A stretch of 64,000 nucleotides of DNA, from contig NZ_JAEULO010000052.1 of the NCBI RefSeq assembly GCF_016793705.1, positions 90,411-154,410 of the forward strand, in the 5' to 3' direction. The position numbers and the translations under genes were made by a program. This DNA comes from Tabrizicola sp. (GTDB lineage Bacteria > Pseudomonadota > Alphaproteobacteria > Rhodobacterales > Rhodobacteraceae). Position 1 is the stretch's first letter. Every line of letters begins with the position of its first letter. Of the stretch, positions 1 to 64,000 are shown in pieces. Under the pieces are notes generated by a model, which had not been told where the DNA came from, did not search any database, and saw only the letters and a program-made list of their open reading frames with translations.

Positions 1-86
1 ACGTCGTTGCGGTTCGATTCCGCGATATGGGCCAGCGTGCAACGCCCGATGCGGCCGAAGCCGTTGATGCCGACAGTCACGGTCAT
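1..86 (-). CDS. gap: Glyceraldehyde-3-phosphate dehydrogenase, N-terminal fragment (cut by window edge)
   Basis: Only the first 28 or so residues are inside the window. They read MTVTVGINGFGRIGRCTL and onward, the NAD-binding start (GxGxxGR) of type I GAPDH. The ATG is at 86-84 on the reverse strand. The enzyme converts glyceraldehyde-3-phosphate to 1,3-bisphosphoglycerate in the cytoplasm. Transketolase lies about 3 kb away, so two central-carbon genes are near each other, but a DUF808 gene, a DUF2934 gene and an HPP gene lie between them. The rest of the protein is outside the window, so paralogue type cannot be judged. Confidence 0.9.
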   Translation of the reverse strand, partial: MTVTVGINGFGRIGRCTLAHIAESNRND

Positions 87-283
87 GAACACGTCCCTTT
101 GCTGATGCTTGTCCAAGGCCTTAGCCGGTCCATGACAGTATGCAAGGCGGAAAGCGACGCCTTTTCAGGATGTTAGCGCAATCTTCGCCTGTTTGCGCTA
201 ACCCAGCCTGCTGCCACTGCATCGCTTTGCCGAATCCCGCGTTTCCCGCTACATCCACGGTTGCAGGTAGGATGGGGCAGGGC

Positions 284-1258
284 ATGAGCGGACTTCTCGC
301 ACTTCTAGACGACGTGGCGGCCATCGCCAAGGTGGCGGCGGCGTCCATCGACGATGTGGCGGCGGCGGCGGCCAAGGCGGGGACCAAGGCCGCGGGCGTG
401 GTGATCGACGATGCCGCCGTGACGCCGAAATACGTCCATGGCTTCTCGGCTGACCGGGAACTGCCGATCATCTGGCGCATCTCGCTCGGCTCGCTGAAGA
501 ACAAGCTGATCATCCTCTTGCCTGGCCTTCTGGCGCTGGACTATTTCGCGCCCTGGGCGATCACCCCGCTCCTGATGCTGGGCGGGGCCTACCTGTGTTT
601 CGAGGGGGCGGAAAAGCTGGTCCATGCCTTTGCCCCCCATGCCGACCACGAGGTCAGCGAGGATTTCGACACCAAGGACCCGAGTCATCTGGAAGAGGAA
701 AAGGTGGCAGGCGCGATCAAGACCGATTTCATCCTGTCGGCCGAGATCATGACCATCGCGCTCGCCACCATCGAAAGCCCCAGCTTCTGGCTGCAGGCGG
801 TGACGCTGGCGGTGGTCGGCACGCTGATCACCGTCGCGGTCTATGGCGCAGTGGCGCTGATCGTGAAGATGGACGACCTGGGCCTGCACCTGGCCGCCAC
901 GGGCCGGACCAGCGGGGGTAGGGCGCTTGGCCGGGGGCTGGTGCTCGCGATGCCGAAGCTGATGGCGTTCCTGTCCACCGTGGGCACGGCGGCGATGCTC
1001 TGGGTCGGCGGCAATATCGTCATTCACGGGCTTGAGGTCACGCATCTCTGGGCCTGGCCCTACCAGACGATCCACCGCATCGCCGAGGCTGCCGCCCATG
1101 CCGTGCCCGCCGCCCAGGGCTTTGTCGAATGGCTGGTGACGGCGGCGCTGGACGGGGTCTTCGGGCTTGTCCTGGGGGTGATCCTGATCCCGGTCGCGAC
1201 CCGGGTGATCGGCCCGCTCTGGGCCACTGTCACCGGCAAGAAGGCTGCTGCACACTGA
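284..1258 (+). CDS. DUF808 (YedI-like) inner-membrane protein
   Basis: This 324-residue protein begins MSGLLALLDDVAAIAKVAA and shows the DUF808 pattern: an Ala/Asp-rich N-terminal helix, a KYVHGFSADRELPIIWRIS-type stretch, LGGAYLCFEGAEK near residue 105, then several hydrophobic helices (roughly residues 75-110, 160-195, 220-250, 285-315). It is predicted to be an integral membrane protein. The family's function is not established. I chose ATG 284 because a GGGGCAGGGC stretch precedes it and family members start at MSGLL; an in-frame codon at 140 would add 48 non-conserved residues. It is divergent from gap, with about 200 nt of shared promoter DNA. Confidence 0.85.
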   Translation: MSGLLALLDDVAAIAKVAAASIDDVAAAAAKAGTKAAGVVIDDAAVTPKYVHGFSADRELPIIWRISLGSLKNKLIILLPGLLALDYFAPWAITPLLMLGGAYLCFEGAEKLVHAFAPHADHEVSEDFDTKDPSHLEEEKVAGAIKTDFILSAEIMTIALATIESPSFWLQAVTLAVVGTLITVAVYGAVALIVKMDDLGLHLAATGRTSGGRALGRGLVLAMPKLMAFLSTVGTAAMLWVGGNIVIHGLEVTHLWAWPYQTIHRIAEAAAHAVPAAQGFVEWLVTAALDGVFGLVLGVILIPVATRVIGPLWATVTGKKAAAH

Positions 1259-1310
1259 CGGAACCCCGGCTGCCCGTCCGGCGTTGATCCGCCGGAACAG
1301 GAGGTGGCCC

Positions 1311-1841
1311 ATGGACCGCAGCGATTTCGCAGCCTGGGAAGAACGCGTGCGGGCCCGCGCCGACCAGCTCTGGCGCGAGGCCGGGCGACCGGACGGCGGC
1401 TCGAAGGCCTATTTCGCCGAAGCCCGCGAGCTGATTGCCATCGAGGAAGTGCCGCCCCCGACGCTCGACCCGGAAGAGGCAGCCGAGCCGGTGGTCGAGG
1501 AAGCGTCGATCCAGGGCAACCTGGGCGAATTTCCGACGCTGACCGACCAGGGCGAGGAGCAGACCTATCCGCAGGCCGACGACGATGGCCCGCGGCTGTC
1601 GGACGGCGATGCTTCGGAGGACGGCGGCGTTTTGCCCTCTGAGGAGGAACCGGACGAAGACCTGCCCGAGGTCAGTCTGGCCGACGCCGATGTCACCTCC
1701 AGTTCGCTCAACGCCGAAGACGACCCGCCGAACGACGACCTGAACGACGACGGCGTTCCGGATGCCGAGGATATTGACGACGAGGTCGAGGGCGAGATGC
1801 CGCCGGGCGACGAATACGAGGACAGCGCGCCGCCGCGCTAG
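1311..1841 (+). CDS. DUF2934 domain protein with long acidic tail
   Basis: This 176-residue protein has an N-terminal DUF2934-type motif, WEERVRARADQLWREAGRP followed by A.FAEAREL (residues 8-45). About 130 residues dominated by Asp, Glu and Pro follow, probably disordered. The start at 1311 is supported by a good AGGAGG at 1299-1304. Function is unknown; the domain is common in alphaproteobacteria and often found beside stress-related genes. It follows the DUF808 gene by 52 nt and may be cotranscribed with it. The end faces the HPP gene, with an AT-rich palindrome in the gap. Confidence 0.75.
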   Translation: MDRSDFAAWEERVRARADQLWREAGRPDGGSKAYFAEARELIAIEEVPPPTLDPEEAAEPVVEEASIQGNLGEFPTLTDQGEEQTYPQADDDGPRLSDGDASEDGGVLPSEEEPDEDLPEVSLADADVTSSSLNAEDDPPNDDLNDDGVPDAEDIDDEVEGEMPPGDEYEDSAPPR

Positions 1842-1870
1842 CCCCTGGATAGAGACGAGCCGGCCAATAA

Positions 1871-1906
1871 CAAGTCCAAAAATTTTCTAGAAAATTTTTG
1901 GACTTG
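1871..1906. repeat. AT-rich perfect palindrome, copy 1 (36 bp)
   Basis: The sequence is a perfect palindrome: left arm CAAGTCCAAAAATTTTCT, right arm its exact reverse complement, meeting at a central CTAG. It lies between two convergent genes (DUF2934 and HPP), where it could act as a two-way terminator. Related copies lie at 10776-10808 and 41699-41732. The core of all three is AAAATTTTTC facing its complement. Confidence 0.85.
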
Positions 1907-1911
1907 TGCGA

Positions 1912-3042
1912 TCACGACTGATCGATCTGCACCAGCGCCAGCCGCTGCGCCAGCGCCGAGACGAGGTCGGTCCGTGTCACGATCCCTACCACGCGCGGGC
2001 CTTCGACCACCGCCACCGCCTCGGCCCCGCCATCGGCCAGCAGCGGCATGATCGCGCCGACGGGCGTGTCCGGCGCGATGCGGGGGGTGTCGGTCTCCAT
2101 GATCTCGGCGGCCTTCGGGGGCCGTTTGCGGTGGCTGTCGATCAGATGCGCGAAGGCGCGGATCAGGCTGTGATGCTGGCGGAAGGCATCCTCGCGCGCA
2201 CGGCGGATCAGGTCGATCTGGAAGATCAGGCCGAGAAGCCGCTCCTCCTCGCCCACCACGGGCAGCGAAGTGAAGCCGCGGTTGCGGAAGATATCGGCAA
2301 CCTGGCTCAGGGGCGCCTCCGGCCCCACCGTCACCAGATCGCGCGACATGATGTCGGCGGCGGTGAACCCCTCCATCCGCCGGGCGGCGGCGGCCTGTTC
2401 CGCCGCGCCCACCAGCCGGGCCAGGTCGGCGACCCCGACGTTCGAGGATTGCCGGAAATCCTCCAGGATCGTCGCCAGTTCGGCGGGGTCGAGGCCGATG
2501 CGTTCCTCCGGCTTGGGGTCGATGGTGCCATGCGGCCCCGGCTGGGCGGGTTGGCGGAACGGGTAGACCCGGCCCACAGCGCGGTTCCACGGGATGCCGA
2601 TCGCGACCAGGAGGCAGGACCCGGCCAGGATCGGCGCCAGGATGTGCACCCACTCGGCCTTTTCCCCAAGTGCCACCAGCAGCGCCACCGCGCCCCCCGG
2701 CGGGTGCAGGGCGCGGGTGCCAAGCATGGTCACGATCGCCAGCGGCACCGCCAGCGGCACCGCCCAGCCGAGATGCGGCAGCGCGGTGATCACGGCAAGG
2801 GCCACCAGCGCCGAGAGCGTGTTGCCCATCACCACCGACCAGGGCTGTGCGAGCGGGCTGTTCGGCAGCGCGAAGACCAGTACCGCCGAGGCCCCGAGAG
2901 GCGCGATCAGCCCGCCGATCCCGAGGCTCCACAGCGCAAGTCCCGCCAGAAGCAGCCCCAGCCCCGCGCCGAAGCCGGCGCGCACCAGGTCGACCAGCTT
3001 CGGCCCGCCCATCGCCGGGGCGAACCCGCGCCATCCCACCAT
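1912..3042 (-). CDS. HPP family membrane protein with C-terminal CBS domain pair
   Basis: This 376-residue protein has four or five hydrophobic helices in residues 15-150. They include the family signature HPPGGAVALL at residues 113-122 (HPP is 113-115). Two CBS domains follow (roughly residues 225-290 and 310-370; ADIMSRDLVTVGPEAPLSQVADIF opens the first). HPP proteins are integral membrane proteins; some plant and cyanobacterial members have been linked to nitrite transport, but that does not transfer safely here. CBS pairs usually bind adenosyl nucleotides and gate the attached domain. The gene lies downstream of tkt on the same strand, beyond the tkt terminator, so it is probably transcribed separately. 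Confidence 0.87.
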   Translation of the reverse strand: MVGWRGFAPAMGGPKLVDLVRAGFGAGLGLLLAGLALWSLGIGGLIAPLGASAVLVFALPNSPLAQPWSVVMGNTLSALVALAVITALPHLGWAVPLAVPLAIVTMLGTRALHPPGGAVALLVALGEKAEWVHILAPILAGSCLLVAIGIPWNRAVGRVYPFRQPAQPGPHGTIDPKPEERIGLDPAELATILEDFRQSSNVGVADLARLVGAAEQAAAARRMEGFTAADIMSRDLVTVGPEAPLSQVADIFRNRGFTSLPVVGEEERLLGLIFQIDLIRRAREDAFRQHHSLIRAFAHLIDSHRKRPPKAAEIMETDTPRIAPDTPVGAIMPLLADGGAEAVAVVEGPRVVGIVTRTDLVSALAQRLALVQIDQS

Positions 3043-3089
3043 TGCTCACCTCCCGTCGCGGCGAAGACTGCCGCGCCCGCCTGCAATCG

Positions 3090-3114
3090 AAAAGGCCGCC
3101 TACGACAGGCGGCC
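3090..3114 (-). terminator. Rho-independent terminator of tkt
   Basis: On the reverse strand an 8-bp stem (GGCCGCCT / AGGCGGCC) with a 5-nt loop is followed by TTTT. It lies 43 nt after the tkt stop codon and before the HPP gene. Confidence 0.8.
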
Positions 3115-3156
3115 TTCCGTTTTCGCCATCGGGCGCGTCATTCGCCCGCAATGGAC

Positions 3157-5172
3157 TCAGAGCAGCGCCTTCACCTTCGCCACGGTCGCCTCCGCCGTGA
3201 TCCCGAACTCGGCATAAAGCCGCTCCATCGGGGCCGAGGCGCCGAAGCTCGATATCCCCACGAACCCCGCCTTCGCCTCGCGGCCCCGCTCGCCCAGAAG
3301 CCAGCGGTCCCAGCCCTGCCGCACGCCCGCCTCGACCGCCACGCGCACCGGACCGGCGGGCAGAACGCGCTTGCGCCAGGCCTCGTCCTGCGCCGCGAAC
3401 AGTTCCATCGACGGCATCGAGACGACACGGGTGCCGATCCCCTCCGCCTCCAGCGCGTCGCGGGCCTTCAGCGCGATCTCCACTTCGGAACCCGTCGCCA
3501 TCAGGATCACCTGCCGCCGCCCTGTGGCTTCCGCCAGCACATAGCCGCCCTTCGCCACCATGTTGGCGCTGCTATGCGCCTTGCGCACCGCCGGAAGGTT
3601 CTGCCGCGACAAAGCCAGCACCGTGGGCCGGGTCTTCTGGGTCAGCGCAATCTCCCAGGCCTCGGCGGTTTCCACCAGGTCGGCCGGGCGGATCACCAGC
3701 GTGTTCGGCGTGGCGCGGCTGATCGCCAGATGCTCCACCGGCTGGTGCGTCGGGCCATCCTCGCCCAGGCCGATGCTGTCATGCGTCATCACATAGACCA
3801 CCGGGACCCCCATCAGCGCCGACAGCCGCATCGAGGGCCGGGCATAGTCGGTGAAGCACATGAAGGTCCCGCCATAGGGCCGCACCCCGCCATGCAGCAC
3901 CATGCCGTTCATCGCCGCCGCCATGCCATGCTCGCGGATGCCGTAATAGACATAGCGGCCCTTGCGATCCTCGGGGGTGAACACCCCCAGGTCCGCCGTC
4001 TTGGTGTTGTTCGATCCCGTCAGGTCGGCCGATCCCCCGATGGTCTCCGGCATCACCGGGTTCACCGCCGCCAGCACCTTCTCTGATGCCGCGCGGGTGG
4101 CAAGCTTAGGCAGGTCGGCGACCGCCTGCTTCTTCACCGCCCGGATCGCCGCGCCCAGCTTCGCCGGAGCTTCCAGCGCGAAGATGCGGGCGAACTCGGC
4201 CTGCTTGGCGGACGAAAGCGCCGCAAGCCGCGCCTCCCACTCCGCCCGGGCCTTCGCCCCGCGCAGGCCCAGCCCCTCCCACCAGGTCTTGATCTCCGCG
4301 GGCACCTCGAACGGCCCGCCCTTCCAGCCATAGGCATCCTTCGCCGCCTGCAACTGCGCCTTGTCGGTCAGGGCACCATGGCCCTTCGAGGTGTCCTGCG
4401 CCGCATGGCCGATGGCGATATGCGTCTTGCAGGCGACCAGCGCCGGGCGGGGCGAGGCCTTCGCCGCCGTCAGCGCCCGGTCGATATCCGCCGGATCATG
4501 CCCGTCGCACTCGAACACATCCCAACCGGAGGCCGCGAAGCGCGCCTTCTGGTCGGTCACGTCCGACAGGCTGACCTTGCCGTCGATGGTGATCCCGTTG
4601 TTGTCCCACAGCACGATCAGCCGCGACAACTGCTGCTTGCCCGCCAGACCGATCGCCTCCTGGCTGACGCCCTCCATCAGGCAGCCGTCACCCGCGATGA
4701 CCCAGGTATGATGGTCCTGCACCTTCGCCCCCCAGCGCGCGCGCAGGTTTTCCTCGGCGATCGCGAAGCCGACAGAGTTGGAAATCCCCTGGCCCAGCGG
4801 CCCGGTCGTCGTCTCCACTCCCGCGACATGGCCGTATTCCGGGTGTCCTGCCGTGATCGAGCCCCATTGCCGGAAGGCCTTGATCTGGTCCAGCGTCATG
4901 TCCTCATACCCGGTCAGGTACAAAAGCGCATAGATCAGCATCGACCCGTGGCCCGCAGACAGGATGAAACGGTCGCGGTCCGGCCAGCGCGGCGCTTTCG
5001 GGTCGAACTTCAGATGCTTCTCGAACAGCACCGTCGCCACATCGGCCATGCCCATCGGCATCCCCGAATGGCCCGAATTCGCGGCGGCGACCGCATCCAG
5101 CGCCAGGGCGCGGATCGCGGTGGCGCGCATCCAGTGGTCGGGGTTCTGCTGGCGAAGGGTCTGGATGTCCAA
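3157..5172 (-). CDS. tkt: Transketolase
   Basis: This 671-residue enzyme moves two-carbon ketol units between sugar phosphates in the non-oxidative pentose phosphate pathway, using thiamine diphosphate. Visible family marks are [13 protein letters not shown] at 34-46 (His35), [19 protein letters not shown] near 71-90, the ThDP-binding [13 protein letters not shown] region near 160, and the pyrimidine/transketolase signature [21 protein letters not shown] in the second half. The length is normal for bacterial Tkt. No cbb genes accompany it in the window, so a housekeeping rather than Calvin-cycle copy is likely. It is divergent from the coiled-coil/zapA run. Confidence 0.97.
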
Positions 5173-5391
5173 GGCTGGGTTCCTTTGGCTGGGCGTGGCA
5201 ACAGGGTTGCCAGCCTCCTACCCACCGCGACCGGCAAGATCAAGCTTGCTGCCCAAGGCCTTGGGAAGAAAGGCCGGTCGCCTTTGCGGGGTTTCGCGCT
5301 AAGATCGACTGCGACCGGGGGCAGGGCGATTCGCCCATGCTTCCGCCAATGACGGGCGCAGGGACAGCGTCCGGGGTGCAAGGGGTAAGGG

Positions 5392-5889
5392 ATGCAGGAC
5401 ATAACCGAGCTGGAGAAGCGGATCACCACCGCGCTGGAACGGATCGGCAAGGGGGTCGACCGGCTGGCCGCGCAGCCCCGGCAGGCCGCTGCCAGTGCCG
5501 CACCTGCCGCCGCGCCCTCGGATTCGGCGCTGCGTGCCCAGCTCGAGGAAGAGAAGTCGCTCACCGCCCAGCTTCAGGCCCGGCTCCGCGCCGCCAAGGA
5601 CCGCGAGGCGAAGGGCGACCTGCAGGAAAAGGTTGACCGCCTGACGCAGGAGCTGGACGTGCAGGGGCTGGAACTGCAACGGATGCGCCGGGTGAACGCC
5701 TCCCTGCGTGAACAGCTGGAGGCCTTGCGCACGGCAGCCGCCGCGGGCGCGACCGAACCCGGCCTGATCAACAAGGCGATGGCCGCCGAGCTTGAGGCCC
5801 TGCGCGCCACAAGGCTCAGCGAGATGGCCGAGATGGACGAGATCCTCGCCGCTTTGGAACCCCACCTCACGGAGGCCGGCAATGCCTGA
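5392..5889 (+). CDS. Coiled-coil protein preceding zapA
   Basis: This 165-residue protein begins MQDITELEKRITTALERI. It has an Ala/Pro linker near residues 28-45, then continuous heptad-like helix (ARLRAAKDREAKGDLQEKVDRL and on) to about residue 110, then a short C-terminal helix. There is no signal peptide or membrane segment. It overlaps zapA by 8 nt, so the two are translationally coupled. A coiled-coil partner for the cell-division protein ZapA is a reasonable inference from position, but I recognise no named family. Confidence 0.75.
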   Translation: MQDITELEKRITTALERIGKGVDRLAAQPRQAAASAAPAAAPSDSALRAQLEEEKSLTAQLQARLRAAKDREAKGDLQEKVDRLTQELDVQGLELQRMRRVNASLREQLEALRTAAAAGATEPGLINKAMAAELEALRATRLSEMAEMDEILAALEPHLTEAGNA

Positions 5890-6247
5890 ACTCGAAGTCA
5901 CAATCGGCGGTCGTCCGTTCCAGGTCTCCTGCCAGCCCGGTGAAGAGCATTTCCTGCGCTCCGCTGCGGGGATGCTGGACGCCGAAGCCGCGCCGATCAT
6001 CGCCCAGCTGGGCCGTCTGCCCGAGGCGAAGATGCTTCTGATGGCGGGGCTGATGCTGGCCGACAAGACGGCGGCGGTGGAAGACGAGCTTCGCACCCTG
6101 CGCGCCCGCATGGCGGAACTCGAAGCCCGTCCGGTGGCAACCCGCGACGTGGCCGTGATCCCGCCGCAGGTGAACGAGACGCTGGCCGAAATCGCCGCCC
6201 GGGCTGAAGCGATGGCCGCCCGCGTCGAAGAACAACTGCGCGCATGA
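5882..6247 (+). CDS. zapA: Cell division protein ZapA
   Basis: This 121-residue protein starts MPELEVTIGGRPFQVSC, followed by EEHFLRSAAGMLDAEAAPI, the typical N-terminal ZapA head. A helical coiled-coil tail runs from about residue 45 (LLMAGLMLADKTAAVEDELRTL). ZapA bundles FtsZ filaments and stabilises the Z-ring in the cytoplasm. It overlaps the gene before it by 8 nt and the MliC-like gene after it by an ATGA junction, making a tight three-gene unit. Confidence 0.9.
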   Translation: MPELEVTIGGRPFQVSCQPGEEHFLRSAAGMLDAEAAPIIAQLGRLPEAKMLLMAGLMLADKTAAVEDELRTLRARMAELEARPVATRDVAVIPPQVNETLAEIAARAEAMAARVEEQLRA

Positions 6248-6561
6248 GGGCGGCTCTGCTTCTCGCGCTTTTGCCCTCTGCCGCGGCGGCGCAGGAATTC
6301 ACCGCCGACCGTTATCTCTGCGACCGTGGCGTCGAGGTGCCCGCCACCTACATCAACGGCGCAGACCAGGGCCTTGTGGTGATCCATGTCGACGGCCAGC
6401 AGATCACGCTGATCAATGAACCCGCCGCCTCCGGTGCCCGCTACGGCTGGCCTTCGGACGGGTCGAACTATGTCTGGTGGACGAAAGGCGACGAGGCGAC
6501 GCTTTCCTGGAAAACGCCCGAGGGCGAGACGCCACTTCTCACCTGCGCCATCGCCCCGTAG
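6244..6561 (+). CDS. MliC-like periplasmic protein (C-type lysozyme inhibitor fold)
   Basis: This 105-residue protein has a short signal peptide (MRAALLLALLPSAAAA, cleavage near residue 16). The mature domain has YLCDRGVEVPATY at the start and WWTKGDEATLSWKT...LLTCAIAP at the end. The two cysteines probably form the disulphide of MliC/PliC-type inhibitors, which block C-type lysozyme in the periplasm. No lipobox is visible, so it is soluble rather than a lipoprotein. The start codon overlaps the zapA stop (ATGA). A small hairpin, GTGGGT-GAA-ACCCAC at 6563-6577, follows the stop codon. Confidence 0.75.
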   Translation: MRAALLLALLPSAAAAQEFTADRYLCDRGVEVPATYINGADQGLVVIHVDGQQITLINEPAASGARYGWPSDGSNYVWWTKGDEATLSWKTPEGETPLLTCAIAP

Positions 6562-6594
6562 CGTGGGTGAAACCCACCATCCCGCCGCTTCAAA

Positions 6595-6954
6595 TCAGGC
6601 GTTGGCTTCACGAATCTTGTCCGCCGCTTCCTTGTCGAAGGCCACGCCCTTCGCTTCAAGCAGCTGGTCCAGCTCGCCCGACAGCGTCATCTCGGTGACG
6701 ATGTCGCAACCGCCGACGAATTCGCCCTTCACGTAAAGCTGCGGGATCGTCGGCCAGTCGCTGAAATCCTTGATCCCCTGGCGAATCTCGGCATCGGCCA
6801 GCACGTTCACGTCCTGGAACTCGACCCCCATGAAATTCAGGACCCCCGCCACGCGGGACGAGAACCCGCATTGCGGCATCATCTTGGTGCCCTTCATGAA
6901 CAGCACCACATCGTTCTTCGTGATCGTCTCGCGGATTTGGTCCTCGGCGCTCAT
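6595..6954 (-). CDS. grxD: Monothiol glutaredoxin (Grx4/GrxD type)
   Basis: This 119-residue protein carries the monothiol motif CGFS at residues 29-32, the cis-proline TIPQLY near 69-74 and GGCDIVTEM near 81-89. CGFS glutaredoxins bind a [2Fe-2S] cluster with glutathione and hand it on, often paired with BolA. A bolA gene lies 0.8 kb upstream in the same run, separated by three small membrane-protein genes, which supports a shared iron-sulphur role. The ATG at 6954 overlaps the stop of the 80-residue gene upstream by 4 nt. Confidence 0.93.
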
Positions 6955-7193
6955 CGCCTGATCTCCTGTTCGTCGTCTTCGCTGACGTGATAGCTGGCCG
7001 CGCTGCGCTGCGCCAGATAGGCCGCCATGCGCGCCTCGGATTCCCGGGTTGCGGCGCGGCGCTTCTCGAACTCGTGATCCACCGACTCGGGCAGGCCGCG
7101 CTTGCGGCGGCTGCGGCCCTTGAGGATGGTGACGATCCCCACCAGCGGCAGGATCGCCGACACCAATCCGCCCAGTCCCGCACCCGTTGCCAT
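6951..7193 (-). CDS. Small membrane protein, function unknown
   Basis: This 80-residue protein has one hydrophobic segment at about residues 5-23 ([18 protein letters not shown]), then a basic RSRRKRGLP stretch and a soluble helical tail rich in Glu and Arg. The pattern suggests a single-pass inner-membrane protein with the tail in the cytoplasm (positive-inside rule). It overlaps grxD by 4 nt, so it is translationally coupled to it. I recognise no family. Confidence 0.65.
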
Positions 7194-7211
7194 TCCGGTT
7201 CTCCCGCGTTC

Positions 7212-7523
7212 TCAGACCAGCCCCAGGTCCCGTCCCACGACATAGGCAGCCGCGACGGTCCCGACAAGGATCATCACCGTGAAGGGCAGCCGCAGGCCGG
7301 GCCGGTCGGCTGTCATCCGGGGCAGACGCAGCAGCGCGAAAAGCAGGAGCACAAGGATCGCGCCATGCAGGACCAGGTTGAAGGTGACATACCAGTCCGG
7401 CTCCGCCTCGACGATCTCGCCAGGTCCGGGCCGCCCCAGATATTCCATCGCCGCGATGAAGACCGAGGCGCCGGACATGACCGTGGCCCCCATCCGTTCC
7501 TGTTTTGCCTGCGCCTCGGACAT
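7212..7523 (-). CDS. Small two-helix membrane protein, function unknown
   Basis: This 103-residue protein has a soluble N-terminus ([20 protein letters not shown]) and two hydrophobic helices, about 48-68 ([19 protein letters not shown]) and 79-99 ([18 protein letters not shown]). It sits between two other tiny membrane-protein genes within the bolA-grxD run, with gaps of only 3 and 18 nt. No family is recognised and no catalytic motif is visible. Confidence 0.65.
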
Positions 7524-7526
7524 GGC

Positions 7527-7790
7527 TCACTCCTTCTTGCCGGAGGGGACGAAGATATCTGCAAATTCCTGCGGGTCGGTGGTCACATGATAGGCATGCG
7601 TCACCTTGTTGAACGGCCCGTCGCGACCGATGTCGGTGACGATCAGCCGCGCCTGCTCGTTTGGCTGCACACCCAGTCGTTGCCTGGGTCGGTTGCGTTT
7701 CGAGCGCTCGTGCAGGACGAGGACAGGCAGGAGGACCGCCAGAGCGATGCCAAACGTCACCCAGAAGGTGAGTGACGCAAAGATGCTCAC
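7527..7790 (-). CDS. Small single-pass membrane protein, function unknown
   Basis: This 87-residue protein has an N-terminal hydrophobic helix (residues 4-26, [21 protein letters not shown]), a basic [11 protein letters not shown] stretch just after it, then a soluble domain of about 50 residues containing [19 protein letters not shown]. The topology is probably N-out, C-in. Its start overlaps the bolA stop by 4 nt, so translation is coupled. No family is recognised. Confidence 0.65.
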
Positions 7791-8023
7791 TCCGGCGCCT
7801 TGGTCGTCAGCGCCAGCGCGTGCAATTCGCCCTGCGCGCCGTCCATCTTGCCCTTCAGCGCCGCATAGACCGCCCGCTGCTGCTGCACCCGGTTCAGGCC
7901 CCGGAAGCTTTCGTCGATCACCTCCGCCGCGAAATGCGCGCCGTCGTCGCCCTGCACGCTGATCTTCGCCTTCGGGAAGGCCTCCCGGAGCAGGGCTTCG
8001 ATGTCGCGGGCTTCGATGGGCAT
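7787..8023 (-). CDS. bolA: BolA family protein
   Basis: This 78-residue protein matches the BolA/IbaG core: [31 protein letters not shown] (His30), then [17 protein letters not shown] and a C-terminal GELHALAL (His68, the conserved cluster-ligand position). BolA proteins form heterodimers with CGFS glutaredoxins that share a [2Fe-2S] cluster. The start at 8023 is preceded by GGAGACCTCC on the reverse strand; an upstream in-frame ATG lacks such a site. It opens the small-membrane-protein/grxD run. Confidence 0.9.
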
Positions 8024-8048
8024 GGAGGTCTCCTTGTTCAGGACAAAC

Positions 8049-8549
8049 CTAGGCCCGGTCCGGAAGGGGTTCAAGGGATTCCCATTCTTCCCGCAGGATG
8101 CCGTAAAGCATCACATCCACCACCCGCCCCAGCGCCGGGCGATACCAGTGCCGCCGGAGCCGCCCCTCCAGCGTGAAGCCCGCGCGCTCATAGGTCTTGA
8201 TCGCCCGGGGGTTCTCCGACGAGGCATCCAGCCAGACCCGCGCTGCCTTGAGCGTGCCGAAGCCATGGCCCAGCAGTGCCCGCAGGAAGACCTGCCCCTG
8301 GCCGCCACCCGTCGCCACCAGCGCCAGCCGCCGCAGCTCCACCGCGCCCGAGGGATCACCCACCCCGCACCAGAGCGCGAAGCCCGCAGGCACGCCCGAC
8401 ACCTCCCAGATCAGCAGCCGCGCCGCCGGATCGGCGAGATAGCCCGCCAGCGCCGCCTCACCCTCATCGGTGATGAAGGGCGCATTCTCCGGCTGGCCGG
8501 CAAGGCCCCGGATAAACCCGAAATCCGCCGAAGTCGCCGGGCGCAGCAT
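8049..8549 (-). CDS. GNAT family N-acetyltransferase
   Basis: This 166-residue protein starts [18 protein letters not shown], typical of GNAT folds. It has a Q/GxGxG/A-type acetyl-CoA loop at GGGQGQVFLRALLGHGF (about residues 82-98), then VWLDASSENPRAIKTYERAGF, the usual motif B end, and LEGRLRRHWY. The substrate is not deducible. The ATG shares one base with the purL stop (TGATG), so the gene is coupled to purL. Confidence 0.85.
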   Translation of the reverse strand: MLRPATSADFGFIRGLAGQPENAPFITDEGEAALAGYLADPAARLLIWEVSGVPAGFALWCGVGDPSGAVELRRLALVATGGGQGQVFLRALLGHGFGTLKAARVWLDASSENPRAIKTYERAGFTLEGRLRRHWYRPALGRVVDVMLYGILREEWESLEPLPDRA

Positions 8550-10702
8550 CAGACCCCGACCGCCGCCGCGAAGGCCGAACGGTAAAGCCCCGACAGCTCC
8601 GCCATCGGCGCGCTCTCCATCCCGAACGTCACCTTCTCGCCGCCGAACTTGCCCACCTGAGCCACCTTGACCCCGCCCGCCGCCGCCATGAAGGCAGCCA
8701 GATCCTCGGCCCGGATCGCCACCAGATAGCGCGCCTGATCTTCGCCGAAGAGCTGCCCGATCTCGCCGGTCTTCAGCACCAGCCCGATTCCCGCGCCCTC
8801 CGCCATGCGGAACGCCGCCAGCGCCAGCCCGCCGTCGCCCAGGTCCCGCGCGGCGCGGACGCGCTTGCGGTTGGCCAGCAACGCCTTGGCCGCATTCGCC
8901 TCCAGCGTCAGGTCCACCGGCGGCGGCTCGCCCGCCTCGATTCCGAAGGCTTCGGCCAGCAGCGCCGACTGCCCCAGATGCCCCCGCGTCTCGCCGATCA
9001 CCACCGCGATGTCGCCGTCCTGCGGCTGGCCCGCGATCAGATCACCCGCCTGCATGATCCCCACCGCGCCGATGGTCGGAGTCGGCAGGATGCCGGACCC
9101 ATCAGTCTCGTTGTAAAGCGAGACGTTCCCCGACACGATCGGCATGTCCAAGGCCTTCACCGCCGCCCCGATCCCCTCCAGCGCGCCAACGAACTGCCCC
9201 ATGATCTCGGGCTTTTCCGGGTTGCCGAAGTTGAGGTTGTCGGTCGTCGCCAAGGGCCGCGCGCCCACCGCCACGAGGTTGCGATAAGCCTCGGCCACCG
9301 CCTGCTTGCCGCCCTCGAACGGGTTCGCCTTCACATAGCGCGGTGTCACGTTCGAGGTGAAGGCCAAGAGCTTGCCCGTCCCATGCACCCGCACCACGCC
9401 CGCCCCTGCGCCAGGGGGCAGCACCGTATCCGCGCCGACCTGGCTGTCGTATTGCTCATAGACCCAGCCCTTGTGGGCATGGCTGGGCGATCCGATCAGC
9501 GCCTTCAGCGCCGCAATCGGGGTGATCGCAGGCAGGTGCGGCAAGGGTGCCGGGGCGGGGGAGGGGACCCAGGGCCGGTCGTACTCCGGCGCGCTGGACG
9601 ACAGCTTCGACAGCGGAATGTCCGCTTTCACCTCATTCCCGTGCAGGATCAGGAAGCGATCTTCCGGGATCGTCTCGCCGACGATGGCGAAGTCGAGGTC
9701 CCATTTGACGAAGATCGCCCGCGCTTCCGCCTCCATCTCGGGCTTCAGCACCATCAGCATCCGTTCCTGAGACTCGGACAGCATCATCTCATAGGCGGTC
9801 ATCAGGGTTTCGCGCTGCGGCACGTCATCGAGTTGCAGCTTGATGCCAAGCCCGCCCTTGTCGCCCATCTCGACCGCCGAACAGGTCAGCCCCGCCGCGC
9901 CCATATCCTGAATGGAAATCACCGCGCCAGACGCCATCAGCTCCAGACAGGCTTCAAGCAACCGCTTCTCGGTGAAGGGGTCGCCCACCTGCACCGTCGG
10001 GCGCTTTTCCTCGATGGTATCGTCGAACTCGGCGCTGGCCATCGTGGCCCCGCCGACGCCATCGCGACCCGTCTTGGCGCCGAGGTAGACCACCGGCATC
10101 CCCACGCCACTTGCCGCCGAATAGAAGATCTTGTCGGTATCGGCCAGACCGGCGGCAAAGGCGTTCACCAGACAGTTGCCGTTGTAGCTGCGATGGAACC
10201 GCACCTCACCGCCCACCGTCGGCACCCCGAAGGCATTGCCATAGGATCCCACGCCCTCGACCACGCCCTTCACAAGATGCGCGGTCTTGGGATGCGAGGG
10301 CAGGCCGAACGACAGCGCATTCATCGCCGCAATCGGCCGCGCGCCCATGGTGAACACGTCGCGCAGGATGCCGCCCACGCCCGTCGCCGCGCCCTGATGC
10401 GGCTCGATGTAGCTCGGATGGTTGTGGCTCTCCATCTTGAAGATCACCGCCTGCCCGTCGCCGATATCGACGACCCCCGCATTCTCGCCCGGCCCGCAGA
10501 TCACCTGCGGTCCCGTGGTCGGGAGCTTCTTCAGATGGATCTTCGACGACTTGTAGGAACAGTGCTCGTTCCACATCGCCGAGAAGATGCCAAGTTCGGT
10601 GAACGAAGGCTGCCGCCCCAGAATGCCCAGAAGCCGCTTCCATTCATCGGGCTTGATCCCGTGGCTGGCGACGAGGTCAGGCGTGATGGCGGGCTCTTGC
10701 AT
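8549..10702 (-). CDS. purL: Phosphoribosylformylglycinamidine synthase, PurL subunit
   Basis: This 717-residue protein is the small-type PurL that needs PurQ and PurS partners, which are not in the window. It makes FGAM from FGAR, ATP and glutamine in purine synthesis. Marks include [11 protein letters not shown] near 44-54, [21 protein letters not shown] near 92-112, the AIR-synthase-like repeats with [16 protein letters not shown] near 207-222, and [10 protein letters not shown] near 620. It is preceded by about 190 nt of divergent promoter DNA that also holds an AT-rich palindrome and the promoter of the YCII/ECF42 pair. Confidence 0.97.
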
Positions 10703-10775
10703 GGCATCCCCTCTGGCGGCTTGGGCGCCTCATAAGGGAAAGGTCAGCGAAGGGCAAACCACCGCAACCTGAAGC

Positions 10776-10808
10776 GCTCTAAAATTTTTCGACGAAAAAT
10801 TTTAGAGC
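10776..10808. repeat. AT-rich palindrome, copy 2 (33 bp)
   Basis: Arms GCTCTAAAATTTTTCG and its exact reverse complement flank a single A. Unlike the other two copies it lies between divergent genes (purL and the YCII gene), 14 nt upstream of the predicted ECF promoter. Termination cannot be its only job here; a protein-binding or insulating role is possible. Confidence 0.8.
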
Positions 10809-10822
10809 CGCGGGTGTCGCGA

Positions 10823-10849
10823 TGTCGAAATCGCCCCTGCTTGCGCGTC
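10823..10849 (+). promoter_or_regulatory. Predicted ECF42-type promoter
   Basis: TGTCGA at 10823-10828 and CGTC at 10846-10849 are separated by 17 nt. From memory of the ECF42 literature, the group's promoters have -35 TGTCGA and -10 CGA/TC, upstream of DGPF-domain genes. The match lies 45 nt upstream of the YCII/DGPF start codon, with an AAAGGAGA ribosome-binding site at 10882-10889. This predicts autoregulation by the sigma factor encoded two genes down. Confidence 0.7.
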
Positions 10850-10894
10850 CTTGGCATACTCTCGATCCGAAACCGGCCAGCAAAGGAGACCGCG

Positions 10895-11233
10895 ATGCAA
10901 TACATGGCCCTGATCTATACCGACCCCGCCCTGACCCCGCCGATGGGCAAGGCGATGAATGACGACTATTTCGCCTATACCCGCCGGGTGAAAGATGCCG
11001 GGGTGATGAAGGCGGGCGACGCGCTGCAGCCCGTCACGACCGCGACCTCGGTCCGGGTCCGCGACGGCAAGGTGGAGACCATCGACGGCCCCTTCGCCGA
11101 CACCAAGGAACATCTGGGTGGCTATTATCTGCTCGACTGCGCCGATCTCGACGAGGCGCTGAAATGGGCGGCGCAGATTCCGGGGGCGAAGTACGGCACC
11201 ATCGAAGTGCGCCCCATCGTGGTCTTCGGGTGA
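10895..11233 (+). CDS. YCII-related DGPF-domain protein
   Basis: This 112-residue protein begins MQYMALIYTDPALTPP. It contains the diagnostic DGPF at residues 64-67 in VETIDGPFADTKEHLGGYYLL, and ends with AKYGTIEVRPI. DGPF proteins are small cytoplasmic YciI-fold proteins of unknown biochemistry and are the hallmark neighbours of ECF42 sigma factors. The start is fixed by AAAGGAGA 5-12 nt upstream. The stop codon overlaps the GTG start of the sigma factor. Confidence 0.88.
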   Translation: MQYMALIYTDPALTPPMGKAMNDDYFAYTRRVKDAGVMKAGDALQPVTTATSVRVRDGKVETIDGPFADTKEHLGGYYLLDCADLDEALKWAAQIPGAKYGTIEVRPIVVFG

Positions 11234-12438
11234 ACCGAGTCGCCCGTGCCAGCGTCGCGCTTGACAGGGTGATGCGCGAGGATTGGGGGCGGTGCCTTGC
11301 CGCCCTCATCGCCCGCTTTCGTGACTTCCAGCTGGCCGAGGATGCCTTGCAGGAGGCTCTCGCAGCTGCAGCGCAGCATTGGGGTCACAGCAGAGTTCCG
11401 GACAGGCCGCAGGCATGGCTTCTGGCCGTCGCCGGGCGCAAGGCCGTCGACCGGCTGCGACGCGGAAAGCGTGACGGGGCAGGGGCTGCGGCCCTTGCCG
11501 TTCTTGCAGCCGACCCCGTCGAGGAGGAGGCAGAGATGATCCCTGACCACCGGCTGCGCCTGATCTTCACCTGTTGCCACCCGGCGCTGGCGCCCAAGAC
11601 CCGCGTGGCCCTCACCTTGCGCACCTTGGGCGGGCTGACCACCGGCCAGATTGCCAGCGCCTTTCTCGACAGCGAAATTGCGATGGGCCAGCGCCTGTCC
11701 CGCGCCAGGGCCAAGATCGCGACGGCGGGAATCCCGTTCAAGCTGCCCGAACCCGAGGATTTGCCCGAAAGGTTGAACTCCGTCCTGACGGTCGTCTACC
11801 TGATCTTCAACGCCGGCTACACCGCTGGTCCCGGACACGACCGCGATCTCTGCGATGAGGCGATCTTCCTGGCGCGCCTCCTGAACCGGTTGCAGCCCGC
11901 GACGGCCGAGGTCGAAGGCGCGCTTGCGTTGCTTCTCGTGACCCACTCACGCCGTGCCGCGCGGGTGGTGGAGGGGGTCAGCGTGGCGCTGGCCGACCAG
12001 AACCGCACGCTGTGGAACCGGCCCATGCTGGACGAGGGACAGGAGCTTCTGGATCAAGCGGTTGGGCGCAGAAGCCCCGGCCCGTTCCAGATCAAGGCGG
12101 CCATAGCCGTGCTTCACAGCCGGGACCCACCGGACTGGCCCCAGATCGCTGCACTTTACGCCGGGCTTCTTTGCCACGAACCAACTCCGGTCGTCCGCCT
12201 GAACCACGCCGTCGCGCTGGCCGAAACCGGCGCCCTGTCCGAAGCTCTTGAAAGGCTGGGCGCCCTGTCCGATGCGCTCGCTGACTACCAGCCCTTCCAC
12301 GCCGCCCGGGCCGAGCTTCTGGTCCGCGATGGCCAGATCGCCGCCGCGCTGGCCGCCTATGACAGGGCCATCGAGCTTGCACCGTCTCCCGCTGACGCGG
12401 CCTTCCTGACCCGTCGCCGCAACCGGCATCTGAGTTGA
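11230..12438 (+). CDS. ECF42-type RNA polymerase sigma factor with C-terminal TPR-like extension
   Basis: This 402-residue protein starts at a GTG that overlaps the upstream TGA (GTGA). Sigma region 2 is near residues 10-80 (DRVMREDWGRCLAALIARFRD, QLAEDALQEAL, RPQAWLLAVAGRKAVDRL). Region 4 is near 115-165 (RVALTLRTLGGLTTGQIASAF). After it come over 200 residues with helical-repeat character (LLCHEPTPVVRLNHAVALAE, ALEAYDRAIEL-like AALAAYDRAIELAPSP), as in COG4941/ECF42 factors. These lack a classic anti-sigma factor, and the C-terminal part is thought to be needed for function. Its partner is the DGPF gene before it. Confidence 0.9.
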   Translation: MNRVARASVALDRVMREDWGRCLAALIARFRDFQLAEDALQEALAAAAQHWGHSRVPDRPQAWLLAVAGRKAVDRLRRGKRDGAGAAALAVLAADPVEEEAEMIPDHRLRLIFTCCHPALAPKTRVALTLRTLGGLTTGQIASAFLDSEIAMGQRLSRARAKIATAGIPFKLPEPEDLPERLNSVLTVVYLIFNAGYTAGPGHDRDLCDEAIFLARLLNRLQPATAEVEGALALLLVTHSRRAARVVEGVSVALADQNRTLWNRPMLDEGQELLDQAVGRRSPGPFQIKAAIAVLHSRDPPDWPQIAALYAGLLCHEPTPVVRLNHAVALAETGALSEALERLGALSDALADYQPFHAARAELLVRDGQIAAALAAYDRAIELAPSPADAAFLTRRRNRHLS

Positions 12439-12440
12439 GC

Positions 12441-12468
12441 AAAAAAAAGGCCGAGCTTCCGCTCGGCC
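12441..12468 (-). terminator. Rho-independent terminator of the LysR gene
   Basis: On the reverse strand GGCCGAGC-GGAA-GCTCGGCC (8-bp stem, 4-nt loop) is followed by eight T. It lies 144 nt past the end of the LysR gene and abuts the convergent sigma-factor gene, whose stop is at 12438. Confidence 0.85.
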
Positions 12469-12611
12469 AAGTCCAACAGGGAGGTACGAAGGGGCGAGAG
12501 CACGCTCATCGCCGCTTCGAGGCTTCAAATAGTGCCCCATGCTTGCGCAAACAAGTCTGGAATGCCCGACGTTTGGGCATTGCCGTTATGCAGATGCTGC
12601 ATGGCAGCATT

Positions 12612-13517
12612 TCAGGCCGCCGCTTCCTCGGTCTGCCGCCGCCGGAAGGCCATGATCTCTTCGGTCACGAAATCCCGGAACGCCGCCACGCGCTTGGAAT
12701 GTCGCAACTCCTCGGGATAGGCCAGGAACACCGGCACCTCGCCGCTTTGCACATCCGGCAAGACACGGACCAGATTGGGGAAATCGTCGGTCAGATAGTC
12801 GGGCAGCACCCCGATCCCCAGGTGGTTCAACACCGCCTGCAACACGCCGAAATAGTTGTTCACCGTCAGCGTCGACGGGATGTCATGCGTCATCAGCTCC
12901 GCCACCAGCGAGGCCCCCGCCGCCACCTGCGGCGTCCCCGCGTGCTGCGCGATCAGCCGGTGACTGCTGAAATCATCCATCGTCTCGGGCGTGCCATGCG
13001 CCGCCAGATATTCCGGCGTCGCGAAAAGCTGCATCCGGATCTGCATCAGCCGCTTGCGGATCAGGTCGGCCTGCGACGGCTCCTTCATCCTTATCGCCAC
13101 GTCCGCCTCGCGCATCGGCAGGTCCAGAACCCGCTCCTCCAGCATCAGGTCGATCTTCAGCGCCGGGTATTTCTCATAAAGCCGTGCCAGCCGCGGGGCC
13201 AGCCACAGCGTCCCGAAGCCCATCGTCGTCGTCACGCGAAGTTCGCCGAAGACCTCGTCCTCGCTGTCCCTGATCCGCGCCGCCGTCGCATCCAGCCGCC
13301 GCACCATCTGCTGCGTCGCGTCGAACAGCAGCTCGCCCTGTTCGGTCAGGATCAGCCCCCGCGCATGGCGGTGGAAGAGCGTCACCGCCAGGCTTTCCTC
13401 CAGCGCCCGGATCTGCCGGCTGACCGCCGATTGCGACAGGTGCAGCACGTCACCCGCATGGGTCAGGCTGCCCTTCTCCGCCACGGCGTGAAAGATCCTC
13501 AGCTTGTCCCAATCCAT
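12612..13517 (-). CDS. LysR family transcriptional regulator
   Basis: This 301-residue protein has an N-terminal winged helix-turn-helix (MDWDKLRIFHAVAEKGSLTHAG, then LHLSQSAVSRQIRALEE near residues 28-44, HRHARGLILTEQGE). An effector-binding domain with LRVTTTMGFGTLWLAP near 93 follows. The inducer and targets are unknown. I chose ATG 13517 (MDWDKL, usual LysR beginning, GAGGGTGACGGG upstream); ATG 13535 would add six residues. It is divergent from murI, and such regulators often act on the divergent neighbour, but murI control is only a guess. Confidence 0.92.
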   Translation of the reverse strand: MDWDKLRIFHAVAEKGSLTHAGDVLHLSQSAVSRQIRALEESLAVTLFHRHARGLILTEQGELLFDATQQMVRRLDATAARIRDSEDEVFGELRVTTTMGFGTLWLAPRLARLYEKYPALKIDLMLEERVLDLPMREADVAIRMKEPSQADLIRKRLMQIRMQLFATPEYLAAHGTPETMDDFSSHRLIAQHAGTPQVAAGASLVAELMTHDIPSTLTVNNYFGVLQAVLNHLGIGVLPDYLTDDFPNLVRVLPDVQSGEVPVFLAYPEELRHSKRVAAFRDFVTEEIMAFRRRQTEEAAA

Positions 13518-13682
13518 CCCGTCACCCTCTTTCAAACCCGAAGCACATTACCACGAGCCATGCTTCTGGTGAAAACCTGTTCTGATGTAAATGCCGTGAC
13601 AGGGCGAAAAAGCCCGCCCCGATGTCGCAGGTCTTCCGAAACCGGGCCGCTCTGCCTATGATGCGACCGGAAAGCGGGCAGG

Positions 13683-14525
13683 ATGACCCGCGCGCAGGCG
13701 AAAGGGCAGGAGATGGCGGTCGGAATCTTCGATTCGGGTCTGGGCGGTTTGACGGTTCTGGATGCCGTCGCGCGGCGCCTGCCCGACATCCCCTTCGTCT
13801 ATTTCGGCGACAACGCCCATGCCCCCTACGGCGTCCGCGACCCCGACGACATCTTCGCGCTGACCTGCGCGGCCACCGAACGCCTCTGGGCCGAGGGCTG
13901 CGATCTGGTCATCCTCGCCTGCAACACCGCCTCCGCCGCCGCGCTGAAGCGGATGCAGGAGACCTGGGTGCCGGCCGACAAGCGCGTCCTCGGCGTCTTC
14001 GTGCCGCTGATCGAGGCGCTGACCGAACGGCAGTGGGGCGACAACTCGCCGCCCCGCGAAGTGGCCGTGAAGCACGTCGCCCTCTTCGCCACCCCCGCCA
14101 CCGTCGCCTCCCGCGCCTTCCAGCGCGAACTGGCCTTCCGCGCCATCGGCGTCGACGTCGAGGCGCAGCCCTGCGGCGGCGTGGTCGATGCCATCGAACA
14201 GGGCGACGAAATCCTCGCCGAAGCTCTCGTCCGCTCCCATGTCGAGGCGCTGAAACGCCGGATGCCCAGGCCCGAGGCCGCGATCCTCGGCTGCACGCAT
14301 TACCCCCTGATGGAAAAGATCTTCGCCGAGGCACTGGGGCAGGGGGTCAAGGTCTATTCGCAAGCCAATCTTGTGGCCGAAAGCCTCGCCGACTACCTGA
14401 CCCGCCGCCCGGAGTTTCATGGCACCGGCACGCAGTCGAAATTCCTGACCACCGGCGATCCGGCGTCCGTGTCCAACAAGGCAACGCAATTCCTGCGCCG
14501 GAAGATCACGTTCGAGGCCGCGTGA
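13683..14525 (+). CDS. murI: Glutamate racemase
   Basis: This protein of 270-280 residues makes D-glutamate for peptidoglycan. Both catalytic cysteines are visible: [14 protein letters not shown] in the first half and [12 protein letters not shown] in the second. [16 protein letters not shown] opens the fold and [11 protein letters not shown] follows. Two starts are possible, ATG 13683 and ATG 13713 (MAVGIFDSG, the usual beginning in this family). Both have a purine-rich stretch almost touching the ATG, so the sequence does not decide; the shorter form is likely. Confidence 0.94.
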
Positions 14526-14622
14526 GCGGTGGGCGGGAAACTCGCCTACCAATGTCCCCCGTAGGATGCGTGATTTCACGGACGACCCCTCCCGCCTTGA
14601 CAATTTTCTGTAGTAACATTAA

Positions 14623-14910
14623 ATGGACATAGAGTTCGACGAAGCCAAGCGCCTGCTTACCTTGTCCGAACGCGGTCTCGACATGATGCATGTTGCGCGT
14701 GTGTTCGAAGGGCCGCACATGACGATGGAAGATCGGCGCAGGGACTACGGCGAAGCCCGCTACAATACCGTTGGCTATCTGGACGGCAGGATGGTGGTGT
14801 TCGCCTGGACCCGCCGCTTCGCAAGCCTGCGGGTAATAAGTCTGAGGAAAGCAAATGCCCGAGAGCAAGCAACCTTTGGTCCATCCCTACGATCCGGACA
14901 CATATGGTGA
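14623..14910 (+). CDS. brnT: BrnT family toxin
   Basis: This 95-residue protein matches BrnT along its length: IEFDEAKRLLTLSERGLDM, HVARVFEGPHMTMEDRRRDYGE, then RYNTVGYLDGRMVVFAWT and RVISLRKANAREQ. BrnT is a RelE-fold ribonuclease that inhibits translation until neutralised by BrnA. The last residues run past the usual end and overlap brnA by 56 nt. No ribosome-binding site is obvious before the ATG, so toxin translation may be weak. Confidence 0.9.
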   Translation: MDIEFDEAKRLLTLSERGLDMMHVARVFEGPHMTMEDRRRDYGEARYNTVGYLDGRMVVFAWTRRFASLRVISLRKANAREQATFGPSLRSGHIW

Positions 14911-15133
14911 CGCCGCCTTCGATCCCGTGGATGACGTGCCCGACCTCTCCACCCCCTATTGGATCGAGCAGTTCTCCAAGGTGAAGGTCCAGCGCGGCCG
15001 CCCTCTCGCAGCAGCACCCAAGATTTCCACCACCATCCGCCTCGACCCCGAAGTGATCGCCCATTTCAAGGCCGACGGACCCGGCTGGCAGTCCCGCATC
15101 AACGAGGCCCTGCGCAAGGCGGCCGGTCTCTGA
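14855..15133 (+). CDS. brnA: BrnA family antitoxin
   Basis: This 92-residue protein has a variable N-terminal half (toxin-binding region) and a C-terminal ribbon-helix-helix-like stretch: KISTTIRLDPEVIAHFKADGPGWQSRINEALRK. That is the usual BrnA ending. BrnA binds BrnT and represses its own operon. A GAGGAAAG site precedes the ATG, in contrast to the weak site of brnT, so more antitoxin than toxin is expected. The reading frame overlaps brnT by 56 nt. Confidence 0.9.
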   Translation: MPESKQPLVHPYDPDTYGDAAFDPVDDVPDLSTPYWIEQFSKVKVQRGRPLAAAPKISTTIRLDPEVIAHFKADGPGWQSRINEALRKAAGL

Positions 15134-15874
15134 ATGCTGCCGCTTGCCGATCACCGCGCCGCGCGACTGGCGGCGCTCACCGCTCCCGATGGCTGGCTGA
15201 ACCTCGTCGCCCGGATCGAGCTTGCCCCCGGCCATCATCACGTCGGTGCGGCGCAGGAGGTGCAGCTTCCCTCTGGCCCCGACCTGCTCGGCGCACTCGA
15301 CCTGACCCCGACCGGCGCCAGCTTCGCCCGACCGGGAGAGGCGCCACAGCCGTTCCAGCCGGTCCCCGACGCCTTCCCGCAGCTTCGCGTCGACCCGTTC
15401 CTCCTGGAAATCCACACGGTCGACGGCACCCCGGCGCTCCGCATCCGCGACCTGTCGCAGCAGCCGACCATCACGCTGCGGTATTTCCCTGACGATCCGG
15501 ATTGGATCATTCGCGCGAAATGGGAAAGCCTCGCCCCGGAAGCCGCTGAAATCGCGATGAAAGACGGCTCCACCGCGGCCGTCACCGTGACCCACCGCGC
15601 GACCTTCCGGCACCAGGGCAGGACCATCACCCTGACGCCGACGCATGTGAAATCCGGCAAGCCGATGTTCGTCTTCCGCGACGCCACCGCGGGCGAGACC
15701 TACCCGGCCTGCCGCTTCCTCTTCGGCGAGCACCCTTCGGACGGCGAGATCACCCTCGACTTCAACCGCGCCATCTCGCCGCCCTGCGCCTTCACCGATT
15801 TCGCGATCTGCCCGCTGCCGCCACCCGGCAACATCCTGCCCTTCCGCATCGAGGCGGGCGAACTGGCCCCGTGA
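15134..15874 (+). CDS. DUF1684 domain protein
   Basis: This 246-residue protein has the DUF1684 pattern: DHRAARLAALTAPDGWLNLVARI at the start, and near the end EITLDFNRAISPPCAFTDFAICPLPPPGNILP, the most conserved part. RRFL-type GETYPACRFLFGE precedes it. The function is unknown; there is no signal peptide. Its ATG directly follows the brnA stop codon with no gap, so it is probably coexpressed with the toxin-antitoxin pair. This may simply be chance insertion of brnTA upstream of an older gene. Confidence 0.85.
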   Translation: MLPLADHRAARLAALTAPDGWLNLVARIELAPGHHHVGAAQEVQLPSGPDLLGALDLTPTGASFARPGEAPQPFQPVPDAFPQLRVDPFLLEIHTVDGTPALRIRDLSQQPTITLRYFPDDPDWIIRAKWESLAPEAAEIAMKDGSTAAVTVTHRATFRHQGRTITLTPTHVKSGKPMFVFRDATAGETYPACRFLFGEHPSDGEITLDFNRAISPPCAFTDFAICPLPPPGNILPFRIEAGELAP

Positions 15875-15906
15875 CCACACGGGCCATGATGTCAACCCAA
15901 ATGTAG

Positions 15907-15924
15907 GTCGGGGCTTGCCCCGAC
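15907..15924. terminator. Hairpin between convergent DUF1684 and FocA/NirC-type genes
   Basis: GTCGGGG-CTTG-CCCCGAC forms a 7-bp stem with a tetraloop, 33 nt after one stop and 11 nt from the other. There is no T-run on either side, so termination would be imperfect. Confidence 0.4.
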
Positions 15925-15934
15925 TCTCCCGCCA

Positions 15935-16714
15935 TCACCCCCGCATCGCTCCGTAGGCAAAGCGATAGGCCAGCGCCACACCGCCCGCGCCGCCGACCAC
16001 ATTTCCCAGCGTGACCCAAAGCAGGTTCGCCGCGACTCCGGCCCAACTGGTCTCCGACCCCGCCCAAAGCCCCGCCGGGAACAGGAACATGTTCGCCACC
16101 GAATGCTCCAGCCCCAGCGTCACGAAACCCGCGACCGGCCAGAGCACGCCCAGGATCTTGTCCGTTGCGGACCGCGCCGCGAAACTCAGCCAGACCGCAA
16201 GGCAGACCAGCGCATTGCACAGCGCTCCCCGCACGAAGGCCTCCACCGGGGGCAGCGCGGCCTTCGTGGCCGCCGCCTTGGCCGCAACCGCGCCCATCGG
16301 CCCATCCAGGAGGCCCGACAGCCCGAAGGCCAGCGCAAGGCCCACCGCGCCGATCAGGTTGCCGACGTAGACGATCCCCCAGTTCCGCAGCAGCGCCCCC
16401 GGCGTGATCCGCCGGTCCACCGCCGCCATCACCATCAGAGCATTGCCGGTGAACAGCTCGGCCCCGCCCACCGCAACCAGGATCAGTCCCAGCGAAAAGA
16501 CCACCCCACCCAGCACGCGCTGCGGGCCGAATCCCGGGTCCGCTCCTGCCATCGCCATGCACCAGAAGGCCGACCCAAAGCCGATGAAGGCTCCCGCCAG
16601 CATGGCCAGCGTGGCCATCCGGTGCAGGGGCAGCGCCGCCTTGGCGACCCCCGCCGTCTCGATCAGCGCCGCGATCTCGGCAGGCTTGTAGGCATCATGA
16701 CTTTCTGTCGGCAT
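15935..16714 (-). CDS. Formate/nitrite transporter (FNT) family channel
   Basis: This 259-residue protein has six hydrophobic helices and the FNT pattern: GAFIGFGSAFWCMAMAG, VGGAELFTGNALMVMAAVD (the GxELFTGN signature near residues 85-94), RNWGIVYVGNLIGA, and GLEHSVANMFLFPAGL near residue 190. FNT channels form pentamers that pass formate, nitrite or hydrosulphide across the inner membrane. The substrate cannot be told from neighbours (DUF1684, efp). The start at 16714 follows GGAGGGAGG on the reverse strand. Confidence 0.9.
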   Translation of the reverse strand: MPTESHDAYKPAEIAALIETAGVAKAALPLHRMATLAMLAGAFIGFGSAFWCMAMAGADPGFGPQRVLGGVVFSLGLILVAVGGAELFTGNALMVMAAVDRRITPGALLRNWGIVYVGNLIGAVGLALAFGLSGLLDGPMGAVAAKAAATKAALPPVEAFVRGALCNALVCLAVWLSFAARSATDKILGVLWPVAGFVTLGLEHSVANMFLFPAGLWAGSETSWAGVAANLLWVTLGNVVGGAGGVALAYRFAYGAMRG

Positions 16715-16799
16715 TGGGGCCTCCCTCCGGGCGCAGCATAGCCCGTCGCGGCGCCCGGAAAAGCGAAAAGGCATGCCTTGGAGCATGCCTTTTCAAACC

Positions 16800-16871
16800 T
16801 TTCGAATTCCTTAACGTTCGCAATCAAGATATTGATTTTGCGTAGAAATCAAGAAATGTCCACCGTGGACA
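16800..16871 (-). repeat. Composite stop-codon-adjacent element, copy A (downstream of efp)
   Basis: Read on the reverse strand it runs: palindrome TGTCCACGGTGGACA (16871-16857), 18 nt, AAATCAATATCTT, 10 nt, GTTAAGG. The palindrome starts 1 nt after the efp stop codon and the element points the same way as efp. Sister copies are at 18568-18640, 34937-35011 and 58738-58811. This copy has the most degenerate final box (TTAA-N7-GAAA). Confidence 0.85.
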
Positions 16872-16872
16872 G

Positions 16873-17439
16873 TCAGTCCTTCGCGCGCTCGACATAGCTG
16901 TCATCATCAGTGTTGATCACGATCCGCGTGCCCGGCCCGATATGGGGGGGCACCATGACCCGCAGCCCATTCGAGGTCATCGCCGGCTTGTAGGACGACG
17001 AGGCCGTCTGCCCCTTCACCACCGGCTCGGTCTCGGTGATCTCGACGGTGATCTTCTGCGGGACTTCGAGGGCGATCGGAACCCCGTCGAAGGTCTTCAC
17101 GTAGCAGCGCATCCCTTCCTGGAGGTAGGGCTTGTTCGCCCCCATGATGTCCTCGGTGACGACGACCTGTTCGTAGGTGGTCGGCTCCATGAAGTGGAAC
17201 CCCTCGCCGTCTTCATAGAGGTAGTCATACTCCCGCTCGTCGACGGTGGCCTTCTCGACCATCTCGGTCGTCCGCCACCGCTCGGAGACCTTCACCCCGT
17301 CCGAAATCCGCCGCATGTCGACCGAGGTCGTGGGCGTGCCCTTGCCGGGGTGGAAGTTCGAGGCGGTGAGCACGACGTAGAGTTTGCCGTCCATCTCGAC
17401 GACGTTGCCCTTGCGCAAGCTGGAGGCGATGACTTTCAA
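16873..17439 (-). CDS. efp: Elongation factor P
   Basis: This 188-residue protein has the three-barrel EF-P pattern: [20 protein letters not shown], the loop HPGKGTP with Lys33 as the expected modified residue, and a C-terminal [21 protein letters not shown] rescues ribosomes stalled on polyproline. The start is TTG (17439-17437), with AAGGA about 8 nt before it. The gene is divergent from epmA, whose product adds beta-lysine to this lysine. A composite repeat follows the stop codon. Confidence 0.96.
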
Positions 17440-17524
17440 AGGTCTGGTCCTTGTGAATGGGGGCCTGGTCCCCTAGACCGGCCTTTGCCCGCGCGCCCTA
17501 ACCCATCCCAACCGGAAATTCCAG

Positions 17525-18565
17525 ATGAATCCCGCATCCCCTTGGTGGACGCCCCGCGTTCACGGCGACCGTCGTCCGCTGCTTTTGACCCGCAACCGCA
17601 TCCAGGCGGCGATCCGGGGCTGGCTGGCGGGGGAGGGCTTCACCGAGGTCGATCCCGCCGCGCTGGCGATCAGCCCGGGGAACGAGGCACATCTGCACGG
17701 GTTCCGGACCGAGGTGATCGGGAATGACGGGGTGGGGCGGACCATGTATTTCCACACTTCGCCTGAGTTCGCGATGAAGAAGCTCTTGGCGGCGGGGGAG
17801 CGGCGAATCCATGCCTTCTCCCACGTCTGGCGGAACCGGGAGCGGGGGGTGCTGCATTCGCCGGAGTTCACGATGCTGGAATGGTATCGGGTGGGTGAGG
17901 GATATGAGACCTTGATGGTCGATACGGTCGCCTTCCTTCGCCTCGCGGCGCGGGAGGCGGGGGCCGCGATCCTGCGGTTCCGGGACCGGGCCTGCGATCC
18001 GTTTCTGGAGCCGGAGCGGGTTTCGGTGGCCGAGGCCTTCGCGGCCCATGCCGGGGTGGACCTGTTGGCCTCGATCCGGGGGGACGGGACGACGGATGCG
18101 GGGCGGCTCGGGGCCGAACTGGACCGGATCGGGGTCAGGCGTGCTTCGGATGATACTTGGTCGGACATGCTGAGCCGGGTGTTGTCGGAAAAGGTGGAGC
18201 CGAAACTGGGGCTGGGGCGGGTGACGATCCTGGACCGCTATCCGGCGGCGGAGGCGGCGCTGGCGAGGCGCGTGCCGGGGGATGCGCGGGTGGCGGAGCG
18301 GTTCGAGGTCTATGGCTGCGGGGTGGAACTGGCGAACGGGTTCGGGGAACTGACCGACGCGGGCGAGCAGCGGCGACGGTTCGAGGCGGAGATGGCCGAG
18401 AAGGCCCGGGTCTACGGGGAGAGCTATCCGCTGGACGAGGATTTCCTGGCTGCGCTGTCGATCATGCCCCCGGCGGCGGGGATCGCGATGGGGTTCGACC
18501 GGGTGGTGATGCTGGCCACGGGCGCCCCCCGGATCGAGGAGGTGATGTGGACGCCGGTGCCGTGA
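17525..18565 (+). CDS. epmA: Elongation factor P--(R)-beta-lysine ligase
   Basis: This 346-residue protein is a truncated class II lysyl-tRNA synthetase lacking the anticodon-binding domain. It starts at MNPASPWWTPRVHGDRRPLLLTRN. Motif 2 is visible in FSHVWRNRERGVLHSPEFTMLEWY and motif 3 in PPAAGIAMGFDRVVML near the end. It aminoacylates Lys33 of EF-P. efp lies head-to-head 85 nt away. The partner EpmB (lysine 2,3-aminomutase) is not in the window. A copy of the composite repeat begins 2 nt after the stop. Confidence 0.94.
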   Translation: MNPASPWWTPRVHGDRRPLLLTRNRIQAAIRGWLAGEGFTEVDPAALAISPGNEAHLHGFRTEVIGNDGVGRTMYFHTSPEFAMKKLLAAGERRIHAFSHVWRNRERGVLHSPEFTMLEWYRVGEGYETLMVDTVAFLRLAAREAGAAILRFRDRACDPFLEPERVSVAEAFAAHAGVDLLASIRGDGTTDAGRLGAELDRIGVRRASDDTWSDMLSRVLSEKVEPKLGLGRVTILDRYPAAEAALARRVPGDARVAERFEVYGCGVELANGFGELTDAGEQRRRFEAEMAEKARVYGESYPLDEDFLAALSIMPPAAGIAMGFDRVVMLATGAPRIEEVMWTPVP

Positions 18566-18567
18566 TC

Positions 18568-18640
18568 TGTCCACGGTGGACAGAAATGGAGACTTTTGAA
18601 ATCAATGGCTTGGCTGCGGACGTTAGGGGTTTCTTAGGGT
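18568..18640 (+). repeat. Composite stop-codon-adjacent element, copy B (downstream of epmA)
   Basis: TGTCCACGGTGGACA at 18568-18582, 16 nt, AAATCAATGGCTT, 10 nt, then GTTAGGGGTTTCTTAGGG. It starts 2 nt after the epmA stop and points the same way. The final boxes read TTAG-N7-TTAG. The rest of the 375-nt gap to argC holds a GC-rich run of Cs and Gs near 18652-18690 and two copies of another repeat; I see no gene in it. Confidence 0.85.
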
Positions 18641-18747
18641 TCTAGCGTCGTCCCCCCACCCCCGGCCCCTCTCCACGGAGGGGGAGGGGAGGCGCCTGGC
18701 GCATCTTGCGGTTTTGTCGGGATGCGATGTGCCTGGCTTTGCCCTCG

Positions 18748-18785
18748 GAGCCTCCGGCGGGGATATTTGCGCCAGTATGAAAGGC
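18748..18785 (+). repeat. GCCTCCGGCGGGGATATTT repeat, copy 1
   Basis: The unit is GCCTCCGGCGGGGATATTT, then a variable 4-6 nt, then CCAGTATGAAAGGCT. It is nearly identical to the unit at 18808-18845 and similar to that at 35731-35766. From memory, such units are scattered through intergenic DNA of Rhodobacteraceae. No coding potential is evident. Confidence 0.75.
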
Positions 18786-18807
18786 TGTGAGGGGGGCGGG
18801 TGCGGGC

Positions 18808-18845
18808 GCCTCCGGCGGGGATATTTAGGGCAAAGATGAAAGGCT
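18808..18845 (+). repeat. GCCTCCGGCGGGGATATTT repeat, copy 2
   Basis: Second tandem copy, 22 nt after the first: GCCTCCGGCGGGGATATTT followed by AGGGCAAAGATGAAAGGCT. It lies upstream of argC, so it is either in the argC leader or upstream of its promoter. Confidence 0.75.
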
Positions 18846-18940
18846 GACGCCGGAATTGTGCCGGTTACGCCCAGTGGTCTTGCATTGGGGGCGTGAGGGG
18901 CGCAAAGAGGGCGCGTTTCGTTTGCAGGGAAACCCATGCC

Positions 18941-19969
18941 ATGACCCATCGCATCGCCATCCTCGGGGCCTCGGGCTATACGGGCGCCGAGCTGGTCCGC
19001 CTGATCGCGACGCATCCGTCGATGCAGATCGTAGCGCTGTCGGCGGACCGCAAGGCGGGGATGGCGATGGCGGAGGTGTTTCCGTTCCTGCGGCATCTGG
19101 ACCTGCCGAAGCTTCAGAAGATCGACGAGATCGATTTTTCCAATGTGGACCTGTGCTTCTGCGCGCTGCCGCATGCGACGACGCAGGAGGTGGTGGCGAA
19201 GCTGCCGAAGAACCTGCGGATCGTCGACCTGTCCGCCGACTTCCGGCTGCGCGATCCGACGGAATACGAGAAATGGTATGGCCAGCCGCATACGGCGGTG
19301 GAGATCCAGAAGGAGGCGGTCTACGGGCTGACCGAGTTCTACCGCGAAGAGATCAAATCCGCGCGGCTGGTGGCGGGGACCGGGTGCAATGCGGCGACGG
19401 GGCAGTTCGCGCTGCGGCCCTTGATCGCGGCGGGCTGCATCGACCTCGACGATATCCTGATCGACCTGAAGGCCGGGGTTTCGGGGGCCGGGCGGTCCTT
19501 GAAGGAGAACCTGCTTCACGCGGAATTGTCCGGGGGGACGCATACCTATTCGGCGGGCGGCAAGCACCGGCATCTGGGCGAGTTCGACCAGGAGTTCTCC
19601 AAGATCGCCGGGCGTCCCATCCGGGTGCAGTTCACGCCGCATCTTCTGCCGATGAACCGGGGCATCCTGGCCACGGTCTATGTGAAGGGGGATGCGAAGG
19701 CCGTGCATCAGGTGCTTGAAAAGGCTTATGAAAGCGAGCCCTTCCTGCAGGTGCTGCCCTTCGGCGCGCTGCCCTCGACCCGCGACATCGCGGGGTCGAA
19801 CTTCTGCCATCTGGGGGTGATCGGCGACCGGGTGCCGGGGCGTGCGGTGGTGGTGGCCGTGCTGGACAACCTGACCAAGGGGTCCAGCGGACAGGCGATC
19901 CAGAACGCGAACCTGATGCTGGGGCTGCCGGAGTCGGAAGGGCTGATGCTGGCGCCGGTTTTCCCGTGA
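18941..19969 (+). CDS. argC: N-acetyl-gamma-glutamyl-phosphate reductase
   Basis: This 342-residue enzyme carries out the third step of arginine synthesis, reducing N-acetylglutamyl-phosphate with NADPH. The dinucleotide-binding loop GASGYTGAE is at residues 9-17 and the catalytic cysteine is Cys149 in [27 protein letters not shown] lies in the second half, as in long-type ArgC. ATG 18941 (MTHRIAIL) is the family start, with an AGGGAAA site upstream; earlier in-frame starts add unconserved residues. A hairpin at 19975-19992 follows the stop. argS lies 1.8 kb downstream. Confidence 0.95.
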
Positions 19970-20076
19970 GGGGCGCCGGGCTGAAGCCCGGCCTACGGGT
20001 CTTGTCCCTTGATTCTGGTCAAGGCGCGCCCACCTTGGACGTGGCATAGGCCGGGCGTCGGCAAGGGATGCAAGCG

Positions 20077-20559
20077 ATGAGTGGCAAGCAGGAGTTCCGG
20101 GGTCTGAAGGGCCTGAAGAAGCAACGGCGCATCCAGGTGATTGCGCTGGCTGCGGTGGCGCTTCTGGGGGCGACGGGGCTTGTCGGCTATGCGATGCGCG
20201 ACGGGATCAACTATTTCCGCAGCCCGAGCCAGGTTATGACCGAGCCGCCACGCGAAGGCGAGACTTTCCGGATCGGCGGGCTGGTCGTCGAGGGGTCTAT
20301 CAAGCGCGGCGAGGGGACGGAAGTGGCCTTCGCGGTGACGGACACCAATGCCACCGTGCCTGTGCGTTATACCGGGGTTCTGCCGGACCTCTTCGGCGAG
20401 GGGCAGGGAATGATCGCGCTTGGCAAGATGGAAGGCGATACCTTCGTTGCGACCGAAGTGCTGGCCAAGCATGACGAGACCTACATGCCGAAGGAAGTGG
20501 TCGACGCGCTGAAGGAGCAGGGCGTCTACGTCGACCCGAACGCCAAGCCCGCCAGCTGA
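20077..20559 (+). CDS. ccmE: Cytochrome c maturation protein CcmE (haem chaperone)
   Basis: This 160-residue protein has a basic cytoplasmic start (KGLKKQRR), one membrane helix at about residues 18-38, and a periplasmic OB-fold. It carries the covalent haem site HDETY (His132, Tyr136) in LAKHDETYMPKEV. CcmE receives haem from CcmABCD and passes it to CcmFH. I prefer ATG 20077 (AAGGGATG upstream) to ATG 20068. The other ccm genes are not in the window, so this is a detached ccmE, as is seen in some relatives. Confidence 0.93.
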   Translation: MSGKQEFRGLKGLKKQRRIQVIALAAVALLGATGLVGYAMRDGINYFRSPSQVMTEPPREGETFRIGGLVVEGSIKRGEGTEVAFAVTDTNATVPVRYTGVLPDLFGEGQGMIALGKMEGDTFVATEVLAKHDETYMPKEVVDALKEQGVYVDPNAKPAS

Positions 20560-20628
20560 GCGCGCGCTGCGGCAGGGCGGCGTTAAGGCTGGCCTGCGAG
20601 GCTTGCCCCCGAGTTGAAGGGGGTGCCC

Positions 20629-21240
20629 ATGCCGAATGTCCGGGAGATTGCCGAAGAGATCGTGGTCCGCGAGGGGGGCTTCGTGAACGACCCGGACGAT
20701 CCGGGGGGTGCGACGAACCACGGGGTGACGATCGGGACGCTGCGGCGGCTGGGGATCGACGTGAACCGGGATACGCGGATCGACGTGGTCGATGTGAAGG
20801 CCTTGTCGCAGAAGCAGGCGGTGGAGATCTACCTCAAGTACTATTTCGAGGTGCCGGGGATCGGGGCCTTGCCGGAGCCGGTGCAGGCCTCGGTCTTCGA
20901 TATGTATGTGAATGCAGGCGGCAATGCGGTGAAGATCCTGCAGCGACTCGTGACCGACATGGGCTTTCCCTGCGAGGCGGATGGCGAGATCGGGCCGCAG
21001 ACCATTCGCGCGGCGCAAGGAGCGTTCGAGGCGGCGCCGTCGCATCTGGTCGATGCTTACGGGATCGCGCGGCGGAACTATTATTACGCTTTGGCGGACA
21101 AGCGGCCGGCCAGCCGAAAATATGCCCGGGCGAAGGATGGCGGCAAGGGCGGCTGGATCAGGCGGGCCGAGGCCTTCATCGCGCCGAAGTATCATCTGAC
21201 GGCGGCGCAGCACGCGGCGCGGGTGGCAGCATGGGCGTGA
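20629..21240 (+). CDS. GH108 peptidoglycan hydrolase (GTA-type endolysin)
   Basis: This 203-residue protein has the glycosyl hydrolase 108 catalytic start, VVREGGFVNDPDDPGGATN, with Glu15 of EGG as the expected catalytic acid, followed by HGVTIGTLRRLGID. The C-terminal part contains DGEIGPQTIRA, as in the peptidoglycan-binding PF09374 region. There is no signal peptide, so export depends on a holin, and the next gene encodes one. The pair resembles the lysis genes of Rhodobacter capsulatus GTA (rcc00555/rcc00556), which are unlinked to the GTA structural cluster. GAAGGGGGTG precedes the ATG. Confidence 0.88.
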   Translation: MPNVREIAEEIVVREGGFVNDPDDPGGATNHGVTIGTLRRLGIDVNRDTRIDVVDVKALSQKQAVEIYLKYYFEVPGIGALPEPVQASVFDMYVNAGGNAVKILQRLVTDMGFPCEADGEIGPQTIRAAQGAFEAAPSHLVDAYGIARRNYYYALADKRPASRKYARAKDGGKGGWIRRAEAFIAPKYHLTAAQHAARVAAWA

Positions 21241-21701
21241 TCGGCAAGCTGATCGGTTCTCCGGCGGCGGTAAGCGCGCTGGGCGAGGCGGCGCAGGGGG
21301 TGGCGGAGGTCTTCCTGCCCTCGGCGACGAAGAAGATGGAACTGTCGGCCGAGGCGCAGATGGCGGCGCTGCGGCAGCTGGGGGAGGAGTATCAGCACCC
21401 CGCGCTGAGCTGGTTCGACCGGCTGGTGAACGGGCTGAACCGGTTGCCGCGACCGTTTCTGGCTTTCGGGACGCTGGGGCTGTTCACCTATGCCATGGTC
21501 GACCCGGAGGCCTTTGCCAGGCGGATGGTGGGGCTGAATGCGGTGCCGGAGCCGCTGTGGTGGCTTCTGGGCGCCATCGTGGCGTTCTATTTCGGGGCGC
21601 GGGAGACGCATTATTTCCGCTCGCGCGGGGTGGTGTCGCCCTTTGCGGCAGGTGGCGCGGCGGAGGAGAATGCGGCGCTGGAGGACTGGCGGCAGGGGTG
21701 A
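21231..21701 (+). CDS. Holin of the GTA three-helix family
   Basis: This 156-residue protein has an amphipathic N-terminal third (MGVIGKLIGSPAAVSALGEA), then hydrophobic stretches near residues 75-95 (FLAFGTLGLFTYAM) and 108-125 (LWWLLGAIVAFYFGAR), ending in a charged tail. It fits the Holin_3TMs family (PF11351). It overlaps the endolysin gene by 10 nt. A holin makes the membrane hole that lets the signal-less endolysin reach the wall. The two-gene unit with no other phage gene nearby fits a GTA release module. Confidence 0.85.
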   Translation: MGVIGKLIGSPAAVSALGEAAQGVAEVFLPSATKKMELSAEAQMAALRQLGEEYQHPALSWFDRLVNGLNRLPRPFLAFGTLGLFTYAMVDPEAFARRMVGLNAVPEPLWWLLGAIVAFYFGARETHYFRSRGVVSPFAAGGAAEENAALEDWRQG

Positions 21702-21770
21702 TCCCCCTGCCTCTTCTTGACCTCTGACCGGGCCTCTGGCATGGCCTTTGGCATCAGAGGATGTGATCAA

Positions 21771-23513
21771 ATGAACCTGTTCGCCGATATCCGTGAGCTT
21801 GTGGTGGCCGAGCTTGAGGCGCTGATGGCCTCGGGCGGGTTGCCCTCGGGGCTGGACCTTGCCGGGGTCGCGGTGGAGCCGCCGCGCGATGCGGGGCATG
21901 GCGAGATGGCGACCAATGCGGCGATGGTGCTGGCGAAGCCTGCGGGGATGCAGCCCCGCGCGATTGCCGATGCGCTGGCGGCGCGGCTGATGGCGGACCC
22001 GCGCGTGGCGGGGGCGGATGTGGCGGGGCCGGGGTTCCTGAACCTGCGGCTGCAGCCTTCGGCCTGGCAGGGGCTGGTGCGGGACGTGCTGGAGCAGGGG
22101 GAGGCATATGGCCGGTCCGCGCTGGGGCAGGGGCGCCGCGTGAACGTGGAGTTCGTGAGCGCCAACCCGACGGGGCCGATGCATGTGGCGCATGCGCGGG
22201 GGGCGGTGGTGGGGGATGCGCTGGCCTCGCTCTTGGACTTCGCGGGCTATGCGGTCACGCGGGAGTATTACATCAACGATGGCGGGGGGCAGGTCGACGT
22301 GCTGGCGCGGTCGGCCTATGAGCGCTATCGCGAGGCGAACGGGTTGTCGCCCGAGATCGCAGAGGGGCTTTATCCGGGGGATTACCTGATCCCGGTGGGC
22401 GAGGCGTTGAAGGCCATGCATGGCGACCGTTTGCTCGATATGCCGGAGAGCGAGTGGCTGGCGGAGGTGCGGGTCTTTGCCACCGACATGATGATGGCGA
22501 TGATCCGGCACGACCTCGCGGCTCTGGGCGTGGAGATGGATGTCTATTCGTCCGAAAAGGCGCTGTACGGGACGGGCCAGATCGAGGCGGCGCTGGAGCG
22601 GCTGAAGGGCCTGGGGCTAATCTATACCGGCGTGCTGGAGCCGCCGAAGGGCAAGGCGCCGGAGGATTGGGAGGCGCGGGAGCAGACGCTGTTCCGGTCG
22701 ACCGCGTTCGGGGACGACCAGGACCGGCCGGTGCAGAAGTCGGACGGCTCTTGGACCTATTTTGCGCCGGATATCGCGTACCACTGGAACAAGGTGGAGC
22801 GCGGGTTCGACGAGCTGATCAACATCTTCGGGGCGGACCATTCGGGCTATGTGAAGCGGCTGAAGGCGGTGGTGGCGGCGCTGTCGGAGAACCGGGTCAG
22901 CCTGGATATCAAGCTGATCCAGCTGGTGAAGCTGCTGAAGGGTGGGCAGATCGTCAAGATGTCGAAGCGGGCGGGGACTTTCGTCACGCTCCGCGACCTG
23001 ATCGACGAGGTGGGGCCGGATGTCGTCCGCTTCGTCATGCTGACACGGAAGAACGACGTGGCGCTGGACTTCGACTTCGACAAGGTGACGGAGCAGTCGA
23101 AGGACAACCCGGTTTTCTATGTGCAATATGCCAATGCGCGGGTGAACTCGATCCTGCGCAAGGCGCGCGAGGCGGGGCTGGATGTGAGCGATGCCTCGCT
23201 TTCCGCCGCGCATCTGGCGCATCTGGGGCACGAGGCCGAGATGGGCGTGATCCGCAAGCTGGGCGAATGGCCCCGGCTGGTGGAGATTGCCGCCAAGGGG
23301 CACGAGCCGCACCGGGTGGCCTTCTACCTGTATGAACTGGCGTCGGACTTTCACGGGCTCTGGAACCGGGGCAACGAAGACGACAGCTTGCGGTTCCTCC
23401 AGGGGGATACCGCAAAATCTCAGGCGAAAATCGCCCTTGCCCGGGCCGTGGGCGTTGTTATTTGCGCAGGCCTTGGTATCCTTGGCGTGACTCCGGTCGA
23501 GGAAATGCGCTGA
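21771..23513 (+). CDS. argS: Arginyl-tRNA synthetase
   Basis: This 580-residue class I synthetase has the HIGH-like motif in [22 protein letters not shown] (HVAH), the KMSKR-type KMSKRAG in [17 protein letters not shown], and the DALR anticodon-binding C-terminal region ([16 protein letters not shown]). The N-terminal ArgS additional domain opens at [18 protein letters not shown] 21771 is chosen because the family begins here and AGAGGATG precedes it. It attaches arginine to tRNA-Arg. Confidence 0.97.
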
Positions 23514-23587
23514 CGAAACGGCGCCCCGCCGGGCATGAGGCGTGAATGCGAGGGGCGGATCAACCACCCCGCAGGCAGGGGCAGCAG

Positions 23588-24571
23588 ATGGCGGACGCGG
23601 ATCATGATTTCGGCGGCAGCTTCTCATCCGAGAGGCAGGCACCGCGACGGGGTGCCCGGGATGCTGCGGCTGCCGACAAGCTGCAACGGAAGGTCAACCT
23701 TGCCGGTGGCCTGACCTCGTTGGCGCTGGTCGTGGGCCTTGGCGTCTGGGGCTACAAACTGGCGGTGCGCGATGTGAACGGCGTGCCGGTCATTCAGGCG
23801 CTGGACGGACCGATGCGGATTTCGCCCGCCGATCCGGGGGGCGAGGTCACCGACAACCAGGGCCTTGCGGTGAACACGGTGGCCGCGGTGGGGATTGCCG
23901 CCCCGCCGCCGGAAAAGCTGGTGCTGGCCCCGCGCCCGGTCGAGCTTGCGCCCGAGGATACGGCGGGTCTGGGCGGTGCGCCGATGCCGGGCCTGTCCGA
24001 AGCTTCGGCTCCTTCGACCGCGTTGACGGCAGATGCCGATCTGGCGCTGGCAGCGGACCCGGCGACCGAGAGCGCCAACCCGACCGAAGTCGCGGTCGAT
24101 GCGGCCCTCGCCGAGGCGCTGGGGGAAGTCCCCGGTGATGTGGCGATGGTCGATGATGTGACATTGGCCGAGGAAATGGCCGAGGCTGCACCCGAGGGGG
24201 CGATCACCGTCTCGCCCCGTCCGAAGGCCCGGCCCGGCGCGCGCGAGGCTGTTGCGGCGGCTCCGGCGGAAGCGGTGGCGATGGCCGCAGTGAGCGAGGT
24301 GGACCCGGCGACGATTGCCCCCGGCACAAGGCTGGTGCAGTTCGGCACCTTCGACACCGCCGAGGAAGCGCGGGCGGAATGGATGCGCCTGCAAGGCCGG
24401 TTCGGCGAGCTGATGGCGGAAAAGGCGATGGTGGTGCAGCCGGCGGAAAGCGGCGGGCGCACCTTCTATCGCCTGCGCGCGCATGGCTTCGAGGGCGAGG
24501 ATGACGCGCGGCGCTTCTGCTCGGCCTTCGTCAGCGAGAATGCGGTCTGCATTCCGGTGCCGCAGAAATGA
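23588..24571 (+). CDS. SPOR-domain membrane protein
   Basis: This 327-residue protein has a cytoplasmic N-terminus of about 37 residues and one membrane helix near 38-58 (AGGLTSLALVVGLGVWGYKL). A long Ala/Pro/Glu-rich periplasmic linker follows, then a C-terminal SPOR domain of about 75 residues (GTRLVQFGTFDTAEEARAEW). SPOR domains bind denuded glycan strands at the division septum. The gene stop overlaps the nagZ start (ATGA), joining a septal peptidoglycan protein to a peptidoglycan-recycling enzyme. Confidence 0.9.
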   Translation: MADADHDFGGSFSSERQAPRRGARDAAAADKLQRKVNLAGGLTSLALVVGLGVWGYKLAVRDVNGVPVIQALDGPMRISPADPGGEVTDNQGLAVNTVAAVGIAAPPPEKLVLAPRPVELAPEDTAGLGGAPMPGLSEASAPSTALTADADLALAADPATESANPTEVAVDAALAEALGEVPGDVAMVDDVTLAEEMAEAAPEGAITVSPRPKARPGAREAVAAAPAEAVAMAAVSEVDPATIAPGTRLVQFGTFDTAEEARAEWMRLQGRFGELMAEKAMVVQPAESGGRTFYRLRAHGFEGEDDARRFCSAFVSENAVCIPVPQK

Positions 24572-25563
24572 CCGTGGGTCGCGGCGCCGTGATCTTCGGC
24601 TGCGCCGGGCCGAAGCTTCTGCCCGAGGAGCGCGCGTTCTTTCGCGAGACCGATCCGTTCGGCTTCATCGTCTTTGCCCGCAACATCGAGGACCCGACGC
24701 AGTTGCGGCGACTGACGAGCGACTTGCGCGAGGCGGTGGGCCGGGATGCGCCAGTACTGGTGGATCAGGAGGGCGGACGTGTGCAGCGGCTGCGCGCGCC
24801 GCATTGGCGCGAATGGACGCCGCCCTTGGATACGGTGGACGGGGCGGGGTCGCTGGAGGCGGCAGAGCGGGTGATGCGGCTGCGCGCCATGGTGATGGGG
24901 GCGGAACTGGCCAACGTCGGGATCGACGCCGACTGCATCCCGACGCTGGACGTGGTGCGGACCGGGACGCATCCCTTTCTGATGAACCGCTGCTACGGGC
25001 GCGACCCGGTGACGGTGGCGCGCATCGGGCGGGCGGTGGCCGAGGGGCTGATGGCGGGCGGCGTGCTGCCGGTGATGAAGCACATGCCGGGGCATGGGCT
25101 TTCCCACGTCGATACGCATCATGATTTGCCGACGGTGGATGCAAGCCATGAGGAGCTGACGGCGGTGGATTTCGCGCCGTTCCAGGCGCTGAACGACCTG
25201 CCGATGGCGATGACGGCGCATCTGGTCTTTGCGGCGCTGGATGCCGGACGGCCTGCGACCCAATCCCCGGAGATGATCCGGGTGATCCGGGAGGAGATCG
25301 GGTTCAGGGGCCTCCTCATGTCGGACGACCTGAACATGCAGGCGCTGTCGGGCACGCTGGCCGAACGCACGGCGCGGACGATCGCGGCGGGGGTGGACAT
25401 CGCGCTCCACTGCAAGGGCGACATGGCCGAGATGGTTTCGGTTGCTGGGGCGGCGGGGGTGATGGGGCCGGAGGCTCTCAAGCGGGCCGAGGCGGCGGTC
25501 GCGGCGCGGCGGCCTGCGACGCTGGACGTCGAGGCGGCGCTGGCAGAGCTGGCGCATGGCTGA
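24568..25563 (+). CDS. nagZ: Beta-N-acetylhexosaminidase (peptidoglycan recycling)
   Basis: This 331-residue GH3 enzyme removes GlcNAc from anhydro-muropeptides in the cytoplasm. Marks are GFIVFARNIEDP, LVDQEGGRVQRLRAPHW, the KHMPGHGLSHVDTHHDLP loop carrying the catalytic histidine, and LLMSDDLNMQAL with the nucleophile Asp. It starts in an ATGA overlap with the SPOR gene and its end overlaps scpA by 8 nt, so the run SPOR-nagZ-scpA-scpB is an operon. Confidence 0.95.
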   Translation: MTVGRGAVIFGCAGPKLLPEERAFFRETDPFGFIVFARNIEDPTQLRRLTSDLREAVGRDAPVLVDQEGGRVQRLRAPHWREWTPPLDTVDGAGSLEAAERVMRLRAMVMGAELANVGIDADCIPTLDVVRTGTHPFLMNRCYGRDPVTVARIGRAVAEGLMAGGVLPVMKHMPGHGLSHVDTHHDLPTVDASHEELTAVDFAPFQALNDLPMAMTAHLVFAALDAGRPATQSPEMIRVIREEIGFRGLLMSDDLNMQALSGTLAERTARTIAAGVDIALHCKGDMAEMVSVAGAAGVMGPEALKRAEAAVAARRPATLDVEAALAELAHG

Positions 25564-26344
25564 GGCAGACTGGGACCAACCCGAGCGCATCTCGCCCGAG
25601 GACCGGCTGGCCGCCGAGGCGCTGATCGTCGACGTGGACGGGTTTGAAGGGCCGCTGGACCTTCTCCTGACGCTGAGCCGCACGCAGAAGGTGGACCTGC
25701 GGAAGATTTCCGTCCTGAAACTGGCCGAGCAGTATCTGGGCTTCGTCGAAAAGGCGCGGACGCTGCGGATTGAGCTGGCGGCGGATTACCTGGTGATGGC
25801 GGCCTGGCTCGCCTTTCTGAAATCGCGGCTGCTGTTGCCGCCGGAACCGGGCGACGAGGGGCCAAGCGCCGAGGACCTGGCGGCGCATCTGGCCTTCCAG
25901 CTGGAACGGTTGCAGGCGATGCGGGATGCCGCCGCCCGGCTGATGGGGCGCGACCAGCGGGGACGAGATTTCTTCGCGCGTGGGGTGCCGGAAGACCTGA
26001 CGCATCACCGCAAGGTCAGCTATACGGCAACGCTGCTGGACCTGATGCGCGCCTATGCGCAGATCAGGACGAAGGACGAGTTCCGGCCCTTTGTGCTGGA
26101 TCGGGAGCATGTCTACACGATGGAACAGGCGCTGGAGCGGATGCGGGGGCTGATCGGCTATGTCGGCGACTGGGCCACGCTGGTGAGCTTCCTGCCGGAC
26201 GGCTGGGACGCGACGCCGATGGCGCGGCGGTCCTCGCTGGCCTCGCATTTCGCGGCGGTGCTGGAGATGGCGAAGCGGGGCCAAGTGGTGCTGCGGCAGG
26301 GCGAGACCTTCGCGCCCATCGAATTGCGCCGGAAGGAGGGGTGA
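25556..26344 (+). CDS. scpA: Segregation and condensation protein A
   Basis: This 262-residue protein is the kleisin subunit that bridges SMC heads in the condensin complex. The conserved DVDGFEGPLDLLLTLSRTQKVDL is at about residues 22-44, followed by YLVMAAWLAFLKSRLLLP. It sits directly before scpB, as in most bacteria. Confidence 0.95.
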   Translation: MAEADWDQPERISPEDRLAAEALIVDVDGFEGPLDLLLTLSRTQKVDLRKISVLKLAEQYLGFVEKARTLRIELAADYLVMAAWLAFLKSRLLLPPEPGDEGPSAEDLAAHLAFQLERLQAMRDAAARLMGRDQRGRDFFARGVPEDLTHHRKVSYTATLLDLMRAYAQIRTKDEFRPFVLDREHVYTMEQALERMRGLIGYVGDWATLVSFLPDGWDATPMARRSSLASHFAAVLEMAKRGQVVLRQGETFAPIELRRKEG

Positions 26345-26982
26345 TGCCCCAGGACGAGGAAGACAGCCTGTTCGACGCTCCGCCGATGGGCGAACAGGAG
26401 CGGATGGTGGAGGCGATCCTCTTTGCCAGTGCCGAGCCGGTGACGCTGGCCGAGCTGGAGGCGCGGATGCCGCATGGCGCGGACCCGGCGGAGGCGCTGG
26501 TGCATCTGAAGCGGCGCTATGAGGGGCGGGGGGTGAACCTGGTGCACGTGGGCGACGCCTATGCCTTCCGCACCGCCGCCGACCTTGGCTTCCTGATGCG
26601 GCGCGAGACGGTGGAGGTGCGGAAGCTGTCGCGCGCGGCGATCGAGACCTTGGCGATCGTGGCCTATCATCAGCCGGTGACGCGGGCGGAGATCGAGGAA
26701 ATCCGGGGGGTTGCGGTCAGCCGGGGGACGGTGGATCAGCTGATGGAGCTGGAATGGATCCGGCTGGGGCGGCGGCGGATGACGCCCGGCAGGCCGGTGA
26801 CGTTTGTGGTGACGGAGACGTTCCTCGACCATTTCGGCCTGGAATCGGCGCGCGACCTGCCGGGGTTGAAGGAGCTGCGGGCGGCGGGATTGCTGGACTC
26901 GCGGCCCCTGCCGGGGCAGGCTGCGACGGCGGACGAGGACGAGGAAGCCCAGGTCGGGCAGAGCGAGTTGTTCGAGGACTGA
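26344..26982 (+). CDS. scpB: Segregation and condensation protein B
   Basis: This 212-residue protein has the paired winged helices of ScpB: QERMVEAILFASAEPVTLAEL at the start and KLSRAAIETLAIVAYHQPVTRAEIEEIRGV in the middle. It binds the ScpA kleisin. I prefer ATG 26344 over GTG 26341: the ATG shares its A with the scpA stop (TGATG) and GGAGGGG precedes it. The C-terminus has an acidic tail. Confidence 0.95.
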   Translation: MPQDEEDSLFDAPPMGEQERMVEAILFASAEPVTLAELEARMPHGADPAEALVHLKRRYEGRGVNLVHVGDAYAFRTAADLGFLMRRETVEVRKLSRAAIETLAIVAYHQPVTRAEIEEIRGVAVSRGTVDQLMELEWIRLGRRRMTPGRPVTFVVTETFLDHFGLESARDLPGLKELRAAGLLDSRPLPGQAATADEDEEAQVGQSELFED

Positions 26983-26992
26983 GGAGGCGGGG

Positions 26993-27193
26993 ATGAACCT
27001 GAACGGCCTTTTCAACATGCTGGCGAAGATGCTCGTTCGCAGCGCCATGGATGCTGGAGTGGACTATGCCGCACGGCGGGGCAAGCCCGAGGCGGAGATG
27101 ACGCCGGAGGAACGCGAGCAGGCGAAGAAGGCTCGGGATTTGGCCTCGCGGGCAAAGCAGGTGCAGAAGGTTACTCGCCGGCTGTGGCGCTGA
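26993..27193 (+). CDS. Small basic protein following scpB
   Basis: This 66-residue protein begins MNLNGLFNMLAKMLVRSAMDAGVDYAARRGK and continues with a charged helical tail ending in RRLWR. There is no hydrophobic segment long enough to cross a membrane. It follows scpB by 10 nt with a GAGGCGGGG site, so it belongs to the operon. Its 3' end overlaps the convergent gene at 27171 by 23 nt. I recognise no family. Confidence 0.65.
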   Translation: MNLNGLFNMLAKMLVRSAMDAGVDYAARRGKPEAEMTPEEREQAKKARDLASRAKQVQKVTRRLWR

Positions 27194-27638
27194 AGCCGCA
27201 GGGTCGGGCGAGGCCCAGCGAGGCCAGCGTCCGCGACAGGGGGTCGGGCAGGGCGAGGCCGGGCTGGATGTAGAGGCCGGTCTTGAGGCGGTCATCGAGC
27301 CGCGTCATCCATGTGACCGTCAGGAAGGGCGCAGGCGGCGGGCGCGAGAGGTAGGGGTCGACCGAGCCCAACGCGCCGCCGACGAAGGCTTGCAGGCTGT
27401 CCGACAGGGCATCGACCTCGGCGCGCGACGCCCGCCAGCGCATCGGCTCTGGCCCCGGCATCCCGGCTCCGGTGACCTGCACCAGGCTGATCCAGCCGTC
27501 CGACAGGGCGAAGGTGCAGAAGACGGCGTGATCGGGCGAGGCATCGGGCCAGACCTCGAATGTCAGGCGGTTGGCATCGGCGGGCGGACCCGCGATCATC
27601 GCGGCAAGGCACAGCGCTAGTGTCCAGCGAGCCCGCAT
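27171..27638 (-). CDS. Secreted protein of unknown function
   Basis: This 155-residue protein has a signal peptide (MRARWTLALCLAAMIAGPPADA, cleavage near residue 22) and a mature part of about 130 residues. The mature part has two cysteines (AVFCTFAL and RPCGFSATAGE), which could form a disulphide in the periplasm. No family is recognised. It is convergent with, and overlaps by 23 nt, the small gene after scpB. Confidence 0.65.
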   Translation of the reverse strand: MRARWTLALCLAAMIAGPPADANRLTFEVWPDASPDHAVFCTFALSDGWISLVQVTGAGMPGPEPMRWRASRAEVDALSDSLQAFVGGALGSVDPYLSRPPPAPFLTVTWMTRLDDRLKTGLYIQPGLALPDPLSRTLASLGLARPCGFSATAGE

Positions 27639-27690
27639 CGACGCCCTCCCTCGGGGTCTGCGCGCGGGTCAGCATAGCACGAAATGGGTG

Positions 27691-28770
27691 TCAGGCCGAG
27701 CGGAACTGTTTGGCGAGCTTCAAGCCCTGGCCCTGGTAGTTCGAGGCGATCCCCGCGCCATAGAGGGTTTCGGGGCGTTCGGCCATGCGTTCGTAGACCA
27801 GGCGGCCCACGACCTGCCCATGTTCCAGTACGAAGGGGGCTTCGTGGCAGCGCACCTCCAGCACTCCACGGGACCCCGCGCCCCCGGCGGCGGCGTGGCC
27901 GAAGCCGGGATCGAAGAAGCCCGCGTAGTGGACGCGGAATTCGCCGACCATGGCGAGGTAGGGGGCCATCTCGGCGGCATAGTCGAGGGGGATCGTCACC
28001 GCCTCGCGGCTGACGAGGATGTAGAAGGCGCCGGGGTCGAGGATGATGCGGCCGTCGGTGGTGTGCAACTCCTCCCAGAAATCGGAGGCGGGGTAGTGGC
28101 CGATCCGGTCCAGATCGACGACGCCGGTATGCGGCTTGGCGCGGTAGCCGACGAGGGTGCCGGTGGCGGGCTTCAGGTCGACGGAAAAGCCGAGGCCTTC
28201 GGAGATCACCGCCTCGCCTGACACCAGCGGGTCGGCGGCGTGCAGCGCGGTCAGTTCGGCGTCGGTGAGGACCGCCTGTCCCCGGCGGAAGCGGATCTGG
28301 TTCAGCCGCTGGCCCTCGCGGACGAGGACCGAGAAGCTGCGCGGGCAGACCTCGGCATAGAGCGGGCCGGTATAGGCTTCGGGGATGCGGTCGAATTCCA
28401 CGCCGCCGTCGGTGATGGTGCGGGTCAGAAGGTCGAGTCGGCCGGAGGAGCTTTTGGCGTTCGCCACGGCAGTCACGCCAGGGGGCAGGGCCAGCCGTTC
28501 GGCCAGCGGGATGACGTAGACGCAGTTCTTCTCCAGCACCGCGCCTTCTGCGAGGTTCACCTTGTGCATGGTGAATTCGTCCAGTCGTTCCTGCACCGTC
28601 CGGCCATGCCCTGCCAGGAACGAGGCGCGGACGCGGTAGGCGACGGGACCAAGCCGCAGGTCGAGGCTGGCGGGCTGAATCTGGTCGTCGCGGATGGCGG
28701 GCGCGGCGGCTAGTGCGCCGTCAGTGATCAGCTGGCGCAGGGCCTGCGCGGGCAGAACTCCGGATGTCAT
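27691..28770 (-). CDS. dcd: Long-form 2'-deoxycytidine 5'-triphosphate deaminase
   Basis: This 359-residue protein is about twice the size of E. coli Dcd and matches the double-domain form found in alphaproteobacteria. RDDQIQPASLDLRLG opens the first domain, and NAKSSSGRLDLLTR carries the active-site Ser/Arg. A second dUTPase-like half (FWEELHTTDGRIILDPGAFYILVSRE, then GFFDPGFGHA) follows. It turns dCTP into dUTP in thymidylate supply. It ends a divergent/convergent block and is transcribed away from the tRNA. Confidence 0.92.
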   Translation of the reverse strand: MTSGVLPAQALRQLITDGALAAAPAIRDDQIQPASLDLRLGPVAYRVRASFLAGHGRTVQERLDEFTMHKVNLAEGAVLEKNCVYVIPLAERLALPPGVTAVANAKSSSGRLDLLTRTITDGGVEFDRIPEAYTGPLYAEVCPRSFSVLVREGQRLNQIRFRRGQAVLTDAELTALHAADPLVSGEAVISEGLGFSVDLKPATGTLVGYRAKPHTGVVDLDRIGHYPASDFWEELHTTDGRIILDPGAFYILVSREAVTIPLDYAAEMAPYLAMVGEFRVHYAGFFDPGFGHAAAGGAGSRGVLEVRCHEAPFVLEHGQVVGRLVYERMAERPETLYGAGIASNYQGQGLKLAKQFRSA

Positions 28771-28837
28771 CGCATTCCCCCGCGGGCTGGATATGAAACC
28801 GCCCGCGCTGCCATGGGGCAGGCGGGCGGGTTTTCGA

Positions 28838-28915
28838 TGGTCGGGCCGGAGAGATTCGAACTCTCGACCTCCCGCCCCCCAGACGGACGCGCTAACCAGG
28901 CTGCGCTACGGCCCG
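28838..28915 (-). tRNA. tRNA-Pro (anticodon GGG)
   Basis: Reverse-strand cloverleaf: acceptor CGGGCCG pairs with CGGCCCG, D-arm GCGCAGCCTGGTTAGCGC, anticodon stem TCCGT/GCGGG around loop CTGGGGG (anticodon GGG, reads CCC and CCU), T-arm GAGAGTTCGAATCTC. Discriminator A and an encoded CCA end at 28838. It follows the merR gene of the fabH operon by about 60 nt on the same strand. Confidence 0.95.
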
Positions 28916-28975
28916 ACACGGGGGGATACATACCGATATTCCGGGCCGGGGCAAGCGGGAAAGCGCATGGAGGCG

Positions 28976-29629
28976 TCAGCCGATGCCGCCTTCGGCCCGC
29001 GCGGCCAGCCGGGCGCGCAGCGCGGCCAGCCGCCGGGCGATTTCGGCCAGCTCTCGCCGGTTCCCGGATCCCGAATTGCGCGGCAAGGTCCTGATCATAC
29101 TGGCAAAAGTAGTGTCGGTGCGCAGGGTGGGCTTCTTCGGCGGCATCGTGCGGGCGAGAGCCGGGGGCGCGTCGAAGGCCTGGTCGAAGAGCGGCAGGGT
29201 GCTTTGTTCGACCGGCGCCCGGGCGGGCCGTGATGGCGGTGCCGAGACGGCTTCGGGCTCGGGGTCGTCGATGGCGATGAAGCCGGCTTCGGGAACCTCG
29301 ATCTCCGGCGCCTCGACTGCCGCCGCAGGCGGGGCGATCAGATCCTCGACGCTGACCGAATCGTCGGTCAGCCCGGCGACATGGCGCACGCCCTGGTCGC
29401 GCAGGATCTTCTGCACCCCGCGGATCGTCAGGCCTTCGTCATGCAGAAGCCGCTTGATCCCGGTGAGGAGCGCCACATCGGAGGGGCGATAGTAACGCCG
29501 CCCCCCGGCGCGTTTGACCGGCTTGATCTGCGGAAAGCGGCTTTCCCAGAAGCGCAGCACATGCGCGGGGGTGTCAAGCGACTCGGCAACCTCGCTGATG
29601 GTGCGGAAGGCGTCGGGCGACTTGTCCAT
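28976..29629 (-). CDS. MerR family transcriptional regulator
   Basis: This 217-residue protein has an N-terminal MerR winged helix: [25 protein letters not shown], then [27 protein letters not shown] (residues 8-66). A long disordered middle and a C-terminal helix follow. It has no cysteine cluster of the metal-sensing type. Position directly after ihfA is conserved in relatives and the target is unknown. It is 9 nt from the ihfA stop. Confidence 0.9.
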
Positions 29630-29638
29630 CCGCCGTCC

Positions 29639-29941
29639 TTAGCGCTTCTTCCCGGCGGCCACGCGATCCTTCATCAGATGCGAGGGGCGGAAGGTCAGGA
29701 CGCGGCGAGGCGAGATCGGCACTTCCTCGCCCGTCTTGGGGTTGCGACCGACGCGGGCGGTCTTGGCGCGGACCGAAAAGGTGCCGAAGGAGGAAATCTT
29801 CACCGTCTCGCCCGAGGCGAGCGCGTCGGACATATGTTGCAGGACCGCTTCGACGAGATTGGCAGATTCGTTTCGGCTGAGGCCCACTTCACGAAACACG
29901 GCTTCGGAAAGGTCCATCCGGGTCAGGGTCTTCTCGCTCAT
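29639..29941 (-). CDS. ihfA: Integration host factor alpha subunit
   Basis: This 100-residue protein matches Ihf[31 protein letters not shown], the beta-arm [22 protein letters not shown] with the intercalating proline, and a Lys-rich end. With IhfB it bends DNA sharply at specific sites. The start at 29941 (MSEKTLTR) fits the family length; an upstream in-frame codon adds 21 unlikely residues. Confidence 0.95.
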
Positions 29942-30031
29942 CTCGTCCCCCACGAGTTGTTGTGGCGCGAGGATGGGCCGGATGGATTTACGAGTCAATA
30001 TCAAGCACTTGGGAAGCGCCGTTAAAGGCGA

Positions 30032-31000
30032 TTACCAGCGCAGGACGACCGAGCCCCAGGCAAGGCCGCCGCCGATGGCCTCGGTCACTACAAGATCGCC
30101 CGGCTTGATCTGGCCGCGCGCCTTGCCGACGGACAGGGCGAGGGGAATCGAGGCGGCGGAGGTGTTGCCGTGATCCTGCACGGTGACGACGACACGCTCC
30201 ATCGGGACCTGCATCCGTTTCGCGGTGCCCTCGATGATGCGGATATTGGCCTGGTGCGGGACGATCCAGTCGACATCTTCTGCGGTCAGCCCGGCCTTGT
30301 CCAGCGCGGTATGCGCAGTTTCGGCAAGCTTTTCAATGGCATGGCGGAAGACTTCCTTGCCTTCCATCACCAGATGCCCGGTCGTCCCGGTCGAGGTGCC
30401 GCCATCGACGTAGAGGATATCCTTGTAGCGCCCGTCGGAATTGAGGTCGGTGGCGAGGATGCCGCGGTCGTTGCTGGTGCCCTGGCCCTCGACCGCTTCC
30501 ACCACGACGGCACCAGCGCCGTCACCGAAAAGGACGCAGGTGGTGCGGTCGTTCCAGTTCATCAGGCGGGAGAAGGTCTCGGCCCCGATCACCAGCACAC
30601 GGGCCGCCTGGCCGGAGACGATCAACGCATTGGCATTGGCCATGGCGAAGACGAATCCGGCGCACACGGCCTGGACGTCGAAGGCGAAGCCCTTGGTGAT
30701 CCCCAATGCGGCCTGCACCATGGTGGCGACCGAGGGGAAGGTGAGGTCGGGGGTGGAGGTGGCGACGATGATGGCATCCACGGCGTCGGCCTCGATCCCG
30801 GCGTCCGACAGGGCGGCGATGGCGGCACGGGTGGCGAGGTCGCTGGTCAGCTGGCCCTCGGCGGCGAAATGGCGGCGCTCGATGCCGGAGCGTGAGCGGA
30901 TCCATTCGTCCGATGTCTCGACGATGGTTTCGAATTCAGAGTTGGGGACGACGCGGTCGGGCAGGTAATGCCCGACGCCCCTGACTGCGGCGCGTATCAT
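30032..31000 (-). CDS. fabH: 3-oxoacyl-ACP synthase III
   Basis: This 322-residue enzyme starts fatty acid synthesis by condensing acetyl-CoA with malonyl-ACP. The triad is visible: Cys113 in DVQAVCAGFVFAM, His in WIVPHQANIRI (near 248) and Asn in DHGNTSAAS (near 278). Its ATG overlaps the plsX stop by 4 nt, the classic plsX-fabH coupling. Confidence 0.97.
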   Translation of the reverse strand: MIRAAVRGVGHYLPDRVVPNSEFETIVETSDEWIRSRSGIERRHFAAEGQLTSDLATRAAIAALSDAGIEADAVDAIIVATSTPDLTFPSVATMVQAALGITKGFAFDVQAVCAGFVFAMANANALIVSGQAARVLVIGAETFSRLMNWNDRTTCVLFGDGAGAVVVEAVEGQGTSNDRGILATDLNSDGRYKDILYVDGGTSTGTTGHLVMEGKEVFRHAIEKLAETAHTALDKAGLTAEDVDWIVPHQANIRIIEGTAKRMQVPMERVVVTVQDHGNTSAASIPLALSVGKARGQIKPGDLVVTEAIGGGLAWGSVVLRW

Positions 31001-32124
31001 TCGGAAGGATTGCCTCCGGTCCCGGCCTTTTCGGCCCCCACTTGCGCATCCTGCCCCGCGACTTCGGCGGATGCAACCCGCGCGGCGAGCCGTTCCAGGA
31101 AACGGACTTGTGCCAGCTGGTAGGCAAGGCCGATGGCGGCAGCGATCCCGGTCGCATCGGCGGAACCGTGCGATTTGACCACGGTGCCGTTCAGGCCGAG
31201 GAAGACGCCGCCGTTCACACGGCGCGGGTCGATCCTGAGTTGCAGCCGTTTCAGCGCGCCACGGGCCAGCAGCGCGCCGAGCTTGGCCAGCAGGGTCGAG
31301 GTCAGGGTCTGCTTCAAGAGATCGCCGACCAGCCGCGCGGTGCCTTCGATGGCTTTCAGGGCGACATTGCCGGTGAAGCCGTCGGTCACGATCACGTCGA
31401 CCCGGTCGGAGAGGATGTCGGTGCCCTCGACGAAGCCCACGTAGTCGAAACTGCCCGCCTCGGCACTGCGGGAGAGCAGGGTGTTCGCCTCTTGCAGCTC
31501 GGCCCGGCCCTTGTGCTCTTCGGTGCCGACGTTCAGGAGGCCGACGCGCGGGCGGGCGATCGCGAGGCCGTTGCGGGCGTAGGAGGCGCCCATGAAGGCG
31601 TATTGCAGAAGGTCGGCGGGGTCGGCCTTCACGTCGGCGCCCATGTCGAGCATGACGTTGGTCTTGCCGGGCGTGGGTGTCGGGAAGAAGCTGGCGATGG
31701 CGGGCCGGTTCAGGCCGGGCAGCTTGCGCAGCCGCAGCATCGACACCGCCATCAGCGCGCCGGTGTTGCCGCAGGAGACCGCCGCCGCCGCCTCGCCATC
31801 CTTCACCGCATCGATGGTTGACCACATCGAGGTGCCCTGCCCGTGGCGCATGACCTGGGCGGGCTTGTCCTCCATCGTCACCACGCGTTCGGCATGGCGG
31901 AGCGTCACGCGCGAGGCAAGGTCGGGGTGCCGGGCGAGGAGGGGGCTGAGTGCGGCCTCGTCCCCGTGCAGGATCACGTCCATGCGGGGATGGCGGGTCA
32001 GCGAATCGACCAGGCCGACAACGACGGCTGCCGGCCCGCGATCGCCACCCATGGCGTCAACTGAAATGACTACGCGCTCGGGAGCCGTGGCAGACGCAGA
32101 CGCATACTCGGGTCCGGTGGCCAT
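30997..32124 (-). CDS. plsX: Phosphate acyltransferase PlsX
   Basis: This 375-residue protein makes acyl-phosphate from acyl-ACP, feeding PlsY in phospholipid synthesis. Family marks are VVISVDAMGGDRGPAAVV near residue 18, SCGNTGALMAVSMLRL near 115-130 and NVGTEEHKG near 200. It lies 23 nt after rpmF and overlaps fabH. Confidence 0.97.
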   Translation of the reverse strand: MATGPEYASASATAPERVVISVDAMGGDRGPAAVVVGLVDSLTRHPRMDVILHGDEAALSPLLARHPDLASRVTLRHAERVVTMEDKPAQVMRHGQGTSMWSTIDAVKDGEAAAAVSCGNTGALMAVSMLRLRKLPGLNRPAIASFFPTPTPGKTNVMLDMGADVKADPADLLQYAFMGASYARNGLAIARPRVGLLNVGTEEHKGRAELQEANTLLSRSAEAGSFDYVGFVEGTDILSDRVDVIVTDGFTGNVALKAIEGTARLVGDLLKQTLTSTLLAKLGALLARGALKRLQLRIDPRRVNGGVFLGLNGTVVKSHGSADATGIAAAIGLAYQLAQVRFLERLAARVASAEVAGQDAQVGAEKAGTGGNPSE

Positions 32125-32147
32125 GGGTCAATCGCGCGGGGCGTGGC

Positions 32148-32354
32148 TTACGCCGCGTCCTCGTCGATGTCGACTTCGCGCGCCATCGAGACGACTTCGC
32201 GCGAATCGTAGTGGCCGCAGGCGCTGCACACATGGTGCGGACGCTTCAACTCGCCACAGTTCGGGCAGTCGTTCGGATTGGCAGCGACCAGCGCGTCATG
32301 CGCACGGCGCATGTTGCGGCGGGATTTCGTGGTGCGGTTCTGCGGGACAGCCAT
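32148..32354 (-). CDS. rpmF: 50S ribosomal protein L32
   Basis: This 68-residue protein begins [20 protein letters not shown] and carries a complete four-cysteine zinc motif (CPNCGEL and CSACGHY). That marks the zinc-binding C+ form rather than a zinc-free paralogue. It sits between yceD and plsX in the usual order. A likely promoter lies 118-145 nt upstream. Confidence 0.97.
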
Positions 32355-32471
32355 GTCTCAACCTCGGGCAGTGGGGACATGCGCCCCGGATTTCCTTTGC
32401 GATTTCAGCGCGATCCTGCCAGATTCGGCAATAGGGAACGGATGCTGTCTCGCAGCTTGAATGAGGCGCGG

Positions 32472-32499
32472 AACATACTCGGATTTCGGGTCGGCGCAA
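32472..32499 (-). promoter_or_regulatory. Candidate sigma-70 promoter for rpmF-plsX-fabH
   Basis: On the reverse strand TTGCGC (32499-32494) and TATGTT (32477-32472) are 16 nt apart. This leaves a leader of about 110 nt before the rpmF ATG. It lies in the yceD-rpmF gap, so it would let the ribosomal and lipid genes be transcribed apart from yceD. Confidence 0.5.
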
Positions 32500-32538
32500 C
32501 CCCCTTTTCGCGGGTACTGTAAGGGCATGAGCGGGCGG

Positions 32539-33114
32539 TCACTCATCCCCCTCCGATCCCGGTTCGCCCTTTGCCGCAAGCTTCGCCGCAAGGCCTTGCA
32601 GGCCGGCGAAAGGCTTCAGATCGGCGTCGGTCAGGGGCGTCACGCCATCTGCCGCGTGCAGCCCGTCCGCAAACTCCGCCCCCGGCGCGCGGGGGTAGAG
32701 CGGCAGGGCGAGGGCTAGCGCCTCGGCGGCGATCTCGGCAAGGTCGATCACCTCGGGCATCGGCTCGACGCTGTCGTCCTCGGGCATCTCCACCTCGTCG
32801 CCTTCGGGCGTCTCCAGCCCCGCGACAAAGCGGCGGCGGACGGGTTCGGAGACTTGCGCCGGAACCGGGGCCAGCGTGATGCCGCAGGCCTGGTCGGCTG
32901 CCGCAGTCAGGGTCGCGTCCAGCACCAGCTCGTCACGCCCCGCCGGGCGAATCTCGCCGGTCAGCTCCAGCCGGTAGAGCGCGATCAGCCCAAGGTCCTC
33001 GGCCAGGGCGGCGCGTTCCCCGGCATCGGGGCGATAGCTGAACCGCGTGGGCTTGCGCGGGCTGAGGCCGCCGGCGCGGAAGCGGGTGGGGCGGGAGATG
33101 TCTGCGTTGGTCAT
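32539..33114 (-). CDS. yceD: YceD/DUF177 family protein
   Basis: This 191-residue protein has the DUF177 layout: FSYRPDAGERAALAEDLGLIALYRLELTGEIRP near the start, one cysteine in AADQACGITLAPV (about residue 85), then an acidic stretch and EIAAEALALALPLYPRAPG. The family is tied to 23S rRNA and ribosome biogenesis and nearly always precedes rpmF, as here. ATG 33114 matches the family start (MTNADISRPTRF). The gap to rpmF is 184 nt. Confidence 0.88.
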   Translation of the reverse strand: MTNADISRPTRFRAGGLSPRKPTRFSYRPDAGERAALAEDLGLIALYRLELTGEIRPAGRDELVLDATLTAAADQACGITLAPVPAQVSEPVRRRFVAGLETPEGDEVEMPEDDSVEPMPEVIDLAEIAAEALALALPLYPRAPGAEFADGLHAADGVTPLTDADLKPFAGLQGLAAKLAAKGEPGSEGDE

Positions 33115-33260
33115 GTCACGCTTTCCGGGAACTGCGGCCCGAGGCCCGGGTGCGGCGTTCCATTCTTGTGCAAGGGGCTGATCATCTGATATCCCGATTG
33201 CCAAGGGTTTTGAAGAACCCGCTTCGGCAGATGATGTTTCAGCGGGACATGAGGGCAGGC

Positions 33261-33749
33261 ATGGCAGATTTCCGGTTGTCGCGGTCGTTCCTGGCGGCCT
33301 GCCAGGTGTCGCGCAAGCAATGCCTTATGCTGGCGCTGGTTGCCTCGGTCGCCGCCTGCGCGCCGGTCTACCGCAACCACGGCTATGTTCCCAGCGAAGA
33401 CGAACTGGCGCTGGTCGAGGTGGGCACCGACACGCGCGAGACCGTTGGCCAGAAGATCGGGCGACCCTCGACCTCGGGCCTTCTGAACGATGTCGGCTGG
33501 TTCTATGTGCAAAGCCGCTACCGCCATTTCGGCCCGCGCGAGCCGAAGGAGGTCGACCGTCAGGTGTTGGCGGTGACCTTTAACGAGGCGGGGACGGTCG
33601 AGAATATCGCCCGCTACGGGCTGGAGGATGGCCGCGTGGTCGAGATCTCGCGCCGGGTCACCGAGACCAACGTGAAGGGCCTGTCCTTCATCCAGCAGAT
33701 CCTGGGCAACTTCGGCCGGGTCGACGCGGGCAGCCTGCTGGCGGACTGA
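33261..33749 (+). CDS. bamE: Outer-membrane assembly lipoprotein BamE
   Basis: This 162-residue protein has a signal ending in the lipobox LVASVAAC, then the SmpA/OmlA fold: YVPSEDELALVEVGTDTRETVGQKIGRPST, DVGWFYVQSRYRHFGPREPKE, VLAVTFNEAGTVENI. BamE is part of the BAM complex that inserts beta-barrel proteins. ATG 33261 has GAGGGCAGGC before it. The N-terminal region before the hydrophobic core is long (about 20 residues), which is unusual, so a later start is not excluded. It is divergent from yceD. Confidence 0.88.
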   Translation: MADFRLSRSFLAACQVSRKQCLMLALVASVAACAPVYRNHGYVPSEDELALVEVGTDTRETVGQKIGRPSTSGLLNDVGWFYVQSRYRHFGPREPKEVDRQVLAVTFNEAGTVENIARYGLEDGRVVEISRRVTETNVKGLSFIQQILGNFGRVDAGSLLAD

Positions 33750-33754
33750 TCCGC

Positions 33755-34150
33755 TCACTCCTCCGGTTGGAAGGTCAGCGCGACCCCGTTGATACAGTAG
33801 CGCAGGCCCCCCCGGTCGCGCGGTCCGTCGGGGAAGACATGGCCCAGATGCGCGGCGCAGCGCGGGCAGTGCACCTCGGTCCGGACCATGAAATGGCTGC
33901 GGTCCTCGGATTCTTCCACCGCCTCGGGCGCGATCGGCGCTGTGAAGCTGGGCCAGCCGCACCCCGACTCGAACTTGTCCTCCTGCTCGAAGAGCGGCGC
34001 GCCGCAGCACACGCAATGGAAGGTTCCCGCCTCTTTCGGGAAGCCGGGATGCGAGAAGGCGCGTTCCGTCCCGTGCTGCCGCGTCACCCGGTAGGCGGCT
34101 TCGTCCAGTTCGGCCCGCCATTCGGCATCGGTCTTCTCGATCTTGTCCAT
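33755..34150 (-). CDS. msrB: Peptide-methionine (R)-S-oxide reductase
   Basis: This 131-residue protein repairs Met-R-sulphoxide. It has two zinc CxxC pairs (Cys46/49 and Cys95/98), GCGWPSF at 63-69 with Cys64, and the catalytic Cys119 in [13 protein letters not shown]. There is no signal peptide, so it is cytoplasmic. ATG 34150 matches the family start. It is convergent with bamE, with a gap of only 5 nt. Confidence 0.95.
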
Positions 34151-34209
34151 GCTGCGTCCCCTGTTCGGATATGCGATAGATAGGACGTCACGGCGCGGGG
34201 GAAAAGGGC

Positions 34210-34935
34210 GTGGAGCCATTGGGGAAAGGCGGAATGGTGGCGCGGCTGGCGCAGGGGGCGGCGGACATGCGCCGCGTCATGACCTTCCGCCGGGCAGCCT
34301 TTCCGCGTGTCGCAGGCGAGGAGGAGGACGCTCAGGACGCCCTTTCCGCCCATGTGATGGTCGAGGGCGAGGGCGGGCTGCTGGCTTATTTCCGGGTCAT
34401 GCTCTTCGGCTGGGGGGCCGGGCTGGAACTGGGCTATGTGGCGCGGTTCTACGATGTCGGGCCTCTGGCGGGCTATGCGAGGCCGGTCGCGGAGATGGGG
34501 CGGTTCTGCGTGGCGCCCGGCGGGGTGCATCCGGATGTGCTGCGGCTGGCCTGGGGCGCGATGACGCGGCTGGTCGACGAGGGGCAGGCGGGGTTGATCG
34601 TGGGGTGTTCCTCGTTCCGGGGGGCCGACTGGACACGGCACCGGGCGGGGCTTGCATTGCTGGCGGAGGAGTTCGTGGGGCCTGCAGAGCACTTGCCGGG
34701 TCGGAAGGCGGCGGAGATGGTCGACTATCCGGCGCTTGTGGGGCCGGTCACGGACCGCAGGGCCTCGCTCGCCGGGTTGCCGCCGCTGTTGCGGACCTAT
34801 CTGGGGATGGGGGGCTGGGTCTCGGATCACGCTGTGGTGGACCGGGAGCTGGACACGCTGCATGTCTTCACCTGCGTGGAGGTCGACCGGGTGCCCCCGG
34901 CGCGGGCAGCGAGCCTGCGGGCGGTGGCGGGGTAA
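34210..34935 (+). CDS. OlsB-like N-acyltransferase (GNAT superfamily)
   Basis: This 241-residue protein matches the ornithine-lipid acyltransferase family: [25 protein letters not shown] (residues 77-101), [41 protein letters not shown]. OlsB moves a 3-hydroxyacyl chain from ACP to ornithine, giving lyso-ornithine lipid. OlsA is not in the window, so the substrate is inferred from family only. A copy of the composite repeat starts 1 nt after the stop codon. Confidence 0.82.
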
Positions 34936-34936
34936 G

Positions 34937-35011
34937 TGTCCACGGTGGACATTTTCAGATACTCAAGAAGATTCAATATCTTATGAGTTTTCGTTAGGGT
35001 GGTGTTAAGGG
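34937..35011 (+). repeat. Composite stop-codon-adjacent element, copy C (downstream of the OlsB-like gene)
   Basis: TGTCCACGGTGGACA at 34937-34951, 18 nt, GATTCAATATCTT, 10 nt, then GTTAGGGTGGTGTTAAGG. It starts 1 nt after the stop codon and points with the gene. The final boxes read TTAG-N7-TTAA, close to the CtrA consensus TTAA-N7-TTAA. It fills most of the convergent gap to the DUF4157 gene. Confidence 0.85.
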
Positions 35012-35024
35012 TTGCGCCGGACGG

Positions 35025-35564
35025 TTATCCCCCGCCATATACAGCCTTGATCTCCGCTCCGATGGCATAGGCTTCGGCTTCCACCGCCTGATGGTCGGTG
35101 ACGTAGCGCCGGGCGAAGTCCATCAGGCCCCAGCGGCGAAACTGTTCGACATGCTTCACCTCGTGGCCCCAGAGGGCGATGTTGGTCTGGGCGTCCCCGG
35201 CGTCGTGGAAGATGATCGTGTCGATGGCGGTGACGGCAGTGGCGTCGCTGTAGCGCATCGAGAGGGACTGGATGGTGGCGTCCTCGGCTACGCCGACGCG
35301 GTATTCGATGCTGTCGAGGAGGTCGGCGGGATACCAGGCGAGAAGGGCTTCGCGAATCCGCGGGGGCATGGGTTCCGTGCCCTGCGCCCAGGCGGCGTCG
35401 CGGGAGGCGACCAGCGCGTTGGCAAGCGCGGTGGCGGCGATCTCGATCCCGGTCTCGAATGCGGCGTTTGGGTCGAGAAGGCCCTGGGCCTGCGGGGCCG
35501 TCGCGGGGAGGGCCGCGAGGCAGAGGAGAGCGGCAAGCTTCAGGGGGGCACGTCTGCGGCGCAT
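35025..35564 (-). CDS. Secreted DUF4157-like putative metallopeptidase
   Basis: This 179-residue protein has a signal peptide (basic MRRRRAPLK, then LAALLCLAALPATAPQAQ, cleavage near residue 27). HEVKH at 134-138 in LWGHEVKHVEQFRRWG is an HExxH zinc-metallopeptidase motif in a DUF4157-like setting. A possible third ligand is Glu in DHQAVEAEAYA further on. It is predicted to be periplasmic; the substrate is unknown. An alternative start farther upstream would lack the signal peptide, so 35564 is preferred. Confidence 0.75.
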   Translation of the reverse strand: MRRRRAPLKLAALLCLAALPATAPQAQGLLDPNAAFETGIEIAATALANALVASRDAAWAQGTEPMPPRIREALLAWYPADLLDSIEYRVGVAEDATIQSLSMRYSDATAVTAIDTIIFHDAGDAQTNIALWGHEVKHVEQFRRWGLMDFARRYVTDHQAVEAEAYAIGAEIKAVYGGG

Positions 35565-35693
35565 GGGCGAAGGGTGCCAAGGATGGGAGCGGGGATCAAC
35601 GGGGAGAGGGGGCGGGTGACGGAAAGGTGAGGGACGCGCGGGGCGGGGACGGTTGCCATGATGAGCGCGTGCCGCGCGAAGTCCTTTTGTCTC

Positions 35694-35766
35694 GCGGTTT
35701 TGCGTGAAGGACGCAAAACCGCTCGGGCATGCCTCCGGCGGGGATATTTGGGCAAATGTGAAAGGC
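35694..35766 (-). repeat. 12-bp hairpin plus GCCTCCGGCGGGGATATTT repeat, copy 3
   Basis: GCGGTTTTGCGT (35694-35705) and its exact complement (35711-35722) form a 12-bp stem with a 5-nt loop. Eight nt later comes GCCTCCGGCGGGGATATTT (35731-35749) and GGGCAAATGTGAAAGG. The repeat directly follows the stop of the dihydrofolate-reductase-like gene on the reverse strand. The stem may help end that transcript, though no T-run follows. Confidence 0.6.
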
Positions 35767-35782
35767 AGCGCGGCCCGCGGGG

Positions 35783-36313
35783 TCACGTCACCGTATAGGT
35801 CAGGCAGATCACCGTCGCCCCGATCCGGTCGCTACCCGAAAGCTGCATCGGCGGGCGGGGGCCGGCAAAGAAGGGCTTGCCGGAGCCGAGCGCGACAGGA
35901 TGCAGGACGAGCTGGTATTCGTCCATCAGGCCCCAGTCGGCGAGGCTTTGCGCGAGGATCGTGCCGGAAACGTCGACCTGCCCCGGAAGGCGGTCCTTCA
36001 GGCTGCGGACCGTCGCCTCGATGTCGGAGGAGATCAGCGTGGCGTTCGGCCCGACTTCAGTGAGGGTCTGCGAGACGACCCATTTCTTCTGCGCCCGCCA
36101 GGCCGCAGCGAATTCGCGCCTGGCGTCGTCCCAATCCGGCTGGTCGGGTTCCCAATAGCGCATGAGGTCATAGGTCTTGCGACCGTAGAGGCTGTTCGGG
36201 GTCCGCTTCACTGCCAGGGTCCAGTGGCGGAACACGTCGGCGTCGGGCGCCATCCTGTCATGATCGACATAGCCGTCGAGCGAAACGTTCATGCTGGACA
36301 CGAATCGTGCCAT
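35783..36313 (-). CDS. Dihydrofolate reductase family protein (RibD C-terminal-like)
   Basis: This 176-residue protein has the RibD_C fold: MARFVSSMNVSLDGYVDHD at the start, LYGRKTYDLMRYWEP near 43-57, VSQTLTEVGPNATLI, then VDVSGTILAQSLADWGLMDEYQLVLHPVALGSGKPFF. It probably binds NADPH and reduces a small cyclic substrate. The substrate is unknown and it is not the essential FolA. Confidence 0.85.
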   Translation of the reverse strand: MARFVSSMNVSLDGYVDHDRMAPDADVFRHWTLAVKRTPNSLYGRKTYDLMRYWEPDQPDWDDARREFAAAWRAQKKWVVSQTLTEVGPNATLISSDIEATVRSLKDRLPGQVDVSGTILAQSLADWGLMDEYQLVLHPVALGSGKPFFAGPRPPMQLSGSDRIGATVICLTYTVT

Positions 36314-36401
36314 GTCTGCCTCCTGTCGCCTTGCGCTGCCCGCCCAGTCTGGGGGATCGGCGGAGGGGAAACCACCTTAACCTTGCAGGTGTCCGGTTGA
36401 C

Positions 36402-36421
36402 TGTATCGCAATCGAGATACA
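36402..36421 (+). promoter_or_regulatory. Inverted repeat upstream of the RelB/ParE module, probable operator
   Basis: TGTATC and GATACA (6-bp arms, 8-nt spacer) centre 34 nt before the relB ATG. Toxin-antitoxin operons are usually repressed by the antitoxin at such a site over the promoter. A GAGGAG ribosome site follows at 36433-36438. Confidence 0.5.
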
Positions 36422-36445
36422 TGCTGGCGGTTGAGGAGACGAAAG

Positions 36446-36739
36446 ATGCCAGCCCAGACATCCATGATTCATGTCCGTGTCGATGACCGCTTGAAAGCGA
36501 AGGCGACCGATGCCCTGGCGGGGGTGGGGCTTACGCTATCGGACGCGGTGCGCATCCTGTTGACCCGTGTTGCCGCCGAGGGGGGCCTGCCTGCCGGGCT
36601 GACAGCCGATCCCGATGCCTATGATGCCTGGTTCCGGGCAAAGGTGCAGGAGGCGCTGGAGGATGCTCGACCGGTGACGCCTCAAGATCAGGTGATGCAG
36701 GAAGCGCGGGATCTGATCGGCAAGAAACGCCGTGCCTGA
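36446..36739 (+). CDS. relB: RelB/DinJ family antitoxin
   Basis: This 97-residue protein has a ribbon-helix-helix start, SMIHVRVDDRLKAKATDALAGVGLTLSDAVRILLTRVAAEGGLP, typical of RelB/DinJ. A C-terminal toxin-binding half with DAWFRAKVQEALEDARP follows. Its stop overlaps the toxin start by 8 nt. The GAGGAG site upstream decides ATG 36446 over the in-frame codon at 36431. Confidence 0.92.
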   Translation: MPAQTSMIHVRVDDRLKAKATDALAGVGLTLSDAVRILLTRVAAEGGLPAGLTADPDAYDAWFRAKVQEALEDARPVTPQDQVMQEARDLIGKKRRA

Positions 36740-37007
36740 TCCGGTCTGGAAGGACGCGGCGCGGGCGGACCTGCTGGCGATCATCGACTATATATCGGAC
36801 GACAATCCGGACGCGGCATTGGCTTTGCTGGACGAGGTCGAGAAGAGGGTCGCGCGCCTTGCCCAACAGCCCCGCAGCGGACGACCGGGCCGGATGAGTG
36901 GCACCCGCGAACTGGTGGTCCAAGCCAACTACATCGTCGTCTATGCCGAAGCGGAGGACAGGGTGACGGTGCTGCGCGTCTTGCACGCTGCCCGGCAATG
37001 GCCCTGA
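36732..37007 (+). CDS. parE: RelE/ParE family toxin
   Basis: This 91-residue protein matches ParE/RelE: VWKDAARADLLAIIDYISDDNPDAALALLDEVEKRVARL, then PRSGRPGRMSGTRELVVQANYIVVYAEAEDRVTVLRVLHAARQWP. Plasmid-type ParE poisons gyrase and RelE cuts mRNA; the RELVV..YIVVY..VLHAARQWP ending is the ParE-like pattern. It is translated together with its antitoxin. Confidence 0.92.
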   Translation: MPDPVWKDAARADLLAIIDYISDDNPDAALALLDEVEKRVARLAQQPRSGRPGRMSGTRELVVQANYIVVYAEAEDRVTVLRVLHAARQWP

Positions 37008-37042
37008 GCCAACGGGCGCGACCTTGTCGCGCCCCGTCTTGA

Positions 37043-38023
37043 TCAGCCCCGGCCTCTCCGTCCACCCCGCCGTCCACCCGCCGCCTGGCTGGCTGCCGCC
37101 GAAGCATCGGCGAAGCTGAGGCCCCCTTCGACCGCTTCCAGCACCTTGGCGAAGCGGATCCATTCGCCGCCGTTCGCGTCATGGTTCATCAGGAAGTTGG
37201 CGGCGCGGATCGCCTCCATCTCTTGCTGGCGGACGGGATTCATGATGGCCGAGGTCATGCCCGCGCCGATGGCCATCGGCAGGAAGGCGCCGTTGATGCC
37301 GTGGCGGTGGGGCAGGCCGAAGGAGATGTTCGAGGCGCCGCAGGTGGTGTTGACGCCCAGCTCCTCGCGCAGGCGGCGGACCAGCGCGAAGACCTGCTGA
37401 CCGGCCGAGCCCATCGCTCCGACGGGCATGACCAGCGGGTCGACGACGATGTCATGCGCGGGAATGCCATGATCGGCGGCGCGTTCGACGATCTTCTTCG
37501 CCACGGCGAAACGCACGTCCGGGTCCTGGCTGATGCCGGTGTCGTCGTTCGAGATCGCCACAACGGGGACGTTGTACTTCTTCACCAGCGGCAGGACGAG
37601 TTCCAGACGCTCTTCCTCGCCCGTTACCGAGTTCAGAAGCGGGCGGCCTTCGCAAGCCATCAGCCCGGCCTCAAGCGCGCCGGGGACCGACGAGTCGATG
37701 CAGAGCGGCACGTCGACGGTCTGCTGCACGATCTCGATCAGCTTCTTCATCAGCGGCGGTTCGACAAAGTTGTTGTCGGCATAGCGCGGGTCGACTGCCA
37801 TCTTGTTGGTGAAGACCGCGCCCGAGTTCACGTCGAGGATCGTCGCGCCGCAGGCCACCTGTTCCAGGGCGTCCTTGATCACGGTCTCGAAATTGTCGGA
37901 CTCCATCTCGGCGGCAAGCTTCTTGCGGCCGGTGGGGTTGATGCGCTCGCCGATCACGGCAAAGGGCTCGTCAAAGCCGATGATGACGGTTTTCGTTTTG
38001 GATTCAACGACAGTGCGAGTCAT
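37043..38023 (-). CDS. Methyltetrahydrofolate:corrinoid/cobalamin methyltransferase (pterin-binding)
   Basis: This 326-residue protein is a pterin-binding TIM barrel: VIGERINPTGRKKLAAEM near residue 23, ATILDVNSGAVF, VPLCIDSSVPGALEAGL, NSVTGEEERL and GASNISFGLPHRHGIN. It matches MtrH/AcsE-like methyltransferases, which move methyl groups between tetrahydrofolate and a corrinoid protein. It ends a three-gene run with a MetF-like reductase and a PF13769 protein. Such trios accompany one-carbon demethylation (for example of glycine betaine) in Rhodobacteraceae. The C-terminus has a basic GRRGGRRGRG tail. Confidence 0.88.
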   Translation of the reverse strand: MTRTVVESKTKTVIIGFDEPFAVIGERINPTGRKKLAAEMESDNFETVIKDALEQVACGATILDVNSGAVFTNKMAVDPRYADNNFVEPPLMKKLIEIVQQTVDVPLCIDSSVPGALEAGLMACEGRPLLNSVTGEEERLELVLPLVKKYNVPVVAISNDDTGISQDPDVRFAVAKKIVERAADHGIPAHDIVVDPLVMPVGAMGSAGQQVFALVRRLREELGVNTTCGASNISFGLPHRHGINGAFLPMAIGAGMTSAIMNPVRQQEMEAIRAANFLMNHDANGGEWIRFAKVLEAVEGGLSFADASAAASQAAGGRRGGRRGRG

Positions 38024-38046
38024 TCTTAAACCTTGTTCTGAGCTTT

Positions 38047-38970
38047 TCAGCCTTGGGCGGTTGCGCTGGCGGGAACGCCCGAGGCGCCGCCGTTTTCGGT
38101 GACCCACTGGGCATTGGTCTTGATGCCGCCGAGCGGGAAGAAGTGCACCTGTTCGATGCCGAAGCCGGGGTTCGCGGTCTTGTGGGCGGCGAGGCCTTCC
38201 AGCACTTCGGTCGGCTCGTAGGGCAGCAGCAGCTTGGTCACGTCCATCGCGCGCTTCTGCAACACGCGGAGCGAGGGGCCAACGCCGCAGGCGATGGCGA
38301 ACTTGATCAGCGTTTGCAGCTTGGCGGGACCGGCGATGCCGATATGGACCGGCAGCTTCACGCCTTCGGCCTGGAGGCGGTTCACCCAGTCGATCACCGG
38401 CTGGGCCTCGAAGCAGAACTGTGTGGCCATCGCCATCTTGGCGTCGGTGCGTTCCATGAAGGCGGATTTCCAGCGGGCGGCTTCCATCACCATGCGGTCG
38501 GAACCATCGGGGTCGATGTCCTTGTTGCCTTCCGGGTGGCCCGCGACGTTGAGACGCTGAAAGCCGTCGAAGGCGCCTGATTCAAGGAGTTGCATCGAGG
38601 TCGAATAGTCGCCGACCGGCTGGGCAACGCCGCCGGCGAGGAGGAGGCCCTGCCGGACGCCCACGTCCTTGTAGCGGGCGACCCAGTCAAGAAGCGTGGC
38701 CTTGTCCTTGATGATCCGGGCCGGGAAGTGCGGCATCACGTCGAAGCCCTCGGCGCCGATGCGCTTCGCGGTGGCCACCATGTCCTCGATCGGCGTGCCG
38801 TCGATATGGGCGATGTAGACGCGGGTGCCTTTCGGCAGGATGGCGCGGAAATCCTCGACCTTTTCGGCGGTGCGGGGCATGACCTCGATGGAGTAGCCCT
38901 TCAGGAACGGCTCCAGCGACCCGGTGGCGGGGACGGCTTCTTCCTTGCGGCGGAAATTGAACAGGGCCAT
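38047..38970 (-). CDS. Methylenetetrahydrofolate reductase-like protein
   Basis: This 307-residue protein fits the MTHFR barrel: YSIEVMPRTAEKVEDFRAILPKGTRVYIAHIDGTPIEDMV, DVMPHFPARIIKD, QRLNVAGHPEGNKD, MATQFCFEAQPVIDWV, and HIGIAGPAKLQTLIKFA. It differs from MetF in lacking the usual start and is the type paired with corrinoid methyltransferases. ATG 38970 follows AAGGAGACC; ATG 38991 lacks a clear site. It would link methylene- and methyl-tetrahydrofolate. Confidence 0.87.
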   Translation of the reverse strand: MALFNFRRKEEAVPATGSLEPFLKGYSIEVMPRTAEKVEDFRAILPKGTRVYIAHIDGTPIEDMVATAKRIGAEGFDVMPHFPARIIKDKATLLDWVARYKDVGVRQGLLLAGGVAQPVGDYSTSMQLLESGAFDGFQRLNVAGHPEGNKDIDPDGSDRMVMEAARWKSAFMERTDAKMAMATQFCFEAQPVIDWVNRLQAEGVKLPVHIGIAGPAKLQTLIKFAIACGVGPSLRVLQKRAMDVTKLLLPYEPTEVLEGLAAHKTANPGFGIEQVHFFPLGGIKTNAQWVTENGGASGVPASATAQG

Positions 38971-38998
38971 GACGGTCTCCTTGATGGTCATGATGGCT

Positions 38999-39301
38999 TC
39001 AGGCCTTGGCCCAGCCTTCGGCGTCGATGAGCCGCTTCAGCGCAGCGGTATCAAATTCGGCTTCCAGGCGGGCGGCCTCGGCGGCGGCGATGGCGTCGGG
39101 CTCGCCCTCGATCTCGCCCACCACGGCCTTGCGCCATTCGGCGAGGTAGCTGTCGGTGTCGCGCGCGCCGACCTTCATGGCGCAGCGGTCGATGGCCTGT
39201 TCGAAGCGCTCGGAGAGCTGGACCTTGGACCCGCGCCGACCCTTGCCGACGATGACCTGGGCCGGAATGTCGCGCCAGTAGACGACGGTGACTTCGGCCA
39301 T
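38999..39301 (-). CDS. PF13769 'virulence factor' family protein
   Basis: This 100-residue protein begins MAEVTVVYWRDIPAQVIVGKGRRGSK and continues ERFEQAIDRCAMKVGARDTDSYLAEWRK, the core of PF13769. The family name is misleading. In Rhodobacteraceae this protein is regularly first in the one-carbon trio, 28 nt before the MetF-like gene, which suggests a folate/corrinoid accessory role. It has no signal peptide or known catalytic motif. Confidence 0.85.
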   Translation of the reverse strand: MAEVTVVYWRDIPAQVIVGKGRRGSKVQLSERFEQAIDRCAMKVGARDTDSYLAEWRKAVVGEIEGEPDAIAAAEAARLEAEFDTAALKRLIDAEGWAKA

Positions 39302-39494
39302 GATCCAGTGATTCCTCTTGCTCGGTTGACCCACTTGATACTGGCCGATCTCCGACAGCCGGTGTCGGTTTTCGACATGGCAAGGGATGGATACGACTCT
39401 GTCGTGGGAAGTTAAACAGGGTCGACAGCGTATGCCAGCAGGGGCGGGCTCAGAAATCTTCATCAAGGATATGACGGCGGCGACAGGACAAAAT

Positions 39495-39523
39495 GAAACC
39501 CGGCTTCCAGGGGGAGGCCGGGT
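39495..39523 (-). terminator. Rho-independent terminator behind the outer-membrane protein remnant
   Basis: On the reverse strand ACCCGGC / GCCGGGT (7-bp stem, about 12-nt loop) is followed by TTTCATTTT. It lies 27 nt past the stop of the remnant and shows that a complete gene with its own terminator once ended here. Confidence 0.65.
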
Positions 39524-39550
39524 CCTGTCACGAGGACTGGCTGCGCTGGA

Positions 39551-39682
39551 TCACCAGCGGAAGTTGGCCCCGAGCTTGAACTGACCGAACGAGACATCGG
39601 TGAAGCATTCGAAACCGCAAGTGTCCGGGATTTCCAGGCGCCCGAGGTCGTTGTGCAGATAAGCGACTGAGGGATTGGTTCG
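39551..39682 (-). pseudogene. C-terminal remnant of an outer-membrane beta-barrel protein
   Basis: A 43-codon open stretch on the reverse strand has no start codon and is preceded by an in-frame stop. It translates to ...AYLHNDLGRLEIPDTCGFECF and ends ...FGQFKLGANFRW. The final alternating strand with a terminal aromatic residue is the BAM signal of beta-barrel proteins, and a terminator follows. The DNA beyond 39682 does not continue the protein, so the gene was truncated, probably by deletion. The whole 531-nt gap (39302-39832) holds only this, its terminator and the promoters of the flanking genes. Confidence 0.6.
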
Positions 39683-39832
39683 TCACGTTCTATCATCATG
39701 AATGTGAATATGTAAGCTTGAGCCGGGGCGCGGACCGAGAGATGCGGGATGGGTGGTGGCCGGTTTGTCACACGGCTTGCACCGCACCGGGTTCCCGACT
39801 ACCCTGATCCCAACCACAGATGGAGGGCGGTC

Positions 39833-40975
39833 ATGACGCCCATGCGTCCCCGTAGGGCGGACGCGACAGACGCGCAGGTCGAGACGCTGTCCGGTGTTTC
39901 CCGCGTGGATGAGCCGTCAGCCCTGCAAGGCCCGGGATCGGCGCCGCTGTATGCAGCGCTTGATCTTGGCACGAACAGTTGCAGGATGCTGATTGCCCAG
40001 CCGTCGGGCAGTCAATTCACGATTGTCGACAGCTTCTCGAAGACGGTGCAGCTTGGGGTCGGGCTGGAAGCCTCGGGCCGGTTGTCGCGGTCGTCGATGG
40101 GCCGCACCATCCAGGCGCTGCGCATCTGCGAGCGGAAGATCGACAAGCACGGCGTTCGCCGGATGCGGCTGGTGGCGACCGAGGCCTGCCGCCGGGCGCG
40201 GAACGCGAAGGAGTTCATCCGCCAGGTGCGACGCGAGACCGGCCTGGCGCTGGAAATCATCGCACCGGAGGAAGAGGCGCGCCTGGCGGTGATTTCCTGC
40301 GCACCGCTGGTCAACCCCTCGACCGAGCAGCTTCTGGTGGTGGATATCGGCGGCGGATCGACCGAGCTGGTGTGGATCGACCTGAGTGCGGTGCCGCCTT
40401 CCGAGCGTCCAAGGGCGATCATGCGGCTGCACATGGGCTTCGACGCCCAGGGCGAGGGCGCGGTGGCGCGGGTGGTGGACTGGATCTCGGTGCCGCTGGG
40501 GGTGGCGACGCTGAAGGACCAGTTCATCGACGTTGACGACGATGCCGCGCGCTTCGCGCTGATGAGCTGGTTCTTCGAGGAGAATCTGGCGAGCTTCAGT
40601 CCCTACAATGCCGAGAACCCGCGCGAAGGGTTCCAGATCATCGGGACCTCGGGCACGGTGACGACGGTCGCGGCGTCGTTCCTGAACCTCAAGCGCTATG
40701 ACCGGACCAAGGTGGACGGGTTGCAGATGACCTCGGACCAGATCGACCTGGTGATCCGGGAATATCTGGCGCTGGGGCCGGAGGGGCGGCGGACCGACCC
40801 CCGGATCGGACGCGATCGCCATGCGCTGATCATGTCGGGGGCGGCGATCCTTCAGGCGCTGATGCGGGTCTGGCCCACGGACCGCTTGTCGGTGGCGGAC
40901 CGGGGGCTTAGGGAGGGGCTTCTTTACGCGCAGATGAGCGCGGATGGTGTTTTGGCGGACGGGCCCTATACATGA
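39833..40975 (+). CDS. ppx: Ppx/GppA family exopolyphosphatase
   Basis: This 380-residue protein has the ASKHA phosphatase motifs: [16 protein letters not shown] near residue 40-55 and [17 protein letters not shown] near 167-183. It cuts phosphate from polyphosphate or pppGpp. The first 35 residues are variable. ATG 39833 follows TGGAGGGCGG. It overlaps rlmE by an ATGA junction; pairing with rlmE is conserved in alphaproteobacteria. Confidence 0.92.
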
Positions 40976-41706
40976 CGGAAAAGCCGAATTCGGGGCGCGG
41001 CCAGCGCGAGCTGCGGGTCAGGGTGAAGACCGCGAAGGGGCGGAAGCTTTCGTCGACCCTGTGGCTGGAGCGGCAGCTGAACGATCCCTACGTCAAGCGG
41101 GCGAAGCACGAGGGCTATCGCGGTCGGGCGGCCTTCAAGATCATCGAGCTGGACGACAAATACGGCTTCCTGAAGCCCGGGGCGCGGGTGGTGGACCTGG
41201 GCTGTGCGCCGGGCGGCTGGTGCCAGGTGGCTGTGGTGCGGGTGAATGCGCTGTCGCAGAACCCGAAGAAGCCGCAGGGAACGGTATTGGGGGTCGACTT
41301 GCAGGAGGTCGAGCCGATTGCCGGGGCGGAGCTGCATCAGCTGGATTTTCTGTCCGATGACGCGGACGAGAAGGTGAAGGCCTGGCTGGGGGGCCGGGCC
41401 GATGTGGTGATGTCGGACATGGCGGCGGCGGCCTCGGGCCACAAGGCGACGGACCATCTGCGGATCGTGGCGCTGGTCGAGGCGGCGCTGGCCTTTGCCT
41501 TCGATGTGCTGGAGGACGGCGGCACCTTCGTTGCCAAGGTGCTGGCGGGTGGCGCGGAGAACGAGATGCAGGCGATGCTGAAGCGCAACTTCCGCAAGGT
41601 GGCGAACGTGAAGCCGCCGGCGAGCCGGGCCGACAGTTCGGAGAAATTCGTGGTGGCGATGGGCTATCGCGGGCGAGAGATCGCGGGTGGGGCGGGGGAA
41701 GTCTAA
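40972..41706 (+). CDS. rlmE: 23S rRNA (uridine-2552) 2'-O-methyltransferase
   Basis: This 244-residue protein carries the K-D-K-E set of FtsJ/RrmJ: Lys in [14 protein letters not shown], the SAM motif [15 protein letters not shown], Asp in [20 protein letters not shown], Lys in [12 protein letters not shown], and Glu in [11 protein letters not shown]. It methylates the A-loop of 23S rRNA. Its TAA stop (41704-41706) lies inside an AT-rich palindrome. Confidence 0.95.
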
Positions 41707-41732
41707 AATTTTTCTAGAAGAATTTTAGACTT
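41699..41732. repeat. AT-rich palindrome, copy 3 (34 bp, contains the rlmE stop codon)
   Basis: Arms AAGTCTAAAATTTTTCT and AGAAGAATTTTAGACTT match except for one pair. Copy 1 has the same outer AAGTC/GACTT and central CTAG. The rlmE stop TAA is embedded in the left arm, so the last codons of the gene are part of the repeat. It lies between convergent rlmE and a YcbK-like gene. Confidence 0.85.
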
Positions 41733-41799
41733 GCGTGGTGCGGTGCCCCGAAAATGAAAAAGGCGCCCGAAGGCGCCCTGTTTCAGGAAGGTCCGCGCC

Positions 41800-42369
41800 T
41801 CAGCCGCCCCAGCTGCGGACCGGGCCGCAATCCATGTGCACGAAGTTCGACCGCGAATACTTGCCGACGCCGCCCGCCGAGCAGGCCGCAGCCGCCTTGG
41901 CCATCTGCCCGACCGAGCGCGATTGCAACCGCAGATCGGCCGCCTGGCCCTTCATGTGCAGCGAATTCTTGGCGACGCCCTTGGAATGCGACCGCAGCAT
42001 GGCGTTAGTCTTGGGCGAGCGGTAGCCCGAGAGCAGCATGTAGGGTTCGTTCACGTCCATCAGCCGATGCGCGGCGGCCATGATGTCGAAGTTGCGCGGG
42101 TCCATCTTGACGACGTCATCTGTCCGCCAGTCGCGCATGAAGTTGTTGATTTCCTTGACGACTTCCGGGATGTATTCGCCTTCGATCCAGTAGATCGTGT
42201 CGATGCTTTCGCCGGTGCGACCCGAATACATGCGGATTCTGCGGATGTCGCCTGCGCCCTTGAGAAGCCCGAACGCGTTGGTGTAGGTCGGTGCCGCCAC
42301 CAGTGCCGTCGCCGCGAACACACCAAGAAGTCCGCGCCGCGAGACGCTGTTAAGCTGAAGGTCCGTCAT
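41800..42369 (-). CDS. YcbK/MepK-like murein endopeptidase (DUF882)
   Basis: This 189-residue protein has a twin-arginine-type signal (SRRGLLGVFAATALVAAP). The DUF882/M15 metallopeptidase core shows zinc ligands His138 and Asp145 in SLHMKGQAADLRL and His178 in NFVHMDCG. YMLLSGYRSPKTNAML precedes them. E. coli MepK cuts L-lysine-D,D or 3-3 crosslinks made by L,D-transpeptidases. Here a YcbB-like transpeptidase lies head-to-head. The E. coli genes ycbB and ycbK are neighbours too. Confidence 0.9.
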   Translation of the reverse strand: MTDLQLNSVSRRGLLGVFAATALVAAPTYTNAFGLLKGAGDIRRIRMYSGRTGESIDTIYWIEGEYIPEVVKEINNFMRDWRTDDVVKMDPRNFDIMAAAHRLMDVNEPYMLLSGYRSPKTNAMLRSHSKGVAKNSLHMKGQAADLRLQSRSVGQMAKAAAACSAGGVGKYSRSNFVHMDCGPVRSWGG

Positions 42370-42704
42370 TCTAACGTCTGTCCCCGTGCTGTCTTCGACT
42401 GCCGTTTCGCAGCGTTTGTGCAACTTCTTCCCCAAGTGCAGCATTCTTATTGCACAAGTCGAATCGAAGCCCAAGCGCCGATTGTCCACCTCGCGGGCAG
42501 CACAACCTGAATCGGCAAATTTTTGCTGAACGCCAAGGAAATGCCGACAGTGTGGTGCTTCTGCATCGGTTTCGGCGACGACTGTTGCCCCCGGAGACAC
42601 AGTTAAGCATCGGAATCTGCGGAATCAGCTTTGTGAATGGACAGGGCTTGCAGAGATGCGAAAACATGGCACGAAAGCTTCAAGCTATTGAGATAGAGGG
42701 TCGA
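42370..42704. other. 335-nt divergent promoter region between the cell-wall hydrolase and transpeptidase genes
   Basis: No gene is seen. It holds an 8-bp inverted repeat, TTGTGCAA at 42416-42423 and TTGCACAA at 42450-42457, with a 26-nt spacer (about three helical turns centre to centre). That suggests a dimeric regulator acting on the divergent pair. ATG 42666 in this region is in frame with the transpeptidase but has a weaker ribosome site. Confidence 0.45.
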
Positions 42705-44312
42705 ATGCATTTCCCCGTCCTGCGCAAGTTGCCCTGCCGCCCGGCGCTTGTGTCATTGTCGCTGGCCCTTGTCCAAAGCCTGGCGCCTGCCGCCCAGGCC
42801 GAGAGCACCTCCTTCACGCAGTCGCTTGCCGCGAGCGCCTCCTCCGATGCGGCGATTGCCGAGTGGTACCGCACGACGGGCTACGACACGCTCTGGACCG
42901 GCGCCGATGACGCGGCGCGGCGCGAGGCGCTTCTGGCGGCGCTGGCGACGGCGCAGGACCATGGGTTGCCGGTCGCGCGCTATGACGTTGCGGCGCTGGT
43001 GCGGGACCTGCGCGCCGCCGAGACCGAGGGCGACAGGGGCCGGGTGGAAGTGGCGATGACGCGGGCCTACCTGGCCTGGGCGCATGACCTGACCTCGGGC
43101 GCGCTGACCCCGAAAGAGGTGGATGCAGGCATCGTCCGCGAGATCAATGTGATCGAGCCGCAGGTGCTGCTGAGCCGGATCGCCAAGGGCGACCCGGAGG
43201 CGGTGCTGGCCTGGCTGGAGCCGAGGTCAGTGCAATACCTGCAACTGATGAAGGCCAAGCTGGGACTGGAAGCGCAGATCGCTGCGGGCGGCTGGGGCGA
43301 GACGGTGCCCGCGGGTTCGGTGCTGCCGGGCGACACCGGCCTCGCGGTCATTGCGCTGCGCGACCGGCTGGTGCGGATGGGATATCTGGCGCCGACGGCG
43401 GTGGCGAGCTACGACCGCGGTCTCCAGGCGGCGGTGACGGCGTTCCAGCTGAACCACGGGCTCACCCCCGACGGTGCGGCGGGCGAGGGCACGGTGGCCG
43501 AGATCAACATCGGCCCGGAAGAGCGGCTGGAATCGGTGATCGTGGCGATGGAGCGGGAACGCTGGATGCACATCGACCGCGAGGCGAAGCATGTCTGGGT
43601 CAACCTGCCGGATTTCCGGGCGAAGATCATCGAGGGCGGCAAGACCATATTCGAGACACGGGTGGTGATCGGGAAGAACGTGCCCGACCAGCGCAGCCCC
43701 GAATTCTCGGACGAGATGGAGCATATGGTGATCAACCCCTCCTGGGGGGTGCCGCGGTCGATCATCGTCAAGGAATACCTGCCGCTTCTGCAACAGAACC
43801 CCAATGCGGTGGGGCATCTTCAGGTGGTGGACGGGCGGGGCCGGGTGGTATCGCGCGGGTCGGTCAACTTTGCCGCCTACAATGCGCGCAACTTCCCCTA
43901 TGCGCTGCGCCAGCCGCCCTCGGACGGCAATGCGCTGGGGAAGGTGAAGTTCATGTTCCCGAACCAGTACAACATCTATCTGCATGATACGCCGTCGAAG
44001 TCGCTCTTCGACAAGGAAGTGCGGGCCTACAGCCACGGCTGCATCCGCGTGGCGGACCCCTTCGACCTGGCGCATGAGCTGCTGTCCTGGCAGACCGACA
44101 ATGCCGAGGCCGAGTTCGAGGCGGCGTTGAAGACGGGGCGCGAGACGACGGTGAAGCTGAAGCAGTCCTTGCCGGTGCACCTGGTCTATTTCACCGCCTA
44201 TCCCGACACGAAGGGACGGATCACCTACCGCCGCGACATCTATGGGCGGGATGCGGCGCTGTGGGAGGCGTTGCGGGCCGCCGGGGTGGAACTGGCGGGC
44301 GTTCAGGGCTAA
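42705..44312 (+). CDS. L,D-transpeptidase, YcbB/LdtD type
   Basis: This 535-residue protein has a signal peptide (VLRKLPCRPALVSLSLALVQSLAPAAQA, residues 4-31), an N-terminal scaffold domain, and a peptidoglycan-binding repeat near 220-260 (GYLAPTAVASYDRGLQAAVTAFQLNHGL). The YkuD catalytic domain follows, with Cys446 in YSHGCIRVADP. It makes 3-3 peptidoglycan crosslinks. ATG 42705 has GAGGGTCGA upstream and puts the signal peptide at the start; ATG 42666 adds 13 residues. lpxD follows 28 nt after. Confidence 0.92.
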   Translation: MHFPVLRKLPCRPALVSLSLALVQSLAPAAQAESTSFTQSLAASASSDAAIAEWYRTTGYDTLWTGADDAARREALLAALATAQDHGLPVARYDVAALVRDLRAAETEGDRGRVEVAMTRAYLAWAHDLTSGALTPKEVDAGIVREINVIEPQVLLSRIAKGDPEAVLAWLEPRSVQYLQLMKAKLGLEAQIAAGGWGETVPAGSVLPGDTGLAVIALRDRLVRMGYLAPTAVASYDRGLQAAVTAFQLNHGLTPDGAAGEGTVAEINIGPEERLESVIVAMERERWMHIDREAKHVWVNLPDFRAKIIEGGKTIFETRVVIGKNVPDQRSPEFSDEMEHMVINPSWGVPRSIIVKEYLPLLQQNPNAVGHLQVVDGRGRVVSRGSVNFAAYNARNFPYALRQPPSDGNALGKVKFMFPNQYNIYLHDTPSKSLFDKEVRAYSHGCIRVADPFDLAHELLSWQTDNAEAEFEAALKTGRETTVKLKQSLPVHLVYFTAYPDTKGRITYRRDIYGRDAALWEALRAAGVELAGVQG

Positions 44313-44340
44313 ATCTGGGGCGCAAGCTGCCGGGGGAGCC

Positions 44341-45411
44341 ATGGGCCACAGGATCGGGGATATCGCGAAGGCCTTGGGGGCCGAGGCCGAGGGCGATCTG
44401 GACCTTGTGGTGACGGGCGCCTCGGAGCCGCAGGCGGCGGGGCCGGACCAGCTGGCGCTGGCGATGGACCCGCGCTACGCCGATGGGATCGGCAAGGGCC
44501 GGGCGCGGGCGGCGGTGGTCTGGCCGGGGGCGGACTGGCGGGCGATGGGCCTCATGGCCGCGATCTTCGCGCCGCGCGGGCGGCTGGCAATGGCGGGGCT
44601 GACGCGGCTGATGGACCCTGGGCCTGCGATCGCGCCCGGCGTGCATCCGATGGCGGTGGTGGACCCGACGGCGCAACTCGGGCAGGGTGCGGCGGTCGGC
44701 CCCTTCGTGGTGATCGGGGCGGGGGCGGTGGTCGGGCCGGGCGCTCGGATCGCTTCGCATGTTTCGATCGGGGAAGGCGCGCGGATCGGGTCCGGAGCGC
44801 TGATCCTGCAAGGCGCGCGGATCGGCGCACGCGTGACCATCGGCGACCGCTTCATCTGCCAGCCGGGCGCGGTGATCGGGGCGGACGGGTTTTCCTTCGT
44901 CACGCCAGAGAAATCGGGCGTCGAGGAGATCCGCGAGACGCTGGGATCGCGTGCGGAAATCCGCGACCAGACCTGGACGCGCATACATTCTCTTGGGGCC
45001 GTAACCATTGGGGATGACGTCGAAATCGGCGCGAACGCCTGCATCGACCGGGGCACGATCCGCGATACGGTGATCGGGTCGGGGACCAAACTCGACAACC
45101 TTGTCCACATCGGCCACAACGTCCAGGTCGGGCGTGACTGCCTGTTGTGCGGGCAGGTTGGCGTGGCCGGGTCGGCCCGGATCGGCGACCGGGTGGTGCT
45201 GGCGGGGCAGGTGGGCGTGAACGACAATATCTTCGTCGGCGATGACGTGATCGCCGGGGGCGCGACGAAGATATTCACCAATGCACCGGCGGGCCGGGTG
45301 CTGCTGGGCTATCCGGCAGTGAAGATGGAGACGCATGTGGAAATCCAGAAGGCACTGCGTCGCCTGCCGCGGCTGGCGGGGCGGGTGACGGCGCTGGAGA
45401 AGGGCGACTAG
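44341..45411 (+). CDS. lpxD: UDP-3-O-acylglucosamine N-acyltransferase-like protein
   Basis: This 356-residue protein has a left-handed beta-helix of hexapeptide repeats (residues 100-330) and the catalytic His259 in NLVHIGHNVQVGRD. IGADGFSFVTPEKSG and GANACIDRGTIRDT precede it. LpxD adds the N-linked hydroxyacyl chain in lipid A synthesis. It is followed with no gap by an ACP and a ketoacyl synthase. lpxA, lpxB and fabZ are not in the window, so this may be a second, specialised copy. Confidence 0.92.
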   Translation: MGHRIGDIAKALGAEAEGDLDLVVTGASEPQAAGPDQLALAMDPRYADGIGKGRARAAVVWPGADWRAMGLMAAIFAPRGRLAMAGLTRLMDPGPAIAPGVHPMAVVDPTAQLGQGAAVGPFVVIGAGAVVGPGARIASHVSIGEGARIGSGALILQGARIGARVTIGDRFICQPGAVIGADGFSFVTPEKSGVEEIRETLGSRAEIRDQTWTRIHSLGAVTIGDDVEIGANACIDRGTIRDTVIGSGTKLDNLVHIGHNVQVGRDCLLCGQVGVAGSARIGDRVVLAGQVGVNDNIFVGDDVIAGGATKIFTNAPAGRVLLGYPAVKMETHVEIQKALRRLPRLAGRVTALEKGD

Positions 45412-45678
45412 GTGGAGCGGGCGGAGATCGAGGCGGCGGTGATCGCGATCCTGGCGAAGCAGTTGCTGCTTCCGCCGGGCGAGATTTCACCGGACGCGCG
45501 GATCGACGAGCTGGGGCTCGATTCGCTGGGCAAGGTCGAGGCGATCTTCGCGATGGAGGAACGCTTTGGCATCCATGTCCCGTTCAACGCCAATGCACCG
45601 GACCAGCCGGAGTTCGATTTCTCGACCGTGGGCGGCGTGGTGCGGGACGTCGAGGCTCTGATCGCGCACAAGGGATGA
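45412..45678 (+). CDS. Specialised acyl carrier protein
   Basis: This 88-residue protein starts at GTG right after the lpxD stop. The phosphopantetheine site is Ser38 in ELGLDSLGKVEAIFAMEERF. Its loop NANAPDQPEFDFSTVGG is longer than in AcpP. Setting between lpxD and a ketoacyl synthase suggests it carries an acyl chain for lipid A or another surface lipid, like AcpXL of rhizobia, though that identity is not shown. Confidence 0.88.
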   Translation: MERAEIEAAVIAILAKQLLLPPGEISPDARIDELGLDSLGKVEAIFAMEERFGIHVPFNANAPDQPEFDFSTVGGVVRDVEALIAHKG

Positions 45679-46871
45679 GACGGGTCGTCATCACCGGCAT
45701 CGGCACGGTGAATGCCCTGGCGCAGGACGTGCCGGGCACCTTCGCGGCCTTTCGCGCGGGGCGTTGCGGGATCGGGCCGCTGACCTTCCGCGATGCGGAG
45801 CGGTTGAGCATCCGCATCGGCGCCGAACTGCGGAACTGGCGTCCGGAGGCCAGTTTCTCGGCGAAGGACTTGCCGCTTTACGACCGGGTGACGCAATATG
45901 CGCTGGTCGCCGGAGCCGAGGCGGTGGCGATGGCCGGGCTGCCCATGGGGCTGGGGCCGCGCGGGGGCGTGATCCTGGGCACGGCGGCGGGCGGCATCCA
46001 GACCTGGGAGGAAAGCTATCGCGCGGTCTTCGCCGAAGGCCGGAGCCGCGTCTCGCCGCTGGTGGTGCCGCGGCTGATGCTGAATGCCCCGGCCTCGCAT
46101 CTGTCGATCCGCCATGGGCTGACCGGGCCGGTGCTGGCGGTCTCTTCCGCCTGCGCCAGCGCCAATCATGCGATGGGTCTGGCCTTGCAGCAGATCCGGG
46201 CCGGGGCGGCGGATGTGATGCTAACCGGGGGCGCCGAGGCGATGCTGTGCTTCGGCGGGGTGAAGGCCTGGGAGGGGTTGCGGGTGCTGGCGCCGGATGC
46301 CTGTCGGCCCTTCAGTCTGGGCCGCAGGGGCATGGTGATCGGCGACGGGGCCGGGGTGCTGGTCTTCGAGGCGGAAGAGCACGCAAGGGCGCGGGGGGCC
46401 GTGCCGCTGGCCGAGGTCGCGGGTTTCGGGATGACGGCGGACGCGGCGGATATCGTCGCGCCGAACGTGGCGGGGGCGGCGCGCGCGATGCGGGCGGCGC
46501 TGCGCGATGCCGGGATGGCGCCGCAGGACCTGGGCTATATCAACGCGCATGGTACGGGCACGCTGGCCAACGACCGGGCGGAAAGTGCTGCGATCCTGGA
46601 GGTTTGCGGCGTGGCGCCGCCGCCGGTATCGTCGACCAAGGCGATGCATGGCCATGCCATCGGGGCGACCGGCGCGCTGGAGGCCATCGCCTGCGTGCAG
46701 GCCCTGCGCGAGGGTCTCTTGCCGCCGACGCTGGGATTCGAGGCTGCCGATCCCGACTGCCCGCTGGATATCGTGGCACTTCACGCGCGGCCGGCGCGGG
46801 TGGAGGCGGCGCTGTCGAACGCCTTCGCCTTCGGCGGGCTGAACGCGGTGCTGGCGTTCCGCCGGGCCTGA
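45675..46871 (+). CDS. Beta-ketoacyl-ACP synthase (FabF-like)
   Basis: This 398-residue thiolase-fold enzyme has the Cys-His-His triad: Cys160 in AVSSACASANHAMG, His in INAHGTGTLANDRAES (near 293) and His in AMHGHAIGATGALEA (near 330). It overlaps the ACP by 4 nt. The sequence is diverged from housekeeping FabF, so it probably elongates a dedicated chain on the neighbouring ACP. A strong terminator follows. Confidence 0.92.
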   Translation: MRRVVITGIGTVNALAQDVPGTFAAFRAGRCGIGPLTFRDAERLSIRIGAELRNWRPEASFSAKDLPLYDRVTQYALVAGAEAVAMAGLPMGLGPRGGVILGTAAGGIQTWEESYRAVFAEGRSRVSPLVVPRLMLNAPASHLSIRHGLTGPVLAVSSACASANHAMGLALQQIRAGAADVMLTGGAEAMLCFGGVKAWEGLRVLAPDACRPFSLGRRGMVIGDGAGVLVFEAEEHARARGAVPLAEVAGFGMTADAADIVAPNVAGAARAMRAALRDAGMAPQDLGYINAHGTGTLANDRAESAAILEVCGVAPPPVSSTKAMHGHAIGATGALEAIACVQALREGLLPPTLGFEAADPDCPLDIVALHARPARVEAALSNAFAFGGLNAVLAFRRA

Positions 46872-46877
46872 ACGAAA

Positions 46878-46910
46878 CGGGCCGGCCCTTGCGGACCGGC
46901 CCGTGTTGTT
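46878..46910 (+). terminator. Terminator of the lpxD-acp-synthase run
   Basis: CGGGCCGG / CCGGCCCG (8-bp stem, 10-nt loop) followed by TGTTGTT, starting 6 nt after the stop. On the other strand it is followed by TTTCGTT, so it may also end the convergent ialB transcript. Confidence 0.75.
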
Positions 46911-46926
46911 CCGGGGGAAGCCGCGC

Positions 46927-47610
46927 TCAGGGAGCGGCGGGGGCGGCTGTACCCGCTGCCGCTGCGGCGGCATCGGCCTTGTCGTTCGCGGCGGCCACCG
47001 CGTCATACCCGGCGGTGAAGCCCTTGAGCGACAGGGCCAGCTCGACCTTTTCCTCGGGCGCGACGAAGGGAACGATGGTTATCACTGCATTGCCGCCCGA
47101 TTTCAGGGCTGTGACCTCTTCGGCGGTAAAGCCGATGCGGGCGACGCAGCCGATCCCGGTGCAGAAGGTGAAGGGATAGACCTTGCCCTTGCCGCCGTCG
47201 ATCTGCAAGGTCATGCCCGCAGGCAGCAGGGTCTCCAGTGGCGCGACGAAGGTAGCGCCGGCGACCGCCGGCCCCTGCGACCCTTTCGGCAGGTTGAACA
47301 TCGTGAACTCGGCGACCGAGCCACCATCCTTGTCCTTGAGGAGAAGGTAGAGCTGACAGGGATCGACGCCGGATTCGGTGTGGACGCATTTCTGTTCCCA
47401 GGCCTCGAAGCTGGCGGCGGTGTAGCTGCTGCCCGGACCATCGGCGGGGGCACCCACTTCCTGGCCCGTGGGATATTCGGTGTTGGTGGAGGCCGCATCA
47501 GCTGCCGGGGCCGCTTCCTCGGTTGCGGGGGCTTCCCCGGTCTCCTGCGCCATGACGGGCGCGGAGAGTGCGAGGATCAGGGCAAGCGCGGTGCTCGTGG
47601 TCTTTGCCAT
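46927..47610 (-). CDS. Invasion-associated locus B (IalB) family periplasmic protein
   Basis: This 227-residue protein has a signal peptide (MAKTTSTALALILALSAPVMAQ). An Ala/Glu-rich linker follows, then the IalB domain with four cysteines (KCVHTESGVDPCQLYL and FTFCTGIGCVARIGF) and PFVAPEEKVELALSLKGFTAGYDAV. The C-terminal tail is Ala-rich. The family is widespread in non-pathogenic alphaproteobacteria, and its role is unclear. ATG 47610 puts the signal peptide at the start. Two reverse-strand terminators lie upstream, so other RNAs precede it. Confidence 0.88.
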   Translation of the reverse strand: MAKTTSTALALILALSAPVMAQETGEAPATEEAAPAADAASTNTEYPTGQEVGAPADGPGSSYTAASFEAWEQKCVHTESGVDPCQLYLLLKDKDGGSVAEFTMFNLPKGSQGPAVAGATFVAPLETLLPAGMTLQIDGGKGKVYPFTFCTGIGCVARIGFTAEEVTALKSGGNAVITIVPFVAPEEKVELALSLKGFTAGYDAVAAANDKADAAAAAAGTAAPAAP

Positions 47611-47726
47611 TTCGACATTTCCTTTGGTCGGTCGATTGTCTGGCGGGTCTCTAGCACGGGGCTTGGCGCAAGTCAGGTGAGAAAAACGTGTCTGGCAGGC
47701 TTCTGCCCGGGGACGGCAGCGCAATG

Positions 47727-47797
47727 AAAAAGGGCCGGTAGCACCGGCCCTTTTCGCATCTTGTTTTTGCTCCCTGTCGGACTGGCCGACTTCATGG
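47727..47797 (-). ncRNA. Candidate small RNA 2 upstream of ialB
   Basis: On the reverse strand a promoter-like TTGACG (47832-47827), 17 nt, TAGCGT (47809-47804) would start a transcript near 47797. It ends at a strong hairpin (GGGCCGGT-GCT-ACCGGCCC, 47750-47732) followed by five T. The RNA of about 70 nt has no ribosome site with an open frame. It contains GACAGGGAG (47778-47770), which is complementary to candidate RNA 1. The hairpin also has four T on the forward side, so it could end forward transcripts. Confidence 0.35.
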
Positions 47798-47857
47798 GTT
47801 GGGACGCTACGGTGGAAACTACGGCCCGTCAACGGGTTCTTTTGCGGAACAAGGCAG

Positions 47858-47975
47858 AAAAAAACCGCGCCTTTTCAAGGGCGCGGCCAGTTGACAGGGA
47901 GGAAGTCACCGCCAGACCCGCGAGAGTGCCGGGTCTGGCCTCTTGAGTCTGGCAGAATGAAGTTAACACTGTATG
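47858..47975 (-). ncRNA. Candidate small RNA 1 with anti-Shine-Dalgarno motif
   Basis: On the reverse strand there is a perfect 10-bp hairpin (GCCAGACCCG / CGGGTCTGGC, 9-nt loop, 47939-47911). An unpaired stretch containing CTTCCTCCCTGTC (about 47906-47893) follows. A rho-independent terminator (CCGCGCC / GGCGCGG, then seven T, 47886-47858) closes it. Hairpin, CCTCCC, terminator is the usual plan of anti-SD regulatory RNAs in alphaproteobacteria. No gene ends here, so the terminator needs a transcript that begins in this gap. The 5' end is a guess; no clear promoter was found. Confidence 0.5.
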
Positions 47976-48042
47976 TTTGATCCGTTCGGTGGCGGGAGAT
48001 GGGCAGCGCGGGCGGCTCAACCCAGGGTTATGAGAGGCCAAG

Positions 48043-49599
48043 GTGACGGAACAGGCGACAGCGGCGGACAGCATTTTCGTGGGCGGCGGCGGCGAGGGTT
48101 ATGGGCTGCCGCAGCGGCTTTTACTGAAGTACGGCAATCGGCACGGGCTGATCGCGGGGGCGACGGGCACCGGCAAGACGGTGACATTGCAGGTGCTGGC
48201 CGAGGGCTTCTCGGCCTCGGGTGTGCCGGTGTTCATGGCCGACGTGAAGGGCGATCTGGCAGGGATCGCGGCTTCGGGGTCGGCGGAGGGCAAGCTGCAC
48301 GAAGCCTTCGCCAAGCGATCGGCGCAGATCGGGTTCGACCTGCAGTACCGGGCCTTTCCGGTGATCTTCTGGGACCTGTTCGGTGAGAAGGGCCATCCGG
48401 TGCGGGCGACGGTGGCGGAGATGGGGCCACTTCTGCTGTCGCGGCTGCTGGAACTGTCCGAGCCGCAGGAGGGCGTGCTGAACGTGGCCTTCCGGCTGTC
48501 CGACGAGGAGGCGTTGCCGCTGCTCGACCTGAAGGATTTGCAGGCGCTCTTGACCTTCGTGGCCGAGAATGCCGAGGCGATTTCGGCGCGCTATGGGCTG
48601 GTGTCGAAGGAATCGGTCGGGGCGATCCAGCGGCGGCTTCTGGTGCTGGAGAACGAGGGCGGCGGGGGCCTCTTCGGCGAACCGGCGCTGGACCTCATGG
48701 ATTTGATGACGGTCGATGCCTCCGGCGCGGGGCGGATCAGCATCCTGGCGGCGGACAAGCTGATGAACTCGCCGCGGCTTTATGCGACCTTCCTCTTGTG
48801 GCTGCTGTCCGAGCTTTTCGAGACGCTGCCCGAGGTGGGCGACCCGGACAAGCCGAAGCTGGTGTTCTTCTTCGACGAGGCGCATCTGCTGTTTACGGAC
48901 GCCCCGAAGGCCCTGATCTCCAAGGTGGAACAGGTGGCGCGGCTGATCCGGTCGAAGGGGGTGGGGGTCTATTTCATCACCCAGAACCCGGCGGATGTGC
49001 CGGACACGATCCTGGGACAGCTGGGCAACCGGGTGCAGCACGCGCTGCGGGCCTTCACGGCGAAGGACCAGAAGGACCTGGCGAAGGCGGCCGAGACCTA
49101 CCGGCCGAACCCGCGCTTCAAGATCGACGAGGCGATCCGCGATGTGGGGACCGGGGAGGCGGTGACGTCGCTTCTGGAGGCGAAGGGCGTGCCGGGGGTG
49201 GCGGAGCGCACGCTGGTGCGGCCGCCCTCCAGCCAGCTGGGGCCGCTGGATGCGGCAGCACGGGCGGCGGTGATGGCGGGGTCTCCGGTCAAGGGCAAGT
49301 ACGACCAGCCGCTCGACCGGGAAAGCGCCTTCGAGAAGCTGCGGGCGCGGGCCGATGCCGCGGCGAAGGATGCGGCAGAGCTGGAAGAGCGCCAGGCCGA
49401 GGAGAAGCGCGAGTTTGAACGGGCCCGGCGCTACGATGCCGACGGTTATGGCGCGGACAAGCCGAAGCGGACGAGTTCCTCCAGCCGGTCGGATTCCATC
49501 GGCACGGCCTTTGCGAAAAGCTTTGCCCGGCAGTTGGGGACCAAGTCGGGTCAGGCGCTGGTGCGCGGCATTCTGGGCTCGATCTTCGGGAAAAGATGA
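48043..49599 (+). CDS. HerA-like ATPase (DUF853)
   Basis: This 518-residue protein starts at GTG. Walker A GATGTGKT is at residues 39-46 and Walker B is in [13 protein letters not shown] (near 270). [34 protein letters not shown] is the DUF853 signature. A long Lys/Glu-rich C-terminal helix and Ser-rich segment end the protein. HerA-type ATPases move DNA or proteins as hexamers; the role of this chromosomal form is unknown. No NurA or antiphage partner is adjacent. Confidence 0.9.
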
Positions 49600-49661
49600 C
49601 CTCAGGGCGTTGAGAAGTGATCCGTAATCGTCATAGTTAGCGCAAACGCGAGGAGGCAGCG

Positions 49662-50345
49662 ATGAAACGGTCACGCATCAACGACATCATGCGCGCGGCA
49701 GATGACCTGATCCGCCATCACGGCTTTGTGCTGCCGCCTTTTGCCAGCTGGTCGCCGGAGGCGTTCAAGGCGCGGAAGGATGCCAGCGCGATCATCGAGG
49801 CGCGCTGCGGCTGGGACATCACCGACTATGGCCAGGGCCGGTTCGACGAGATGGGGCTGTTTCTTTTCACCCTGCGCAACGGACGGCTGGCCGATCTGCA
49901 ACGCGGCGGGGGCATGTGCTATGCCGAGAAGCTGCTGATCTCGCGCCAGGACCAGCTGTCGCCGATGCACACCCATGTCATCAAGGCCGAGGACATCATC
50001 AACCGGGGCGGTGCGACGCTGGTGGTGGAGCTTTACGGGTCGGACGACCGGGGCGCCTTTGCGGCGGACAAGGGTGGCATGGTGCGCTGCGACGGGATCG
50101 AAACGCCCTACGGGCCGGGGACGAAGCTGCGGCTTGCACCGGGGGAAAGCGTGACGCTGATGCCCGGTGACTGGCATGCCTTCTGGGGCGAGGGAGGCGA
50201 TGTGCTGATCGGCGAGGTGTCGACCGTGAACGACGACCTGACTGACAATATTTTCCGCGAACCCATCGGCCGCTTTGCCGAGATCGACGAGGACGAGGCG
50301 CCCTGGCACCTTCTGGTCAGCGACTATGACCGCTGGCTGAAGTGA
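49662..50345 (+). CDS. D-lyxose ketol-isomerase
   Basis: This 227-residue cupin-fold enzyme has metal ligands His103, His105 and Glu110 in MHTHVIKAEDIINRGG, and a fourth His in MPGDWHAFWGE. It turns D-lyxose into D-xylulose and D-mannose into D-fructose. No sugar transporter or kinase is adjacent, so it is an isolated gene. A good GAGGAGGCAGCG site precedes the ATG and a strong terminator follows. Confidence 0.92.
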   Translation: MKRSRINDIMRAADDLIRHHGFVLPPFASWSPEAFKARKDASAIIEARCGWDITDYGQGRFDEMGLFLFTLRNGRLADLQRGGGMCYAEKLLISRQDQLSPMHTHVIKAEDIINRGGATLVVELYGSDDRGAFAADKGGMVRCDGIETPYGPGTKLRLAPGESVTLMPGDWHAFWGEGGDVLIGEVSTVNDDLTDNIFREPIGRFAEIDEDEAPWHLLVSDYDRWLK

Positions 50346-50360
50346 CGGTCCCGGAATGAC

Positions 50361-50394
50361 AGAAGGGGCGCCGCCGGGCGCCCCTTCTGCTTTT
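50361..50394. terminator. Strong two-way terminator between the lyxose isomerase and L,D-transpeptidase genes
   Basis: AGAAGGGGCGCC / GGCGCCCCTTCT forms a perfect 12-bp stem with a 4-nt loop, followed by GCTTTTCC on the forward strand. The reverse side has no comparable T-run (TGTCATTCC), so forward termination is the better supported. Confidence 0.75.
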
Positions 50395-50406
50395 CCGTGG
50401 GCCGGA

Positions 50407-51351
50407 TCAGTTCCCTGGCGGGCAGACGCCGTTCACCAGCGCGACCTTGCAGGCCGGCGCGGTGGCAGCGGGCTCAGCCGCAGGGGCCGTGGTGGTGGCC
50501 GCCGGAGCCGGGCTCGCCGGAGCGACGGCGGGGGTCACCACGGGCGCGCCGGTGGTGATCGCGGGCGGCGGCAGGACCTTCAGCGCAGGCACGGCACCGG
50601 CGGGGACCACCACCTCGGCCTTCGGCTTGGCGGCGACCTTCGGCGCAACGGGTGCCGGGATATGCAGGCCCTTCGGCATCTCGCCGGAGGCGGTCAGCAC
50701 GATGACCTTCTCGCCGCCCTTGACCCGGCTGTAAAGGTCCAGCACGTCCTGGTTGATCATGCGGATACAGCCGGACGAGGCGTTGCGGCCAATCGACTGC
50801 CATTCTGGCGTGCCGTGGATCCGGTAGCCATAGTCGCGCCCGCCGGAGGTCAGGTAGATGGCGCGGGCGCCGAGCGGGTTGGTCGGGCCGCCCGGCTGGC
50901 CGACTTCGTCGAACTTCGCCAGCTCGGGCTTGCGGGCGATCATTTCCTTCGGCGGAATCCAGCGGGGCCAGGGTTTCTTCTCGGCCACGATGGCCTCGCC
51001 CGACCATTCGAAGCCGGACTTGCCGACCGCGATGCCGTAGCGGATCGCCTTGTTCTTGCCGAGCACATAGTAGAGCAGCTTGGTCTTCGGGTTGATGATG
51101 ATGGTGCCGGGGGCCTGATCGGTCTCATAGGCGACGACCTGACGCCGATAGGCTTCCGGGATCTTCTCGACCGGCAGCGCAGGAATTGCGATTCCGGCGT
51201 CCATCGTGGCGACATAGACATTCTCGCCCGATTTGGGCAGCGGCTGGGTCGAGGCGGTGGGACCGGCGGCCGGATCGACGCAGGCGGCAAGGAGCGCTGC
51301 GGCGAGGAGGGCGGGGCTCAGGCGGAGAAAGCGACGGGAAGTCTGAAGCAT
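50407..51351 (-). CDS. Lipoprotein L,D-transpeptidase (YkuD/ErfK type)
   Basis: This 314-residue protein has a signal with lipobox LAAC (Cys24). The YkuD domain has His179 in YRIHGTPEWQSIGRNASSGCIRM and Cys195. A C-terminal extension of about 90 residues rich in Pro, Ala and Thr ends in a short CKVALVNGVCPPGN with two cysteines. It crosslinks peptidoglycan or attaches proteins to it. ATG 51351 is preferred because it begins a normal signal; an in-frame GTG at 51363 would add four residues. Confidence 0.9.
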   Translation of the reverse strand: MLQTSRRFLRLSPALLAAALLAACVDPAAGPTASTQPLPKSGENVYVATMDAGIAIPALPVEKIPEAYRRQVVAYETDQAPGTIIINPKTKLLYYVLGKNKAIRYGIAVGKSGFEWSGEAIVAEKKPWPRWIPPKEMIARKPELAKFDEVGQPGGPTNPLGARAIYLTSGGRDYGYRIHGTPEWQSIGRNASSGCIRMINQDVLDLYSRVKGGEKVIVLTASGEMPKGLHIPAPVAPKVAAKPKAEVVVPAGAVPALKVLPPPAITTGAPVVTPAVAPASPAPAATTTAPAAEPAATAPACKVALVNGVCPPGN

Positions 51352-51500
51352 AAAATCATCCACACTTTTTCGACCCGCCGACAGGATGGCGCAGGCCCAT
51401 TGCCGCGCACGCTAGACGAGTGCGCCGGGCAGGTCAAACCGTGCACGGTTTTGAATGCGATCACGGGGCCGTGAAAATGGCTGATTTCCAAGGCATAGTT

Positions 51501-51531
51501 GCCCGCGTGCCGCAGATTCCGGCACGCGGGC
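51501..51531 (-). terminator. Hairpin behind kynA, possible terminator
   Basis: GCCCGCGTGCCG and its exact complement (12-bp stem, 7-nt loop) begin 8 nt after the kynA stop on the reverse strand. No T-run follows, so it may protect or process the 3' end rather than terminate alone. Confidence 0.5.
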
Positions 51532-51538
51532 GGCCTTG

Positions 51539-52378
51539 TCAAAGCTCGGTGCGGACTGCCCAAAGCTCGGGGAAGAGCTCAACATCCAGCATCCGGCGCA
51601 GGTAGGAGATGCCGGAGGTGCCGCCGGTGCCGCGCTTGATGCCGATGACGCGGGCCACGGTGGTCAGGTGGTTGAAGCGCCAGCGGCGGAAGTAATCCTC
51701 GAAATCCACCAGCTTCTCGGCCAGTTCATAGGCCTGCCAATGCGCGCCCGGGTCGCGGTAGATGACCTCCCACATCGCCTGGACGCCGTCATGCTGGGTC
51801 CAGGCCTGGCGCAGGTCGCGGGTCAGCACGTCCCTGGGCACAGGCAGGCCGGCACGGGCGAGGTGGCGCAGCGCCTCGTCATAAAGCGTCGGGCGGGCAA
51901 GTTCGGCCTCCAGCTTCGCCATCAGGTCGGGGCGGTGGGCGTGCGGCTTCAGCATGGCGAGGTTGCGGTTGCCGACGGCATATTCGATCAGCCGGTACTG
52001 CCAGGACTGGAAGCCCGAGGACTGGCCAAGCGCTTCGCGGAAGGTGGTGTAGTCCGAGGGCGTCATGGTGCGAAGGACGTCCCAGGCGTTGTTCAACTGC
52101 TCGAAGATGCGGGCGACGCGGGCGAGCATCTTGAACGCCTCCTGCGCGCGGTCGGCGGCGATCATCCGGCGCGCGGCGTCGATCTCGTGGAGGGCGAGGC
52201 GCATCCAAAGCTCGGAGGTCTGGTGCTGGATGATGAACAGCATCTCGTCATGCGCATCGCTGAGGGGGGTCTGCGCGGCGAGGATGCGGTCGATGTGCAG
52301 GTAGTCACCATAGGACATGCGGCCGTCAAAGGCCATCTGGGCACCGTCTTCGGCAGGGTTGTAGGGGGTGGCGGTCAT
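51539..52378 (-). CDS. kynA: Tryptophan 2,3-dioxygenase
   Basis: This 279-residue haem enzyme opens the indole ring of tryptophan to N-formylkynurenine. Marks are [39 protein letters not shown] with the substrate-side His, [19 protein letters not shown], and [15 protein letters not shown] near the C-terminus. ATG 52378 follows GGAGAAAAAC. It is the last gene of kynU-GH5-kynA, with a 124-nt gap before it, and kynB is not in the window. Confidence 0.96.
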
Positions 52379-52502
52379 GTTTTTCTCCATCTTGAAAAGG
52401 GGTTTCAGGACAGGAGAACGGCCCTTCGGTTCAGGATCGAAAGGTTGCCCATCCGCCGCCAGAGGGCGACCCAGCCGGCGGGGCGGCAGAGCGGCGGGAG
52501 CC

Positions 52503-53726
52503 TCAGTTGCCGCATGGCAGGCCCAGGGCGCGGCAGGTATCCGGCGACAGGCGACGGTCGGGATCGTCGGGCATCGCGACGCCCATGCCGCCATTCCAGC
52601 TGAGAATGGCCCAGCCAAAACCCGCGTCCTCGGCCGCCTTGCGCTTGGCGCTGATGAAGGCGTGATACCATTCCATCGGCTGTGGCACCTCGTCGGGCGT
52701 GTGCAGCGCGCCGAATTCCCCAAGCAGCACACGGTCGCGCGGAATGCCATGGGCGTCCGCCCAGGCGGCGGCGCGGGTGATCTCTTCGTTGACGGCGCTT
52801 TCCGGCGTGTCTGCATATTCCTGCACGATCCGGGCGATCACCTCGGCGTCCGCCGTCCCTTCCGCCGCCTCCATGCGTGCGACGGCGGATTTTGTGACCT
52901 CTGCGACGATTTCCGGCGTAATCAGCGAGGGCGGAAAGGGGACACGGGTAATATACTTGAGCGGCGGGTCGATCCAGACGGCCCCCTGGTGAGTGAAAGT
53001 GAAGGGCGCGTAGCTGTGGAAGGTCCAAAGGACATTGTCGTCCTGAATCAGCGACGGATCGAGCGAGGCCAGGGACGCGGCCTGGCCCCAGCAGGCGCCG
53101 GTCAGGATCAGGGTCAGGTCGGGTGCCCCCCTGCGGGCGGCGGCGTGCAGCCGGGCCTGCATGTCCGGCCATTTCGGCGGGGCTCCCGCGTAGACGCCGT
53201 CGCAGTCGAAGACGGGTTCGTTCAGAAGTTCCAGCGCCACACGGTCGGCAGGAAGATCGGACAGCCGCGAGGCGATATGTCCGACAAGGGCGACGTAGTC
53301 GGGAAACTGATCGCCGACGATGCTCTCGGCGCCGCCGATCTCATCACCGCGCGGAATGGGATGAAGATCGACGATCACCTTCAATCCGGCATCGAGCGCC
53401 AGGTTGGTGGCGGCGCCCATCCCGTCGATCATGCGGTCCTGGTCGGGACCGGGTCCGTAGACCAGCGCGGGTCCGGGGTCGAGCGGCAGGCGGATGAAGT
53501 CAAAACCTTCGTCGGACAGCGCCTCGAACATCGCCGGGGTGACGTGACGAAGCCAGTCGGGAAAGACGGCCAGCGCCTCCGGGTCCGCCATCAGTTCGGC
53601 GATCGTCCCCCAGTTGGTCCATTGCTCGGCGTTGACCCCGCGTTGCAGGCGAAGCGTATCTGCCGGGGCGACCGAACCGGCGACCACGAGCAGTGCGGCG
53701 AGGGCAAGGACGCGATGGTGGACCAT
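52503..53726 (-). CDS. GH5-like (cellulase family) glycoside hydrolase, secreted
   Basis: This 407-residue protein has a signal peptide ([22 protein letters not shown]). The GH5 pattern follows: [21 protein letters not shown], acid/base Glu170 in ELLNEPVFD, His237/Tyr239 in WTFHSYAPF, nucleophile Glu337 in LLGEFGA, and WAILSWNGG. It would cut beta-glucans outside the cytoplasm. It sits inside the kynurenine operon, 17 nt after kynU, which has no obvious metabolic reason. It may instead act on an endogenous glycan. Confidence 0.85.
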
Positions 53727-53743
53727 GCGGGCTTTCCTTCGGT

Positions 53744-54940
53744 TCAGGTGACGCGGGCGCGGGCCTTGAACTCGGGCTTGTCCCAGCTGCCGTAGTCCAT
53801 GATCTTCGCCAGAACGGAAACCGCGCGGGCGACGTCGTCTTCGTCGATGTAAAGCGGCGTGAAGCCGAAGCGCAAGATGTCGGGCGCGCGGAAGTCGCCG
53901 ATCACGCCCTCTGCGATCAGGGCCTGCATGATGGCATAGCCTTCGGGGTGACGGAAACTGACCTGGCTGCCGCGCATCAGGTGCGACCGGGGCGTGGCCA
54001 GGTGCAGCATGGGTGCGCGAGTCTCGATCCCCTTGATGAACTGGTCTTGCAGGCGCAGCGACTGGGCGTGGACCTCGCGCAGGTCGACACCCTCCCAGAC
54101 ATCGAGCGCGGCGTCCAGCGCGGCCATTTGCAGGATGGGGGGCGTGCCGACGCGCATCCGCTCGATTCCGGCGCCGGGGCGGTAGGAGAGGTCGAAGGCG
54201 AAAGGCGCTTCATGGCCGAGCCAGCCGGAAAGGGCGGGGCGCGCCGTGTCGGCGTGGCGGGGGGCGACATAGATGAAGGCCGGGCCGCCGGGGCCGGAGT
54301 TGAGATACTTGTAGGTGCAGCCCACCGCGAAATCGGCCTTTGCGCCGGTCAGGTCAACCGGGAGGGCGCCGGCGCTGTGGGCCAGGTCCCAGACGGTGAG
54401 CGCCCCCATCTCATGTGCGCGCCGGGTGATGTCGGCCATGTCGTGACGGCGGCCGGTGCGGTAGTCGACCTCGGTGATCATGGTGACGGCGACGCTGTCG
54501 TCGATGGCGGACATCACCTCTTCCGGCGCGACGGTCTTCAGCCGGTATTGCCCGCCAAGGGTGCGGCACAGGCCCTCGGCCATGTAGAGGTCGGAGGGGA
54601 AATTGCCGGTGTCGGAGAGGATGACCTTGCGCTTGGGGTTCATCTCGAGCGCCGAGGCGAGCGCCTGGTAGACCTTGATCGAGAGCGTGTCTCCCAACAC
54701 GACGCTGCCCGCCGGTGCGCCGATCAGCCTGCCGATCCGGTCGCCCAGCACGGCGGGCTGCGCCATCCAGCCGGCCTTGTTCCAGCCGCGGATCAGCATC
54801 TCGGCCCATTCGTCGCGCATGACTTTCTCCATCCGCGCGGGGGCGGATTTCACCATCGGGCCCAGCGAGTTGCCGTCGAGATAGATCACGCCTTCGGGCA
54901 GGTGGAAGTGAGCTTTGGTGGCGGCAAAGTCGATGGGCAT
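53744..54940 (-). CDS. kynU: Kynureninase
   Basis: This 398-residue PLP enzyme cuts kynurenine to anthranilate and alanine. It starts MPIDFAATKAHFHLPEGVIYLDGNSLG. The PLP Lys211 is in GCTYKYLNSGPGGP, with the preceding AHSAGALPVDL region carrying Asp contacts. ATG 54940 fits the family start; the open frame upstream is not conserved. Promoter DNA with an 18-bp palindrome lies about 50 nt upstream. Confidence 0.96.
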   Translation of the reverse strand: MPIDFAATKAHFHLPEGVIYLDGNSLGPMVKSAPARMEKVMRDEWAEMLIRGWNKAGWMAQPAVLGDRIGRLIGAPAGSVVLGDTLSIKVYQALASALEMNPKRKVILSDTGNFPSDLYMAEGLCRTLGGQYRLKTVAPEEVMSAIDDSVAVTMITEVDYRTGRRHDMADITRRAHEMGALTVWDLAHSAGALPVDLTGAKADFAVGCTYKYLNSGPGGPAFIYVAPRHADTARPALSGWLGHEAPFAFDLSYRPGAGIERMRVGTPPILQMAALDAALDVWEGVDLREVHAQSLRLQDQFIKGIETRAPMLHLATPRSHLMRGSQVSFRHPEGYAIMQALIAEGVIGDFRAPDILRFGFTPLYIDEDDVARAVSVLAKIMDYGSWDKPEFKARARVT

Positions 54941-54986
54941 GAGCGCGTCCTTCGGGGTTTGCCGAGTTATGCGGCGGTGGGCAAAA

Positions 54987-55004
54987 AATTTCAAGCTTGA
55001 AATT
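54987..55004 (-). promoter_or_regulatory. Perfect 18-bp palindrome upstream of kynU, probable operator
   Basis: AATTTCAAGCTTGAAATT is a complete palindrome, 46 nt from the kynU ATG. Kynurenine operons in proteobacteria are often controlled by an Lrp/AsnC-type regulator (KynR). No such gene lies nearby, so the binding protein is unknown. Confidence 0.55.
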
Positions 55005-55123
55005 GTTGCGGGCCAGCCGTGTCGCTTCCGGTTGAAAGAGTGCCGCAGGGGAACATTTGTCCGGCTTCCTGGCTTGCAGCCGGAGGACCGAGCGTCTAGA
55101 GGAGCCGAAATGGAGGTCCCCGG

Positions 55124-55585
55124 TTGCGTTCCTTCCTGCATGAGATTGACATCCCGCCAAGCTGGCTGGTGCTGCACGTCGGCGCGGCTTGGGTCCTGTC
55201 GCTGGTGTCCCCGCCGATGTTTGGTAGCCTGGCGCGCGCGCTGGGGTCGGTTCTGGTTGTTGTCGGTGCGCTTGTGATGGGCGCGGCTGTCGCGCAGATG
55301 ACCCAGGCGCGGACCACCGTCATCCCGCGCCGTGATCCGCAGGCCCTGGTGACGTCCGGGGTATTCGCCCTGTCGCGGAATCCGATCTATCTCGCCGATG
55401 CCGTGATCCTGACCGGGGCGATCCTCTGGCTGGATGCCGTGCTTGCGTTGCCTTTGGTCTTCAGCTTCGTCTGGCTGATCCAGACCCGCTTCATCCGCGA
55501 CGAGGAAATCCGCCTGACCGAGGCTTTCGGGCCGGAGTTCGATCTCTGGGCCGCGCGCACGCGCCGTTGGCTGGGGCGGAAATGA
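55124..55585 (+). CDS. Isoprenylcysteine carboxyl methyltransferase-like membrane protein
   Basis: This 153-residue protein has three or four hydrophobic helices (about 15-32, 38-58, 90-125). The family signature is LVTSGVFALSRNPIYLADAVIL near residue 75-97, ending FIRDEEIRLTEAFGPEFDLWAARTRRWLG. It belongs to the ICMT/PEMT-like membrane methyltransferases; the substrate is unknown. The start is a TTG with a strong GGAGGT upstream; no in-frame ATG is available. It is divergent from kynU. Confidence 0.85.
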   Translation: MRSFLHEIDIPPSWLVLHVGAAWVLSLVSPPMFGSLARALGSVLVVVGALVMGAAVAQMTQARTTVIPRRDPQALVTSGVFALSRNPIYLADAVILTGAILWLDAVLALPLVFSFVWLIQTRFIRDEEIRLTEAFGPEFDLWAARTRRWLGRK

Positions 55586-55685
55586 CGCGGCGGCGGGCGG
55601 AAAAAGTAGAGTTTGAAATAATGTTGCGCAATGCTATGTGCGTCGGGTCGGTTTATGACCGCGCAGGCAAGATCGGGGGACCAGG

Positions 55686-57260
55686 GTGAAGATAGGCGCT
55701 TTGACGGAAGTGTTTCCCGGCGAGAACCGGGTGGCGATGACGCCGGATTCGGCCATGCAGCTGGCGAAGCTGGGACATTCCTCCTGCATCCAGTCGGGGG
55801 CGGGGGCGAAGGCGGGCTTCTCGGACGCGGCCTATGCGGCGGCGGGCGTCGAGGTGCTGCCGGATGCGGCGGCGGTGATCGCGGCGGCGGATGTGATCGT
55901 CAAGGTGCGGGGGCCGGATGCGGCAGAGCTGTCGCGGCTTCAGGACGGGCAGACGCTGATCAGCTTCTTCTGGCCCGCGCAGAACGCCGAGCTTCTGGAA
56001 GCGGCGGCAAAGAAGAACCTGACCATCGTCGCCATGGACATGGTGCCGCGGATCAGCCGCGCGCAGAAGATGGATGCGCTGTCGTCGATGGCGAACATCG
56101 CGGGCTACCGTGCGGTGATCGAGGCCGGGTCGAACTTTGGCCGCTTCTTCACGGGGCAGGTCACGGCGGCGGGCAAGGTGCCGCCGGCGAAGGTGCTGGT
56201 GGTGGGGGCAGGCGTTGCCGGTCTTGCGGCGGTCGGCACGGCGACGTCGCTGGGGGCGATCGTTCACGCCTTCGACGTGCGACCGGAAGTGGCGGAGCAG
56301 ATCGAATCGATGGGGGCGAATTTCGTCTTCCTCGACTTCGCCGAACAGCAGACGGACGGGGCGGCGACGGGGGGCTATGCGGCCCCGTCGAGCCCGGAGT
56401 TCCGCGAGGCGCAACTGAAGAAGTTCCGCGAGCTGGCGCCGGAGATGGATATCGTCATCACCACGGCGCTGATCCCGGGGCGTCCCGCGCCGAAGCTCTG
56501 GACCGAGGACATGGTCGGGATGATGAAGCCCGGCAGCGTCATCGTCGACCTTGCGGCGGAGCGTGGCGGCAACTGCGACCTGACGGTGCCGGACCAGAAG
56601 ATCGTTACCGACAATGGCGTGACCATCGTGGGCTACACCGATTTCCCCAGCCGGATGGCGACGCAGGCCTCGACGCTTTATGCGACCAATATCCGCCACA
56701 TGCTGACCGACCTGACGCCGAAGAAGGATGGCGTCATCGCGCACAACATGGAGGATGACGTGATCCGGGGGGCGACGGCAGCGCATATGGGGGCGGTGAC
56801 CTATCCGCCGCCGCCGCCGAAGGTCGCCGCCATCGCGGTGCAGAAGCCTAAGGAGAAGGCGCGCGAGCTGACGCCGGAAGAGCGCCGGGCGAACGAGGTC
56901 GCGGCGTTCAAGGCGCAGACGCGGAGCCAGGTGGGCCTGCTGGCCATTGGCGGCGGGCTGATGCTGCTGGCGGGGCTTTACGCTCCGGCCAGTTTCATGA
57001 GCCACTTCATCGTCTTCGTGCTGGCGGTCTTCGTTGGCTTCCAGGTGATCTGGAACGTCTCGCATTCCCTGCACACGCCCTTGATGGCGGTGACGAACGC
57101 AATCTCGTCGATCATCATCCTGGGCGCGCTGATGCAGATCGGGTCGGGGTCGTTCCTCGTGATCCTCCTCGCGGCGCTGTCGGTCTTCATGGCCGGGATC
57201 AACATCTTCGGCGGCTTCATGGTGACGCGCCGGATGCTTGCCATGTTCCAGAAGTCGTAA
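55686..57260 (+). CDS. pntA: NAD(P) transhydrogenase alpha subunit
   Basis: This 524-residue protein starts at GTG. The NAD-binding dI domain runs to about residue 380 ([68 protein letters not shown]). Four membrane helices follow after residue 420 ([19 protein letters not shown] and on). It is the fused form with soluble and membrane parts on one chain. With PntB it drives NADPH formation from NADH using the proton gradient. Confidence 0.96.
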
Positions 57261-57270
57261 GGGGGCCGTC

Positions 57271-58704
57271 ATGGAATTCGGATTTACCACGGCGGCTTAC
57301 GTCGTTGCAGCGGTCCTGTTCATCCTCTCGCTCGGGGGGCTTTCGGGCCAGGAAAGCGCCAAGCGCGCGGTCTGGTATGGGATCGTCGGCATGGCGCTGG
57401 CGGTTGCCGCCACGCTCTACGGGCCGGGCTTCGGGCTGTGGTGGCTGTCGGTCCTGCTGATCGCTGGCGGCGGTGCGATTGGCTGGATCGTCGCGCAGCG
57501 GGTGCAGATGACCGAGATGCCGCAGCTGGTGGCGGCGATGCACAGCCTTGTCGGCCTTGCGGCTGTGTTCATCGGCTTCAACACCCATATCGAGTTGGTC
57601 CGGGTGACCGGGATGGATGAAGCCGCCCGCGCCGCGCTGGACGGGTTTGCGGCGGTTGTCGCCCACAAGACCGGCGTCGAAGTGTCGATCCTGCGGGTCG
57701 AGACCTTCCTCGGTATCTTCATCGGGGCGGTCACCTTCACCGGATCGGTGATCGCCTTCGGCAAGCTGGCGGGTAAAGTCGACGGCAAGGCGAAGAAGCT
57801 GCCTGGCGGGCATCTCTTGAACGCATCGGCGGCGATCATTTCGATCGTCTTGCTGGCGGTCTACCTGCAGTCGGGCTCGACGCTGGCGCTTCTGGGCATG
57901 ACGGCGGCCGCGCTTTTCATCGGCTATCACCTGATCATGGGGATCGGCGGGGCGGACATGCCGGTCGTCGTGTCGATGCTGAACAGCTATTCCGGCTGGG
58001 CGGCGGCGGCGATCGGGTTTTCGCTGTCCAACGACCTCCTGATCGTGGTCGGCGCACTGGTCGGTTCCTCGGGGGCGATCCTGTCCTACATCATGTGCAA
58101 GGCGATGAACCGGAGCTTCATCTCCGTGATCCTGGGCGGCTTCGGTGGCACCACGGGCCCGGCGATGGAAGTCACTGGCGAGCAGATCGCGATTGATGCC
58201 GAGGGTGTGGCGGCAGCGCTGAACGATGCGGATTCGATCATCATCATCCCGGGCTACGGCATGGCGGTGGCGCAGGCGCAGCAGTCGGTCAGTGAGCTGA
58301 CCCGGAAGCTGCGGGCCAAGGGCAAGACCGTCCGCTTCGCGATCCACCCGGTGGCGGGGCGGCTGCCGGGGCACATGAACGTGCTCCTGGCCGAGGCGAA
58401 GGTGCCCTATGACATCGTGCTGGAGATGGACGAGATCAACGAGGACTTCCCGGAGACCGACGTCGCCATCGTGATCGGGTCGAACGACATCGTGAACCCG
58501 GCGGCGCAGGAGGACCCGAATTCGCCCATCGCGGGGATGCCGGTCTTGGAATGCTGGAAGGCGAAGCAGGTCTTCGTCTCGAAACGGGGGCAGGGGACCG
58601 GGTATTCGGGGATCGAGAACCCGCTCTTCTACAAGGAGAACACCCGGATGTTCTATGGGGACGCGAAGAAGTCCCTCGACAGTCTTCTGCCGATGATCGA
58701 GTGA
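57271..58704 (+). CDS. pntB: NAD(P) transhydrogenase beta subunit
   Basis: This 477-residue protein has eight or nine membrane helices and a C-terminal NADP-binding dIII domain ([73 protein letters not shown]). It begins [21 protein letters not shown]. It follows pntA by 10 nt with an AAGGGGG site. A strong hairpin and then a composite repeat follow the stop. Confidence 0.96.
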
Positions 58705-58710
58705 AAGCCG

Positions 58711-58737
58711 GGCGGGGCGGGCATTGTCCGCCCCGCC
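58711..58737 (+). terminator. Hairpin behind pntB
   Basis: GGCGGGGCGG / CCGCCCCGCC (10-bp stem, 7-nt loop), 6 nt after the stop. The next base begins the palindrome of a composite repeat, whose GATTTTCGG supplies a short T-run. Confidence 0.65.
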
Positions 58738-58811
58738 TGTCCACGGTGGACAGATTTTCGGACCGTGGAAAATCAATGGCTTATCTGCGGGCTTTAGGGG
58801 TTGGTTAAGCC
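58738..58811 (+). repeat. Composite stop-codon-adjacent element, copy D (downstream of pntB)
   Basis: TGTCCACGGTGGACA at 58738-58752, 17 nt, AAATCAATGGCTT, 10 nt, then TTTAGGGGTTGGTTAAG. This copy lies 33 nt after the pntB stop because a GC-rich hairpin sits in between. It points with pntB. Final boxes TTAG-N7-TTAA. The remaining DNA to the DUF3422 gene (to 58980) shows no gene. Confidence 0.85.
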
Positions 58812-58980
58812 CTGCCCGCGGACAGGTTCTGCTCCCCGATTGGGCGTTCGGCGCCAGATCTTCCCCCGGCTGGTCGGCGATTGGGCAACACCGGGGCGGC
58901 ATACCCTGGTATTCCGGTATTCTGCTGGAACCGGCGCGAGGCTGGCCTTACCTCTCGGCGGGCAATCCCTGAGGACTTCG

Positions 58981-60261
58981 ATGCCGATCCCCGACCATCC
59001 GCTCCGCTATGCCACCGTGAACGAGTTGCACGCGCGGCCCTTCCCGTCGCTGGAGGTGCCCTCGACGGCGGTCTATGTCGCGATCAAGGAGCCGGTGCAG
59101 GCGCAGAACCGGGACCGGGGGGCGGACCTGGCGCATCTCTTGGCACTCTTGGACCGGCATGGCAGCGCGCATCCGCAACCGGGGGCGACGCATTTTTCAG
59201 GGCCGATCGGGCGGGCCGAGCTGAAATGGGAGAGCCATACCGAGTTCGTGACCTACTCGGCCTTCACCAAGGGCGTCTCGGCGCGACCCTTCGATCCTGC
59301 GGAGGCAGAGGTGCTGCCCGAAGACTGGCTGGGGGCGGCGCCGGGCAAGCGGCTGACATCGGTCCTGATCCGGGTGGAACCGATGCCGGAGAGCGACGAG
59401 GCGCTGCTGGCGCGGCTGGACGAATGGTTCGTGCCGGAGAGCCTGGCGGTGAGCCGGGTGGTCGACGGCGCGGCGGTGGTGGCGGGGGATTTCCGCATCG
59501 ACCCTGCGGGGCATATGCGCTTTGCGGTCTTCGTGGCGCCCGGCACCGGACCGCGGCGGGTCGGACGGATCGTGCAGCGGCTGTGCGAGATCGAGACCTA
59601 CCGGGCGATGTCGATGCTGGGGCTGATGCGGTCGCGCGACCTGTCGGCGCGGCTGAATGCGCTGGACCCGAAACTCTCGGCGCTGGTCTCGGGGCTGGAC
59701 AGTGCCGAGCCGGCACCAGAGGCGGCGCTGCATGAGTTGCTGACCATTTCGGCCGAGCTGGAAAGCCTTGCGGTGCAGTTCTCCTTCCGCTTCGGGGCGA
59801 CCGCGGCCTATGAGGCCATCGTCACCCAGCGGATCGAGGTCTTGCGTGAAGTGCGCATCCAGGGCCGCCAGACCTTTGGCGAGTTCATGATGCGCCGCTA
59901 TGACCCGGCGATGCGGACGGTGAAATCGGCGGAAAGCCGGTTGGCCGCGATGGCGGACCGGGCGGAACGGGCGGCGGAATTGCTGCGGACGCGGGTGGAT
60001 GTGGAGCGGTCGGCGCAGAACCAGCGGCTTCTGGAAAGCATGGACCGGCGGGCGGACCTGGCCTTGCGGCTCCAGCACACGGTCGAGGGGCTGTCGGTGG
60101 TGGCGATCAGCTATTACGCGGTCAGCCTTGGGTCATACCTGCTGAAGCCCGCGGCCCATGCGCTGCACATCGGCCCCGAGGCACTGCTGGCCGGGCTGGT
60201 GCCTGTGGTCGTGCTGGGCGTCTGGCTGATGGTGCGGCGGATCAGGAACCGGCTGCACTAG
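58981..60261 (+). CDS. DUF3422 family membrane-anchored protein
   Basis: This 426-residue protein matches DUF3422: HPLRYATVNELHARPFPSLE at the start, KWESHTEFVTYSAFTKG near 80-97, then helical segments with RRYDPAMRTVKSAESRL. Two membrane helices lie near the C-terminus (VVAISYYAVSLGSYLL and ALLAGLVPVVVLGVWLMV). The function is unknown; the large N-terminal part is probably cytoplasmic. It may have its own promoter after the composite repeat. Confidence 0.88.
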   Translation: MPIPDHPLRYATVNELHARPFPSLEVPSTAVYVAIKEPVQAQNRDRGADLAHLLALLDRHGSAHPQPGATHFSGPIGRAELKWESHTEFVTYSAFTKGVSARPFDPAEAEVLPEDWLGAAPGKRLTSVLIRVEPMPESDEALLARLDEWFVPESLAVSRVVDGAAVVAGDFRIDPAGHMRFAVFVAPGTGPRRVGRIVQRLCEIETYRAMSMLGLMRSRDLSARLNALDPKLSALVSGLDSAEPAPEAALHELLTISAELESLAVQFSFRFGATAAYEAIVTQRIEVLREVRIQGRQTFGEFMMRRYDPAMRTVKSAESRLAAMADRAERAAELLRTRVDVERSAQNQRLLESMDRRADLALRLQHTVEGLSVVAISYYAVSLGSYLLKPAAHALHIGPEALLAGLVPVVVLGVWLMVRRIRNRLH

Positions 60262-60335
60262 CGGACGGCTCCTCGTTCGCCTTCGGCTTCTCGTCGCGGG
60301 CCCCTTGCGAGGAGCACCGAAGGTGACGACGAGCG

Positions 60336-61244
60336 TTACCGGCCCCGGATGCGGGGGTCGAGGGCGTCGCGCAACCCGTCGCCGATGTAGTTCACGCTGA
60401 GAACCGTGAGCGAAATCGCGACGCCGGGCCAGATCACCCGCTCGGGGTAGACCTGCATGTACTGCAATCCGTCATAGAGAAGCCGCCCCCAGGTCGGGAA
60501 GTCGGGCGGGAAGCCGAGGCCGAGGAAGGAGAGAACGGATTCGGTGATGATCGCCTCGGCCACGCCGAGCGTCGCGGCGACCATGACCGGAGAGACCACG
60601 TTCGGCAGGATGTGGCGGCGGATGATCCGGTTCGGTCGCGCGCCGATGGAGCGGGCGGCAAGGACATATTCGCGTTCCTTCAGTGTCAGAACCTCGCCCC
60701 GGACGATGCGTGCCGTGGCCATCCAGGACGTAATGCCGATGGCGAAGACGATCAGCGTGAAGGCGCCAAGCTCGGGTCCGATGAGTCCGGCGATCCGGTC
60801 GCGGAAAAGCATGACCATGACCAGGAGGAGCGGGATGAGCGGCAGGGCGAGGAACATGTCGGTCAGCCGCATGAGCGGGCCGTCGAGGCGGCGGAAGTAG
60901 CCGGCGAGGGTGCCGATGAGGGTGCCGAAGACGATGGCGATGACCATCGCGACCATGCCCACCGCAAGCGAGACCCGGCCCGCGAGCATCATCCTCAGGA
61001 GGAGGTCGCGGCCGAGCTGGTCGGTGCCGAACGGCGCGCGCAGGGACGGCCCCTGGTTCTTCATGCGGATCGTGTCGGACAGCCGTTGCGGCGGATCCCA
61101 GACCAGAGGGCCGAGCAGGACGAAGATGATGAGCAGGCTGAGCACGATCAGCCCGAAGAGCGCCCCCTTGTGGGTGCGGAACTGCTGCCAGATCGCCCGG
61201 TTCTGGCTGACGGGCTTGGGCGGGGTGGAGGTCGCGTCAGTCAT
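60336..61244 (-). CDS. ABC transporter permease, DppC/OppC type
   Basis: This 302-residue protein has an N-terminal OppC_N helix (ALFGLIVLSLLIIFVLLGPLVW) and five further helices. The permease EAA-like loop is visible as VLAARSIGARPNRIIRRHILPNV. GTLAGYFRRLDGPLMRLTDMFLALP precedes it. It forms the channel with the DppB-like partner, whose gene it overlaps by 8 nt. The gap to the convergent DUF3422 gene holds a long imperfect hairpin with GCTCCTCG (60268-60275) facing CGAGGAGC (60308-60315). Confidence 0.93.
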   Translation of the reverse strand: MTDATSTPPKPVSQNRAIWQQFRTHKGALFGLIVLSLLIIFVLLGPLVWDPPQRLSDTIRMKNQGPSLRAPFGTDQLGRDLLLRMMLAGRVSLAVGMVAMVIAIVFGTLIGTLAGYFRRLDGPLMRLTDMFLALPLIPLLLVMVMLFRDRIAGLIGPELGAFTLIVFAIGITSWMATARIVRGEVLTLKEREYVLAARSIGARPNRIIRRHILPNVVSPVMVAATLGVAEAIITESVLSFLGLGFPPDFPTWGRLLYDGLQYMQVYPERVIWPGVAISLTVLSVNYIGDGLRDALDPRIRGR

Positions 61245-62244
61245 AGCGGATCCGGGGGTCGAGGAAGCCGTAGAGGATGTCGGCGATCAGGTTGAAGAGC
61301 ACGATCAGCACGGCGAAGATGAAGGCGAGCGTCTGCACCATCGGAATGTCGTTGGCGTGGATCGCGCCGATCAGGGCTGCGCCGATGCCGTTCACCCCGA
61401 AGAGATTTTCGGTGATGATCGCGCCCCCGAAGATCGAGGGTATGCCGAGCGCGATCACGGTGATGACGGGGATCAGCGAGTTCCGCAGGACATGCTTCAG
61501 GACGACGGTGCGCTCGGTCATGCCCTTGGCGCGGGCGGTGCGCACATAGTCCTGCGTCATGTTGTCGAGCATGGACGACCGCATGTAGCGGCTGATGGCG
61601 GCGGCATTGGCGAGGCCGAGCGTCATCACCGGCAGGGCCATCTGCTTCACCTGTTTCAGGAAACTCTCCCAGTCATGCACCACGAGCTGGGTGTCGTACT
61701 TGGTGGGGAACCAGCCGAGCCAGACCGCGAAGATGATGATGAAGAGCGTACCGGAGAAGAAGGTGGGCACCGAGAAGCCCAGCATGGCGAAGAGCGTACC
61801 GCCCTGGTCGAAGAACGAGTACTGGCGGTAGGCGGAGTAGATGCCGATGGGCAGCGCGATCAGGATGCCGACCAGATAGGCGGTGCCGATCACGGTCAGG
61901 GTCTGCGGCAGGCGCTGGCCGATGATGGTGAAGACGGGGCTGCGCGACTGCCAGGACAGGATGCGCTGTTCGCCCTCGACGAAATGGGTGCCGGACCAGC
62001 CGTCGAACAGGGTCATCGGCTCGACCCAGAAGAACTGGCGCAGCCAGAGGAGGTAGCGGAAGAAGACGGGCTGATCGGCGCCGAGCGCCTCGATCATCTT
62101 CTGGCGGACGTCGGGGGGCACGGTCAGCGGAATTTCGGACATGGGCGAGCCGGGGGCGAGATCTACCAGCAGGAAGATCACCAGGCTGATGACCAAAAGC
62201 GTCGGGATGGCCAGCAGAAGCCTGCGAAGCGTGAAGGTGAGCAT
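61237..62244 (-). CDS. ABC transporter permease, DppB/OppB type
   Basis: This 335-residue protein starts MLTFTLRRLLLAIPTLLVISLVIFLLVDLAPGSP, the family's first helix, and has five more helices. The EAA-like loop is YVRTARAKGMTERTVVLKHVLRNSLIPV and the end reads ADILYGFLDPRIRYD. It carries a larger than usual loop (residues 50-110) between the first two helices. ATG 62244 matches the family. No ATPase gene lies after the permeases, so it must be elsewhere. Confidence 0.93.
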   Translation of the reverse strand: MLTFTLRRLLLAIPTLLVISLVIFLLVDLAPGSPMSEIPLTVPPDVRQKMIEALGADQPVFFRYLLWLRQFFWVEPMTLFDGWSGTHFVEGEQRILSWQSRSPVFTIIGQRLPQTLTVIGTAYLVGILIALPIGIYSAYRQYSFFDQGGTLFAMLGFSVPTFFSGTLFIIIFAVWLGWFPTKYDTQLVVHDWESFLKQVKQMALPVMTLGLANAAAISRYMRSSMLDNMTQDYVRTARAKGMTERTVVLKHVLRNSLIPVITVIALGIPSIFGGAIITENLFGVNGIGAALIGAIHANDIPMVQTLAFIFAVLIVLFNLIADILYGFLDPRIRYD

Positions 62245-62313
62245 GGCGGCTGCGCCCCGGATCGGTGGGAAAGAAGCTGCGGGGCCGGGTCGCCGGCCCC
62301 GCAAGGGGTCAGG

Positions 62314-64000
62314 TCACTTCACGCGGAACCAGTCCGCGACGTTCCACAGTTCCGAGTCCCAGGCGTTGATCTGCACGCCGCCAAGGGAGTTGGAATGCGC
62401 CGAGAGCGTGCCGCGGTGAACCAGCGGCACCACGATCATCGAGTCCTTCGTCACCATGTCGTTCAGCTTCTTGGCGATGTCCTGCCGCGCGGCCATATCG
62501 GTCGTGGTCGCCATCGAGGCATAGAGCGCATCGTATTCCGGGGTGCAGAAGCGGTTGATGTTCTCACCCTGCCACTGGCTTTCCGGGGTCGGCGCGTTCT
62601 TGCACTGGTACTGGCCGAGGTAGCTTTCCGGGTCGGGCGACTCGGAGTTGTTGGCATACATCTCGACGTCGGCATAGAACTTCTGGAAGGTGTCGGGCGA
62701 GCCCGGGTCCCCGCCGAAGAAGACGCCCGGGTCGATGGCCTTCAGCTCGACCTCGACGCCAAGCTCGGTCCACCAGTCCTTGATCAGCGCCTGGAAGTCC
62801 TGACGGATCGGGTTGACGGTGGTCTGGTACAGGATGTGCAGCTTCTTGCCATCCTTGTCGCGGATGCCGTCGCCGTCGCTGTCGGTCCAGCCGGCTTCAT
62901 CGAGCAGCGCCTTGGCGCCCTCCATGTCCTGCGCGATGCAGCCCTCGTTGTCCGAGGCCCAGCCTTCCGGTCCGGGGATCACGTTGCAGGTTGGTCTGCC
63001 GCCTTCGCCATAGCCGACCTCGACCAGGATGGAGCGGTCGATAGCCTTGGACAGCGCTGTCCGCACCTTGATGTCCGACAGGATCGGGTGGGGGTGCTTG
63101 GCGGTCGCGCGCTCACCCTCCGGCAGGGCCGGGTCGGGGTCGGTCGTGTTCATTTCCAGCCGCTCGACCAGGGTGCCGAAGGCAACGACGAACTCGCCCT
63201 TGCCGGCAGCCTTCATCGAGGCCTGGGTTTCGGGCGGAATCTGGGTGTTCCAGGCATAGTCGAATTCGCCGGTCTCCATCACCGCGCGGGCCGAGCCTTC
63301 GGCATCGCCGCCGCCCTTGATCACGGCGGTCGCGAAGGCGGGCTTGGCCGGGTCGCGGTAGTTTTCGTTCATCGCCATCGACACGGTGTCGTTGACGGTG
63401 AAGCCGGTGACCTTGAACGGTCCGGTGCCGATCGGCATGTTGTTGGCGTCGGTGCAGGTGGGCGCGGCGGCGCCGAGGCAGGCTTCGAACTGGGCCTTCT
63501 GCAGGACCGGCGAGAGCGCAGAGACGAAAGCGGTGTAGGGGTTGGCCTTCGGTCCGGTGAACGTCACCTTGATCGTCGCCGGATCGACCGCCTCGACCGA
63601 GGCGATGCCTTCGTATTTGGTCGCCTGCGAGCAGCCGCCTTCGGGATGGGTGCAGTATTGCCAGGTGAAGACCGCGTCATCGGCGGTGACGGGGGTGCCG
63701 TCCGACCATTTCAGGTCCGGCAGCAGTTTCCAGGTGATCGAGGTCATGTCGGCCGACACGCCGCCGTTTTCCAGCGTCGGGATTTCCGCGGCCATCTTCG
63801 GCACCAGCACGCCTTCGGGCGTCAGGCCGGCAAGAGGCTCCAGGACCATCGACGAGGCATAGATGTCCTTGGTCCCGCCCGAGAGGTAGGGGTTCATGAT
63901 CGACACGGCCTGCGGGAAGGTGAGCTTCACCTCGCCGTCGGTGCCGCGATCGGCAAAGGCCGCGGGGGCAAGCCCCATCACGGCCACTGCGCCCAGAAGG
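62314..64000 (-). CDS. Dipeptide-type ABC transporter substrate-binding protein (5' end beyond window)
   Basis: About 560 residues are visible. The reading frame runs off the window edge, within the signal peptide (LLGAVAVMGLAPAAFA before the mature start DRGTDGEVKLTFPQ). The SBP_bac_5 pattern is clear: SMVLEPLAGLTPEGVLVPKMA, WKLLPDLKWSDGTPVTADDAVFTWQY, IGTGPFKVTGF, VRTALSKAIDRSILVEVGYG. It binds peptides or other oligomers in the periplasm and delivers them to the DppB/DppC channel encoded 70 nt downstream. Confidence 0.92.
   Translation of the reverse strand, partial: LLGAVAVMGLAPAAFADRGTDGEVKLTFPQAVSIMNPYLSGGTKDIYASSMVLEPLAGLTPEGVLVPKMAAEIPTLENGGVSADMTSITWKLLPDLKWSDGTPVTADDAVFTWQYCTHPEGGCSQATKYEGIASVEAVDPATIKVTFTGPKANPYTAFVSALSPVLQKAQFEACLGAAAPTCTDANNMPIGTGPFKVTGFTVNDTVSMAMNENYRDPAKPAFATAVIKGGGDAEGSARAVMETGEFDYAWNTQIPPETQASMKAAGKGEFVVAFGTLVERLEMNTTDPDPALPEGERATAKHPHPILSDIKVRTALSKAIDRSILVEVGYGEGGRPTCNVIPGPEGWASDNEGCIAQDMEGAKALLDEAGWTDSDGDGIRDKDGKKLHILYQTTVNPIRQDFQALIKDWWTELGVEVELKAIDPGVFFGGDPGSPDTFQKFYADVEMYANNSESPDPESYLGQYQCKNAPTPESQWQGENINRFCTPEYDALYASMATTTDMAARQDIAKKLNDMVTKDSMIVVPLVHRGTLSAHSNSLGGVQINAWDSELWNVADWFRVK

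What the first reader, a model, noticed from the sequence alone, without database searches (positions are those of the whole stretch)
16800..58811. A roughly 73-nt composite element follows four genes in the same orientation, three of them 1-2 nt after the stop codon
Four copies (16871-16800 reverse, 18568-18640, 34937-35011, 58738-58811) share one layout. The palindrome TGTCCACGGTGGACA comes first, then 16-18 nt, then the core AAATCAATATCTT or AAATCAATGGCTT, exactly 10 nt, then GTTAGGGG..TTAAGG. Total lengths are 72-75 nt. Copies A, B and C start 1, 2 and 1 nt after a stop codon. Copy D follows pntB after a hairpin. All point in the direction of the gene before them. A mobile repeat would not be expected to choose stop codons this exactly, while a plain terminator would not need the conserved spacing and the final boxes. 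It could be a 3' UTR regulatory module, a MITE-like repeat that spares genes, or a protein-binding site carried at gene ends.
Basis: partly seen in the sequence, partly recalled or inferred. Interest (0 to 1): 0.8.

Follow-up and report, generated by a model that had tools for sequence, protein, structure and literature searches.

The report
IHF-palindrome gene-end element with dialects
The bacterium and its relatives carry up to about a hundred copies of a small three-part DNA element, mostly just behind stop codons; many positions are shared between species, but the palindrome changes across the genome from species to species, which suggests an unknown DNA-organising system with a fast-evolving recognition protein.

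Summary
The host genome (genus Tabrizicola) has 75 exact palindromes; 74 sit beside a match to a model built without the palindrome, which finds 125 sites.

Anatomy: palindrome, 18-21 nt AT-rich spacer, a core fitting the IHF consensus WATCAANNNNTTR, two TTARGG-like boxes 11 bp apart.

Of 288 elements with both neighbours called, 227 follow a same-strand stop codon, median 3 nt; convergent gaps are favoured, divergent ones avoided. Many positions are orthologous between species (543 present, 47 absent), and no RAYT passes its cut-off. The palindrome differs between genomes: orthologous copies are no more alike than unrelated copies of the same two genomes. It evolves largely in concert while position is inherited.

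Palindrome quality does not depend on orientation to the gene, favouring a DNA-level role. Best reading: a nucleoprotein site at gene ends (palindrome-binding protein, IHF bend, box-binding factor), working like E. coli RIB/BIME-1 but failing the REP and RAYT tests. Protein binding and function are inferred; the palindrome-binding protein is unknown.

The parts
16857..16871 (-). Copy A palindrome TGTCCACGGTGGACA, 1 nt after the efp stop codon
16825..16837 (-). Copy A IHF-like core AATCAATATCTTG
   Evidence: consensus WATCAANNNNTTR occurs in IHF papers (listing)
16798..16815 (-). Copy A tail: GTTAAGG then GAAAGG, box starts 11 bp apart
16765..16794 (-). Intrinsic terminator behind copy A (not part of the element)
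   Evidence: similar hairpins follow the efp copy in relatives, by eye
18568..18582 (+). Copy B palindrome, 2 nt after the epmA stop codon
18600..18612 (+). Copy B IHF-like core AATCAATGGCTTG
18622..18640 (+). Copy B tail: TTAGGG at 18623 and TTAGGG at 18634
34937..34951 (+). Copy C palindrome, 1 nt after the stop codon of a GNAT/OlsB-like gene
34971..34983 (+). Copy C IHF-like core ATTCAATATCTTA
34993..35011 (+). Copy C tail: TTAGGG at 34994 and TTAAGG at 35005
58738..58752 (+). Copy D palindrome, 33 nt after the pntB stop codon, behind another GC-rich inverted repeat
58771..58783 (+). Copy D IHF-like core AATCAATGGCTTA
58793..58811 (+). Copy D tail: TTAGGG at 58794 and TTAAGC at 58805

Best explanation
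A vertically inherited, three-part DNA-binding site at gene ends. Inferred mechanism: a dimeric protein, different in specificity from species to species, binds the palindrome; IHF binds the core about 20 bp further on and bends the DNA; a conserved third factor binds the two direct TTARGG-like boxes one helical turn apart. Together they form a fixed nucleoprotein complex about 75-80 bp long just behind the coding region, where it would mark or insulate the gene end (transcription limit, supercoil or domain boundary), in the manner proposed for E. coli RIB/BIME-1 elements (recalled). Shown: anatomy, rigid spacing, gene-end placement, shared positions, genome-wide palindrome dialects, upkeep independent of orientation. 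Inferred: protein binding, bending and function.
For: Fixed spacing: in the 73 G000 copies of R1's alignment the palindrome-to-core gap is 20 nt in 52, 19 in 19, 18 in 1 and 21 in 1, and core to tail is gapless. The core fits WATCAANNNNTTR: at its nine fixed positions 64, 42, 53, 71, 72, 51, 70, 72 and 71 of 73 rows agree, 65 of 73 rows agree at seven or more; the spacer before it is 61% A+T against 33% in the loci. R1 matches in 31 of 32 genus genomes, the host included. Placement: stop|element|stop 121, stop|element|start 106, start|element|stop 48, start|element|start 13 of 288; gaps of at least 90 nt in the window and in 45 loci are 14 convergent, 40 tandem, 33 divergent of 87. Palindrome set by genome, not locus: orthologous arms differ at 4.06 of 14, non-orthologous arms of the same genome pairs at 4.24 (605 and 2575 pairs). 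Arm pairing kept through change: 315-354 of 361 Watson-Crick per pair (arms were placed where pairing was best, so these are upper values). Arms TGTCCAC/GTGGACA in 59 of 81 sense and 21 of 31 other copies of G000, p 0.64. The upstream genes that I named are varied housekeeping and metabolic genes, so no regulon is apparent. Spacing more even than random in G000 (CV 0.58 against 0.90; 0 of 4000, P 0.00025 or less).
Against: No protein is shown to bind, and I have no candidate for the palindrome-binding protein. Even spacing is weaker elsewhere (R1 sites: G015 P 0.015, G022 P 0.13). There is a sense-orientation bias, and single mismatches lean to G-U over A-C (33:17) as an RNA stem would give, though less so among unique sense cases (21:14, p 0.31). 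Loops in G006 are not self-complementary. Concert is incomplete: 123 of 500 elements in pairs of different dialect are not nearer their own genome's dialect.
Confidence: 0.5

Rival explanations
1. A 3' UTR RNA module: the palindrome is a hairpin in the mRNA just after the stop codon that protects or ends the transcript or is bound by a sequence-specific RNA-binding protein.
For: 227 of 288 copies are sense behind a stop, 136 of these 227 at 0-4 nt; compensatory arm changes; non-palindromic loops in G006; G-U over A-C 33:17; at efp the element lies between stop codon and intrinsic terminator.
Against: 61 of 288 copies are not behind a same-strand gene, and such copies keep equally good palindromes (perfect arms 52 of 80 against 186 of 294); core and tail fit DNA motifs (IHF, 11-bp direct boxes) and show no consistent helix; complementarity reaches the centre in most dialects; the G-U excess is not significant among unique sense cases.
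Confidence: 0.2
2. The element is the gene's transcription terminator or attenuator: hairpin plus an IHF roadblock.
For: Placement at gene ends, favouring convergent genes; 12 of 58 sense palindromes pass a loose intrinsic-terminator test themselves; BIMEs are linked to transcription attenuation (title in a reference list).
Against: 46 of 58 sense palindromes fail that test; a separate terminator follows at efp. A terminator-like hairpin follows the tail in 13 of 58 sense copies, three of these inside an inserted IS, against 6.2 in shuffles and 4 on the other strand, so how these genes end is undecided. A terminator would not need the fixed core and tail.
Confidence: 0.12
3. A REP- or MITE-like mobile repeat, now fixed.
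For: 125 dispersed copies in G000; CGTC palindromic repeats, which predominate in Alphaproteobacteria among Proteobacteria, also lack a dedicated transposase (PMC3733652, passages); the epmA copy is absent in 11 of 28 species seen, which loss or gain could explain.
Against: Y1_Tnp (RAYT domain) over cut-off in 0 of 32 genomes, two weak matches below it; no GTAG or CGTC tag; 543 of 590 flank-anchored comparisons show the element and no absence shows a target duplication; no near-duplicates in G000; different palindromes at the same locus.
Confidence: 0.1
4. A self-DNA label, like uptake sequences of naturally competent bacteria, whose palindrome dialect follows a receptor.
For: Genome-wide dialects at shared places, even spacing in G000, gene-end placement.
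Against: At most 128 R1 matches per genus genome at E 0.01, few for an uptake sequence (recalled); long and multipart with an IHF-like core; competence not tested.
Confidence: 0.08

Closest known systems
E. coli RIB/RIP elements (BIME-1)
   Same: Composite repeats with palindromes and an IHF-binding stretch, at the 3' ends of transcription units (BIME-1 as described in PMC2817692, passages; Boccard and Prentki 1993 seen as a title only).
   Different: Here one palindrome, not two inverted REPs; a tail of direct boxes 11 bp apart; species-wide palindrome dialects; no REP tag or RAYT found.
REP sequences with GTAG tag and RAYT transposase
   Same: Short palindromes between genes in many copies, different in different species (PMC3733652, passages).
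   Different: No GTAG tag, no RAYT domain over cut-off in 32 genomes, shared positions between species.
CGTC-tagged palindromic repeats
   Same: Palindromes that predominate in Alphaproteobacteria and lack a dedicated transposase (PMC3733652, passages).
   Different: No CGTC tag here; an IHF core or tail is not mentioned in the passages seen.
Neisseria Correia/NEMIS elements
   Same: Intergenic repeat whose internal part binds IHF in vitro (PMC2229807, passages).
   Different: Those are MITEs with empty sites known; none found here.

Membership tests
RIB/RIP (BIME-1) | IHF site between two palindromic units | tested here: inconclusive
   IHF-like core by sequence at fixed distance from one palindrome; no second inverted palindrome seen in the consensus
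RIB/RIP (BIME-1) | Lies at 3' ends of transcription units | tested here: met
   275 of 288 elements face at least one gene 3' end; transcription units themselves not mapped
RIB/RIP (BIME-1) | Specific IHF binding in vitro | not testable with these tools
   needs gel shift or ChIP
RIB/RIP (BIME-1) | Built from REP units | tested here: not met
   no GTAG tag, no RAYT domain over cut-off
REP/RAYT | GTAG at one end of the palindrome | tested here: not met
   before the palindrome only G or C at -1 is conserved (74 of 75), no tetranucleotide
REP/RAYT | RAYT (Y1_Tnp) transposase in the genome | tested here: not met
   0 of 32 over cut-off; 2 weak matches below it
CGTC repeats | CGTC tag at one end | tested here: not met
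MITE | Empty sites with target duplication | tested here: not met
   543 present, 47 absent of 590 flank-anchored comparisons; no target duplication seen; 4 short intervals at epmA cannot tell loss from absence
Intrinsic terminator | GC-rich hairpin followed by a T run | tested here: not met
   12 of 58 sense palindromes pass a loose test, 46 do not
Uptake sequence (USS/DUS) | Preferential uptake of DNA carrying it | not testable with these tools
   needs uptake assay

The most novel reading that the evidence does not exclude
The elements are anchors of an undescribed chromosome-wide system: a rapidly evolving, genome-specific protein reads the palindrome at about a hundred inherited gene-end sites, which switch dialect together, with IHF and a conserved box-binding factor completing each complex to set domain or gene-end boundaries (or to label self DNA).
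Probability: 0.3. Interest if true: 0.85.

Novelty: new variant of a known kind. Interest (0 to 1): 0.72.

Why it matters
As I recall, RIB/BIME-1 elements have been known since 1993 with no settled role. This family offers a comparative handle: up to about 128 sites per genome with a rigid layout, many at orthologous places, natural genomes with few or none (G026 with 2, G013 with 4, G027 with 8 R1 matches), and natural replacement of one module only, the palindrome. That makes the role of IHF-palindrome sites at gene ends testable, and points to an unknown protein whose specificity must have changed together with many sites.

Tried and rejected
RAYT/REP origin: Y1_Tnp search, 0 of 32 over cut-off. 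Structured RNA in Rfam: only a tRNA in the window at gathering scores. RNA helix in the tail: a column-pair test on 73 copies gave no consistent helix. Intrinsic terminator: weak. Spread by phages: tail pattern 0 matches in viral contigs; this exact pattern matches only 6 of R1's 73 rows, so it is insensitive. Sites outside the genus: 13 of 246 family genomes other than G000 and G001 at E 1e-3 under strict filters; nine of the 13 show a palindrome in place (G053, G065, G071, G156, G179, G223, G263, G331, G334), G059, G075, G280 and G319 do not. In a class sample, which includes some genomes of the family, 0 of 189 others at E 1e-4. Pfam on an IS piece in L130: no family at 1e-5, so 'IS30-like' is recalled resemblance only. 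Literature: no paper in the listings named this element; searches bore on it (46 gave one parS paper, 84 one unrelated paper, 86 none); others were on related matters. Papers: passages only of PMC3733652, PMC2817692, PMC2229807 and PMC12306157, otherwise listings.

Limits. Gene calls are from my own codon model, compared with Pfam/NCBIfam for window genes; a first version called the wrong strand at epmA. R1 searches scored at most 150 candidates per genome, 22-29 in the large ones. Of the 51 own R1 sites without an exact palindrome, 40 were fetched. The 378 elements are de-duplicated by sequence, contain orthologues and are not independent. One search kept elements with PWM score of at least 30, at most one arm mismatch and genes called on both sides (288); its background of 87 gaps includes the window's own element-bearing gaps. 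Unnamed loci L188-L220 were each treated as a separate genome. IHF column counts were biased because I had anchored on the consensus; the figures given come. Of the 47 absences, 28 are element-length intervals at efp in G027, G013 and G003 (decayed in G027 and G003, nothing recognisable in G013), 1 is L033, 9 come from one query (L176) with negative gaps and doubtful anchors, 5 are at epmA (4 of them gaps of 1-18 nt), and 4 are 66-67-nt intervals in L108 and L191. A looser flank test gave 893 present, 37 weak, 292 absent of 1222. The even-spacing test in G000 used 72 of 117 sites (contigs over 75 kb with three or more; 76 of 125 gave the same result); exact palindromes from capped lists gave P 0.011 (G015) and 0.024 (G022), R1 sites P 0.015 and 0.13.
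Full report
What is in the window. The four copies are as described. Each has a 15-nt palindrome, about 20 nt of AT-rich spacer, a core that fits the IHF consensus WATCAANNNNTTR (the string occurs with IHF in papers listed; I saw the listing only), and a tail with two TTARGG-like boxes whose starts are 11 bp apart. They follow efp, epmA, a GNAT/OlsB-like gene and pntB. The gaps to the stop codon are 1, 2, 1 and 33 nt.

Genome-wide. The host genome, a 3.84-Mb assembly in 73 contigs, holds 75 exact palindromes against 0 for the reversed pattern. A sequence-only model R1, built from 73 copies without the palindrome, finds 125 sites at E up to 1, 117 at 0.01. 74 of the 75 exact palindromes lie beside an R1 site; L037 is the exception. 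L030 is an element on the other strand whose palindrome has the opposite centre base. In R1's 73 copies the gap from palindrome to core is 20 nt in 52, 19 in 19, 18 in 1 and 21 in 1. The spacer is 61% A+T against 33% in the loci, and 65 of 73 cores agree with at least seven of the nine fixed IHF positions.

Who has it. The 80 named ones are Tabrizicola, Rhodobacter or MAGs titled Rhodobacteraceae, Rhodobacterales, Alphaproteobacteria or Pseudomonadota. Equal contig lengths identify G015 as T. aquatica, G020 as T. thermarum, G001 as R. calidifons and G024 as T. flagellatus; the host of the window is in the same genus and is itself unnamed. In the genus 31 of 32 genomes, host included, have R1 matches at 0.01; G026 has 2, G013 4, G027 8 and G002 (80% complete) none. 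In a family sample 15 of 248 genomes match at 1e-3 under strict filters, two of them G000 and G001; nine of the other 13 show a palindrome in place. In the class sample only the host matches at 1e-4, 1 of 190.

Dialects. Many congeners have no exact TGTCCACGGTGGACA yet have dozens of R1 sites. There another palindrome takes its place: TGTCCACAGTGGACA, TGTCCACGCGTGGACA, TGCCCACGCGTGGGCA, GCGCCGCGCGCGGCGC, TGTCCCTTGCAGGGACA; in other genera GCGTCCGAGCTCGGACGC, GCGTCCCACCGTGGGACGC, TGTCCACATGTGGACA or GGTCCCAACTCGGGACC. The efp-epmA locus was fetched from 30 of the 32 genus genomes. The end of efp is visible in 29: 22 have a clear element close behind the stop codon, with differing palindromes, 3 a weak one (G005, G027, G028), and 4 none by the score (G001, G003, G013, G026; G003 looks decayed). 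The end of epmA is visible in 28: 17 have the element, 11 do not. Over 605 orthologous pairs the palindrome arms differ at 4.06 of 14 positions; random non-orthologous pairs of the same genomes differ at 4.24. For core plus tail the figures are 13.28 and 15.67 of 44, for the spacer 9.53 and 10.2 of 20. The spacer has thus largely lost locus-specific likeness too, so the case for concert rests on the palindrome being uniform within genomes: in G000, 70 of 110 palindromes are identical, mean arm distance 2.65 of 14 against a mean tail distance of 19.1 of 44. The concert is incomplete: of 500 elements in 250 pairs whose genomes differ in dialect, 377 are nearer their own genome's dialect and 123 are not; G011, T. 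thermarum and one MAG are mixed.

Placement. Of 75 exact copies 58 follow a same-strand stop (median 3 nt) and 17 do not. Over all genomes 227 of 288 do, 136 of these at 0-4 nt. Convergent gaps are enriched (121 of 288, against 14 of 87 gaps of at least 90 nt) and divergent gaps depleted (13 of 288, against 33 of 87). Of the 75 left-hand neighbour genes of exact copies I searched 32 in the family libraries; those with a name are varied housekeeping and metabolic genes such as glmM, leuA, recQ, hemH and gap. Spacing along the chromosome is more even than random in G000 (CV 0.58 against 0.90, 0 of 4000 simulations; 10% of gaps under 10 kb against 29%). It is weaker in G015 (P 0.015) and not significant in G022 (P 0.13).

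Mobile or inherited. Flank-anchored comparison gave 543 present and 47 absent. Of the absences 28 are element-length intervals at efp in three species, and none shows a clean empty site with a target duplication. There are no near-duplicates inside G000 (best 78%, median 37.5%) and no Y1_Tnp gene over cut-off in 32 genomes. I conclude that the element is mostly inherited in place. An insertion-sequence end (IS30-like by recalled resemblance) abuts the TTAAC of the tail in all four exact copies of that end in G000, and ten elements in all carry the junction: the tail is a target of a mobile element rather than one itself.

DNA or RNA. For RNA: sense bias, compensatory changes, non-palindromic loops in G006, G-U over A-C mismatches 33:17. 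For DNA: copies not behind a same-strand gene keep the palindrome as well as sense copies (dialect arms in 21 of 31 against 59 of 81 in G000; perfect arms in 52 of 80 against 186 of 294 overall). The G-U excess is 21:14 among unique sense cases (p 0.31). The tail has no consistent helix, and core and boxes look like protein sites at helical spacing. I favour DNA at about 0.5.

Comparison. The closest known things are E. coli RIB/BIME-1 elements: an IHF-binding stretch between palindromes, at 3' ends of transcription units (passages and reference titles in PMC2817692 and PMC3733652; the 1993 paper itself is not held). This element works like them on paper but fails the REP-unit and RAYT tests, so I do not file it as a member. 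I describe it as a new family of IHF-bearing extragenic palindromic elements with two features that I did not see in print: a rigid three-part layout at shared places, and palindrome dialects that shift genome-wide.

Noticed in passing
L006, L048, L073, L323 (G000); L130, L173, L343, L346, L351, L352: An IS30-like insertion-sequence end (name recalled; Pfam found no family for one piece) begins at TTAAC of the element tail. All 4 exact copies of this end in G000 do so, near contig ends.
   Followed up: partly
L011 and similar loci (for example L108, L138, L143): Tail boxes run on: three to four TTAAGG-like boxes at 11-12 bp steps, behind a histidine kinase gene in L011, at what looks like the same locus in several species.
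   Followed up: no
L052 and L065: Two loci whose upstream genes end almost identically both carry an element 2-3 nt behind the stop; the L052 gene is GAPDH-like by NCBIfam, the L065 gene was not searched.
   Followed up: no
window 16798-18640: efp and epmA are divergent neighbours and each ends in an element, so the pair is bracketed by two copies.
   Followed up: partly
window 35025-35564: The gene convergent to copy C has an eCIS core domain (PF13699).
   Followed up: no
G026, G013, G002, G027: Congeners with few or no elements (2, 4, 0 and 8 R1 matches): possible natural losses, useful for finding the partner protein; G002 is only 80% complete.
   Followed up: no
palindrome position -1, 75 exact copies of G000: 74 of 75 have G or C directly before the palindrome.
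   Followed up: no
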